Notes under the pieces: generated by a model
Told to the model about the DNA's origin: nothing
Seen by the model: the letters and a program-made list of their open reading frames with translations, nothing else
The model's database searches: none
Part shown: positions 1 to 64,000 of the stretch, one piece after another
Layout of the letters: the number at the start of each line of letters is the position of its first letter
Position numbering within the stretch: position 1 is the first letter of the stretch
Assembly (NCBI GenBank): GCA_032622095.1
Contig: CP136064.1
Span: 213,046,205 to 213,110,204 of the forward strand
Direction: 5' to 3'
Length of the DNA stretch: 64,000 nucleotides
DNA from: Siphonodentalium dalli
Taxonomy: Eukaryota > Mollusca > Scaphopoda > Gadilida > Siphonodentaliidae
Program-made: the position numbers and the translations under genes

Positions 1-385
1 TTGTCTCCGAAGTTGTTTGTTTCCATGCAATCTCAGAGTAATTTGAAATTGTGTCTTTGATAAGTTGAGTCCAATGTGACTTTGCAGGGAAATCAACTGT
101 GTTACCGTATATGAAGACATAGTCACAGAAGCCATATACATGTAAATGAAAAATGGAACTAATATCAGAGAAAAAATTTGCATTTCTATTTGTCGTGTTA
201 CAAGTATACAGATATTGATAAAGGCGAACAAGAAAAACCTGTTTAACAGTTTTACGTGAAACACTCAAGTTACAGAGAGAACCGAATAGCGATAATTTCC
301 TTTTATCAATAAGACTCTGTTGTGGTCCATTACCCTGCAGGGAGCCCCACGCATATATAGAAGCATATAGAAGAGTGTCGTCTGC
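1..385 (-). pseudogene. Non-LTR retrotransposon protein, C-terminal fragment
   Basis: The minus strand is open for 128 codons from just after a TGA at 388-386 to the window edge, so the piece continues off-window. No start codon is needed, because this is the tail of a longer polyprotein. The reading contains LIDKRKLSLFGSLCNL, then VFLVRLYQYLYTC, YGFCDYVF and FPAKSHWTQLIKD. This order (IDKRKLxLFGxLC, then a short helical region, then FPxKxxWxxLI) is the arrangement I know from the post-reverse-transcriptase C-terminal region of non-LTR elements in molluscs and other lophotrochozoans. No catalytic RT or endonuclease motif lies inside the window. Upstream of 388 the frame is closed by several stops in A/T-rich sequence, so the element is broken there. 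The family match is from memory, not a search. Confidence 0.6.
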
Positions 386-473
386 TCATGTTTGTCTGGG
401 GCTCTGTATGGGTGAAATTATAAAATTGTTAAAGACTCAAGAAAAAATTATTAAAATTGTAAAAAATTGTTAG

Positions 474-542
474 GCCAATGCATTCTCTTATATATGCGAG
501 GCGACCTATGGTCGACTCGCATATATAAGAGAATGCATTGGC
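474..542. repeat. Perfect TATA-rich hairpin, 27-bp arms
   Basis: Bases 474-500 are the exact reverse complement of 516-542. The loop pairs again (502-506 with 510-514), leaving a 3-nt tip. The arm contains AATGCATTCTCTTATATATG. Two diverged relatives lie at 60155-60214 and 60245-60298. This is a small foldback MITE family; no target duplication could be fixed. Confidence 0.85.
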
Positions 543-1120
543 ACAGGGTAAAAAAATCCCGACTTACGACTGGATTTGATATGGCGGGTCACATATATAA
601 TCCGATTCATCTGTTTGAGTATTGAAATTATTTGCACACAGTTTAAACCAAATTGTAATACGACCCTGCCTAACTATGCTTAAAAGCCATGTCCTGATTG
701 GCCAGTGGCCCGAGTTACCATGGCTATCTCGTTCCAGTTTTGTGGTACAATTCTACTATTTCCAATTGTACCACGAAAAAAATCGGTTTATTCAGATCGC
801 CGCACGCGACTTTTCCCGTCTTTTCTAACACCGCGCAAACGGGGCATCAACGGAGTACAATCGCACCCGTAATCCTTTGAATTTTGCTACATCTTGCGAA
901 TTTTCTAGCGATTTGTCGCGTGAAACCAGTTTGGTTGCCAATGAATATGGTCCAAATGATGTTATGGTATATTGATATATGTTACGACCAAAGAAAGTTA
1001 CTTAATAAGTATATTAAATGACAAAATAAATCCATGCGGCCGGGCTGTGCATTAATACGTAGATTAGAATCTCGATCATATTCGATATTTCGGAATCAAG
1101 TTGAAAATGAAAGCGTTTGT
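543..1120. other. Unassigned spacer
   Basis: No supported gene. The only clear structure is a short hairpin at 742-774 (11-bp arms GTGGTACAATT and AATTGTACCAC, 11-nt loop). The short overlapping reading frames here have no recognisable motif. Confidence 0.5.
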
Positions 1121-1124
1121 TCAC

Positions 1125-2430
1125 CAGTACAGAATAGTCTGGTCGATAAAAGGTTTGACCTAGAAAAAATTTGGACTAAGTTGGTTTGTATATCATTTTG
1201 AAGAGGAATATATCCTCCATAACATATCCAAAATCCGCTAAAATCCGCTTTGAGCATTTTTTTGTAATTCAAGATGGCGTCCAAGATGGCTGCCATTTTC
1301 ATATAAGTCAGCTTGATGCAATTATAGTGAGAACATCTTGTCATATATATACACATGTATACATTTTTGTGAAGCTAAGACATAACGCCACCTTCATGTG
1401 CCAAAATTGGAACACCCGTCCAAGATGGCCGCTAAAATGGCGACCGGAAGTGGATTTTTTACGTTTTTTTTAATAATATCTTTAAGATAAGTGTCCGTGG
1501 TTTGAAACTGGTTGAGAATTTTGGCTTTATTTTGTATATAGCATGTTAACTGACAATGGAGCAATGAAATAATCTGTTCGTGATGTCCACACCCCTTCTG
1601 ATCACTCAAAAAATCGATTTTACAAAACGCGGTATAACATTTCACAAAAGATCCCCAAGATCCCCATATTTCATCAAGAAGTGGGAAGAACTGTGCAATG
1701 TAACAGATCCATTTTATATCTTATTGATATTCGAATTCAAAGGTACCAAAATTGTCACTTTGGCTCAAAATGGCTGCCAAAATATGGAAAATGGTAATTA
1801 TTATCCCAGCGTGCCACGCAACCGCTTACAAGTTAGGGTGATGCACACAGTTGACTAGTATGTCTTATATAGCTTGAGTACTAACATTTCTGATGCACCT
1901 TTGGTATTATTTACTATTTTAACCACTGAAATTACCAGAATTATTCGAAATTTTCTGTCACAATCCTGATATCAAAATCGGCAAAAAATCGCTGTTCAGG
2001 TTTGAGCCATATTTTGAAAGTAAAATGGAACATGGTTTGGTATCAAAGATGTTTATTGTTTTGATATGTGTTACATGTGTCACACTGAGTTGTTTTAGAC
2101 AAAATTACTCAAGATGGCTTCCAAGTTTGGTAAACATTATTATATACATAAACATATGTGTATATACGTGGTGTATATGTATACATAATCAATTGTAACT
2201 CACGTGCTACTTAATCAACTAAATGTTCTATTCTGGTTGTCCCGGTACCCTACGAGTCATGACAAATTCATTTTGATGAATGCAATATGGATTTTGCCTG
2301 AAGCTTCCTTGTTTTTGAACGGAAATGGGCAGAACGTTGAAACCGAACTGAGATGGATCATATTAAGTGGCTATTCTGGTCCATTAGCATCAACATTGAT
2401 CAACATAATACAGTGTGTATGTCTGTTGAT
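1125..2430 (+). repeat. Left arm of a 4.3-kb foldback structure
   Basis: This stretch is the diverged reverse complement of about 4145-5460. Matching landmarks, in mirrored order, include the TAGTCTGGTCGATAAA block (about 1136 and 5455), the run of AAGATGG/CCATCTT motifs (about 1270 and 5300), and the block ending CCATTAGCATCAA (about 2391 and 4170). I judge identity around 80% by eye. A short frame at about 2204-2455 keeps phase with the one in the right arm, which shows few indels there and not necessarily a gene. Confidence 0.85.
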
Positions 2431-2439
2431 TGTCTGTCA

Positions 2440-4045
2440 TAGGGGATGTGAGTAGGTATACATGGAACTATTGTATTCATGAATGGTGTGGATAGTTATA
2501 CAATGTGTGACTATATGGTCATGGATGGGATGTCCATAGTGAGATGTATATGTATATAAGGAGTAGCTGTATGCTGATGTGTGAGGTGAACATGTTTACA
2601 GCGAGTGGCTGTCTGGTCATTGAAGTGGTGTATGGTCATAACGAGAGCAGCTACACTGCCCTGTATGTATACATGGAGTGATTGTGTGGTCAGTGGGTGG
2701 GGCTGTACATATGTACATTGGGTGGATGTATTGTCATGGGCGGGTGTATATGTATACACATGTTGGATGTATGGTAATGGATGGGTGTATGTATAAATAG
2801 GGTGTGGTTGTGTGGCTATGGGCAGTGTGTATATGTATACATGGAATGACTGCACGGTCATTGTTGAAGTGTATATGCATACCTGGAGTACACTTTGATG
2901 GCCATTGGTGGCTAGTGTATATAGAGAGCAACATCATGGTGATGATGGGATGTATATGTTAGTATGTACTATTGTATTGTCTTTGGTGGTGTGTACAAGC
3001 ATACAGTAACTAGCTGAATGCTCGTGGAGAGGGTGTATATGTATACAGCGAGTGGCTGAATTGTCACGATTGAGCTGTATATGCAAGTCTGAAGTGTACG
3101 AATGGCCGTGTGTGCGGGGTATTGGTATATCTAGAAGGGTTGTATGGCCATTGGTGGGGTATATATACACACATGGAGTGACGCTGTGTCATGGGTGTGG
3201 TGTATATGTATATAATGAGTGACTACATGGCCATGGCACGGCCAATATGTACATATGTATTGACAGTATGACAACATTAATGGTGGGGTGAATTAATATA
3301 CAAGGAGTGACTATGATCACGAATGTGGTTTATGCGTATACAGCGATAAGCTGAAATGTCATGGGTCAGGTGTATATGCAAGTCTGGAGTGTATGAATGG
3401 CCGTATGCGCGGTACGAGACATTGATATATCTAGAAGGGCTGTAAGACCACTTTTGTGAGGTTATATGTATATACATAGAGTGACTATGGTTTTGGGTTG
3501 AGTGTGCATATGTATATCTTGAGTAGCTATATGGCCATGGTTGTCGCAAATATGTATATATACAGGGAGTGAGACTGTATGACCACTGGTGAGGCAAATA
3601 GATATACAAGAAGTAATATATAACAATGGGTGTAGCGAACAGGTATGGAGTGACTGTATGGTCATCGGTGAAGTGTATATGTATATATTTAGTGGCTGTA
3701 TAGCTATGCATGTGGCAAATGCATATACATGGAGTGACTGTATGGCCTATGGTTAGGCGAATAGGTATACAAGAGGTTACTTTGTGTTCATGTATGTAGT
3801 GAATATGTATACAGGTCATGTGACGTGTGGGAGTATACCTGGTGTGTCTGCAATGTTATTCATGGCTATATGACCATGCGTTGGTGTATGGGGTAAACCC
3901 AATTGTGGCTGTATGGTAATGGGTGAGGTGTATGTCTATACAGCGAGTGACACATGGCCATTTGCGTGGCATTCATGTATGTATATATGGAGTGACTGCA
4001 TGCTCATGTGTGATTTGTACTGGTGCACCTTTGTGTGACTATCAC
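2440..4045. repeat. Minisatellite core of the foldback structure
   Basis: A degenerate tandem repeat of roughly 55-60 bp built on GTGTATATGTATACA, followed by GGAGTGACTGTATGGTCATGG. Dozens of imperfect copies run through the interval. The minus-strand frames rich in H, I, Y and T residues at 2511-3819 are translations of this repeat and are not called as genes. Confidence 0.85.
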
Positions 4046-4144
4046 TTTCCACAATAACTCAAGGATATGTTAATCGATAGAGGTAATATCAGAGTGTTCT
4101 CCACATTAATTGCGTTTTATATGCAATGTGAAGAAAACGGTTTT

Positions 4145-5460
4145 CCTGACAATAGTTTATAAGTTAATCAATTTTGATGCTAATGGGCCAGGGTAGCCAC
4201 ATAATATGATACCTGTCAGTTCAGGTTCAACGTTCCGTTCGTTTCCGTAAAAAACATGGACATAATCCCAAAAGAGGTGTTCGGCAAAATTCATACTGCA
4301 TCCCTTAAAATTAATTTGTCGTGCCCCATAAGGTTTTGGGACAACCATAATATAAGATTAAGTTGTCCATTGATTAAGTAGCATGTTTAATAACCAAGTG
4401 AGTCACAATTTGCTACCATTTCGGAACAGCCGAGAATAATGTTCGGAATATAAACTTTTTACTAAATTTGGTTGCCATTTTGCATGTAATCTTGAGTAAT
4501 ATTGTCTAAAACACCACACTATGTCACATTTAAGGCATATCAAAATAAAAAGAACATTTGATACTAAAGATAGTGAGTTTTTGCCGAGTTTGATGCTGTT
4601 TGTGATAGAAAAATCCCATAATTCTGGTGATTTCAGAATGGTAAATAGTAAAAATTAATCAAGGTGCATAGAAATGTTGGTATTCAATGTATATAATACG
4701 GAATAGTCATGTGTGTACATCACCATAACTTGTAAGCGGTTGCATGGCACGTTGGGATAATAATTAACATTTTTCCATATTTTGGCGGCCATTTTGACAG
4801 CCATTTTGAGCCAAAGTGACAATTTTGGTACCATTGAGTTCGAATATCAATAAGATATCGAATGGATCACTTACATTGCACAGTTCTACCCACTTCTTGG
4901 TGAAATGTGACCAGAATCACAAAGGGGGTCTTTTGTAAAATGTTATACCGCGTTTTGTAAAATCGAATTTTTGAGTGATCGGAAGGGTGTGGACCCCCAC
5001 GAACAGCATATTTCATTGCTCCAATGGTCAGTTAACATGCTATATACAAAATAAAGTCACAATTCTCAACCAGTTCAAGACCTCAGAAACTTATCTTAAA
5101 AGTATTAGTAAAAACGTATGAATTCCACTTCCGGTCGCCATTTTGGCGGCCATCTTAGACGGGAAGTTTCAATTTTGGCACATAAAGATGGCGTTATGTC
5201 ATAGCTTCACAAAAATGTATACAAGTGTATACATATGACAAGATGTTCTCACTATAATTGCATCGAGCTGACTTATAGGAAAATGGTAGCCATCTTGGAC
5301 GCCATCTTGAATTACAAAAATTGCTCAAAGCGGATTTTAGCGGATTTTGGATATGTTATAGAGGAGAGCTTCCTCTTCAAAATGATATCAAAACCAACTT
5401 AGTCCAAATTTTTTCTAGGTTGACCCTAAAATTTTAGTTTATCGACCAGACTATACATGC
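4145..5460 (-). repeat. Right arm of the 4.3-kb foldback structure
   Basis: Inverted partner of 1125-2430. It keeps the same motif order, including several copies of a CAAGATGGCNGCC-like word. On the minus strand, 4157-4348 reads a 63-residue frame sharing ETEL/EPEL and SGYSGPLAS/CGYPGPLAS with the left arm. That resemblance reflects the DNA homology, and I recognise no protein family in it. No flanking target duplication was found, so the outer limits are good to about 20 bp. Confidence 0.85.
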
Positions 5461-6650
5461 ACGAACCTCCGACTGGCAACTTTGGTTAGAATGTTATAGA
5501 AAACTACTGAGCATTTCGAAACTTGTTTTAAAGATAATCTAGCATAGTTTTGCTCGTAACAGTCAACATTCTATGTTTTATGTCAGTTCCTCATATATTA
5601 TGTTTTGTGCGTGTTCACATTTTGAATGCGTGGTACCCACCATTCACCAACCTAGAAACCACGTGGCGAAATAGAATGAAATTGTTCTGAAAATCTTATA
5701 TTGAGTGTGAATAGGTCCAACCATAATGGTGTGAAATTTGGAAATTGCAAAGATGGACAGATCGAGGTATCTTTGGACCCCCCCCCCACCCGGGCTCCTT
5801 GTGTCAGCTTGTGAGATTCAATGAAACGGCGAGTCAAAATACTGAACATGGGTTTAATTTGCAATATTTACAATGTTATTCACAAATTTGAACATATCAT
5901 ATCATCAAGCAATATATATATACATATACATGAAAATACATTTATATTACATAATCATATAATATCATCACAGTGGTGCATTTGTGATTAATTTTTATTG
6001 AAGAGTTGCAACGAAAACTTAATTACAAATAAATATCAAGTTATAAATTTAAATTAAAGATGGTCTATATCTTCCAGGCCACAATTACAACAACATAATT
6101 TTATATATCCCGATTTCAAAGCTTTTCTTTGAATATAATGAAAATAGCACTGAAGATTGCTATATTATTTATTTATAAAGACATAATAAACTGGTTTATT
6201 TCGATGGTAAATATCTTAGCTGATCTGCTATTTGTATTGATTGAGGGCGCTATCATGATAGAGTACTCTCCCTTGGTACGCTTCGAACGTTTTCGCGTGG
6301 AGTTCGGTTCTAAAAATAACCCCAAAGTTTGTCCCACGAATGTCACAAGATATTTAAAATAAAATTGATATTAAATGATGGAAGCTTTTCGATTCATAGT
6401 TATATTTTGTAGAATCTATATACAACTTGCTGGGAAGAGATAGACCATTCTTTAAATCTTTGGTATCAGAGAACAGCATATCAAAATGTTAGAAAGCGAT
6501 ATTCATGTGTTCATAATGTATTAGTCCTGTTGTGTTGTGCTTGAATTCGAGATGATTCACAGTGAAATATTGTAGCAAAAAGTAAAATATCAGAAAAGTG
6601 GAATACATATATGCAGGGTATAGTCATAGATGGTAAAGGCTATGGTGTTA
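5461..6650. other. AT-rich spacer, possible LINE relic
   Basis: No supported gene. A C-run at about 5780-5789 is the only low-complexity feature of note. On the minus strand near 6060-6130 a short open stretch reads KSGYIKLCCCNCGLEDIDHL. Its CxC...EDxxHL pattern resembles the zinc-knuckle-like tail of some non-LTR elements, but it is too short to call. The 77-codon plus-strand frame at 6129-6362 has no recognisable motif. Confidence 0.35.
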
Positions 6651-6654
6651 TATT

Positions 6655-6740
6655 ATGGTACTCCTTCCTTGATCACTCAATGTGGCGTTCGCTTAAAGGC
6701 ATATTAAACACAATAGTGGGGTTTCTGTAAATTTATTTTG
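6655..6740 (-). repeat. Dispersed repeat, copy left of the array
   Basis: Contains CACTCAATGTGGCGTTCGC followed by TTAAAGGCATATTAAACACA. The reverse complement matches about 50230-50312, on the other side of the large array, in opposite orientation. Probably a MITE end; termini not defined. Confidence 0.55.
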
Positions 6741-6890
6741 GTGAGCATTGTACCTAAATATCTTAATGACTATCAATGCATGTCACTTTCAGTTTTGATG
6801 AAATATTGTCATTATCTACTTATTTTTATTTGTTTGATTCAACAGTTCAGAACATCAAACGCGCACATATTTAACTCCTGTGTTGTGTAA

Positions 6891-6965
6891 CAATTTCCTT
6901 ACTAAATACTCATTGACGAATAATTCAGAGGGAATGTTCTGACGACAAGTTCAACAAACATACAT
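6891..6965 (+). mobile_element. Left terminus of the MITE that founded the array
   Basis: The sequence TTTCCTTACTAAATACTCATTGA at about 6894-6916 matches the left end of the solo element at 59642 (shared AAATACTCATTGA, then the GGAATGTTC region, then the hairpin). It also matches the reverse complement of the right end at 49668-49680 (AAGGAAAGGG). The preceding GTAA would be a decayed TTAA target. Termini are identified by comparison, not by function. Confidence 0.6.
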
Positions 6966-7689
6966 GGGCCATAAAGTCCGTTTGTTGAACTTGTTATCTG
7001 AACACTTCCCACCAATGAATAGTAATCCGTCTGCACGTGTCGCCTACTTGTATTTCATTAACAACTGTCCATATGAACTATATACCATTCCAATTCGCGC
7101 TTATATAATACGCTTATATAACTGGTGGGAGAATCCACCTCGTTGAGATAACAAGTTCAACAAATGGTAATGGACCGCATAGGCCGTTTGTTGAACTTAT
7201 TTTCTGAAAAATTCACCAATTTTTATACTTCTGCACTTGTATTTCCTGAACAACCCTCCAGATAAATTATAGACCGTTCCAATGAACTTATTTTCTGAAC
7301 ATTTTCCACCGATGAATAGGAATCCTTCTGCACTTTTATTTGTCGAACTACCATCCAGATATATTATAGACCATTCCAGTCAAATTATTTTCTGAACATT
7401 TTCTACCAATGAATAGGATTCCTCAATAATCATATACATTCCAATGTACGCTTATATAACTTATATAACTTAGGGAGAATCCATCCCGTTCAGATAATAA
7501 GTTCAACAAACGGTCATGGGCCGTTTGTTGAACTTATTTTCTGAACATTTTAATACTTCTGCTCTTGTAATTCCTGAACAACCCTCCAGATTAGTTATAG
7601 ACCATTCCAATGAACTTGAACATTTTCCACAAATGAATAGGAATCCTTCTGCTCTTTTATTGCCAAACAATCCTCCAGATAAATTATAG

Positions 7690-7835
7690 TTTGTCAGTCC
7701 ATCGACCACCCAACCGCCCCGGCATACGTGCCCCCCCCCCCCCCCACCTGTTATTCTAAGGTGTTTTAAGGCAAACTCATCCGAACTCATTGCAAAAAAA
7801 AAATTGAGTTGCTGGAAAAAGTTTGTTGAACTTAT
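7690..7835 (+). repeat. K module, partial founder-like copy
   Basis: Contains CCATCGACCACCCAACCGCC, a 15-18-nt C-run, then TATTCTAAGGTGTTTTAAGG and AATTGAGTTGC. It is a single internal repeat of the module found complete from 8402 on, at the diverged edge of the array. Confidence 0.7.
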
Positions 7836-8401
7836 TTTCTTAACATTTTTATACTTCTGCACTCGTATTTCCTGACCAACACACTAGATAAATTATAGAT
7901 CATTCCAATAAACTTATTTTCTGAACATTTCCACCAAATATTAGGAATCCTAATGCATGTTTATTTGTCGAACACCCCCCCCCCCCCCGATCAATTATAG
8001 ACCATTCCAATGAACTTATTTTCTGAACATTTTCCACCAACGAATAGGCATCCTTCTGCACTTATATTTGCCGAACAACCCTCCAGTTAAATTATAGACC
8101 ATTCCAATGAACTTATTTTCTGAACATTTTCGAGCAATGAAAAGGATTCCTACAGAATTATAAACATTCCAGTATTCCCTTATATAAATGGGGGTGGTTC
8201 CACCTCGTTCAGACAATAAGTTCAACAAACGGTCGTGTGCCGCATAGGCCGTTTGTTGAACTTATTTTCTGAACATATTTATACTTCTGCACTTGTATTT
8301 CCTGAACAACCCTCCAGATAAATTATAGACCATTTCAATGAACTTATTTTCTGAACATTTTACACCAATGAATATGATTACTTCTGCACTTTTATTTGCC
8401 G

Positions 8402-8905
8402 AACAAGCCAGGGTGTTCGAAAATACTTTCAGGCACGTATGCTGATTTTTTCCTTTCGACCATTGTTGGGACCCACCCACCCCCGCGTCCAAATGTTTTT
8501 CGTTTTCGTCAGTTTTTTTCCAACCATTTTTGGACACCCACCCTGTGAGTTGTGAAAAAAAATTGTTTGTTGGTCCCATCGACCACCCAACCACCCCGGC
8601 ATACGTGTCCGGAAAAAATCCCCCCACCTGTAATTCTAAGGTGTTTTAAACAAAACTCATCTGAATTCATTGCACACACAAAATTTGAGTTTCAGAAAAA
8701 AATATTAGTTGGTTCCATCGACCACACACCCACCCCAACATACGTGTCCGATAAAATTCCCCCACCTGTTATTCTAAGGTGTTTTAAGCTAAACTCATCT
8801 GAACTCATTGCATTTGAGTTGCGGAAAAATTGTTTGTTGGTTCCATCGACAACCCACCCACCCTGGCATTCGTGCCCGGAAAATTCCCCTGAACAACCCA
8901 GATAA
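8402..8905 (+). repeat. K module copy 1 (full length)
   Basis: The K module interrupts the 97-bp monomer pattern. It begins AAGCCAGGGTGTT, passes through a C-rich stretch ACCCACCCACCCCCGCG and CGTTTTCGTCAG, then has three internal repeats of about 130-150 bp. Each internal repeat carries CCATCGACCACCCACCC, CATACGTG, CCCCCACCTGT, TTCTAAGGTGTTTTAA and GAATTCATTGCA-like words. It ends AATTCCCCTGAACAACCCAG and rejoins a monomer. This copy shares the downstream TTATATGCCATTCC variant with the copy at 39995. No gene is supported; in-frame repeats on both strands explain the reading frames of up to 239 codons in other copies. Confidence 0.85.
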
Positions 8906-10191
8906 ATTATATGCCATTCCAATATCCCCTTATATAACTGGTGGGAGAATCCATTCAGTTCAGATAATTAGTTCAACAAACGGGCATGGGCCGCATAGAC
9001 CGTTTGTTGAACTTATATTCTGAATTTGTTTTAACTTCTGCACTCTTATTTCCAGACCAACCCTCCAGATAAATTATAGACCATTCCAATGAACTTATTT
9101 TCTGAACATATTCCATCAATGAATAGGAATCCTAATGCATGTTTATTTGCCGAACAACCCTCCAGATAAATTATAGACCATTCCAATGAACTTATTTTCT
9201 GAACATTTTTTATACTTCTGCAATCGTATTTCCTGACCAACACACTAGATAAATTATAGACCATTCCAATGAACTTATTTTCTGAACATTTCCACCAAAT
9301 AATAGGAATCCTAATGCATGTTTGTTTGCCGAACAACCCCCCCCCCCCCCCCGATAAATTATAGACCATTCCAATAAACTTATTTTCTGAACATTTTCCA
9401 CCAACGAATAGGAATCCTTCTGCACTTGTGTTTACCGAACAACCCTCCAGTTAAATTATAGACCATTCCAATTAACTTATTTTCTGAACATATTCCATCA
9501 ATGAATAGGATTCCTCCAGAATTATATACCATTCCAATATCCTCTTATATAACTAAGGGATGAATCCACCGCGTACAGACAATAAGTTCAACAAACGGTC
9601 ATGTGCCGCATAGGCCGTTTGTTGAACTTATTTTCTTAACATTTTTATACTTCTGCAATCGTATTTCCTGACCAACACACTAGATAAATTATAGACCATT
9701 TCAATGAACTTATTTTCTGAACATTTCCACCAAATAATAGGAATCCTAATGCATGTTTATTTGTCGAACACCCCCCCCCCCGATCAATTATAGACCATTC
9801 CAATGAACTTATATTCTGAACATTTTCCACCAACGAATAGGCATCCTTCTGCACTTGTATTTGCCGAACAACCCTCCAGTTAAATTATAGACCATTCCAA
9901 TGAACTTATTTTCTGAACATTTTCGAGCAATGAATAGGATTCCTCCAGAATTATAAACATTCCAGTATACCCTTATATAAATGGGGGTGAATCCACCTCG
10001 TTCAGACAATAAGTTCAACAAACGGTCGTATGCCGCATAGGCCGTTTGTTGAACTTATTTTCTGAACATTTTTATACTTCTGCACTTGTATTTCCTGAAC
10101 AACCCTCCAGATAAATTATAGACCATTTCAATGAACTTATTTTCTGAACATTTTCCACCAATGAATATGATTACTTCTGCACTTTTATTTG

Positions 10192-10690
10192 CCGAACAAG
10201 CCAGGGTGTTGGAAAATACTTTCAGGCACGTGTGCTGATTTTTTCCTTTCGACCATTGTTGGGACCCACCCACCCCCGCGTCCAAATGTTTTTCGTTTTC
10301 GTCAGTTTATTTTCCGACCATTTTTGGACACCCACCCTGTGATTTGTGAAAAAAATTGTTTGTTTGTCCCATCGACCACCCGCCCACCCCGGCATACGTG
10401 TCCGGAAAAAATCCCCCCACCTGTAATTCTAAGGTGTTTTAAACCAAACCCATCTGAATTCATTGCACACACAAAAATTGAGTTTCGGAAAAAAATATTA
10501 GTTGGTTCCATCGACCACCCACCCACCCCGACATACGTGCCCGATAAAATTCCCCCACCTGTTATTCTAAGGTGTTTTAAGCTAAATTCATCTGAACTCA
10601 TTGCATTTGAGTTGCGGAAAAATTGTTTGTTGGTTCCATCGACCACCCACCCTGGCATTCGTGCCCGGAAAATTCCCCTGAACAACCCAG
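10192..10690 (+). repeat. K module copy 2
   Basis: Full-length copy with a shortened CCACCCACCCTGG in the third internal repeat. It is nearly identical to copy 3, 2,667 bp downstream, so both belong to one tandem segmental duplication. Confidence 0.85.
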
Positions 10691-12858
10691 ATAAATTATA
10701 TACCATTCCAATATCCCCTTATATAACTGGTGGGAGAATCCATTCAGTTCAGACAATAAGTTCAACAAACGGTCATGGGCCGCATAGACCGTTTGTTGAA
10801 CTTATATTCTGAAATTGTTTTAACTTCTGCACTCTTATTTCCAGACCAACCCTCCAGATAAATTATAGACCATTCCAATGAACTTATTTTATGAACATAT
10901 TCCATCAATGAATAGGAATCCTAATGCATGTTTATTTGCCGAACAACCCTCCAGATAAATTATAGACCATTCCAATGAACTTATTTTCTGAACATTTTCA
11001 ACCAACGAATAGCAATCCTTCTGCACTTGTGTTTGCCGAACAACCCTCCAGTTAAATTATAGACCATTCCAATTAACTTATTTTCTGAACATATTCCATC
11101 AATGAATAGGATTCCTCCAGAATTATATACCATTCCAATATCCTCTTATATAACTAAGGGTGAATCCACCGCGTACAGACAATAAGTTCAACAAACGGTC
11201 ATGTGCCGCATAGGCCGTTTGTTGAACTTATTTTCTGAACATTTTTATACTCTGCACTCGTATTTCCTGACCAACACACTAGATAAATTATAGACCATTT
11301 CAATGAACTTATTTTCTGAACATTTCCACCAAATAATAGGAATCCTAATGCATGTTTATTTGCCGAACAACCCCCCCCCACCCCAGATAAATTATAGACC
11401 ATTCCAATGAACTTATTTTCTGAACATTTTCCACCAACGAATAGGAATCCTTCTGCACTTGTGTTTACCGAACAACCCTCCAGTTAAATTATAGACCATT
11501 CCAATTAACTTATTTTCTGAACATATTCCATCAATGAATAGGATTCCTCCAGAATTATATACCGTTCCAATATCCTCTTATATAACTAAGGGGTGAATCC
11601 ACCGCGTACAGACAATAAGTTCAACAAACGGTCATGTGCCGCATAGGCCGTTTGTTGAACTTATTTTCTGAACATTTTTATACTTCTGCACTCTTATTTC
11701 CTAACCAACCCACCAGATAAATTATAGATAATTCCAATGAAATTATTTTCTGAACATTTTCCCACCAAATAATAGGAATCCTAATGCATGTTTATTTGCC
11801 GAACAACCCCCCCCCCCAGATAAATTATAGACCATTCCAATGAACTTATTTTCTGAACATTTTCCACCAACGAATAGGAATCCTTCTGCACTTGTGTTTA
11901 CCGAACAACCCTCCAGTTAAATTATAGACCATTCCAATGAACTTATTTTCTGAACATTTCCACCAAATAATAGGAATCCTAATGCATGTTTGTTTGCCGA
12001 ACAACCCCCCCCCCCGATAAATTATAGACCATTCCAATAAACTTATTTTCTGAACATTTTCCACCAACGAATAGGAATCCTTCTGCACTTGTGTTTACCG
12101 AACAACCCTCCAGTTAAATTATAGACCATTCCAATTAACTTATTTTCTGAACATATTCCATCAATGAATAGGATTCCTCCAGAATTATATACCATTCCAA
12201 TATCCTCTTATATAACTAAGGGATAATCCACCGCGTACAGACAATAAGTTCAACAAACGGTCATGTGCCGCATAGGCCGTTTTGTTGAACTTATTTTCTT
12301 AACATTTTTATACTTCTGCAATCGTATTTCCTGACCAACACACTAGATAAATTATAGACCATTTCAATGAACTTATTTTCTGAACATTTCCACCAAATAA
12401 TAGGAATCCTAATGCATGTTTATTTGTCGAACACCCCCCCCCCCCCCCGATCAATTATAGACCATTCCAATGAACTTATATTCTGAACATTTTCCACCAA
12501 CGAATAGGCATCCTTCTGCACTTGTATTTGCCGAACAACCCTCCAGTTAAATTATAGACCATTCCAATGAACTTATTTTCTGAACATTTTCGAGCAATGA
12601 ATAGGATTCCTCCAGAATTATAAACATTCCAGTATACCCTTATATAAATGGGGGTGAATCCACCTCGTTCAGACAATAAGTTCAACAAACGGTCGTATGC
12701 CGCATAGGCCGTTTGTTGAACTTATTTTCTGAACATTTTTATACTTCTGCACTTGTATTTCCTGAACAACCCTCCAGATAAATTATAGACCATTTCAATG
12801 AACTTATTTTCTGAACATTTTCCACCAATGAATATGATTACTTCTGCACTTTTATTTG

Positions 12859-13355
12859 CCGAACAAGCCAGGGTGTTGGAAAATACTTTCAGGCACGTGT
12901 GCTGATTTTTTCCTTTCGACCATTGTTGGGACCCACCCACCCCCGCGTCCAAATGTTTTTCGTTTTCGTCAGTTTATTTTCCGACCATTTTTGGACACCC
13001 ACCCTGTGATTTGTGAAAAAAATTGTTTGTTTGTCCCATCGACCACCCGCCCACCCCGGCATACGTGTCCGGAAAAAATCCCCCACCTGTAATTCTAAGG
13101 TGTTTTAAACCAAACCCATCTGAATTCATTGCACACACAAAAATTGAGTTTCGGAAAAAAATATTAGTTGGTTCCATCGACCACCCACCCACCCGACATA
13201 CGTGCCCGATAAAATTCCCCCACCTGTTATTCTAAGGTGTTTTAAGCTAAATTCATCTGAACTCATTGCATTTGAGTTGCGGAAAAATTGTTTGTTGGTT
13301 CCATCGACCACCCACCCTGGCATTCGTGCCCGGAAAATTCCCCTGAACAACCCAG
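12859..13355 (+). repeat. K module copy 3
   Basis: Full-length copy, the duplicate of copy 2. Small differences are confined to C-run lengths (AAATCCCCCACC against six C in copy 2; CCCACCCGACATA against CCCACCCCGACATA). Confidence 0.85.
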
Positions 13356-16300
13356 ATAAATTATATACCATTCCAATATCCCCTTATATAACTGGTGGGA
13401 GAATCCATTCAGTTCAGACAATAAGTTCAACAAACGGTCATGGGCCGCATAGACCGTTTGTTGAACTTATATTCTGAAATTGTTTTAACTTCTGCACTCT
13501 TATTTCCAGACCAACCCTCCAGATAAATTATAGACCATTCCAATGAACTTATTTTATGAACATATTCCATCAATGAATAGGAATCCTAATGCATGTTTAT
13601 TTGCCGAACAACCCTCCAGATAAATTATAGACCATTCCAATGAACTTATTTTCTGAACATTTTCAACCAACGAATAGCAATCCTTCTGCACTTGTGTTTG
13701 CCGAACAACCCTCCAGTTAAATTATAGACCATTCCAATTAACTTATTTTCTGAACATATTCCATCAATGAATAGGATTCCTCCAGAATTATATACCATTC
13801 CAATATCCTCTTATATAACTAAGGGTGAATCCACCGCGTACAGACAATAAGTTCAACAAACGGTCATGTGCCGCATAGGCCGTTTGTTGAACTTATTTTC
13901 TGAACATTTTTATACTTCTGCACTCGTATTTCCTGACCAACACACTAGATAAATTATAGACCATTTCAATGAACTTATTTTCTGAACATTTCCACCAAAT
14001 AATAGGAATCCTAATGCATGTTTATTTGCCGAACAACCCCCCCCCCCACCCCAGATAAATTATAGACCATTCCAATGAACTTATTTTCTGAACATTTTCC
14101 ACCAACGAATAGGAATCCTTCTGCACTTGTGTTTACCGAACAACCCTCCAGTTAAATTATAGACCATTCCAATTAACTTATTTTCTGAACATATTCCATC
14201 AATGAATAGGATTCCTCCAGAATTATATACCGTTCCAATATCCTCTTATATAACTAAGGGGTGAATCCACCGCGTACAGACAATAAGTTCAACAAACGGT
14301 CATGTGCCGCATAGGCCGTTTGTTGAACTTATTTTCTGAACATTTTTATACTTCTGCACTCTTATTTCCTAACCAACCCACCAGATAAATTATAGATAAT
14401 TCCAATGAAATTATTTTCTGAACATTTTCCACCAAATAATAGGAATCCTAATGCATGTTTATTTGCCGAACAACCCCCCCCCCCCCCCCCAGATAAATTA
14501 TAGACCATTCCAATGAACTTATTTTCTGAACATTTTCCACCAACGAATAGGAATCCTTCTGCACTTGTGTTTACCGAACAACCCTCCAGTTAAATTATAG
14601 ACCATTCCAATGAACTTATTTTCTGAACATTTCCACCAAATAATAGGAATCCTAATGCATGTTTATTTGGCGAACAACCCCCCCCCCCCCGATCAATTAT
14701 AGACCATTCCAATGAACTTATTTTCTGAACATTTCCACCAAATAATAGGAATCCTAATGCATGTTTGTTTGCCGAACACCCCCCCCCCCCCCAGATAAAT
14801 TATAGACCATTCCAATAAACTTATTTTCTGAACATTTTCCACCAGCGAATAGGAATCCTTCTGCACTTGTGTTTACCGAACAACCCTCCAGTTAAATTAT
14901 AGACCATTCCAATTAACTTATTTTCTGAACATATTCCATCAATGAATAGGATTCCTCCAGAATTATATACCGTTCCAATATCCTATTATATAACTAAGGG
15001 GTGAATCCACCGCGTAATGACAATAAGTTCAACAAACAGTCATGTGCCGCATAGGCCGTTTGTTGAACTTATTTTCTGAACATTTTTATACTTCTGCACT
15101 CGTATTTCCTAACTAGATAAATTATAGACCATTCCAATAAACTTATTTTCTGAACATTTTCCACCAAATAATAGGAATCCTAATGCATGTTTATTTGCCG
15201 AACTACCCCCCCCCCCAGATAAATTATAGACCATTCCAATGAACTTATTTTCTGAACATTTTCCACCAACGAATAGGAATTCTTCTGCACTTGTGTTTGC
15301 CGAACAACCCTCCAGTTAAATTATAGACCATTCCAATTAACTTATTTTCTTAACATTTTTATACTTCTGCAATCGTATTTCCTGACCAACACACTAGATA
15401 AATTATAGACCATCCAATGAACTTATTTTCTGAACATTTCCACCAAATAATAGGAATCCTAATGCATGTTTGTTTGCCGAACAACCCCCCCCCCCCCCAG
15501 ATAAATTATAGACCATTCCAATAAACTTATTTTCTGAACATTTTCCACCAGCGAATAGGAATCCTTCTGCACTTGTGTTTACCGAACAACCCTCCAGTTA
15601 AATTATAGACCATTCCAATTAACTTATTTTCTGAACATATTCCATCAATGAATAGGATTCCTCCAGAATTATATACCATTCCAATGTCCTCTTATATAAC
15701 TAAGGGGTGAATCCACCGCGTACAGACAATAAGTTCAACAAACGGTCATGTGCCGCATAGGCCGTTTGTTGAACTTATTTTCTTAACATTTTTATACTTC
15801 TGCAATCGTATTTCCTGACCAACACACTAGATAAATTATAGATAATTCCAATGAACTTATTTTCTGAACATTTTCCACCAAATAATAGGAATCCTAATGC
15901 ATGTTTATTTGCCGAACTACCCCCCCCCCCCCGATAAATTATAGACCATTCCAATGAACTTATTTTCTGAACATTTTCCACCAACGAATAGGAATTCTTC
16001 TGCACTTGTGTTTGACAACCCCCCCCCCCCCCCAGATAAATTATAGACCATTCCAATAAACTTATTTTCTGAACATTTTCCACCAGCGAATAGGAATCCT
16101 TCTGCACTTGTGTTTACCGAACAACCCTCCAGTTAAATTATAGACCATTCCAATTAACTTATTTTCTGAACATATTCCATCAATGAATAGGATTCCTCCA
16201 GAATTATATACCGTTCCAATGTCCTCTTATATAACTAAGGGGTGAATCCACCGCGTACTGACAATAAGTTCAACAAACAGTCATGTGCCGCATAGGCCGT

Positions 16301-19300
16301 TTGTTGAACTTATTTTCTGAACATTTTCATACTTCTGCACTCGTATTTCCTAACTAGATAAATTATAGACCATTCCAATGAACTTATTTCCTGAACATTT
16401 TCCACCAAATAATAGGAATCCTAATGCATGTTTATTTGCCGAACTACCCCCCCCCCCCCCCCCAGATAAATTATAGACCATTCCAATGAACTTATTTTCT
16501 TAACATTTTTATACTTCTGCAATCGTATTTCCTGACCAACACACTAGATAAATTATAGACCATTCCAATGAACTTATTTTCTGAACATTTCCACCAAATA
16601 GGAATCCTAATGCATGTATGTTTGCCGAACAACCCCCCCCCCCCCCCCAGATAAATTATAGACCATTCCAATGAACTTATTTTCTGAACATTTTCCACCA
16701 GCGAATAGGAATCCTTCTGCACTTGTGTTTACCGAACAACCCTCCAGTTAAATTATAGACCATTCCAATTAACTTATTTTCTGAACATATTCCATCAATG
16801 AATAGGATTCCTCCAGAATTATATACCATTCCAATGTCCTCTTATATAACTAAGGGGTGAATCCACCGCGTACAGACAATAAGTTCAACAAACGGTCATG
16901 TGCCGCATAGGCCCTTTGTTGAACTTATTTTCTTAACATGTTTATACTTCTGCAATCGAATTTCCTGACCAACACACTAGATAAATTATAGACCATTCCA
17001 ATGAACTTATTTTCTGAACATTTCCACCAAATAATAGGAATCCTAATGCATGTTTATTTGTCGACCCCCCCCCCCCGATCAATTATAGACCATTCCAATG
17101 AACTTATATTCTGAACATTTTCCACCAACGAATAGGCATCCTTCTGCACTTGTATTTGCCGAACAACCCTCCAGTTAAATTATAGACCATTCCAATGAAC
17201 TTAATTTCTGAACATTTTCGAGCAATGAATAGGATTCCTCCAGAATTATAAACATTCCAGTATACCCTTATATAAATGGGGGTGAATCCACCTCGTTCAG
17301 ACAATAAGTTCAACAAACGGTCGTATGCCGCATAGGCCGTTTGTTGAACTTATTTTCTGAACATTTTCCACCAGCGAATAGGAATCCTTCTGCACTTGTG
17401 TTTACCGAACAACCCTCCAGTTAAATTATAGACCATTCCAATTAACTTATTTTCTGAACATATTCCATCAATGAATAGGATTCCTCCAGAATTATATACC
17501 ATTCCAATGTCCTCTTATATAACTAAGGGGTGAATCCACCGCGTACAGACAATAAGTTCAACAAACGGTCATGTGCCGCATAGGCCGTTTGTTGAACTTA
17601 TTTTCTTAACATTTTTATACTTCTGCAATCGTATTTCCTGACCAACACACTAGATAAATTATAGATAATTCCAATGAACTTATTTTCTGAACATTTTCCA
17701 CCAAATAATAGGAATCCTAATGCATGTTTATTTGCCGAACTACCCCCCCCCCCCCCCCCCGATAAATTATAGACCATTCCAATGAACTTATTTTCTGAAC
17801 ATTTTCCACCAACGAATAGGAATTCTTCTGCACTTGTGTTTGCCGAACAACCCTCCAGTTAAATTATAGACCATTCCAATGAACTTATTTTCTGAACATT
17901 TCCACCAAATAATAGGAATCCTAATGCATGTTTATTTGTCGAACAACCCCCCCCCCCCGATCAATTATAGACCATTCCAATGAACTTATTTTCTGAACAT
18001 TTCCACCAAATAATAGGAATCCTAATGCATGTTTGTTTGCCGAACAACCCCCCCCCCCCCCCCCAGATAAATTATAGACCATTCCAATAAACTTATTTTC
18101 TGAACATTTTCCACCAGCGAATAGGAATCCTTCTGCACTTGTGTTTACCGAACAACCCTCCAGTTAAATTATAGACCATTCCAATTAACTTATTTTCTGA
18201 ACATATTCCATCAATGAATAGGATTCCTCCAGAATTATATACCATTCCAATATCCTATTATATAACTAAGGGGTGAATCCACCGCGTAATGACAATAAGT
18301 TCAACAAACAGTCATGTGCCGCATAGGCCGTTTGTTGAACTTATTTTCTGAACATTTTTATACTTCTGCACTCGTATTTCCTAACTAGATAAATTATAGA
18401 CCATTCCAATGAACTTATTTTCTGAACATTTTCCACCAAATAATAGGAATCCTAATGCATGTTTATTTGCCGAACTACCCCCCCCCCCCCCAGATAAATT
18501 ATAGACCATTCCAATGAACTTATTTTCTTAACATTTTTATACTTCTGCAATCGTATTTCCTGACCAACACACTAGATAAATTATAGACCATTCCAATGAA
18601 CTTATTTTCTGAACATTTCCACCAAATAATAGGAATCCTAATGCATGTTTGTTTGCCGAACAACCCCCCCCCCCAGATAAATTATAGACCATTCCAATAA
18701 ACTTATTTTCTGAACATTTTCCACCAGCGAATAGGAATCCTTCTGCACTTGTGTTTACCGAACAACCCTCCAGTTAAATTATAGACCATTCCAATTAACT
18801 TATTTTCTGAACATATTCCATCAATGAATAGGATTCCTCCAGAATTATATACCGTTCCAATATCCTATTATATAACTAAGGGGTGAATCCACCGCGTACA
18901 GACAATAAGTTCAACAAACGGTCATGTGCCGCATAGGCCGTTTGTTGAACTTATTTTCTTAACATTTTTATACTTCTGCAATCGTATTTCCTGACCAACA
19001 CACTAGATAAATTATAGACCATTCCAATGAACTTATTTTCTGAACATTTCCACCAAATAATAGGAATCCTAATGCATGTTTATTTGTCGACCCCCCCCCC
19101 CCCGATCAATTATAGACCATTCCAATGAACTTATATTCTGAACATTTTCCACCAACGAATAGGCATCCTTCCGCACTTGTATTTGCCGAACAACCCTCCA
19201 GTTAAATTATAGACCATTCCAATGAACTTATTTTCTGAACATTTTCGAGCAATGAATAGGATTCCTCCAGAATTATAAACATTCCAGTATACCCTTATAT

Positions 19301-20557
19301 AAATGGGGGTGAATCCACCTCGTTCAGACAATAAGTTCAACAAACGGTCGTATGCCGCATAGGCCGTTTGTTGAACTTATTTTCTGAACATTTTTATACT
19401 TCTGCACTCGTATTTCCCAACTAGATAAATTATAGACCATTCCAATGAACTTAATTTTTGAACATTTTCCACCAAATAATAGGAATCCTAATGCATGTTT
19501 ATTTGCCGAACTACCCCCCCCCCCCCCCAGATAAATTATAGACCATTCCAATGAACTTATTTTCTTAACATTTTTATACTTCTGCAATCGTATTTCCTGA
19601 CCAACACACTAGATAAATTATAGACCATTCCAATGAACTTATTTTCTGAACATTTCCACCAAATAATAGGAATCCTAATGCATGTTTGTTTGCCGAACAA
19701 CCCCCCCCCCCCCCCAGATAAATTATAGACCATTCCAATAAACTTATTTTCTGAACATTTTCCACCAGCGAATAGGAATCCTTCTGCACTTGTGTTTACC
19801 GAACAACCCTCCAGTTAAATTATAGACCATTCCAATTAACTTATTTTCTGAACATATTCCATCAATGAATAGGATTCCTCCAGAATTATATACCGTTCCA
19901 ATATCCTATTATATAACTAAGGGGTGAATCCACCGCGTACAGACAATAAGTTCAACAAACGGTCATGTGCCGCATAGGCCGTTTGTTGAACTTATTTTCT
20001 TAACATTTTTATACTTCTGCAATCGTATTTCCTGACCAACACACTAGATAAATTATAGACCATTCCAATGAACTTATTTTCTGAACATTTCCACCAAATA
20101 ATAGGAATCCTAATGCATGTTTATTTGTCGACCCCCCCCCCCCCGATCAATTATAGACCATTCCAATGAACTTATATTCTGAACATTTTCCACCAACGAA
20201 TAGGCATCCTTCCGCACTTGTATTTGCCGAACAACCCTCCAGTTAAATTATAGACCATTCCAATGAACTTATTTTCTGAACATTTTCGAGCAATGAATAG
20301 GATTCCTCCAGAATTATAAACATTCCAGTATACCCTTATATAAATGGGGGTGAATCCACCTCGTTCAGACAATAAGTTCAACAAACGGTCGTATGCCGCA
20401 TAGGCCGTTTGTTGAACTTATTTTCTGAACATTTTTATACTTCTGCACTTGTATTTCCTGAACAACCCTCCAGATAAATTATAGACCATTTCAATGAACT
20501 TATTTTCTGAACATTTTCCACCAATGAATATGATTACTTCTGCACTTTTATTTGCCG

Positions 20558-21058
20558 AACAAGCCAGGGTGTTGGAAAATACTTTCAGGCACGTGTGCTG
20601 ATTTTTTCCTTTCGACCATTGTTGGGACCCACCCACCCCCGCGTCCAAATGTTTTTCGTTTTCGTCAGTTTTTTTTTCCGACCATTTTTGGACACCCACC
20701 CTGTGATTTGTGAAAAAAATTGTTTGTTTGTCCCATCGACCACCCGCCCACCCCGGCATACGTGTCCGGAAAAAATCCCCCCACCTGTAATTCTAAGGTG
20801 TTTTAAACCAAACCCATCTGAATTCATTGCACACACAAAAATTGAGTTTCGGAAAAAAATATTAGTTGGTTCCATCGACCACCCACCCACCCCGACATAC
20901 GTGCCCGATAAAATTCCCCCACCTGTTATTGTAAGGTGTTTTAAGCTAAATTCATCTGAAACTCATTGCATTTGAGTTGCGGAAAAATTGTTTGTTGGTT
21001 CCATCGACCACCCACCCACCCTGGTATTCGTGCCCGGAAAAATCCCCTGAACAACCCA
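20558..21058 (+). repeat. K module copy 4
   Basis: Full-length copy. It shares TTATTGTAAGG (C to G) and CTGGTATTCGTG with copy 6 at 34918, marking the two as sister copies about 14.4 kb apart. It has a private extra A in GAAACTCATTG near 20959. Confidence 0.85.
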
Positions 21059-24000
21059 GATAAATTATATACCATTCCAATATCCCCTTATATAACTGGT
21101 GGGAGAATCCATTCAGTTCAGACAATAAGTTCAACAAACGGTCATGGGCCGCATAGACCGTTTGTTGAACTTATATTCTGAAATTGTGTTAACTTCTGCA
21201 CTCTTATTTCCAGACCAACCCTACAGATAAATTATAGACCATTCCAATGAACTTATTTTATGAACATATTCCATCAATGAATAGGAATCCTAATGCATGT
21301 TTATTTGCCGAACAACCCTCAGATAAATTATAGACCATTCCAATGAACTTATTTTCTGAACATTTTCAACCAACGAATAGCAATCCTTCTGCACTTGTGT
21401 TTGCCGAACAACCCTCCAGTTAAATTATAGACCATTCCAATTAACTTATTTTCTGAACATATTCCATCAATGAATAGGATTCCTCCAGAATTATATACCA
21501 TTCCAATATCCTCTTATATAACTAAGGGTGAATCCACCGCGTACAGACAATAAGTTCAACAAACGGTCATGTGCCGCATAGGCCGTTTGTTGAACTTATT
21601 TTCTGAACATTTTTATACTTCTACACTCGTATTTCCTAACTAGATAAATTATAGACCATTCCAATGAACTTATTTTCTGAACATTTTCCACCAAATAATA
21701 GGAATCCTAATGCATGTTTATTTGCCGAACTACCCCCCCCCCCCCCAGATAAATTATAGACCATTCCAATGAACTTATTTTCTGAACATTTTCCACCAAC
21801 GAATAGGAATTCTTCTGCACTTGTGTTTGCCGAACAACCCTCCAGTTAAATTATAGACCATTCCAATTAACTTATTTTCTTAACATTTTTATACTTCTGC
21901 AATCGTATTTCCTGACCAACATACTAGATAAATTATAGACCATTCCAATGAACTTATTTTCTGAACATTTCCACCAAATAATAGGAATCCTAATGCATGT
22001 TTGTTTGCCGAACAACCCCCCCCCCCCCCCCAGATAAATTATAGACCATTCCAATAAACTTATTTTCTGAACATTTTCCACCAGCGAATAGGAATCCTTC
22101 TGCACTTGTGTTTACCGAACAACCCTCCAGTTAAATTATAGACCATTCCAATTAACTTATTTTCTGAACATATTCCATCAATGAATAGGATTCCTCCAGA
22201 ATTATATACCATTCCAATATCCTCTTATATAACTAAGGGGTGAATCCACCGCGTACAGACAATAAGTTCAACAAACGGTTATGTGCCGCATAGGCGTTTG
22301 TTGAACTTATTTTCTTAACATTTTTATACTGCTGCAATCGTATTTCCTGACCAACACACTAGATAAATTATAGATAATTCCAATGAACTTATTTTCTGAA
22401 CATTTTCCACCAAATAATAGGAATCCTAATGCATGTTTATTTGCCGAACTACCCCCCCCCCCCCCCCCGATAAATTATAGACCATTCCAATGAACTTATT
22501 TTCTGAACATTTTCCACCAACGAATAGGAATTCTTCTGCACTTGTGTTTGCCGAACAACCCTCCAGTTAAATTATAGACCATTCCAATGAACTTATTTCT
22601 GAACATTTCCACCAAATAATAGGAATCCTAATGCATGTTTATTTGTCGAACAACCCCCCCCCCCCCCCCGATCAATTATAGACCATTCCAATGAACTTAT
22701 TTTCTGAACATTTCCACCAAATAATAGGAATCCTAATGCATGTTTGTTTGCCGAACAACCCCCCCCCCAGATAAATTATAGACCATTCCAATAAACTTAT
22801 TTCTGAACATTTTCCACCAGCGAATAGGAATCCTTCTGCACTTGTGTTTACCGAACAACCCTCCAGTTAAATTATAGAACATTCCAATTAACTTATTTTC
22901 TGAACATATTCCATCAATGAATAGGATTCCTCCAGAATTATATACCGTTCCAATATCCTATTATATAACTAAGGGGTGAATCCACCGCGTAATGACAATA
23001 AGTTCAACAAACAGTCATGTGCCGCATAGGCCGTTTGTTGAACTTATTTTCTGAACATTTTTATACTTCTGCACTCGTATTTCCTAACCAACCCACTAGA
23101 TAAATTATAGATAATTCCAATGAACTTATTTTCTGAACATTTTCCACCAAATAATAGGAATCCTAATGCATGTTTATTTGCCGAACTACCCCCCCCCCCC
23201 CCAGATAAATTATAGACCATTCCAATTAACTTATTTTCTTAACATTTTTATACTTCTGCAATCGTATTTCCTGACCAACACACTAGATAAATTATAGACC
23301 ATTCCAATGAACTTATTTTCTGAACATTTCACCAAATAATAGGAATCCTAATGCATGTTTGTTTGCCGAACTACCACCCCCCCCCCGATAAATTATAGAC
23401 CATTCCAATGAACTTATTTTCTGAACATTTTCCACCAACGAATAGGAATTCTTCTGCACTTGTGTTTGCCGAACAACCCTCCAGTTAAATTATAGACCAT
23501 TCCAATGAACTTATTTTCTGAACATTTCCACCAAATAATAGGAATCCTAATGCATGTTTATTTGTCGAACACCCCCCCCCCCCGATCAATTATAGACCAT
23601 TCCAATGAACTTATTTTCTGAACATTTCCACCAAATAATAGGAATCCTAATGCATGTTTGTTTGCCGAACAACCCCCCCCCCCAGATAAATTATAGACCA
23701 TTCCAATAAACTTATTTTCTGAACATTTTCCACCAGCGAATAGGAATCCTTCTGCACTTGTGTTTACCGAACAACCCTCCAGTTAAATTATAGACCATTC
23801 CAATTAACTTATTTTCTGAACATATTCCCATCAATGAATAGGATTCCTCCAGAATTATATACCGTTCCAATATCCTCTTATATAACTAAGGGGTGAATCC
23901 ACCGCGTAATGACAATAAGTTCAACAAACAGTCATGTGCCGCATAGGCCGTTTGTTGTTGAACTTATTTTCTGAACATTTTTATACTTCTGCACTCGTAT

Positions 24001-25149
24001 TTCCTAACCAACCCACTAGATAAATTATAGATAATTCCAATGAACTTATTTTCTGAACATTTTCCACCAAATAATAGGAATCCTAATGCATGAATATTTG
24101 CCGAACTACCCCCCCCCCCAGATAAATTATAGACCATTCCAATTAACTTATTTTCTTAACATTTTTATACTTCTGCAATCGTGTTTCCTGACCAACACAC
24201 TAGATAAATTATAGACCATTCCAATGAACTTATTTTCTGAACATTTCCACCAAATAATAGGAATCCTAATGCATGTTTGTTTGCCGAACAACCCCCCCCC
24301 CCCAGATAAATTATAGACCATTCCAATAAACTTATTTTCTGAACATTTTCCACCAGCGAATAGGAATCCTTCTGCACTTGTGTTTACCGAACAACCCTCC
24401 AGTTAAATTATAGACCATTCCAATTAACTTATTTTCTGAACATATTCCATCAATGAATAGGATTCCTCCAGAATTATATACCATTCCAATGTCCTCTTAT
24501 ATAACTAAGGGGTGAATCCACCGCGTACAGACAATAAGTTCAACAAACGGTCATGTGCCGCATAGGCCGTTTGTTGAACTTATTTTCTTAACATTTTTAT
24601 ACTTCTGCAATCGTATTTCCTGACCAACACACTAGATAAATTATAGACCATTCCAATAAACTTATTTTCTGAACATTTCCACCAAATAATAGGAATCCTA
24701 ATGCATGTTTATTTGTCGACCTCCCCCCCCCCCCCCCGATCAATTATAGACCATTCCAATGAACTTATATTCTGAACATTTTCCACCAACGAATAGGCAT
24801 CCTTCTGCACTTGTATTTGCCGAACAACCCTCCAGTTAAATTATAGACCATTCCAATGAACTTATTTTCTGAACATTTTCGAGCAATGAATAGGATTCCT
24901 CCAGAATTATAAACATTCCAGTATACCCTTATATAAATGGGGGTGAATCCACCTCGTTCAGACAATAAGTTCAACAAACGGTCGTATGCCGCATAGGCCG
25001 TTTGTTGAACTTATTTTCTGAACATTTTTATACTTCTGCACTTGTATTTCCTGAACAACCCTCCAGATAAATTATAGACCATTTCAATGAACTTATTTTC
25101 TGAACATTTTCCACCAATGAATATGATTACTTCTGCACTTTTATTTGCC

Positions 25150-25652
25150 GAACAAGCCAGGGTGTTGGAAAATACTTTCAGGCACGTGTGCTGATTTTTT
25201 CCTTTCGACCATTGTTGGGACCCACCCACCCCCGCGTCCAAATGTTTTTCGTTTTCGTCAGTTTTTTTTTCCGACCATTTTTGGACACCCACCCTGTGAT
25301 TTGTGAAAAATATTGTTTGTTTGTCCCATCGACCACCCGCCCACCCCGGCATACGTGTCCGGAAAAAACCCCCCCCACCTGTAATTCTAAGGTGTTTTAA
25401 ACCAAACCCATCTGAATTCATTGCACACACAAAAATTGAGTTTCGGAAAAAAATATTAGTTGGTTCCATCGACCACCCACCCACCCCGACATACGTGCCC
25501 GATAAAATTCCCCCACCTGTTATTCTAAGGTGTTTTAAGCTAAATTCATCTGAACTCATTGCATTTGAGTTGTGGAAAAATTGTTTGTTGGTTCCATCGA
25601 CCACCCACCCACCCTGGCATTCGTGCCCGGAAAATTCCCCTGAACAACCCAG
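25150..25652 (+). repeat. K module copy 5
   Basis: Full-length copy with private changes: AAATATTGTTTG in the first internal repeat, a seven-C run before ACCTG, and GAGTTGTGG in the third. The minus strand is open for 239 codons across copy 5 and adjoining monomers (25730-25011), because internal repeats and monomers happen to lack stops in that frame. Other copies break the same frame. Confidence 0.85.
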
Positions 25653-28600
25653 ATAAATTATATACCATTCCAATATCCCCTTATATAACTGGTGGGAGAA
25701 TCCATTCAGTTCAGACAATAAGTTCAACAAACGGTCATGGGCCGCATAGACCGTTTGTTGAACTTATATTCTGAAATTGTTTTAACTTCTGCACTCTTAT
25801 TTCCAGACCAACCCTCCAGATAAATTATAGACCATTCCAATGAACTTATTTTATGAACATATTCCATCAATGAATAGGAATCCTAATGCATGTTTATTTG
25901 CCGAACAACCCTCCAGATAAATTATAGACCATTCCAATGAACTTATTTTCTGAACATTTTCAACCAACGAATAGCAATCCTTCTGCACTTGTGTTTGCCG
26001 AACAACCCTCCAGTTAAATTATAGACCATTCCAATAAACTTATTTTCTGAACATATTCCATCAATGAATAGGATTCCTCCAGAATTATATACCATTCCAA
26101 TATCCTCTTATATAACTAAGGGTGAATCCACCGCGTACAGACAATAAGTTCAACAAACGGTCATGTGCCGCATAGGCCGTTTGTTGAACTTATTTTCTGA
26201 ACATTTTTATACTTCTGCACTCTTATTTCCTAACCAACCCACCAGATAAATTATAGATAATTCCAATGAACTTATTTTCTGAACAGTTTCCACCAAATAA
26301 TAGGAATCCCAATGCATGTTTATTTGCCGAACAACCCCCCCCCCCCCACCCCAGATAAATTATAGACCATTCCAATGAACTTATTTTCTGAACATTTTCC
26401 ACCAACGAATAGGAATCCTTGTGCACTTGTGTTTACCGAACAACCCTCCAGTTAAATTATAGACCATTCCAATTAACTTATTTTCTGAACATATTCCATC
26501 AATGAATAGGATTCCTCCAGAATTATATACCGTTCCAATATCCTATTATATAACTAAGGGGTGAATCCACCGCGTACAGACAATAAGTTCAACAAACGGT
26601 CATGTGCCGCATAGGCCGTTTGTTGAACTTATTTTCTGAACATTTTTATACTTCTGCACTCTTATTTCCTAACCAACCCACCAGATAAATTATAGATAAT
26701 TCCAATGAAATTATTTTCTGAACATTTTCCACCAAATAATAGGAATCCTAATGCATGTTTGTTTGCCGAACAACCCCTCCCCCAGATAAATTATAGACCA
26801 TTCCAATGAACTTATTTTCTGAACATTTTCCACCAACGAATAGGAATCCTTCTGCACTTGTGTTTACCGAACAACCCTCCAGTTAAATTATAGACCATTC
26901 CAATTAACTTATTTTCTGAACATATTCCATCAATGAATAGGATTCCTCCAGAATTATATACCGTTCCAATATCCTATTATATAACTAAGGGGTGAATCCA
27001 CCGCGTAATGACAATAAGTTCAACAAACAGTCATGTGCCGCATAGGCCGTTTGTTGAACTTATTTTCTGAACATTTTTATACTTCTGCACTCGTATTTCC
27101 TAACCAACCCACTAGATAAATTATATATAATTCCAATGAACTTATTTTCTGAACATTTTCCACCAAATAATAGGAATCCTAATGCATGTTTATTTGCCGA
27201 ACTACCCCCCCCCCCCCGATAAATTATAGACCATTCCAATGAACTTATTTTCTGAACATTTTCCACCAACGAATAGGAATTCTTCTGCACTTGTGTTTGC
27301 CGAACAACCCTCCAGTTAAATTATAGACCATTCCAATGAACTTATTTTCTGAACATTTCCACCAAATAATCGGAATCCTAATGCATGTTTATTTGCCGAA
27401 CAACCCCCCCCCCCCCCCCCCGATCAATTATAGACCATTCCAATGAACTTATTTTCTGAACATTTCCACCAAATAATAGGAATCCTAATGCATGTTTGTT
27501 TGCCGAACAACCCCCCCCCCCAGATAAATTATAGACCATTCCAATAAACTTATTTTCTGAACATTTTCCACCAGCGAATAGGAATCCTTCTGCACTTGTG
27601 TTTACCGAACAACCCTCCAGTTAAATTATAGACCATTCCAATTAACTTATTTTCTGAACATATTCCATCAATGAATAGGATTCCTCCAGAATTATATACC
27701 ATTCCAATATCCTCTTATATAACTAAGGGGTGAATCCACCGCGTACAGACAATAAGTTCAACAAACGGTTATGTGCCGCATAGGCCGTTTGTTGAACTTA
27801 TTTTCTTAACATTTTTATACTTCTGCAATCGTATTTCCTGACCAACACACTAGATAAATTATAGATAATTCCAATGAACTTATTTTCTGAACATTTTCCA
27901 CCAAATAATAGGAATCCTAATGCATGTTTATTTGCCGAACTACCCCCCCCCCCCCCCCCGATAAATTATAGACCATTCCAATGAACTTATTTTCTGAACA
28001 TTTTCCACCAACGAATAGGAATTCTTCTGCACTTGTGTTTGCCGAACAACCCTCCAGTTAAATTATAGACCATTCCAATGAACTTATTTTCTGAACATTT
28101 CCACCAAATAATAGGAATCCTAATGCATGTTTATTTGTCGAACAACCCCCCCCCCCCCCGATCAATTATAGACCATTCCAATGAACTTATTTTCTGAACA
28201 TTTCCACCAAATAATAGGAATCCTAATGCATGTTTGTTTGCCGAACAACCCCCCCCCCCCCCAGATAAATTATAGACCATTCCAATAAACTTATTTTCTG
28301 AACATTTTCCACCAGCGAATAGGAATCCTTCTGCACTTGTGTTTACCGAACAACCCTCCAGTTAAATTATAGACCATTCCAATTAACTTATTTTCTGAAC
28401 ATATTCCATCAATGAATAGGATTCCTCCAGAATTATATACCGTTCCAATATCCTATTATATAACTAAGGGGTGAATCCACCGCGTAATGACAATAAGTTC
28501 AACAAACAGTCATGTGCCGCATAGGCCGTTTGTTGAACTTATTTTCTGAACATTTTTATACTTCTGCACTCGTATTTCCTAACCAACCCACTAGATAAAT

Positions 28601-31600
28601 TATAGATAATTCCAATGAACTTATTTTCTGAACATTTTCCACCAAATAATAGGAATCCTAATGCATGTTTATTTGCCGAACTACCCCCCCCCCCCCCCAG
28701 ATAAATTATAGACCATTCCAATTAACTTATTTTCTTAACATTTTTATACTTCTGCAATCGTATTTCCTGACCAACACACTAGATAAATTATAGACCATTC
28801 CAATGAACTTATTTTCTGAACATTTCCACCAAATAATAGGAATCCTAATGCATGTTTGTTTGCCGAACTACCCCCCCCCCCCCGATAAATTATAGACCAT
28901 TCCAATGAACTTATTTTCTGAACATTTTCCACCAACGAATAGGAATTCTTCTGCACTTGTGTTTGCCGAACAACCCTCCAGTTAAATTATAGACCATTCC
29001 AATGAACTTATTTTCTGAACATTTCCACCAAATAATAGGAATCCTAATGCATGTTTATTTGTCGAACACCCCCCCCCCCCCCGATCAATTATAGACCATT
29101 CCAATGAACTTATTTTCTGAACATTTCCACCAAATAATAGGAATCCTAATGCATGTTTGTTTGCCGAACAACCCCCCCCCCCCCCCCAGATAAATTATAG
29201 ACCATTCCAATGAACTTATTTTCTGAACATTTTCCACCAACGAATAGGAATCCTTCTGCACTTGTGTTTACCGAACAACCCTCCAGTTAAATTATAGACC
29301 ATTCCAATTAACTTATTTTCTGAACATATTCCATCAATGAATAGGATTCCTCCAGAATTATATACCGTTCCAATATCCTATTATATAACTAAGGGGTGAA
29401 TCCACCGCGTAATGACAATAAGTTCAACAAACAGTCATGTGCCGCATAGGCCGTTTGTTGAACTTATTTTCTGAACATTTTTATACTTCTGCACTCGTAT
29501 TTCCTAACCAACCCACTAGATAAATTATATATAATTCCAATGAACTTATTTTCTGAACATTTTCCACCAAATAATAGGAATCCTAATGCATGTTTATTTG
29601 CCGAACTACCCCCCCCCCCCCCCCCCGATAAATTATAGACCATTCCAATGAACTTATTTTCTGAACATTTTCCACCAACGAATAGGAATTCTTCTGCACT
29701 TGTGTTTGCCGAACAACCCTCCAGTTAAATTATAGACCATTCCAATGAACTTATTTTCTGAACATTTCCACCAAATAATCGGAATCCTAATGCATGTTTA
29801 TTTGCCGAACAACCCCCCCCCCCCCCCCGATCAATTATAGACCATTCCAATGAACTTATTTTCTGAACATTTCCACCAAATAATAGGAATCCTAATGCAT
29901 GTTTGTTTGCCGAACAACCCCCCCCCCCCCCCCCAGATAAATTATAGACCATTCCAATAAACTTATTTTCTGAACATTTTCCACCAGCGAATAGGAATCC
30001 TTCTGCACTTGTGTTTACCGAACAACCCTCCAGTTAAATTATAGACCATTCCAATTAACTTATTTTCTGAACATATTCCATCAATGAATAGGATTCCTCC
30101 AGAATTATATACCGTTCCAATATCCTATTATATAACTAAGGGGTGGATCCACCGCGTAATGACAATAAGTTCAACAAACAGTCATGTGCCGCATAGGCCG
30201 TTTGTTGAACTTATTTTCTGAACATTTTTATACTTCTGCACTCGTATTTCCTAACTAGATAAATTATAGACCATTCCAATGAACTTATTTTCTGAACATT
30301 TTCCACCAAATAATAGGAATCCTAATGCATGTTTATTTGCCGAACTACCCCCCCCCCCCCCCCAGATAAATTATAGACCATTCCAATGAACTTATTTTCT
30401 GAACATTTTCCACCAACGAATAGGAATTCTTCTGCACTTGTGTTTGCCGAACAACCCTCCAGTTAAATTATAGACCATTCCAATTAACTTATTTTCTTAA
30501 CATTTTTATACTTCTGCAATCGTATTTCCTGACCAACACACTAGATAAATTATAGACCATTCCAATGAACTTATTTTCTGAACATTTCCACCAAATAATA
30601 GGAATCCTAATGCATGTTTGTTTGCCGAACAACCCCCCCCCCCCCCCCCCCAGATAAATTATAGACCATTCCAATAAACTTATTTTCTGAACATTTTCCA
30701 CCAGCGAATAGGAATCCTTCTGCACTTGTGTTTACCGAACAACCCTTCAGTTAAATTATAGACCATTCCAATTAACTTATTTTCTGAACATATTCCATCA
30801 ATGAATAGGATTCCTCCAGAATTATATACCATTCCAATGTCCTCTTATATAACTAAGGGGTGAATCCACCGCGTACAGACAATAAGTTCAACAAACGGTC
30901 ATGTGCCGCATAGGCCGTTTGTTGAACTTATTTTCTTAACATTTTTATACTTCTGCAATCGTATTTCCTGACCAACACACTAGATAAATTATAGACCATT
31001 CCAATGAACTTATTTTCTGAACATTTCCACCAAATAATAGGAATCCTAATGCATTTTTATTTGTCGACCCCCCCCCCCCCCCCCCCCAGATAAATTATAG
31101 ACCATTCCAATAAACTTATTTTCTGAACATGTTCCACCAGCGAATAGGAATCCTTCTGCACTTGTGTTTACCGAACAACCCTCCAGTTAAATTATAGACC
31201 ATTCCAATTAACTTATTTTCTGAACATATTCCATCAATGAATAGGATTCCTCCAGAATTATATACCATTCCAATATCCTATTATATAACTAAGGGGTGAA
31301 TCCACCGCGTAATGACAATAAGTTCAACAAACAGTCATGTGCCGCATAGGCCGTTTGTTGAACTTATTTTCTGAACATTTTTATACTTCTGCACTCGTAT
31401 TTCCTAACTAGATAAATTATAGACCATTCCAATGAACTTATTTTCTGAACATTTTCCACCAAATAATAGGAATCCTAATGCATGTTTATTTGCCGAACTA
31501 CCTCCCCCCCCCCCCCCAGATAAATTATAGACCATTCCAATGAACTTATTTTCTTAACATTTTTATACTTCTGCAATCGTATTTCCTGACCAACACACTA

Positions 31601-34600
31601 GATAAATTATAGACCATTCCAATGAACTTATTTTCTGAACATTTCCACAAAATAATTGGAATCCTAATGCATGTTTATTTGTCGACCCCCCCCCCCCCCG
31701 ATCAATTATAGACCATTCCAATGAACTTATATTCTGAACATTTTCCACCAACGAATAGGCATCCTTCTGCACTTGTATTTGCCGAACAAACCCTCCAGTT
31801 AAATTATAGACCATTCCAATGAACTTATTTTCTGAACATTTTCGAGCAATGAATAGGATTCCTCCAGAATTATAAACATTCCAGTATACCCTTATATAAA
31901 TGGGGGTGAATCCACCTCGTTCAGACAATAAGTTCAACAAACGGTCGTATGCCGCATAGGCCGTTTGTTGAACTTATTTTCTGAACATTTTCCACCAGCG
32001 AATAGGAATCCTTCTGCACTTGTGTTTACCGAACAACCCTCCAGTTAAATTATAGACCATTCCAATTAACTTATTTTCTGAACATATTCCATCAATGAAT
32101 AGGATTCCTCCAGAATTATATACCATTCCAATGTCCTCGTTATATAACTAAGGGGTGAATCCACCGCGTACAGACAATAAGTTCAACAAACGGTCATGTG
32201 CCGCATAGGCCGTTTGTTGAACGTATTTTCTTAACATTTTTTATACTTCTGCAATCGTATTTCCTGACCAACACACTAGATAAATTATAGATAATTCCAA
32301 TGAACTTATTTTCTGAACATTTTCCACCAAATAATAGGAATCCTAATGCATGTTTATTTGCCGAACTACCCCCCCCCCCCCCGATAAATTATAGACCATT
32401 CCAATGAACTTATTTTCTGAACATTTTCCACCAACGAATAGGAATTCTTCTGCACTTGTGTTTGCCGAACAACCCTCCAGTTAAATTATAGACCATTCCA
32501 ATGAACTTATTTTCTGAACATTTCCACCAAATAATAGGAATCCTAATGCATGTTTATTTGTCGAACAACCCCCCCCCCCCCCGATCAATTATAGACCATT
32601 CCAATGAACTTATTTTCTGAACATTTTCGAGCAATGAATAGGATTCCTCCAGAATTATAAACATTCCAGTATACCCTTATATAAATGGGGGTGAATCCAC
32701 CTCGTTCAGACAATAAGTTCAACAAACGGTCGTATGCCGCATAGGCCGTTTGTTGAACTTATTTTCTGAACATTTTCCACCAGCGAATAGGAATCCTTCT
32801 GCACTTGTGTTTACCGAACAACCCTCCAGTTAAATTATAGACCATTCCAATTAACTTATTTTCTGAACATATTCCATCAATGAATAGGATTCCTCCAGAA
32901 TTATATACCATTCCAATGTCCTCTTATATAACTAAGGGGTGAATCCACCGCGTACAGACAATAAGTTCAACAAACGGTCATGTGCCGCATAGGCCGTTTG
33001 TTGAACTTATTTTCTTAACATTTTTATACTTCTGCAATCGTATTTCCTGACCAACACACTAGATAAATTATAGATAATTCCAATGAACTTATTTTCTGAA
33101 CATTTTCCACCAAATAATAGGAATCCTAATGCATGTTTATTTGCCGAACTACCCCCCCCCCCCGATAAATTATAGACCATTCCAATGAACTTATTTTCTG
33201 AACATTTTCCACCAACGAATAGGAATTCTTCTGCACTTGTGTTTGCCGAACAACCCTCCAGTTAAATTATAGACCATTCCAATGAACTTATTTTCTGAAC
33301 ATTTCCACCAAATAATAGGAATCCTAATGCATGTTATTTGTCGAACAACCCCCCCCCCCCCCGATCAATTATAGACCATTCCAATGAACTTATTTTCTGA
33401 ACATTTCCACCAAATAATAGGAATCCTAATGCATGTTTGTTTGCCGAACAACCCCCCCCCCCCCACCAGATAAATTATAGACCATTCCAATAAACTTATT
33501 TTCTGAACATTTTCCACCAGCGAATAGGAATCCTTCTGCACTTGTGTTTACCGAACAACCCTCCAGTTAAATTATAGACCATTCCAATTAACTTATTTTC
33601 TGAACATATTCCATCAATGAATAGGATTCCTCCAGAATTATATACCGTTCCAATATCCTATTATATAACTAAGGGGTGAATCCACCGCGTACAGACAATA
33701 AGTTCAACAAACGGTCATGTGCCGCATAGGCCGTTTGTTGAACTTATTTTCTGAACATTTTTATACTTCTGCACTCGTATTTCCTAACTAGATAAATTAT
33801 AGACCATTCCGATGAACTTATTTTCTGAACATTTTCCACCAAATAATAGGAATCCTAATGCATGTTTATTTGCCGAACTACCCCCCCCCCCCCAGATAAA
33901 TTATAGACCATTCCAATGAACTTATTTTCTTAACATTTTTATACTTCTGCAATCGTATTTCCTGACCAACACACTAGATAAATTATAGACCATTCCAATG
34001 AACTTATTTTCTGAACATTTCCACCAAATAATAGGAATCCTAATGCATGTTTGTTTGCCGAACAACCCCCCCCCCCAGATAAATTATAGACCATTCCAAT
34101 AAACTTATTTTCTGAACATTTTCCACCAGCGAATAGGAATCCTTCTGCACTTGTGTTTGCCGAACAACCCTCCAGTTAAATTATAGACCATTCCAATGAA
34201 CTTATTTTCTGAACATTTTCGAGCAATGAATAGGATTCCTCCAGAATTATAAACATTCCAGTATACCCTTATATAAATGGGGGTGAATCCACCTCGTTCA
34301 GACAATAAGTTCAACAAACGGTCATGTGCCGCATAGGCCGTTTGTTGAACTTATTTTCTTAACATGTTTATACTTCTGCAATCGTATTTCCTGACCAACA
34401 CACTAGATAAATTATAGATCATTCCAATGAACTTATTTTCTGAACATTTCCACCAAATAATAGGAATCCTAATGCATGTTTATTTGTCGACCCCCCCCCC
34501 CCCCGATCAATTATAGACCATTCCAATGAACTTATATTCTGAACATTTTCCACCAACGAATAGGCATCCTTCTGCACTTGTATTTGCCGAACAACCCTCC

Positions 34601-34917
34601 AGTTAAATTATAGACCATTCCAATGAACTTATTTTCTGAACATTTTCGAGCAATGAATAGGATTCCTCCAGAATTATAAACATTCCAGTATACCCTTATA
34701 TAAATGGGGGTGAATCCACCTCGTTCAGACAATAAGTTCAACAAACGGTCGTATGCCGCATAGGCCGTTTGTTGAACTTATTTTCTGAACATTTTTTAAA
34801 CTTCTGCACTTGTATTTCCTGAACAACCCTCCAGATAAATTATAGACCATTTCAATGAACTTATTTTCTGAACATTTTCCACCAATGAATATGATTACTT
34901 CTGCACTTTTATTTGCC

Positions 34918-35420
34918 GAACAAGCCAGGGTGTTGGAAAATACTTTCAGGCACGTGTGCTGATTTTTTCCTTTCGACCATTGTTGGGACCCACCCACCCC
35001 CGCGTCCAAATGTTTTTCGTTTTCGTCAGTTTTTTTTCCGATCATTTTTGGACACCCACCCTGTGATTTGTGAAAAAAATTGTTTGTTTGTCCCATCGAC
35101 CACCCGCCCACCCCGGCATACGTGTCCGGAAAAAATCCCCCCACCTGTAATTCTAAGGTGTTTTAAACCAAACCCATCTGAATTCATTGCACACACAAAA
35201 ATTGAGTTTCGGAAAAAAATATTAGTTGGTTCCATCGACCACCCACCCACCCCGACATACGTGCCCGATAAAATTCCCCCCACCTGTTATTGTAAGGTGT
35301 TTTAAGCTAAATTCATCTGAACTCATTGCATTTGAGTTGCGGAAAAATTGTTTGTTGGTTCCATCGACCACCCACCCACCCTGGTATTCGTGCCCGGAAA
35401 AATCCCCTGAACAACCCAGA
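34918..35420 (+). repeat. K module copy 6
   Basis: Full-length sister of copy 4, with the same TTATTGTAAGG and CTGGTATTCG variants. Confidence 0.85.
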
Positions 35421-38159
35421 TAAATTATATACCATTCCAATATCCCCTTATATAACTGGTGGGAGAATCCATTCAGTTCAGACAATAAGTTCAACAAACG
35501 GTAATGGGCCGCATAGACCGTTTGTTGAACTTATATTCTGAAATTGTTTTAACTTCTGCACTCTTATTTCCAGACCAACCCTACAGATAAATTATAGACC
35601 ATTCCAATGAACTTATTTTATGAACATATTCCATCAATGAATAGGAATCCTAATGCATGTTTATTTGCCGAACAACCCTCCAGATAAATTATAGACCATT
35701 CCAATGAACTTATTTTCTGAACATTTTCAACCAACGAATAGCAATCCTTCTGCACTTGTGTTTGCCGAACAACCCTCCAGTTAAATTATATACCATTCCA
35801 ATTAACTTATTTTCTGAACATATTCCATCAATGAATAGGATTCCTCCAGAATTATATACCGTTCCAATATCCTCTTATATAACTAAGGGGTGAATCCACC
35901 GCGTACAGACAATAAGTTTAACAAACGGTCATGTGCCGCATAGGCCGTTTGTTGAACTTATTTTCTGAACATTTTTATACTTCTGCACTCTTATTTCCTA
36001 ACCAACCCACCAGATAAATTATAGATAATTCCAATGAACTTATTTTCTGAACAGTTTCCACCAAATAATAGGAATCCTAATGCATGTTTATTTGCCGAAC
36101 AACCCCCCCCCCCCCCCCAGATCAATTATAGACCATTCCAATGAACTTATTTTCTGAACATTTTCCACCAACGAATAGGAATCCTTCTGCACTTGTGTTT
36201 ACCGAACAACTCTCCAGTTAAATTATAGACCATTCCAATTAACTTATTTTCAGAACATATTCCATCAATGAATAGGATTCCTCCAGAATTATATACCGTT
36301 CCAATATCCTCTTATATAACTAAGGGGTGAATCCACCGCGTACAGACAATAAGTTCAACAAACGGTCATGTGCCGCATAGGCCGTTTGTTGAACTTATTT
36401 TCTGAACATTTTTATACTTCTGCACTCTTATTTCCTAACCAACCCACCAGATAAATTATAGATAATTCCAATGAAATTATTTTCTAAACATTTTCCACCA
36501 AATAATAGGAATCCTAATGCATGTTTATTTGCCGAACAACCCCCCCCCCAGATAAATTATAGACCATTCCAATGAACTTATTTTCTGAACATTTTCCACC
36601 AACGAATAGGAATCCTTCTGCACTTGTGTTTACCGAACAACCCTCCAGTTAAATTATAGACCATTCCAATTAACTTATTTTCTGAACATATTCCATCAAT
36701 GAATAGGATTCCTCCAGAATTATATACCGTTCCAATATCCTATTATATAACTAAGGGTGAATCCACCGCGTAATGACAATAAGTTCAACAAACAGTCATG
36801 TGCCGCATAGGCCGTCTGTTGAACTTATTTTCTGAACATTTTTATACTTCTGCACTCGTATTTCCTAACCAACCACTAGATAAATTATAGATAATTCCAA
36901 TGAACTTATTTTCTGAACATTTTCCACCAAATAATAGGAATCCTAATGCATGTTTATTTGCCGAACTACCCCCCCCCCCCCCCCCGATAAATTATAGGAC
37001 CATTCCAATGAACTTATTTTCTGAACATTTTCCACCAACGAATAGGAATTCTTCTGCACTTGTGTTTGCCGAACAACCCTCCAGTTAAATTATAGACCAT
37101 TCCAATGAACTTATTTTCTGAACATTTCCACCAAATAATAGGAATCCTAATGCATGTTTATTTGTCGAACAACCCCCCCCCCCCCCCGATCAATTATAGA
37201 CCATTCCAATGAACTTATTTTCTGAACATTTCCACCAAATAATAGGAATCCTAATGCATGTTTGTTTGCCGAACAACCCCCCCCCCCCCCCCCAGATAAA
37301 TTATAGACCATTCCAATAAACTTATTTTCTGAACTTTTTCCACCAGCGAATAGGAATCCTTCTGCACTTGTGTTTACCGAACAACCCTCCAGTTAAATTA
37401 TAGACCATTCCAATTAACTTATTTTCTGAACATATTCCATCAATGAATAGGATTCCTCCAGAATTATATACCATTCCAATATCCTCTTATATAACTAAGG
37501 GGTGAATCCACCGCGTACAGACAATAAGTTCAACAAACGGTCATGTGCCGCATAGGCCGTTTGTTGAACTTATTTTCTTAACATGTTTATACTTCTGTAC
37601 TCGTATTTCCTGACCAACACGCCAGATAAATTATAGACCATTCCAATGAACTTATTTTCTTAACATTTTTATACTTCTGTACTCGTATTTCCTGACCAAC
37701 ACACCAGACAAATTATAGACCATTCCAATGAACTTATTTTCTGAACATTTCCACCAAATAATAGGAATCCTAATGCATGTTTATTTGTCGAACCCCCCCC
37801 CCCCCCCGATCAATTATAGACCATTCCAATGAACTTATATTCTGAACATTTTCCACCAACGAATAGGAATTCTTCTGCACTTGTATTTGCCGAACAACCC
37901 TCCAGTTAAATTATAGACCATTCCAATGAACTTATTTTCTGAACATTTTCGAGCAATGAATAGGATTCCTCCAGAATTATAACATGCCAGTATACCCTTA
38001 TATAAATGGGGGTGAATCCACCTCGTTCAGACAATAAGTTCAACAAACGGTCGTATGCCGCATAGGCCGTTCGTTGAACTTATTTTCTGAACATTTTATA
38101 CTTCTGCACTTGTATTTCCTGAACAACCCTCCAGATAAATTATAGATCATTTCAATGAA

Positions 38160-38620
38160 CTGATTTTTTCTTTTCGACCATTGTTGGGACCCACCCACCC
38201 CCGCGTCCAAATGTTTTTCGTTTTCGTCAGTTTTTTTTTCCGACCATTTTTGGACACCCACCCTGTGATTTGTGAAAAAAATTGTTTGTTTGTCCCATCG
38301 ACCACCCATCCACCCCGGCATACATGTCCGGAAAAAATCCCCCCACCTGTAATTTCTAAGGTGTTTTAAACAAAACTCATCTGAATTCATTGCACACACA
38401 AAAATTGAGTTTCGGAAAAAAATATTAGTTGGTTCCATCGACCACCCACCCACCCCGACATACGTGCCCGATTAAATTCCCCCACCTGTTATTCTAAGGT
38501 GTTTTAAGCTAAACTCATCTGAACTCATTGCATTTGAGTTGCGGAAAAATTGTTTGTTGGTTCCATCGAGAAACCCACCCACCCTGGCATTCGTGCCCGG
38601 AAAATTCCCACGAACCCAGA
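38160..38620 (+). repeat. K module copy 7, 5' truncated
   Basis: Starts abruptly inside the module at GATTTTTTCTTTTCGACC, so it lacks the AAGCCAGGGTGTT start. It has the CCATCGAGAAACCC variant in the third repeat, shared with copies 9, 10 and 11. Confidence 0.8.
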
Positions 38621-39994
38621 TAAATTATATACCATTCCAATATCCCCTTATATAACTGGTGGGAGAATCCATTCAGTTCAGACAATAAGTTCAACAAACG
38701 GTCATGGGCCGCATAGACCGTTTGTTGAACTTATATTCTGAATTTGTTTTAACTTCTGCACTCTTATTTCCAGACCAACCCTCCATATAAATTATAGACC
38801 ATTCCAATGAACTTATTTTCTGAACATATTCCATCAATGAATAGGAATCCTAATGCATGTTTATTTGCCGAACAACCCTCCAGATAAATTATAGACCATT
38901 CCAATGAACTTATTTTCTGAACATTTTTATACTTCTGCACTCGTATTATTTCCTAACCAACCCACCAGATAAATTATAGATAATTCCAATGAACTTATTT
39001 TCTGAACATTTTCCACCAAATAATAGGAATCCTAATGCATGTTTATTTGCCGAACTACCCCCCCCCCCCCCAGATAAATTATAGACCATTCCAATGAACT
39101 TATTTTCTGAACATTTTCCACCAACGAATAGGAATTCTTCTGCACTTGTGTTTGCCGAACAACCCTCCAGTTAAATTATAGACCATTCCAATTAACTTAT
39201 TTTCTGAACATATTCCATCAATGAATAGGATTCCTCCAGAATTATATACCATTCCAATATGCTCTTATATAACTAAGGGGTGAATCCACCGCGTACAGAC
39301 AATAAGTTCAACAAACGGTTATGTGCATTTTTATACTTCTGCAATCGTATTTCCTGACCAACACACTAGATAAATTATAGACCATTCCAATGAACTTATT
39401 TTCTGAACATTTCCACCAAATAATAGGAATCCTAATGCATGTTTATTTGTCGAACAACCTCCCCCCCCCCCCCCACCCGGATCAATTATAGACCATTCCA
39501 ATGAACTTATTTTCTGAACATTTTCCACCTACGAATAGGCATCCTTCTGCACTTGTATTTGCCGAACAAACCCTCCAGTTAAATTATAGACCATTCCAAT
39601 GAACTTATTTTCTGAACATATTCCATCAATGAATAGGATTCCTCCAGTATTATATACCATTCTAATATCACGTTATATAGCTGGGGTGATTCGGCCGAGT
39701 ATAGACAATAAGTTCAACAAACGGTCATGTGCCGCATAGGCCGTTTGTTGAACTTATTTTCTGAACATTTTTATACTTCTGCACTCGTATTTCATGACCA
39801 ACACACCAGATAAATTATAGAAAAATTCCAATAAACTTATTTTCTGAACACTTTCCACCAATGAATAGGAATCCTTCTGCACTTGTATTTCCTGAACAAC
39901 CCTCCAGATAAATTATAGACCATTCCAATGAACTTATTTTCTGAACATTTTCCACCAATGAATATGATTACTTCTGCACTTTTATTTGCCGAAC

Positions 39995-40498
39995 AAGCCA
40001 GGGTGTTGGAAAATACTTTCAGGCACGTATGCTGATTTTTTCCTTTCGACCATTGTTGGGATCCACCCACCCCCCGCGTCCAAATGTTTTTCGTTTTCGT
40101 CAGTTTTTTTCCGACCATTTTTGGACACCCACCCTGTGAGTTGTGAAAAAAATTGTTTGTTGGTCCCATCGACCACCCACCCACCCCGGCATACGTGTCC
40201 GGAAAAAAAACATCCCCCACCTGTAATTCTAAGGTGTTTTAAACAAAACTCATCTGAATTCATTGCACACAAAAAATTTAAGTTTCGGAAAAAAATATTA
40301 GTTGGTTCCATCGACCACCCACCCACCCCCGACATACGTGCCCGATAAAATTCCCCCACCTGTTATTCTAAGGTGTTTTAAGCTAAACTCATCTGAACTC
40401 ATTGCATTTGAGTTGCGGAAAAACTGTTTGTTGGTTCCATTGACCACCCACCCACCCTGGCATTCGTGCCCGGAAAATTCCCCTGAACAACCCAGATA
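39995..40498 (+). repeat. K module copy 8
   Basis: Full-length copy with a GGAAAAAAAACATCCC expansion. It shares TTATATGCCATTCC with copy 1. Confidence 0.85.
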
Positions 40499-41750
40499 AA
40501 TTATATGCCATTCCAATATCCCCTTATATAACTGGTGGGAGAATCCATTCAGTTCAGACAATAAGTTCAACAAACGGTCATGGGCCGCATAGACCGTTTG
40601 TTGAACTTATATTCTGAATTTGTTTTAACTTCTGCACTCTTATTTCCAGACCAACCCTCCAGATAAATTATAGACCATTCCAATGAACTTATTCCATCCA
40701 TGAATAGGAATCCTAATGCATGTTTATTTGCCGAACAACCCTCCAGATAAATTATAGACCATTCCAATGAACTTATTTTCTGAAAATTTTTTAACTTCTG
40801 CACTCGTATTTCCTAACCAACCCACCAGATAAATTATAGATAATTCCAATGAACTTATTTTCTGAACATTTTCCACCAAATAATAGGAATCCTAATGCAT
40901 GTTTATTTGCCGAACAACCCCCCCCCCCCGATAAATTATAGACCATTCCAATGAACTTATTTTCTGAACATTTTCCACCAACGAATAGGAATCCTTCTGC
41001 ACTTGTGTATACCGAACAACCCTCCAGTTAAATTATAGACCATTCCAATTAACTTATTTTCTGAACATATTCCATCAATGAATAGGATTCCTCCAGAATT
41101 ATATACCATTCCAATATCCTCTTATATAACTAAGGGGTGAATCCACCGCGTACAGACAATAAGTTCAACAAACGGTCATGTGCCGCATAGGCCGTTTGTT
41201 GAACTTATTTTCTGAACATTTTTATACTTCTGCACTCTTATTTCCTAACCAACCCACCAGATAAATTATAGATAATTCCTATGAAATTATTTTCTGAACA
41301 TTTTCCACCAAATAATAGGAATCCTAATGCATGTTTATTTGCCGAACAACCACCCCCCCCCCCAGATAAATTATAGACCATTCCAATGAACTTATTTTCT
41401 GAACATTTTCCACCAACGAATAGGAATCCTTCTGCACTTGTGTTTACCGAACAACCCTCCAGTTAAATTATAGACCATTCCAATTAACTTATTTTCTGAA
41501 CATATTCCATCAATGAATAGGATTCCTCCAGAATTATATACCATTCCAATATCCTATTATATAACTAAGGGGTGAATCCACCGCGTAATGACAATAAGTT
41601 CAACAAACAGTCATGTGCCGCATAGGCCGTTTGTTGAACTTATTTTCTGAACATTTTTATACTTCTGCACTCGTATTTCCTAACCAACCCACTAGATAAA
41701 TTATAGATAATTCCAATGAACTTATTTTCTGAACATTTTCCACCAAATAA

Positions 41751-42065
41751 TATTATTATTATTATTATATACATTTAAAAACGCATTATACAATAAAGTT
41801 TCAATGCGCTTTACACAAAGCGCGACAAAAATAACATTGAAATGTAAAATTTAAAAAGCATAGTAATAAGGTAAAGGAAGTTAAGATGATGACTAAGAAC
41901 TAGATTTAAACTTAACGATTAACTTGCGGGAAACATTGTCTAAAAAGTAAAGTTTTGAGATCGGTTTTGAAATCCTTCAATGTAGAACATCGTCGAACAG
42001 TTTGTGGCAGACCGTTCCATACCTGCGTAGCCAATTCCTGAAAACATTTTTTACCGTAATTTTTT
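41751..42065 (-). mobile_element. CR1/L2-like LINE 3' end inserted in the array
   Basis: A monomer breaks at CACCAAATAATA and resumes at ATAGGAATCCTAATG (about 42066). The inserted 315 bp reads on the minus strand as the end of a LINE ORF, then a 3' UTR with the self-complementary GCGCTTTGTGTAAAGCGC, then an (AAT)n tail at 41751-41767. A 5'-truncated body with a short-motif microsatellite tail and little or no target duplication is typical of CR1/L2-clade insertions. It is the only such insertion inside the 41 kb and is not copied in the neighbouring units. Confidence 0.85.
41912..42061 (-). pseudogene. LINE ORF C-terminus, 49 codons
   Basis: Open from the insertion edge to a TAA at 41914-41912. 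The reading includes ELATQVWNGLPQTVRR, then CSTLKDFKTDLKTLLF. The pattern WNxLPxxxRxxxSLxxFKxxLKTxLF is the conserved C-terminal end of CR1/L2-type and related LINE proteins, just after the RT domain. Everything upstream is missing (5' truncation at integration). The frame itself is intact. Confidence 0.8.
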
Positions 42066-42627
42066 ATAGGAATCCTAATGCATGTTTATTTGCCGAACTA
42101 CCCCCCCCCCCCCCCCCAGATAAATTATAGACCATTCCAATGAACTTATTTTCTGAACATTTTCCACCAACGAATAGGAATTCTTCTGCACTTGTGTTTG
42201 CCGAACAACCCTCCAGTTAAATTATAGACCATTCCCAATGAACTTATTTTCTGAACATTTCCACCAAATAATAGGAATCCTAATGCATGTTTATTTGTCG
42301 AACAACCCCCCCCCCCCCCGATCAATTATAGACCATTCCAATGAACTTATTTTCTGAACATTTCCACCAAATAATAGGAATCCTAATTCATGTTTGTTTG
42401 CCGAACAACCCCCCCCCCCCCAGATAAATAATAGACCATTCCAATAAACTTATTTTCTGAACATTTTCCACCAGCGAATAGGAATTCTTCTGCACTTGTA
42501 TTTGCCGAACAACCCTCCAGTTAAATTATAGACCATTCCAATGAACTTATTTTCTGAACATTTTCGAGCAATGAATAGGATTCCTCCAGAATTATAACAT
42601 TCCAGTATACCCTTATATAAATGGGGG

Positions 42628-43114
42628 GTTGTTGGAAAATACTTTCAGGCACGTGTGCTGATTTTTTCCTTTCGACCATTGTTGGGACCCACCCACCCCC
42701 GCGTCCAAATGTTTTTCGTTTTCGTCAGTTTTTTTTCCGACCATTTTTGGACACCCACCCTGTGATTTGTGAAAAAAAATGTTTGTTTGTCCCATCGACC
42801 ACCCACCCACCCCGGCATACATGTCCGGAAAAAATCCCCCCACCTGTAATTTCTAAGGTGTTTTAAACAAAACTCATCTGAATTCATTGCACACAAAAAT
42901 ATTGAGTTTCGGAAAAAAATATTAGTTGGTTCCATCGACCACCCACCCACCCCGACATACGTGCCCGATAAAATTCCCCCACCTGTTATTCTAAGGTGTT
43001 TTAAGCTAAACTCATCTGAACTCATTGCATTTGAGTTGCGGAAAAATTGTTTGTTGGTTCCATCGAGAAACCCACCCGCCCTGGCATTCGTGCCTGGAAA
43101 ATTCCCATGAACCC
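42628..43114 (+). repeat. K module copy 9
   Basis: Joined to the array at ATGGGGGGTTGTTGGAAAAT, so its first bases replace a hairpin-proximal monomer. It carries the GAGAAACCC and CCCATGAACCC variants of the copy 7/10/11 group. Confidence 0.8.
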
Positions 43115-44471
43115 AGATAAATTATATACCATTCCAATATCCCCTTATATAACTGGTGGGAGAATCCATTCAGTTCAGACAATAAGTTCAACAAACGGTC
43201 ATGGGCCGCATAGACCGTTTGTTGAACTTATATTCTGAATTTGTTTTAACTTCTGCACTCTTATTTCCAGACCAACCCTCCAGATAAATTATAGACCATT
43301 CCAATGAACTTATTTTCTGAACATATTCCATCAATGAATAGGAATCCTAATGCATGTTTATTTGCCGAACAACCCTCCAGATAAATTATAGACCATTCCA
43401 ATGAACATATTTTCTGAACATTTTTAAACTTCTGCACTCGTATTTCCTAACCAACCCACCAGATAAATTATAGATAATTCCAATGAACTTATTTTCTGAA
43501 CATTTTCCACCAAATAATAGGAATCCTAATGCATGTTTATTTGCCGAACAACCCACCCCCAGATAAATTATAGACCATTCCAATAAACTTATTTTCTGAA
43601 CATTTTCCACCAACGAATAGGAATCCTTCTGCACTTGTGTTTACCGAACAACCCTCCAGTTAAATTATAGACCATTCCAATTAACTTATTTTCTGAACAT
43701 ATTCCATCAATGAATAGGATTCCTCCAGAATTATATACCATTCCAATGTCCTCTTATATAACTAAGGGGTGAATCCACCGCGTACAGACAATAAGTTCAA
43801 CAAACGGTTATGTGCATTTTTATACTTCTGCAATCGTATTTCCTGACCAACACACTAGATAAATTATAGACCATTCCAATGAACTTATTTTCTGAACATT
43901 TCCACCAAATAATAGGAATCCTAATGCATGTTTATTTGTCGAACAACCCCCCCCCCCCCCGATCAATTATAGACCATTCCAATGAACTTATTTTCTGAAC
44001 ATTTTCCACCTACGAATAGGCATCCTTCTGCACTTGTATTTGCCGAACAACCCTCCAGTTAAATTATAGACCATTCCAATGAACTTATTTTCTGAACATA
44101 TTCCATCAATGAATAGGATTCCTTCAGTATTATATACCATTCTAATATCACGTTATATAGCTGGGGTGATTCGGCCGAGTATAGACAATAAGTTCAACAA
44201 ACGGTCATGTGCCGCATAGGCCGTTTGTGGAACTTATTTTCTGAACATTTTTATACTTCTGCACTCGTATTTCATGACCAACACACCAGATAAATTATAG
44301 AAAAATTCCAATAAACTTATTTTCTGAACACTTTCCACCAATGAATAGGAATCCTTCTGCACTTGTATTTCCTGAACAACCCTCCAGATAAATTATAGAC
44401 CATTCCAATGAACTTATTTTCTGAACATTTTCCACCAATGAATATGATTACTTCTGCACTTTTATTTGCCG

Positions 44472-44968
44472 AACAAGCCAGGGTGTTGGAAAATACTTTC
44501 AGGCACGTATGCTGATTTTTTCCTTTCGACCATTGTTGGGATCCACCCACCCCTGCGTCCAAATGTTTTTCGTTTTCGTCAGTTTTTTTCCGACCATTTT
44601 TGGACACCCACCCTGTGATTTGTGAAAAAAAAATTGTTTGTTTGTCCCATCGACCACCCACCCACCCCGGCATACGTGTCCGGAAAAAATCCCACCACCT
44701 GTAATTCTAAGGTGTTTTAAACAAAACTCATCTGAATTCATTGCACACAAAATAAGTTTCGGAAAAAAATATTAGTTGGTTCCATCGACCACCCACCCAC
44801 CCCGACATACGTGCCCGATAAAATTCCCCCACCTGTTATTCTAAGGTGTTTTAAGCTAAACTCATCTGAACTCATTGCATTTGAGTTGCGGAAAAATTGT
44901 TTGTTGGTTCCATCGAGAAACCCACCCACCCTGGCATTCGTGCCCGGAAAATTCCCATGAACCCAGAT
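44472..44968 (+). repeat. K module copy 10
   Basis: A full module with the GAGAAACCC variant. The A-rich stretch before the second internal repeat is shortened (CACACAAAATAAG). Confidence 0.85.
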
Positions 44969-45449
44969 AAATTATATACCATTCCAATATCCCCTTATAT
45001 AACTGGTGGGAGAATCCATTCAGTTCAGACAATAAGTTCAACAAACGGTCATGGGCCGCATAGACCGTTTGTTGAACTTATATTCTGAATTTGTTTTAAC
45101 TTCTGCACTCTTATTTCCAGACCAACCCTCCAGATAAATTATAGACCATTCCAATGAACTTATTTTCTGAACATTTTCCACCAACGAATAGGAATCCTTC
45201 TGCACTTGTGTTTACCGAACAACCCTCCAGTTAAATTATAGACCATTCCAATTAACTTATTTTCTGAACATATTCCATCAATGAATAGGATTCCTCCAGA
45301 ATTATATACCATTCCAATGTCCTCTTATATAACTAAGGGGTGAATCCACCGCGTACAGACAATAAGTTCAACAAACGGTCATGTGCCGCATAGGCCGTTT
45401 GTTGAACTTATTTGCTGAACATTTTTATACTTCTGCACTCGTATTTCCT

Positions 45450-45720
45450 GTAATTCTAAGGTGTTTTAAACAAAACTCATCTGAATTCATTGCACACAAA
45501 AAAATTGAGTTTCGGAAAAAAATATTAGTTGGTTCCACCGACCACCCACCCACCCCGACATACGTGCCCGATAAAATTCCCCCACCTGTTATTCTAAGGT
45601 GTTTTAAGCTAAACTCATCTGAACTCATTGCATTTGAGTTGCGGAAAAATTGTTTGTTGGTTCCATCGAGAAACCCACCCACCCTGGCATTCGTGCCCGG
45701 AAAATTCCCATGAACCCAGA
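45450..45720 (+). repeat. K module copy 11, 3' two thirds only
   Basis: Fused to a monomer at TATTTCCTG|TAATTCTAAGG (about 45446-45452) and lacking the first internal repeat start. The join falls at a shared CCTG, which suggests short-homology recombination. Confidence 0.8.
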
Positions 45721-48345
45721 TAAATTATATACCATTCCAATATCCCCTTATATAACTGGTGGGAGAATCCATTCAGTTCAGACAATAAGTTCAACAAACG
45801 GTCATGGGCCGCATAGACCGTTTGTTGAACTTATATTCTGAATTTGTTTTAACTTCTGCACTCTTATTTCCAGACCAACCCTCCAGATAAATTATAGACC
45901 ATTCCAATGAACTTATTTTCTGAACATATTCCATCAATGAATAGGAATCCTAATGCATGTTTATTTGCCGAACAACCCTCCAGATAAATTATAGACCATT
46001 CCAATGAACTTATTTTCTGAACATTTTTATACTTCTGCACTCGTATTTCCTAACCAACCAACCAGATAAATTATAGATAATTCCAATGAACTTATTTTCT
46101 GAACATTTTCCACCAAATAATAGGAATCCTAATGCATGTTTATTTGCCGAACAACCCACCCCCAGATAAATTATAGACATTCCAATGAACTTATTTTCTG
46201 AACATTTTCCACCAATGAATAGGAATCCTTCTGCACTTGTGTTTACCGAACAACCCTCCAGTTAAATTATAGACCATTCCAATTAACTTATTTTCTGAAC
46301 ATATTCCATCAATGAATAGGATTCCTCCAGAATTATATACCATTCCAATATCCTCTTATATAACTAAGGGGTGAATCCACCGCGTACAGACAATAAGTTC
46401 AACAAACGGTCATGTGCCGCATAGGCCGTTTGTTGAACTTATTTGCTGAACATTTTTATACTTCTGCACTCGTATTTCCTAACCAACCCACTAGATAAAT
46501 TATAGATAATTCCAATGAACTTATTTTCTGAACATTTTCCACCAAATAATAGGAATCCTAATGCATGTTTATTCGCCGAACTACCCCCCCCCCAGATAAA
46601 TTATAGACCATTCCAATGAACTTATTTTCTGAACATTTTCCACCAACGAATAGGAATTCTTCTGCACTTGTGTTTGCCGAACAACCCTCCAGTTAAATTA
46701 TAGACCATTCCAATTAACTTATTTTCTGAACATATTCCATCAATGAATAGGATTCCTCCAGAATTATATACCATTCCAATATCCTCTTATATAACTAAGG
46801 GGTGAATCCACCGCGTACAGACAATAAGTTCAACAAACGGTTATGAGCCGCATAGGCCGTTTGTTGAACTTATTTTCTTAACATTTTTATACTTCTGCAA
46901 TCGTATTTCCTGACCAACACACTAGATAAATTATAGACCATTCCAATGAACTTATTTTCTGAACATTTCCACCAAATAATAGGAATCCTAATGCATGTTT
47001 ATTTGTCGAACAAACCCCCCCCCCAGATCAATTATAGACCATTCCAATGAACTTATTTTCTGAACATTTTCCACCTACGAATAGGCATCCTTCTGCACTT
47101 GTATTTGCAGAACAACCCTCCAGTTAAATTATAGACCATTCCAATGAACTTATTTTCTGAACATATTCCATCAATGAATAGGATTCCTTCAGTATTATAT
47201 ACCATTCTAATATCACGTTATATAGCTGGGGTGATTCGGCCGAGTATAGACAATAAGTTCAACAAACGGTCATGTGCCGCATAGGCCGTTTGTTAAACTT
47301 ATTTTCTGAACATTTTTATACTTCTGCACTCGTATTTCATGACCAACACACCAGATAAATTATAGAAAATTCCAATAAACTCATTTTCTGAACACTTTCC
47401 ACCAATGAATAGGAATCCTTCTGCACTTGTATTTCACGAACAACCCTCCAGATAAATTATAGACCATTCCAATGAACTTATTTTCTGAACATATTCCATC
47501 AATGAATAGGATTCCTTCAGTATTATATACCATTCTAATATCACGTTATATAGCTGGGGTGATTCGGCCGAGTATAGACAATAAGTTCAACAAACGGTCA
47601 TGTGCCGCATAGGCCGTTTGTTGAACTTATTTTCTGAACATTTTTATACTTCTGCCCTCGTATTTCCTGACCAACCCTCCAGATAAATTATAGGCTATTC
47701 CAATGAACTTATTTTCTGAATATTTTCCACCATTGAATATGAATCCTTCTGCACTTGTATTTCATGAACAACCCTCCAGATAAATTATAGACCATTCCAA
47801 TGAACTTATTTTCTGATCATTTCCACCAATGAATAGGAATCCTTCTGCACTTATATTTGCTGAACAACCCTCCAGTTATATTATAGACCATTCCAGTGAA
47901 TTTTATTTTCGGAACATTTTCCACCAATGAATAGGATTTCTCCATAATTATATACATGCCAATGTTCGCTTATATAACCGGAGGGAGAATCCACCTCGTT
48001 CAGATAATAAGTTCGACAAACGGTCATGGGCCGCCTAGGCCGTTTGCTGAACTTATTTTCTGAACATTTTAATACATCTGCTCTTGTAATTCCCGAACAA
48101 CCCTCCAGATTAAGTATAGACCATTCCAATGAACTTGAATATTTTCCACCAATGAATAGGAATCCTTCTGCACTTTTGTTTGCCGAACAACCTTCCAGAT
48201 AAATTATTGACCATTCCAATGAACTGATGTTCTGATAATTTTCAACAAATGAATAGTAATCCTTTTACACTTGTGTTTGCCGAACAACCCTCAAGATATA
48301 TTATAGACCATTTTAATGTACTTATTTTCTGAACATTTTCTGAAT

Positions 48346-49325
48346 ATTCATTTTATCTTTGCACATTATAATTATATATGCCACTTCAGATGGTATGACC
48401 TGTCTTTGGCGTACACCGCATTCTAAATTAAGGTACGCACGTTAAGTGCGAAGTCATTTTTATTTTTGCATATTATATGCAACATCAGATGGCATGACCT
48501 GTCTTTGACGACAGCGCCTTCTATGTTTCCTTTATAGGTTACGCACGTACTCTAAGTGCCTGATTTTTAAGCTGTGGATAATGTATCCCGACCAATCCGC
48601 ATATTTAAACTTGTGGTAACATAGATCCACATGATGCGCCCGACACTAGCTAATCTGGATATTGAGGTTGAGCTAATGTTTCGAGTCTCTTTATCGTGTA
48701 CTCTCGTCAGGGGCTACGACATTAGATAATTCGGCATTGTATATATGCCTGCATGATGTTTACATGTGCATACGGAATTCATCAAGTCCACTCGGGTGAC
48801 ATGTGCTTCCAGGCATTGGTAGCGTCTAAACCCGTGTTCGCACTTAATGTGCAACATGTTTTGTTTTTTTTGCATATTGCATGCAATCTATAATATATAT
48901 ATGTTTTGTTTTTTATCGAAGGACATTTAACGCCGTAGGTGTGGGCGATTGAATTGAAATTTACCATGAATATATATTTCGGCTCTCTGAGTAACATGGT
49001 CTCGTCCGGATTCTGACCGACGTCGCCTTTTGACGATATGACGTCAAATCCGCATTACTGAACATAAACGACACGTTATATAACGCTCTTTAACTTAACC
49101 TGGCTTATCCGGACAAACGGAGCGAACGCTCTTTATCTATGCGAGGTCACATAACGAATAGAAATAGACGCGAACGCTCTTTATCTTCGGCCTTTTCGGG
49201 ACTAAGAACAACAAGTGCGATCTTTATAGTTTAGCTTATTTTACCTTATCGGCACGCTCTGCCAAGGGAAGCTTATCCCAATCTTCTCAAGAGACAAGAG
49301 ATGCCAGCAAATCGACTGAGTATAG
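48346..49325. other. Unrelated 1-kb block after the array, with a 108-bp tandem repeat
   Basis: Monomer sequence stops after TTTCTGAACATTTTC and MITE sequence restarts near 49335. Inside, 48360-48466 and 48467-48575 are two copies of a ~108-bp repeat (CAGATGG(T/C)ATGACCTGTC), with a third partial copy near 48835-48895. Two copies of GCGAACGCTCTTTATCT lie at about 49122-49185. The block is either an insertion into the array's right flank or ordinary flanking DNA. No coding motif was recognised. Confidence 0.6.
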
Positions 49326-49334
49326 ACTTATTGA

Positions 49335-49445
49335 CCATTGTTGACCATTCCAATGTACGCTTATATAACTGGTGTGAGAATCCATCTCATTCAGATAATA
49401 AGTTAAACAAATTGTCTTGGGCCGCATATGCCTTTTTGTTTAAAC
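49335..49445 (+). repeat. Diverged array-unit fragment
   Basis: Contains GACCATTCCAATGTACGC, TTATATAACTGG, GAATCCATCTCATTCAGA and a decayed hairpin (AATAAGTTAAACAAA...TTTTTGTTTAAACT). It is an older relative of the units in the main array. Confidence 0.8.
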
Positions 49446-49454
49446 TGATATGAT

Positions 49455-49680
49455 TTGAACCAGTGGTGCAGAGGGAATGTTCGGATGACAAGTTGAACAA
49501 ACAGCCATATGATGTATTTCACGTTTGTTGAACGTATTATCTTAGCATGCAGTTCCCACAAATGAATAGGAATCATTCTGCGCTTTTATTTCTTGAGCAA
49601 CCCTCCATATGAATAATAGACCATTCCAATGTACACGTTTATAGATAACTGGTGGGAGAATCCGTCCAGTAAGGAAAGGG
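49455..49680 (+). mobile_element. Diverged single MITE unit with right terminus
   Basis: Carries GCAGAGGGAATGTTC, a hairpin with mismatches (left arm at 49490), one 97-bp monomer equivalent, TAACTGGTGGGAGAATCC and the terminus AGTAAGGAAAGGG, followed by TTTA. The order is the same as in the solo copy at 59642. It may be the right end of the element that gave rise to the array, or an independent insertion with a lost left end. Confidence 0.65.
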
Positions 49681-49684
49681 TTTA

Positions 49685-50230
49685 GCAGCGTCTATATCTT
49701 ATCGCGACTGCGATTCAAAAATGGCTACCGACCATGAATGCATGCAGCGGTGTTTGACAGAAAAAATCGTCAAATAAGATATATAGGTACCATTCGTGTT
49801 TATATATAGTAAAATATATAAAATGTCTGATACATGCATTGAACAGTTTGAAGTTTGAACACTCGATATGCCTTTTCGATTTTGAAGATCAAGAATGTAT
49901 CTAGAATTTGTCGGATTTTCATTCATCCATACCTGATATAATTCCGTCCTCCCGTAAATTTGTGGAAATAAATCCAATCAAGTGTGTGGTTTCAGTATTA
50001 GAACAATACAATTCCAAAAATTGAAGTTCGTGTGTTCAAGTTGACGGAAACATTGTTTATCCACCCGCAGAATTTACATGCAAACGGGAAGCGCTAACTT
50101 ATGGAACTGTATTTCAATCAAGTCTGACACGTGAGTTCAAACTTGGTAAATCCGAACAGGTCCATGTTGATAGTTTCTCGCATAACAATTTAGTTCATAG
50201 GGACATTCTCGCATCAATTGCCATATTTAG
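49685..50230. other. Spacer with diverged dispersed repeats
   Basis: No supported gene. About 49964-50120 shares blocks (AAATCCAATCAAGT, TTCAAGTTGACGG, ACATTGTTTATC, ACCCG) with 51415-51535, and more weakly with 50858-50945. This points to three old copies of one repeat. Confidence 0.45.
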
Positions 50231-50312
50231 TTATGTAAGCCCCAGCTTCGTGTTTAGTATGCCTTTAAGCAAACGCCACCTTGAGTCATACAGGAAGCAA
50301 AATCTGAAATAT
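50230..50312 (+). repeat. Dispersed repeat, copy right of the array
   Basis: TAGTATGCCTTTAAGCAAACGCCACCTTGAGTCATACAGGAAG region; the reverse complement matches 6655-6740. Opposite orientation on the two sides of the array. Confidence 0.55.
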
Positions 50313-50424
50313 GATTATGAAATCATGAATCCATCATTCGTCGGATTTTCAATTTCATTACAAAATAAATATTTGCCATAATTATCTCCATTCACCAGTA
50401 TTTTTTTCCAACCACCGCATTTAA

Positions 50425-50842
50425 AGGTACTCACTCCGATGAGACGCTCCTAAATTACTATTTCTTTGGCGTTGGGGGGTAAAAAAAAAATTGATTCGAG
50501 TCGAGGAACCCACTCATCAAAGCTCAGGGTGATTAGATATCGATTTTTTAAGTTTGCTATTTCTATTGTTTGTGGACCAGAAGCACGTGGTCAAACGGAC
50601 GAAGATGCGAATGAAGATGGATAACCACTTGATTTTAGAGTTATCCATCTTCATTCGCATCTCCGTCCGTTTGACCACGTGCTTCTGGTCCACAAGCAAT
50701 AGAAATTGCAAACTTCAAAATCGATATCTAATCACCCTGATCTTTTTTTTGATGGGTGGGTTCCTCGACTCGAATAATATATTTTTCACCCCCGAAGCCA
50801 AAGAAATAGTAATTTAGGAGCGTCTGATCGGATTGAGTACCT
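50425..50842. mobile_element. 418-bp near-perfect foldback MITE
   Basis: The two halves are reverse complements over almost their whole length (about 200-bp arms, centre near 50632). The ends are AGGTACTC and GAGTACCT, with TTAA on both sides (50421-50424 and 50843-50846). A CACGTGCTTCTGGTCCAC-type block and a GATATCGAT block recur in both arms. The 87- and 64-codon frames here are mirror translations of the palindrome. A degenerate relative lies at 59153-59357. The flanking TTAA could be part of the palindrome, so the superfamily is left open. Confidence 0.85.
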
Positions 50843-50979
50843 TTAATGAATGCGGACTCGGAAATAAATCTCAATCATGTCATATGAGTAATAAAACAAT
50901 CAAATTAAAAAATCACTATAGCTTGACGTAAACAATATCCAATTGTGATTGAAGAGTTTCTCTTGTGTTTATATATTAG

Positions 50980-51409
50980 CCAGGATCAGACGCACGTACG
51001 TGTAACTTGTAAAACTTGTAACGTGTGTTGTCATAGCCAACGAAAGTCAACTGAGTCACGTGACCATGACGCCAAGTCGTACACGGGCATTGCGAAACGT
51101 GTAACGAAGAGGAATAATAATCCAATATTCTGCTAACAGAATGGCCGATCAGCGCTGTGCAGTCAGACATTTGCCTGCGTGGAATAATTGTGGCTTCTTG
51201 TGTTCGCATGTCGTAGTTGGAACAGAACGGAAAATCAACATTCATATATCATTCACCATGGTACCAGTTATAATTATGTGGATGAACACAAACTGACCAA
51301 CAAACAGAATAGTGTTGTCTCGCCTTCTCTGTTCTAACTATTATTTACATAATAATACCATAGTAACACACAAGTTACAATTTACACGCGCACGTGTGGC
51401 TGATCCTGG
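50980..51409. mobile_element. 430-bp MITE with CCAGGATCAG termini
   Basis: Terminal inverted repeats begin CCAGGATCAG and extend imperfectly for about 35 bp through an ACGCACGTACGTGTAA-like block. TTAG lies on both sides (50976-50979 and 51410-51413), consistent with a 4-bp target duplication. No transposase reading is present. Confidence 0.75.
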
Positions 51410-51413
51410 TTAG

Positions 51414-52224
51414 TGTACAAGTTCAACAGTTGACGGGCACATTGTTTATCTACCCGTCGAATTGATATATGCTCAAAATAATCATTAGATTGTGGGAATA
51501 TATCTCAATCAAGTCTCACAAGTGATATTATGGCATGTTCACATGTAGCTGCAAGAACATATCAGGCACACATACATGTACCCGGACAACCCCTCCAACT
51601 GAGACCCTATATATAGCCACGTCTCTGTGCACATATCCATATAATACTTCAGCAATGCTGATAACCCATCGAAAATGCAATTGGGAAGTCAATTGTTGAA
51701 ACATGCGATTTTTTAACGGATATCAATGACCACCAATCAAGGTGAACACACCAACGATAACATCGGAGTGCATTTTCCCCATTCGGATATATTTCTGTAT
51801 TATTTATTCATTGGTCAAGTAAGTCACATGGGGTATACCTGATATGTTCCTGTTGTCATGTGAACGTGGTTTTGAGAAAACAAAATAAAATACCTTGAGC
51901 ATTTCCTCCCAGTATATATTATGTACCTTGCTAAATCCGTACAGATCCTTGTCAGTTGTTAGTTCAATTCAAGGGAACGATATCGATGTCGCATTAATAC
52001 TGTCATACTGAATTAATCCATGATCTTCACATGTCTATTGCAGAGTATTGTTTAAGATCTTCACTTGATGCACTGATAGTTGAGTCCAACTTCAATTAGG
52101 GAACATTTTCGCATCTATACTATATGTCTCAGCAATTGAATCCACGAATACATTCACTTAGTTTCAAATTCTTTATTTCATGGATATAACAATCATATAG
52201 CGTAATCCTCTTCTTTCTGTAGGT
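51414..52224. other. Spacer with short dispersed repeats
   Basis: No supported gene. A block with (T)AAATCCG(A/T)ACAG, then a short AT-rich stretch and GGGA(A)CA/G...CGCAT occurs at about 50140-50210, 51930-52000 and 52070-52120, suggesting an old repeat in three copies. Confidence 0.4.
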
Positions 52225-52670
52225 TTACCTTTCGATTTTTAGTGTGTAGAACACGACATCCCCGGAATGGGTTTGAGCGCGAGAGTTGCTTCTCTGATCA
52301 AGCTTGGTTATTGTAACTGTTAGATGTGGCTTGGGAACTTCCAATATTTCCTCTTATGTAGAAGAATGAAACCCCGCCGACCTTTGCCTTAGTGGTGATA
52401 TAGCAGTCCCTGTTTTCCAGTTCATTCAGAACTTCCTTGGTGCTATGTTGTCGTTGATCCGCGATTTATATAATGTCAAATTTGTTATAACTGAATGTTC
52501 AGTGGTTTGTCGTTCCTTCTTTATGCGTACATGGGTAGTTAGTTTCAGGATAGATTGATGTTCGGCCAATGACTCATCCGAGACAGTTGCAGACGGGGGT
52601 GTGGGCTCGTCGATATCGGAATCAGAATTTAAAGAACGATGCGATTTAATATCGAGTGTGAACTCACAGT
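52225..52670 (-). pseudogene. Possible decayed coding region, unknown family
   Basis: Three minus-strand readings follow one another in different frames. Frame 1 (about 52670-52429) includes DSDIDEPTPPSATVSDES and EHQSILKLTTHVRIKKERQ. Frame 2 overlaps it and reads TKEVLNELENRDCYITTKAK, then VGGVSFFYIRGN. Frame 3 reads LEVPKPHLTVTITKLDQRSN, then DVVFYTLKIER and a stop at 52227-52225. The acidic/serine stretch followed by mixed-composition segments is protein-like, and consecutive frames suggest two frameshifts. I recognise no family. Chance cannot be excluded, because each segment is short. Confidence 0.3.
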
Positions 52671-53560
52671 TTCACTGAGAGTTGGTGACTGTTCCGGACA
52701 ATGTTGGCTGTCAACTTCGTCGTCAGCATGTTCAATAAAATGTTTTTTGTTGGCCTCATACAACTGAACATCAGAATAAACGGCACCGCGATGGCACTTC
52801 CAACTCTCTCAAATCCTTCTTGTATCTCGGTGCATCTCTTCCTTAACGCTCTTTTCTTCATCTTACTGGAGCTCGTCTCCCCATTCTATTGAACAATCTT
52901 GATAGTTTAAGGTGAATTTGTAGTCAGTCAATTGAATATTTCAAGAGTTTGGATAATTGTGCGGGTGAAATACGACTGCAATGGAAGAACTTTCCAACCA
53001 CACAAAGACGGAGTTTCTGAATCGTCACAGAGGCTATCTCCCCGCAACGACAACGTCATGGGTTTTAGAGAAACGGGGTCTGGCATGAGTACGAAAACGT
53101 CGGGTTTTCTGATTACGTTGCTCGCGGTAGTACTGAAATAGGCTTGCATTCGCGTATATTTGAATGCATGTGTTATCGGTCATCCGTAAACGTATATATT
53201 TAGACGATGTTCTGCTAGAATGTAATGGGTCATTTCACAACAGAGTTACCGGAATTTCGATAACATATGTTTATATAGACAAACGCATTTGGGAGCTATA
53301 TATTCAGGTATAAATATCAAAGGCTTTTAAAATAAATAGAGAAGGTCATCTTTTGCTGTTGGGGGGGGGGGGGGACCTGGATGCTTACAGATATATAGAG
53401 CTTGTTTGGGGGGGGGGGTTCTTCGTATTAATATTTCGTGTCTCCGGGTGAGAGGAGATGGTTAAATAATACGTTCACGTGGACAAAGAGAAGTCTTGAA
53501 TTTTTTCGTGGTTCCGTAGTTGTTGGTCAGTGTCATCTCCCAGTCGGACATCTGGGTAGC
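52671..53560. other. Spacer, no supported gene
   Basis: Overlapping open frames of 60-73 codons exist on both strands (52664-52892 and 52928-53149) with no recognisable motif. Two G-runs lie at about 53362-53375 and 53409-53418; they resemble the reverse of the poly-C tracts in the array but are not in monomer context. Confidence 0.4.
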
Positions 53561-53771
53561 ATGTTTGTTGAACCTATTTTCGTAAAAATTTTGACCAATG
53601 AATAGGAATCCTCCTGCACTTGTATTTCCTGAACAACCCTCGAAATAAATTATAGACCATTCCAATGTACTCTTATATAACTCTTATAATAAGTTCAACA
53701 AGTGTTTATGGGCCGCATAAGCCGTTTGTTGAACTTATTTTCTGAAGAAAAAAAAATTTAATGCTTCTGCA

Positions 53772-54091
53772 TGCAACCTTTTTTAGTGGAATTATTTCTA
53801 ATCTTTTTCTAGATACTGAGAAAATGACTTTCTAAGATTTAAGAAATTATAATAATTTCTTACTAATAATTATGAGAAAATTACTTTTTAGGATTTAAGA
53901 AATAGTTTCTTACCATAAAGAAGAAATCATGAGAAAACTAATGGATCTTTCTTAGAAAATTGTAAGAAAAATATTCTCATAATTATATTATAAAATTTGA
54001 CCTAAGAAAATTTTCCTTGGTATACTCCCAAGATAATATTTCTGGTATTATATTTTTTTTCTCAAAATAAGAAATTCCATGTTGGCAGTGG
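53772..54091. mobile_element. AT-rich ~320-bp insertion
   Basis: Interrupts the host MITE between CTTCTGCA and GCACTTGTAATTCC. The sequence is dominated by AAGAAAT / ATTTCTTA words in both orientations. The outer ends are weakly inverted (about 53775 AACCTTTTTTAGTGGAATTA against about 54090 CCACTGCCAACATGGAATT on the other strand). GCA is a possible target duplication. Confidence 0.55.
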
Positions 54092-54146
54092 GCACTTGTA
54101 ATTCCTGAAAACCCCTTCAGATGAAGACCATTACAATGTATGCTTA

Positions 54147-54869
54147 CCTTACTCATATTTAAATTTGCAAAGTATTATTTTAGGTCAGTTTTAAATTCGT
54201 GCACCTTGAATTTGTGCACCATGCTGCACGAATTCAAAGCTGACAAAAATATTTTAGAAAAGGTCCTGTGTTTGATGAGTGTCAGTTCTTAATCGCTCCT
54301 AAAGATACATGTGTGTAGTAAAGACCATCACGACAGAAATTTACATCAAGTAGAACACAACTGCATTATAATTTTGTTGTGAAGATGGGCGTATATGATC
54401 CAAGTAATTATTCTGATATTTAAGCAGATATGAGGGTCATTGAATTTAGCTCAAAAGTAAAACCAAAACCAAGTAGGTTGCTGACTTGCTTGCATTTTAA
54501 ATAGTTGACATAGTTAGGTTCACATAAATAAATCAAGACTGTTATATGACCACGGTGCCACTCCATGCAGGGTTGTGGGTATGGAGACATGCTCTCATGC
54601 ACCTTCACTCTGAAATATGTGTATTTTTTTACAAGCATTGAATCATGGAGGACTATACAGTTAATTATCGCTTTATATGCTTTAAATGGTTTTGAGATTG
54701 GTTTTCAGAATATGAATGTAATCACTCCAATCTTCCGTAATAGATGTATTTGTAATTCATGTACATATAACCTCTTATTTTCCCAGGCAGTTTGGTATAA
54801 ATTCAGGAGTCATACTATTTTTCGCTCAGTTTTAAACGTAGTACTGCATGAATTTAAATATGAGTTAGG
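54147..54869. mobile_element. 723-bp TIR element with TA target
   Basis: Left end CCTTACTCATATTTAAATT, right end (reverse) CCTAACTCATATTTAAATT, flanked by TA on both sides (54145-54146 and 54870-54871). The empty site can be rebuilt from the related unit near 7108 (GCTTATATAATACGCTTATA). A TA target suggests the Tc1/mariner superfamily, but no transposase motif is present. The 115- and 72-codon frames inside are not recognised. A short inverted block (TTGAATTTGTGCACCATG / GTGCAGCATGGTGCAC) lies near 54210. Confidence 0.7.
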
Positions 54870-54907
54870 TATAGAATACGCTTATATAACTGGTGGGGAG
54901 AATCCAC

Positions 54908-55284
54908 GATAAGTGATGCTGTAGCTGGCGACTTTCTGCAGGAGTTTGTTGTGAGGGACCCTGTCAACGGCTTTCGAGAAGTCAAAGAAAGCGATATCAG
55001 TTTGAACTTTGCTGTCTAGTGAGGCTTTCGAGAAGTCAAGGAAAGCGATATCAGTTTGAACTTGGTTTTCTAGCGATTGGAGAAGGTCCTCAGATATAGT
55101 TAGGAGCAGGGTAGTGCATTAGAATAGAAAGCCATGGTTTGGTTGAAGAGAGCTGAATGCTTATCCAGGTGGTTCAAAAAGTGTCTGCATATTATGTTCC
55201 ATAATTTTTCCATAAGGGAGATTGGTTGATAGTTTTCTACTCTGAATATCACCTTTCTTGAAAACTGGAGTTATATTTGCATCA
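54908..55284 (-). pseudogene. Non-LTR retrotransposon reverse transcriptase, frameshifted fragment
   Basis: Reading the minus strand from 55284: DANITPVFKKGD (RT motif 0 region), then in another frame VENYQPISLMEKLWNIICRH and FLNHLDKHSALFNQTMAF, then after a stop EDLLQSLENQVQTDIAFLDF and FDFSKAVDRVPHNKLLQKVA. The NYxPISL...HLDxHxxL...xHGF and FLDFSKAFDxVPHxxLLxKL signatures are those of fingers and motif A of CR1/Jockey/L2-type RT. The motif A aspartate context is present, but YxDD and everything C-terminal is missing. At least two frame changes and one stop make it dead. A 54-bp in-frame tandem duplication (54969-55022 and 55023-55076) repeats QTDIAF(L/F)DFSKA. Confidence 0.9.
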
Positions 55285-56560
55285 AGCTAGTCTTAATTTT
55301 GCTGTCTGGTCTTCACTGACTGGTTGAAGTTAAGTTATTGGCGAATAAGTACTTGCGTGCTAATATAAATATGATGAATATAATTCTTATTCGGCCCATA
55401 AAGGGTATTTAAAGTAAACTTCTGTCAGACAAATTTTAGTATCTGTTTTCCCGTTTTTGGGGGTTACTATAAATTACGATTCCTTCAACTCAAAGTTTAT
55501 AAACTTCAGATTTCTATATGTGAAATGCTTTGCCCATTTCACTGACAGGTTATTTATCCCACAGGGGCATATAACAAATAACACAGGTCTGCCTTAATGA
55601 CTACCTATAAGGTAGCCAACAATTGTTGGTAAGACTTGAGCTTTACATCATAGGAATAGAGAAGCCATTGCCCAACTTCATAGGGCGCCCAGAAGGATGG
55701 GTTCAAAACAAACTGTCTTTTTTCCGAATTGTGAGGACACACAAAGGACATGTACCATTATTCTTAAGCATGTTTTACCAGATATGGCCAGGCAAACTAA
55801 TGTGAACTTATTTACAAGACATATGAAATGTTTTATTTGTAACAAATAATACACAATTATTACAGTACTTTTAATATCTCGTAATAATTTTGATATGTTT
55901 AAAACATTTCTCTTTTTCACAGCAAATTTTCCACATTTATACATAATATTTTTCTGGTGCGCAATATAACATACACATTGATATCTAGCACTCAATTGCC
56001 ATTTAAATCAACATTCAATACAACAATCCTCATGTACATAAAACGTCAAACCTGACAGATGATTTATGATCAGAATTAAGGTGAATTTACGACCTGAAGG
56101 TCAAGTCTTGTAGATGAAAGTGTTAACAAAGAAATAAAAACAATAAATGTGAGATGTGGTGCTAAAAAGTTTAAAATTACTGTAAATATGTTAAAATTTT
56201 GACCTTCCTCCCACCCAAAACTTGGCACAAATATAATTGTGGCAAAACAATTAATGTCAATCGGAATAGCTGTGAATAATAAACTGGTACAACTTTTGCC
56301 TTGAATCATTAAATGAGAGGTATGTAAGGAATATGGTGATACATTTGTCTTGTGGCAGGTTGGCAATTACCACTGTAGCCAATTTCACTTTACATCACTT
56401 ACAATCATGAAACTTCCCCTGGGTGATCAATGCCATGTTTATCATGAAACGAGCTTTTCATCCCATTTCACTTCAGCGAGTTTCGACAGAGCTTTAACAT
56501 TTTGTCTATTCACGTGGATGGACTAAAAAGTGACATAAGATTGTTAAAACATTGTGTGTA
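55285..56560. other. Spacer without recognisable genes
   Basis: Frames of 60 codons on the plus strand (55623-55805) and 105 and 96 codons on the minus strand (55678-55995, 56076-56366) are present. None shows a motif, and composition does not change across them. 55800-56400 is AT-rich and could be the 3' UTR of something off-window, but nothing proves it. Confidence 0.4.
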
Positions 56561-57000
56561 GAATAAAATAGAGTGAAATTTGATCAAGCCTTAAAATAGT
56601 GGGTCATTGGCAGAATGAGGCCCCAGAGAGTGAATTTAGATAAGCTACCCCGGACAGCGGGCTAGCATAACTAAATGCACCCTCTGGGGGGACCTCATTC
56701 TGCTTAATGCATCATCTATAGTCTCAGATTCTACATCCCCTAATTTGCAGAAGATAAAATGCATATTCGAGGGGATTAATGGGTGAACATCACCAAATTC
56801 AACTGGGGAATTTCAATCTGATCCTAGGTCTCCAATAGCAGTTGAGGCCTCAGCAGAATGAGGTTCCCAGAAGTGAATTTGGTGATTCTATCCCACCGTG
56901 TGGGCTTACGGTCACTAACTTCACCCTCTGGGGACCTCATATAAAGGTTCATTCTGCAAATATATGAAACACTATTTCAAGGCTTGAATTTGACTTAATG
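56560..57000. mobile_element. Two-hairpin MITE, copy 1
   Basis: Outer inverted ends (AAATTTGATCAAGCCTTAAAATAGTG at about 56575-56600 against CACTATTTCAAGGCTTGAATT at about 56970-56991) enclose two hairpins at 56610-56703 and 56853-56957. Each hairpin runs CAGAATGAGG...AGTGAATTTAG...TAGC...CTAAAT(T)CACCCTCTGGGG...CCTCATTCTG. The spacer between them matches that of the copy at 62724-63115. Confidence 0.8.
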
Positions 57001-57108
57001 CATGATCAGATGTGGCACATTAAAATTCAACTATCATAGTTACATTCATAGTAACAATTGAATTTCAAATATAGTTAAACGTGGCAGTGTGAACTTGGAT
57101 GGCGCATC

Positions 57109-57590
57109 ATGTTTCACCACCAAATTGAATTATGCACAATAATGAAGTGTATGGGCGACTTTAGAGGATTAATTATCAGAATAACAGCTAATTTTCAAAT
57201 GCCCCGATCACATTATACACAACATATCCCATTTGGAAGAGGAACCAAAAATAAATATTTTCCACCAGAATACGGAACAGATGTGGCCTAGGAGTGTCCA
57301 CCAAATGACAAGAGATTTTCAGATTCACCCAAAGACTTCACCCAGTATTAACCCCAGAATGCATAATAATTCACAACTAAGATATAGAGTTATTGCCCTT
57401 CCATTGAGAATAATTTCAATAATAAACTGGCAGTACAGACCAGATCGAAATTAAGCACAGAACACACGTCGGTACCTTGACAAAACAATGTTTTGGAGCT
57501 TCCTCTTTCAAATGGTATATAATATAAAATATGTTGTATATAATGTGATCTGGTGATTCGAAAATTAAGTGGGCCTTTAAATTGTTTGTT
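57109..57590. repeat. Inverted-repeat element with ATATGTTGTATATAATG arms
   Basis: 57200-57249 (ATCACATTATACACAACATA, TCCCATTTGG, AAGAGGAACC) is the reverse complement of 57491-57580 (GCTTCCTCTTTCAAATGG, ATATGTTGTATATAATGTGAT). A solo copy of the right arm lies at 63498-63586. Short frames across it have no motif. Confidence 0.7.
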
Positions 57591-57599
57591 CACAGTAAC

Positions 57600-58780
57600 A
57601 TTAGGATCATTTAAAGGATACAAAACTACCTTATAACTCATCATGAACAATTAACATGGTGGTTTTAACTTCCAAGTGAATTTATTTCTAACACGTTAAT
57701 TTTCAATCATTTCTGTAATAAAAAATATAAGGATTATGAATATTTCATCAAATTCATGAAATAACAATATCCATATTTGGCTATAATAGTTGAACGTAGC
57801 TATAATAGATGAATTCAGGATGATCCAGATCCAATGATAATTTACATAAAATTACAACTAACTTGATGAGTAAAATGATAATGATTTGGGATTTGATGAT
57901 CTGATGATTAATTTTATTTTCTGTACAAATTTACAAATATATAATCTGATAATTACTATTGATAATATAACACTATAGACACTCAAACATTATCACATTT
58001 TATAGGAAGACCATACATGATAATCTGGATTTAGACAAATTAGCAACTAATGACATACAAGACAATTTCCACGGATAAAATTAATATTTTTAGAAACTAT
58101 TTAAAATAATTATTGTAAAACAAGACAGTGCATTTGATTTGTGAGAGAAAAACATGAAACCAAAACAAATTTATCCTGCTTTACTTAATCCTTTAAACAA
58201 AAATAAATTGTTGATCATCAATGCTCTACCAGCTTATGATATTTTTCTTCCAGAAATCATTGTGCACCAATTAGTAGGCCTATGAAGTTAGCAGAGAGGA
58301 TCCCCACACACTTGATATTATCGCCACATATCAGGACATTCTCTTGAGTATTAATAAAGTTTCAATGGTATGAAATCCCATAATGCCCTGCAGTGGCAGG
58401 TCGATAATAAAATATTCTCTCAATAATGTCCTGCCAATATTTCACTATATCAGTGCTTATGGTCACAAAAAATAAGCTAAATTTGCCAATCTTGGGCAGG
58501 CTACTGGCAATTAAATTGGTCATTAAGGATGATTTTTTTCCACGTGGCCCTGCCCCCTTATTAATAACATGAATTTGTTATGATTTTTTTCAGTTCTCAT
58601 TGTACCATCAGATCACCCTATACTTTAACTGTATAACAAACAAAACTCTCCCACTCCTACAGTCCCAGACAAAAACTCTTGTTGATCAACACTATATTTT
58701 AGTTGTATGGTAAGAGGATTGAGCATTAGTATTAAAAATCTAGTCACTGTAGAAGATAGTCTGAGTGAAATATAAGCCAA
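57600..58780. other. AT-rich spacer
   Basis: No gene or well-defined repeat seen. TGATGAT-rich stretch at about 57880-57910. Confidence 0.4.
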
Positions 58781-58784
58781 CCTA

Positions 58785-58992
58785 AGTAATGCCCTCAATA
58801 ATCGACTCCTTAACCACAGCAGAATTATGGGTAATTTTTCAGGATTTAGTCGGAAATATGGCTTGTTCCATTCATCGGAAAGCTCTCAGTGAGCTTTCTG
58901 ATGAATAACAACAAGCCATATTTCTGACTAAATCCTGAAAAACTACCCATAATTCTGCTGTGGTTAAGGAGTCAATTATTTAGGGCATTACT
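58785..58992. mobile_element. 208-bp foldback MITE
   Basis: Arms of about 95 bp pair almost completely: AGTAATGCCCTCAATAATCG...AGAATTATGGGTA against TACCCATAATTCT...ATTTAGGGCATTACT. The centre is near 58890 (GAAAGCTCTCAGTGAGCTTTC). TA lies next to both ends, with one base uncertain on the right. Confidence 0.85.
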
Positions 58993-59152
58993 GTACTAAC
59001 TAGCTGATGCCAGAATGGGCCAGGGATGTAGCATGGGGGCAGCGGTGCAAAAAGTTGTTACAGTTGAAAGAAATTAAAACTTTTTAAAAGCATGAGCTCA
59101 ATGCAATTCGCTACGAAATAAAACTGCTCAATGTAAAAGTTCATTTAAAGAT

Positions 59153-59357
59153 TAAATGTCCAATTTAACACCCCTACCCTAATTTTTTTTTTTTTTTTCG
59201 GCTTCGGGGTGAAAAATATTTGATTTGAGTCAAGGAACCTACTCTTTAATGATCAGAGCTATTAGATTTTGTATTTTGAAATATATTTACTTTCACCCCC
59301 GAAGCTGAAGAAATAGTAATTTAGGGGTCTTAAATCGGACAGGGCATTTTAAATGTG
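59153..59357. mobile_element. Degenerate relative of the 50425 foldback MITE
   Basis: Left part CGGCTTCGGGGTGAAAAATA and TTGAGTCAAGGAACC, right part CACCCCCGAAGCTGAAGAAA and TAGTAATTTAGG match the corresponding parts of 50425-50842. The central palindrome is shorter, and the left end is invaded by an 18-T run. Confidence 0.75.
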
Positions 59358-59641
59358 CAAATATATATAAATTACTGTCATTTGTAATGCAAAATATCAA
59401 GAGAATAGAGATGGTCTTGTTTTAATATTTGATTTAAACATCAGATTTTGCCAAAATTTCATGTTCAAAGTAGCATAGCCTGGTTGTTCCTATTCTGAGT
59501 ATATACAGCACAAAGATTATGAGCACGCCATTTGGTAAAACAAATTATGATATATGTAAACCAATGTTTCAATTAAATACCAATATGTTTAGATAAAATT
59601 ATAAACAGAGTTTAAAAATGATGCAACATTTTATAATTTAA

Positions 59642-59895
59642 CCCTCTCTTTTTAAATACTCATTGATGAGTAGTTCCCTTAGGAAATGTTCAGATAATAA
59701 GTTCAACAAACGACCATAGGTTGTTCGTTGAACTTATTAACTGAACATTTCCATCCAAAGATTATGAATCCTTCCACATTTATATTATATTTTCGCTGAC
59801 TGTTTGCTTTTATTACCATACAAACCAAAAATATAATAATAGACCATTCCAATGTACATGTTTATAACTTGGTGGGAGAATCCATTTAGAGAGGG
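59642..59895 (+). mobile_element. Solo piggyBac-like MITE, single-copy form of the array unit
   Basis: Flanked by TTAA at 59638-59641 and 59896-59899. Termini CCCTCTCT and AGAGAGGG. TTAA target sites with CCC-starting inverted ends are the hallmark of the piggyBac superfamily. The interior has AAATACTCATTGA, one hairpin (AATAAGTTCAAC(A/G)AAC with two mismatched pairs, 59697-59740), one monomer equivalent (CTGAACATTTCCATCC...GACCATTCCAATGTACA) and TGGTGGGAGAATCCATTTAG. There is no transposase, so it would move in trans. Confidence 0.85.
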
Positions 59896-60154
59896 TTAAT
59901 AATGAGTATTTCAAGGGCAACTTCATATTTTTTTTTACAAAATGGCTGCACATAGAGTAGTTCTTATCACAGAATATTGGAATGTCTAAGATATAAGCTT
60001 AACTGGTTTCTTGAAAATTGAGAATTGAGAGAAAATGCATCAAATTCACAGACAACAGGAAGTGAAAGAGATTCTTTGTGTGGATTTGTGTCCATTCAGT
60101 CAGCTTAATCATTCCATGACTGGAGCTTCCTGAAAGTTTTCGAAAACCCTGTGT

Positions 60155-60298
60155 CAATGCATTCGCTTATATATGCGAGTCTCCCATAGGGATCATATAT
60201 AAGAGAATACATTGAGCTAACAATATTTACCTTGACCTTGTAAGCCACTGCATTCTCTTATATATAGGGAGACTCACATATATAAGATAATGCACTGG
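60155..60298. repeat. Two TATA-rich hairpins of the 474 family
   Basis: 60155-60214 and 60245-60298 each fold as imperfect hairpins with arms like CAATGCATTC(T/G)CTTATATATG. The outer flanks CCCTGTG (60148) and TACAGG (60299) are inverted. The copy at 474-542 is also followed by CACAGGG, so this word belongs to the element. Confidence 0.75.
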
Positions 60299-60333
60299 TA
60301 CAGGATCTTTAATGCTGCACCAGCGCAGCTCCT

Positions 60334-60498
60334 GTCATGAAAAGTTTAAAAATAAAAGAGGTTGAAATTCAGTAGCTCACAAAAAGAGGCTGGAATTTGG
60401 TAGCTCATGAAAAAGAAAAAAGGTTAAAATTTGGTGGCTCACAAAAAAAAAGTTGAAATTGGTAGCTCATGAAAAGAAAAGAGGTTGAAATCATTGAA
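60334..60498 (+). repeat. Tandem repeat of ~33-37 bp, about 4 copies
   Basis: Units of AAAAGAGGTTGAAATT(T)GGTAGCTCA, with variable A-runs between them. Noncoding. Confidence 0.8.
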
Positions 60499-61002
60499 GA
60501 GTACCATCCAAGTAATTAACTGAGGCAGAATAAAGGAGGTATGGGAATTTGTGGAAAGAAAGAGCATTATGGGAAATAAAATAAAATATTTTTGCAACAA
60601 ATCATTCTAGATGCAAAGCACTGTAGACACAACTGACTAGTCTGCTGGTATAAAAATCTATTCCATAAATCAGTCAACAATGTACAAACTAAATGTGGTA
60701 CTAATAAGCATTGGAATATCATATTATAGATCATTCTTCACAATCGAGTACCATAATATATTCATGTTTAGACTGATCAACACCTCAGATTCTTTAATGA
60801 ATTTCAAACACTTTTCATTTCTGTATTTATTTTATTATTCAACAAGTATTCCAAGAATAAGTTATAGAACTATGTTTAGTAACTTCAGTTACTCTTCCAA
60901 TAATTGCTTCGACACAGAAAAGGACATGCTATTGTAATCGGTTGAGGTAGTTGAGGTATTGATCAATCCAGACCAGATATGTCACACCCAGTCTCAGCTC
61001 TG
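60499..61002. other. Spacer, unrecognised small frame
   Basis: An 85-codon plus-strand frame at 60680-60937 starts at an ATG and is rich in F, S, Y and I, as expected of AT-rich noncoding DNA. No signal, motif or neighbour supports it as a gene. Confidence 0.35.
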
Positions 61003-61078
61003 GCATTATAGAGGAGAGTTTCACGCCTCAAATGTTTTCACTCATTTTATAACCTGCGAAACTCCCTGTATTATGAGT
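61003..61078. repeat. Imperfect hairpin
   Basis: CATTATAGAGGAGAGTTTCACGC against GCGAAACTCCCTGTATTATG, with a ~30-nt loop. Confidence 0.6.
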
Positions 61079-62050
61079 AAAAAAATAATCAATAAGAATT
61101 TAATATAGGACATTCATTTCTCAAACTAGTAAACATAACCTTGAAATAAATGTGTATAGAGATCTACTCTTATGACAGTCATTTGTAATTAACTTGTATC
61201 CGGTCTTTTCCTCTTCAAAAATAGAAGATGCAGGCAAATGACTCAGATCCAAACATTGACTTAGTATGCATAAATATATTTTAAGAAACATTGATGCCAT
61301 ACCAGTTAAAATATTCCATTAGGCATCTGAGATTAAGATATTTCTCTCCCAAATAAATTGAGGATTCCGGGGCTCATAATCATCAACTGGGTTTATATAT
61401 ATTCCAGGTGGTTTATACCTGGTGAGGCATAACCCGGAGCTCTCTGTGATCGTCAATTGGATAGACATCGGTGTGGTATCGGATTATCCAATCAAGGGCA
61501 TTTGACGGCAATCATAGATTGACTGCTATTATTGATCGCCAGTTACATAAAGACATTCGCATAGAAGTACATGCATATTTCAATTATAATCAACCGTGGG
61601 AAATATTGTGGAGTGAAGTTTTTAGTGTATCAATGTCCAATTCTGGAATATAAGGAGACGAGAAGTTTATTATTTGCTAAGCTATCAAATAGTAGTGTTT
61701 TTGCATCAGATAAAAACCGTTATCCATCTAGTGAGATATCGATATCTCACTCGTATCCATCCACACTAAAATTTAAAGTGATTCAGTACCAGCTGATGGC
61801 AGATTATGCTAAAAGTCCCTGAGTGTTCAGGTTGAAAAATTTTGTATTATGTGATCAATTAAATTTATTTGTTAAACATACTATCATGTTAGCCCCTTTA
61901 TCTCTCAACCAATCTGTCTGAAAAATGTAACTATTTGTATATGCACAAGCTCATTACCATGGCTGTGCTTGGGTATACAATTTTGCACTTTTTACTCTTC
62001 TTCCGAGTTGAGCCATCAGCCAACTGAGTGGAGCATATAATAAACAGAAC
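61079..62050. other. Spacer without recognisable genes
   Basis: 60- and 83-codon overlapping frames at 61471-61822 show no motif. A 14-bp palindrome GAGATATCGATATCTC lies at about 61732-61747. Confidence 0.4.
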
Positions 62051-62056
62051 ATCTAC

Positions 62057-62194
62057 ACTTTTGGTTTGATATGGTAATTATCTCATTCGTGATGACAAAA
62101 AAAATTAATTTCCACTTGTGGCAGAGCAACTCTTAGAAATAAATTTTTTTTTGGTCATCACTCATGAGATAATTCCCATATCCAACCAAAAAGT
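62057..62194. mobile_element. 138-bp MITE with ~45-bp inverted ends
   Basis: ACTTTTGGTTTGATATGG, AATTATCTCAT, GTGATGAC on the left pair with GTCATCACTCATGAGATAATT and CCATATCCAACCAAAAAGT on the right. Confidence 0.8.
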
Positions 62195-62720
62195 AAAGAT
62201 ATATTCTATTTATTCAACACCCATTCCACAGAAAGATTCAGTCTGAATCTCTCCCGCAATACGGATTGTATCTGGTGAGTATTCGCAATTTTGTCAAGAG
62301 GGCGAGTCTTTGACATATTTTTAATCTAATAGTTTGGTCAATCAGACTGACGACAGTGCATGTTGTAGTGAAGGTACCTATTGCAATCAGTCACTATCGA
62401 ATAAACTACCAGGTTTATAAAATAAACCCAGTGGGTGAATACGAGCTCTGGAGTTTCTAGAATGCCAAGCCTGAAGGCTGCAACATATCCTAACAGTAAA
62501 TATGTTAATTCTTCTGCCAAGATCACTCCAAAAACTTAGGACCACATATAGCTGATGTGACCCGACAGGACCTGAAACGTTGCTGCATCAGGTTCAGTAG
62601 TATGGGAAGCCCATTTGATGATAACAGAGAACAAGTCGTGCATCTTAAAGACATATTATGCATTTCAGTGAATACAAATGATAAATGAGTACCCAGGCCT
62701 GAGAATAAGGTGCGTGTCAT
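62195..62720. other. Spacer without recognisable genes
   Basis: Minus-strand frames of 62 and 100 codons lack motifs; the second (62523-62825) runs through a MITE hairpin, which argues against it being a gene. Confidence 0.4.
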
Positions 62721-62723
62721 TTT

Positions 62724-63115
62724 CAGAATGAGGTCGAGGTCGGGTGAATTTAGTGACGCTATCCCACATAGTGGGCTAGCATCACTAAATTCACCCTCTG
62801 TGGACTCATTCTGCTTAGGCCTCATCTTCTCTGGAAAGTTTCTTTATAATAAAATTTCTATAGAAACTTAGATTCTATTACTTTTTTTGTTTAGTTTCTC
62901 TATCTCCCCAAATTGGCAGATGACACATTGCAAAATCGAGGTTCCTAATTGGTGATCATCACAATATTCACCATTTGGGAACTTCAATCTGAGTCTAAGT
63001 CTCCCATAGCAGATGAGACCATGCATAATGAGGTCCCAAGAGCGTGAATTTAGTGATGCTAGCATTCTGTTTGGGACAGCATCACTAAATTCACCTTCTG
63101 GGGACCTCATTCTGC
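62724..63115. mobile_element. Two-hairpin MITE, copy 2
   Basis: Hairpins at 62724-62813 and 63023-63115 have the same sequence family as copy 1 (GTGAATTTAGTGA(C/T)GCTA against AGCATCACTAAATTCACC). The spacer shares AACTTCAATCTGA and CTCCCATAGCAG words with copy 1. The outer flanks differ from copy 1, so the shared unit may be just the hairpin pair plus spacer. Confidence 0.8.
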
Positions 63116-63497
63116 AAAAGACAGGCTTGTGAGTACCTACTGAAAAAATGAAGAATTCACCTAATATAACCGAAAATTCCAGATACAGTGGTGGAACCAT
63201 TTGAGAAAACACAACAGAATTGTAAATATTTACTTCATAATTCAGGACGAATTATCATTAGTAAACAAGCAGCAACGATTTGACCAATGGGAGTCGCTCT
63301 ATATAATTCATATGTATTAGAATGGCATTGTGTGCTGCCAATGATTTGGATATAATATTTATAAAAATAAATAGTTTATTCTCTATTACCATTCGATCAC
63401 CCAATCAGCGTGTTCCACATCACTTTAATACAGACTATTTTATTGGATGAATTGGTGCAATGAAATATTTCACGAAAGTCAAAGGCCTGGGTGTGAT

Positions 63498-63586
63498 GTG
63501 GAGCTTCCTCTATCATATGGTATATGATATAGAATATGTAGTATATAATGTGATCTGACGATTCGAACATTAAGTGGGCCTTTAAG
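63498..63586 (+). repeat. Solo arm of the 57109-57590 element
   Basis: GGAGCTTCCTCTATCATATGG through AGTGGGCCTTTAAG matches 57491-57580 with a few substitutions. Confidence 0.7.
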
Positions 63587-63642
63587 TTATGGTTCAAAGA
63601 TTATGTCGCTTCAAGCACTCAGGAGCCAGCAAACACAATTAA

Positions 63643-63805
63643 CCCTTTCAGTGCCAAGTCCGATTTTTGTATCAACCCATATTTCCTTGATCATTTTTCA
63701 AATTTATTGATTATAATAATGTATCACATTATTATAATCAATACATTTGAAAAATGATCAAGGAAATACGGTTTGATTCAAAAATCAAACTTGGCACTGA
63801 AAGGG
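63643..63805. mobile_element. 163-bp piggyBac-like foldback MITE
   Basis: TTAA at 63639-63642 and 63806-63809. Termini CCCTTTCAGTGCCAAG and CTTGGCACTGAAAGGG are perfect inverted repeats. The arms continue to pair nearly to the centre (ATTATAATAATG...CATTATTATAAT region). It shares the CCCTTTC start and TTAA target with the array-founding family but not its interior. Confidence 0.9.
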
Positions 63806-63809
63806 TTAA

Positions 63810-64000
63810 AAGACTGTTTCTTTACATCTTAACTAATGGAAAGTATATTTATATCAATTATTATACAAAGACAATCAATACTCTGAAGTTTGGAACTTAG
63901 AACATTACACGAGCCACAACAGTATACGTTTAAAGAGATGTTGGCAGAAGAAACTGAGATCTACAAAAAGCACAACCAGTACAAGAAATCTCCCAGCATG
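63810..64000. other. Terminal spacer
   Basis: AT-rich; nothing recognised before the window edge. Confidence 0.4.

Follow-up and report, generated by a model that had tools for sequence, protein, structure and literature searches.

A 41.5-kb satellite array in Siphonodentalium dalli that probably grew inside a piggyBac-like MITE

Main finding

In the scaphopod Siphonodentalium dalli, a tandem array of 41.5 kb is made of units homologous to the interior of a MITE, a short DNA transposon without genes, and is bounded by ends of the same MITE family. The array lies in a 64,000-nucleotide stretch of contig CP136064.1 (GenBank assembly GCA_032622095.1), hereafter called the window. From sequence comparison, it is likely that a single MITE inserted into carrier DNA and became tandem internally, that the carrier then spread, and that the array in the window later re-expanded.

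The MITE family and the array in the window

One solo copy of the MITE is present in the window:

59642-59895, forward strand: solo MITE, 254 bp, reading TTAA, CCCTCTCT ... AGAGAGGG, TTAA, with an 8-bp perfect TIR (CCCTCTCT/AGAGAGGG) and one hairpin

The TTAA flanks, CCC...GGG ends and single hairpin that the initial annotation described for this copy can be read directly in the sequence. TTAA flanks both sides of at least six of 20 further copies (L001, L005, L009, L012, L013 and L019, with L012 and L013 near-identical), and the flanks of others have decayed. The consensus of 21 copies starts CCCTTTCTATACTAAAT and carries the exact reverse complement at its other end, giving a 17-bp TIR of which the window's solo copy retains 8 bp. 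MITEs of the piggyBac superfamily are described with TIRs of 12-19 bp and the terminal motif CC[C/T]T (PMC2872659). The 21-copy consensus has both, and the family has the TTAA target-site duplication of that superfamily, so that its sequence supports classing it as a MITE with piggyBac-like hallmarks (TTAA, CCC...GGG). Its left ends number 13,797 genome-wide. Membership of the Kolobok superfamily, described as having an RR terminal sequence with a TTAA target (PMC6004289), was rejected on the terminal sequence, which is CCC...GGG. The piggyBac transposase search (DDE_Tnp_1_7) gave at least 128 matches, with some elements in two pieces. A cognate autonomous piggyBac was sought at 20 elements, on one side of each, and was not found: the best TIR match was 12-14 of 21 (12-15 in shuffles), and TTAACCCTT was present at three.

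The array locus in the window is termed locus A, while B and X are sister loci in the same contig-4 cluster. Locus A comprises the following features:

6887-6966, forward strand: original MITE left end (GTAA CAATTTCCTTACTAAATACTCATTGACGA...), bearing the CAGAGGGAATG variant
6967-48340, forward strand: tandem array in which 97-bp monomers and units with a hairpin form higher-order repeats
about 6,967-7,780 and 47,681-48,340: divergent array edges flanking the homogeneous core
7781-47680, forward strand: homogenised core (133 windows, each of 300 bp)
48341-49330, unstranded: non-array interruption, in large part common to loci B and X
49466-49683, forward strand: right-end unit, with a partial left end carrying the CAGAGGGAATG variant, a hairpin, a monomer and the original right end (...AGTAAGGAAAGGG), followed by TTTA

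The array (6,887-48,340) opens with the left end of the solo family, matched to the 21-copy consensus at 6,888-6,926 (E 8.8e-6), and the locus ends at 49,683 with the right end of that family, whose match (49,620-49,682; E 4e-11) reaches the TIR. With matches accepted up to E 0.01, there is no further left-end match between these two ends, and none of the 30 other right-end matches there goes beyond position 48 of 62. The related termini proposed for both edges were thus recovered. The 41-kb array placed between them is real, but it stops near 48,340, and about 1 kb of other DNA (48,341-49,330) and a fragment precede the one unit that carries the right end. For the five 300-bp windows starting at 48,281-49,481, no match of 200 bp was found within the array, and the first ~170 bp of the interruption is tandem in locus B with a period of about 102 bp. 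The tetramers outside locus A have decayed to GTAA on the left and TTTA on the right, and the expectation of TTAA on both outer sides was not borne out.

Two junctions are fixed within the array, of which one joins the right part of the MITE to the 5' base of the hairpin and the other joins it to the 3' hairpin arm, yielding the 97-bp monomer. Hairpin-arm motifs number 74 and monomer motifs 314 at up to two mismatches. Hairpin and monomer both recur, as the initial annotation had it, but at about four monomers per hairpin, with higher-order spacings of about 430 bp, 2.67 kb and 4.6 kb, and with a foreign 270-bp repeat present ten times. The composite form, in which MITE ends enclose an array, is found at loci A and B, both of which have both ends.

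Carrier DNA and sister loci

The DNA that flanks locus A recurs at other arrays and is referred to as the carrier:

5460-6886, forward strand: left flank of the carrier, also seen next to related arrays on other chromosomes
49684-50200, forward strand: carrier right flank adjoining the right end, with homology to B continuing piecewise to about 55.6 kb
53465-53683, unstranded: short fragment resembling the array, within the right flank of the carrier

The left flank was read 16 times, at 15 loci on contigs 1, 2, 3, 4, 6 and 9. Flanks were read at 14 sister loci and more were listed; the locus counts are lower bounds because the search scores best candidates only. Sister arrays span about 4.5 to 36 kb from edge to edge, and locus B has TTAA on its left. 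At C1:144.42 Mb, this carrier context holds a smaller array of ~4.5 kb, and C1:144.25 Mb has scores identical to those of C1:144.42. Carrier loci are scattered over six of the nine contigs, and a satellite restricted to a single region of each chromosome, such as a centromere, was therefore set aside.

The MITE left end occurs at 13 of the 16 carrier left flanks read, directly after the flank in 12, and at C3:189.31 it sits about 0.4 kb away; three flanks lack it. The right end is found at two of 11 right edges read and is missing from nine (the right edge of C3:189.3 was left out of this count). Arrays of the family without termini, which the initial annotation would have counted against a single expanded insertion, do exist, but because their flanks are the same we read the missing ends as erosion of the same insertion. 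None of the flanks read, from the best 40 of 217 first-look candidates scored, belonged to an empty carrier without MITE-derived sequence.

Copies of the flanks, about 70-92% identical, are present on six contigs; in four loci the stretch homologous to the B flank starts close to a common point (L021 about 1238-1254), and an inverted repeat of ~50 bp lies on either side of the array. These features would suit a carrier that is itself an old, larger mobile element: the MITE ends would be mere landmarks inside it, and its transposition, rather than duplication of host DNA, would have spread the satellite. We consider such an element possible but do not favour it, since the attempt to define carrier ends yielded a possible left boundary only and identified neither terminal repeats nor a target-site duplication, while in X the homology to B extends further left (to L021 840). 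Furthermore, a Pfam scan of ten carrier-flank ORFs gave none at the cut-off (best E 0.042), and A, B and X resemble a segmental duplication because they share kilobases of right flank and lie within about 0.25 Mb of one another. Most flank ORFs are broken between carrier copies; with the Pfam result, this led to a protein-coding carrier being set aside as less likely, although a few short frames do stay open in several copies. If the carrier were a larger element, only the mode of spread would change, and the MITE insertion would stay.

Origin of the tandem repeats

The tandem-junction pattern has 333 matches, and 100 of 100 among the matches listed lie at or near carrier loci, whereas left ends number 13,797 across the genome. 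This suggests that tandemisation probably started in one ancestral insertion, before the carrier DNA duplicated. The unit tree was built on 142 rows of 257 units (22 from locus A and up to eight per other locus), from which three kinds of sequence were excluded: matches with fewer than 90 aligned bases, matches that started away from the hairpin, and rows shorter than 100 bases. The proposed phylogeny agreed with a single origin in that 110 of 112 array units, with all 15 sampled array loci represented, fall under one branch (97/88) together with two solos, and 24 of 29 solos form one clade (100/91). The right-end unit stands just outside the main array-unit branch (96/84). Against this, five solos lie outside the solo clade: two are those inside the array branch, and the other three group with two array units (C6:220, C1:19). 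Edge units 7488 and 47998 of locus A group with two B units (99/89), and the remaining 20 sampled A units fall together (94/76, not starred); just 28 of 131 inner branches are starred.

The 97/430-bp units derive from the MITE interior, and different segments are tandem at different loci: units of about 67 bp at C1:37.04 Mb, repeats with a 45-bp spacing at C1:31.70 Mb, and 28-bp left-end units inside a sister carrier at C2:62.105 Mb. Breaks fall at or inside the hairpin stem in three of the four unit types with junctions read, and fold-back during replication may therefore drive tandemisation. A tentative extension, which we regard as rather doubtful, is that the hairpin makes this family a general source of satellites, with the carrier then dispersing the product.

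Probable single insertion and later expansion at locus A

The left end and the right-end unit of locus A have one variant in common (CAGAGGGAATG). An edge pattern of 34 places was built from both edges, which match it by construction, and its sole further occurrence without mismatch genome-wide is the left end of locus B. At up to two mismatches the pattern is found at 48 places; the letters CAGAGGG occur in seven of these, each at a carrier locus. A non-carrier place, C9:80.4 Mb, is one base off the pattern, which is a point against a single insertion. On balance, the edge sequences support one insertion that expanded internally and kept both original ends, as first claimed. Two separately inserted MITEs, with a left end at 6,887 and a right end at 49,683 around a satellite, are very unlikely: the right-end unit has no left terminus of its own and lies ~1 kb from the array, but the array units consist of MITE interior, the two edges are found again in B beside the same flanks, and the variant common to the edges is otherwise exact only at the left end of B.

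Within the core, 131 of the 133 300-bp windows have another intra-array match of at least 200 bp (median identity 99.0%), and the best identity of those 131 to B has a median of 85.3%. All 131 comparable core windows are closer to another place in A than to B, and all five comparable edge windows are closer to B than to A. The core also carries the foreign repeat:

8430-8700, forward strand: 270-bp repeat, first of 10 copies, dispersed elsewhere in the genome and co-amplified with the array
Starts near 10223, 12890, 20586, 25179, 34947, 38160, 40020, 42646 and 44500: other copies of the 270-bp repeat

The ten copies in A are 94-100% identical to the query copy; two in B and one in X are at 84-86%. 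We infer that this passenger entered the array before A, B and X separated, and the 41-kb size of locus A appears to be a later, local step. An assembly artefact, with the array length wrong or the edges falsely joined, is highly improbable, for although some of the 300-bp windows show 100% identity, repeats of this kind pose difficulties for assembly and the length is that of the assembly, the window contains no N, other carrier arrays of the edge-to-edge spans given above stand in the same assembly, and the edges of locus A are distinct sequence homologous to B.

Proposed history

A TTAA-inserting, piggyBac-like MITE would have landed once in an ancestral carrier, where its interior would have gone tandem through the two fixed junctions, perhaps by slippage or unequal exchange. 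The carrier, with the array already aboard, would then have been copied to the six contigs, an order suggested by the unit tree and by the junction that the loci have in common. Within the contig-4 cluster, the dispersed 270-bp repeat would have entered the array before A, B and X parted; after A and B separated, the core of A would have re-expanded to its present length with ten passenger copies. Unequal exchange is the simplest route for this re-expansion, which would have left the outermost units and the two MITE ends in place as old, divergent edges. The array appears to behave as a selfish tandem repeat, for which no host function need be invoked.

Locus A and its sisters thus seem to keep the steps from MITE to large satellite within one genome: thousands of MITE ends, one shared junction, sister arrays, eroded ends, a passenger, and old edges around a fresh core. 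The order of events is therefore testable, including whether tandemisation came before dispersal, by what means edges avoid being homogenised, and whether breakpoints are positioned by hairpins.

Comparison with known systems

A MITE of Xenopus tropicalis, miDNA4, was reportedly described by Scalvenzi and Pollet in 2014. Reviews present miDNA4 as a MITE whose internal satellite varies in copy number, and outline a path in which internal arrays lengthen, ends decay and a classical satellite results. The S. dalli case resembles it in having a satellite inside a MITE, and differs in that miDNA4 is assigned to Tc1/mariner. For Xmix/Xstir of Xenopus, a T2-MITE of the Kolobok superfamily, MITE, tandem array and composite forms have been described (PMC6004289, PMC12628747). 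There too, an internal segment of a TTAA-target MITE became a large tandem family; however, Xmix is assigned to Kolobok with ends AGGRR, whereas the S. dalli MITE ends CCC...GGG, and the descriptions of Xmix/Xstir compared here do not include carrier duplication or edge stratigraphy.

The CMITE elements of Acropora corals, which have TTAA, CCCTTT ends and a link to piggyBac, are described as forming tandem arrays (PMC2872659), but it is full-sized MITEs that are repeated there, whereas in S. dalli only the interior is repeated, between one pair of ends. In Drosophila virilis, short internal tandem repeats of the non-autonomous element Tetris (TIR-220) are described as giving rise to longer arrays, with repeats inside Tetris 87% alike and others 94% (PMC4079207); Tetris differs in being a foldback element with the repeats located in its TIRs. 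In Crassostrea gigas, satellite-like repeats are described as carried by Helentrons (PMC7492417), and the arrays are dispersed with their carrier as in S. dalli, although the carrier there is a Helentron. The growth of a satellite from a MITE interior is thus already in print (Xmix/Xstir, miDNA4), and the initial description of the locus as an unusually direct record is fair, if not for a new process: locus A is an unusually complete new case.

The solo family and the array of locus A

The window covers C4:213046205-213110204; its genome comprises 2.23 Gb in nine contigs (C1 to C9, with contig positions after the colon). The initial annotation reported a solo MITE copy with TTAA flanks and a hairpin, and both the sequence and the predicted fold, which has a strong central hairpin, bear this out. 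Another 20 copies taken from the genome align with the solo, with a joint consensus of 273 bp (TTAAs included) and a perfect 17-bp TIR, CCCTTTCTATACTAAAT. By target and terminal motif, the family is piggyBac-like. It is also large, given that the left-end pattern (≤3 mismatches) has 6,756 + 7,041 occurrences genome-wide and its reversed control has 0. The piggyBac transposase domain has at least 128 genome-wide matches, with some elements counted as two pieces; open frames of ~500-720 aa hold many of these matches, and recent activity of the superfamily is therefore possible.

Features of the family in the window:
59,642-59,895: solo MITE, TTAA + CCCTCTCT ... AGAGAGGG + TTAA
from 6,887: MITE left end of locus A, the window's own 41.5-kb array (82% identity over 39 columns, E 8.8e-6)
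after the left end, to ~48,340: tandem MITE interior
beyond the array: ~1 kb of other DNA, a fragment, then a unit with the right end, stopping at 49,683

The array was claimed to be bounded by one pair of MITE ends. Both ends are present, at 6,887 and 49,683, but the tandem interior stops at ~48,340 and ~1 kb of other DNA intervenes. The interval between the two ends has no second match to the left end (E ≤0.01); it does hold 30 further right-end matches, all of which end by position 48 of 62. Hairpin-arm and monomer motifs number 74 and 314 (≤2 mismatches), and repeat offsets near 430, 2,665 and 4,593 bp are common. Small tandem repeats at 54969-55073 and 60348-60491 (periods 54 bp and 62 bp) appear by eye unrelated to the array.

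Carrier loci

A query that joined the left end to the 327 bp preceding the array showed that this flank recurs on contigs 1, 2, 3, 4, 6 and 9 (best 40 of 217 candidates scored). Sixteen left flanks were examined at 15 such carrier loci, including A, with C6:186.13 contributing two. The initial annotation had named arrays of this family lacking MITE termini as evidence against its reading. Loci lacking an end do occur: the left end is missing from 3/16 left flanks (sister locus X at C4:212.91, C2:62.124 and C4:173.15), and at 9/11 right edges examined array units pass straight into the right flank without a right end, which of these 11 only A and its sister locus B keep. The left end is kept at 13/16 flanks, directly adjoining the flank in 12 and ~0.4 kb farther on at C3:189.31.

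Kilobases of right flank are common to A, B and X. On the left, ~2.4 kb are common to B and X, and in A an inverted-repeat element breaks in at 5,460; this 4.3-kb element has inverted arms of ~1.3 kb each (1134-2407 and 4160-5454, 77% alike) and stops just short of 5460, where the carrier left flank starts. Sister arrays range from ~4.5 kb (C1:144.42, sequence covered throughout) to ~36 kb (C6:105.24-105.28, an edge-to-edge distance with the edges alone examined). C6:186.13 Mb (L025:2278-5530) carries a tandem duplication of the carrier's left part: a first set of flank, left end and short array, then, no more than ~35 bp on, a second set in which the array is long. Some carriers (L095, L096, L097) repeat the right flank itself at ~0.8-1.3-kb spacing, each copy bearing a short inverted left-flank piece.

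Probable origin from one insertion

Two unrelated MITE insertions at the edges of A are disfavoured by a variant common to the left end and the right-end unit. A pattern 34 positions long was built from this variant; its only exact match other than A's own two edges, exact by construction, is the left end of B. Two places differ by one mismatch, the right edge of X and a non-carrier place on C9. The letters CAGAGGG occur at 7 of 48 places with ≤2 mismatches, every one at a carrier locus. The evidence thus favours the single insertion proposed initially over separate elements at 6891 and 49680.

The tandem junction of the hairpin-bearing unit has 333 genome places (≤3 mismatches). The 100 listed are all at or near carrier loci, C1:144.25 being identified by search score alone, and none is at another, non-carrier MITE. 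Most lie inside arrays and at least six in flanks, the farthest among the matches listed being C4:212863931, ~15 kb from the X array edge. Judged on these 100 of 333 junctions, a single tandemisation event probably lies behind the hairpin-bearing arrays.

Probable expansion of the core of A

The unit phylogeny proposed initially (maximum likelihood, 142 hairpin units; only 28/131 inner branches marked as supported) separates arrays from solos incompletely. One clade holds 24/29 solos (100/91; branch supports). A 112-row branch (97/88) holds 110/112 array units, with each of the 15 sampled array loci represented, and two solos; against a clean split, the three further solos join the two remaining array units (C6:220, C1:19). 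The right-end unit of A falls just outside the array branch (96/84). Edge units 7,488 and 47,998 cluster with two B units (99/89), and the remaining 20 sampled A units cluster together (94/76, not marked as supported).

An identity profile of A used 143 windows of 300 bp, 133 of them core, and matches of ≥200 bp. Such a match elsewhere in A exists for 131/133 core windows (median 99.0%), all closer to A than to B (median to B 85.3%); the five edge windows with such a match are all closer to B. Tree and profile together suggest that the array was probably already present in the common ancestor of A and B, and that the core of A expanded after their separation.

A 270-bp repeat dispersed elsewhere in the genome (2,796 first-look candidates, best 40 scored) has 10 copies in A (94-100% to the query copy), two in B and one in X (84-86%); among the matches listed (best 40 of 2,796 candidates), none is at another carrier. 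In the simplest order, this passenger would have entered the array before A, B and X split and then multiplied along with the A core.

Mechanism

Two fixed junctions, a homogenised core, divergent edges, a co-amplified passenger and decayed ends are directly visible; slippage or unequal exchange would account for tandemisation and expansion. The long-unit junction lies at the 5' base of the hairpin, and at the monomer junction ...CCATTCCAATG jumps into the 3' hairpin arm (AACTTATT). In a left-end satellite of ~67-bp units (L073, C1:37.04 Mb), the junction is inside the first hairpin arm. Breakage may plausibly involve the hairpin. At the C2:62.105 Mb carrier (L036:2568-3042), a 28-bp minisatellite has formed from the left end itself; its repeats do not involve the main hairpin, and the 4.5 kb examined holds no hairpin match. 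Further left-end-derived satellites occur at L029 (C1:31.70 Mb, 45-bp spacing) and in the L030-L032 arrays, rich in left-end matches.

Comparison with known systems

Tandem MITE interiors, including composite MITE-plus-array forms, are described in earlier papers (PMC12628747, PMC9659126, PMC4079207, PMC6004289). In literature covered mostly at abstract level, with few subscription papers, no description was found of tens of kilobases framed by one piggyBac-type MITE end pair. Given both, locus A is an unusually complete new case of an already known MITE-to-satellite conversion. Among the published cases are miDNA4 and Xmix/Xstir (PMC12628747, PMC9659126, PMC6004289), the latter resembling locus A in TTAA target, tandem interior and composite MITE-plus-array form; piggyBac-like CMITEs, which form tandem arrays (PMC2872659), resemble it in combining a piggyBac-like MITE with tandem arrays.
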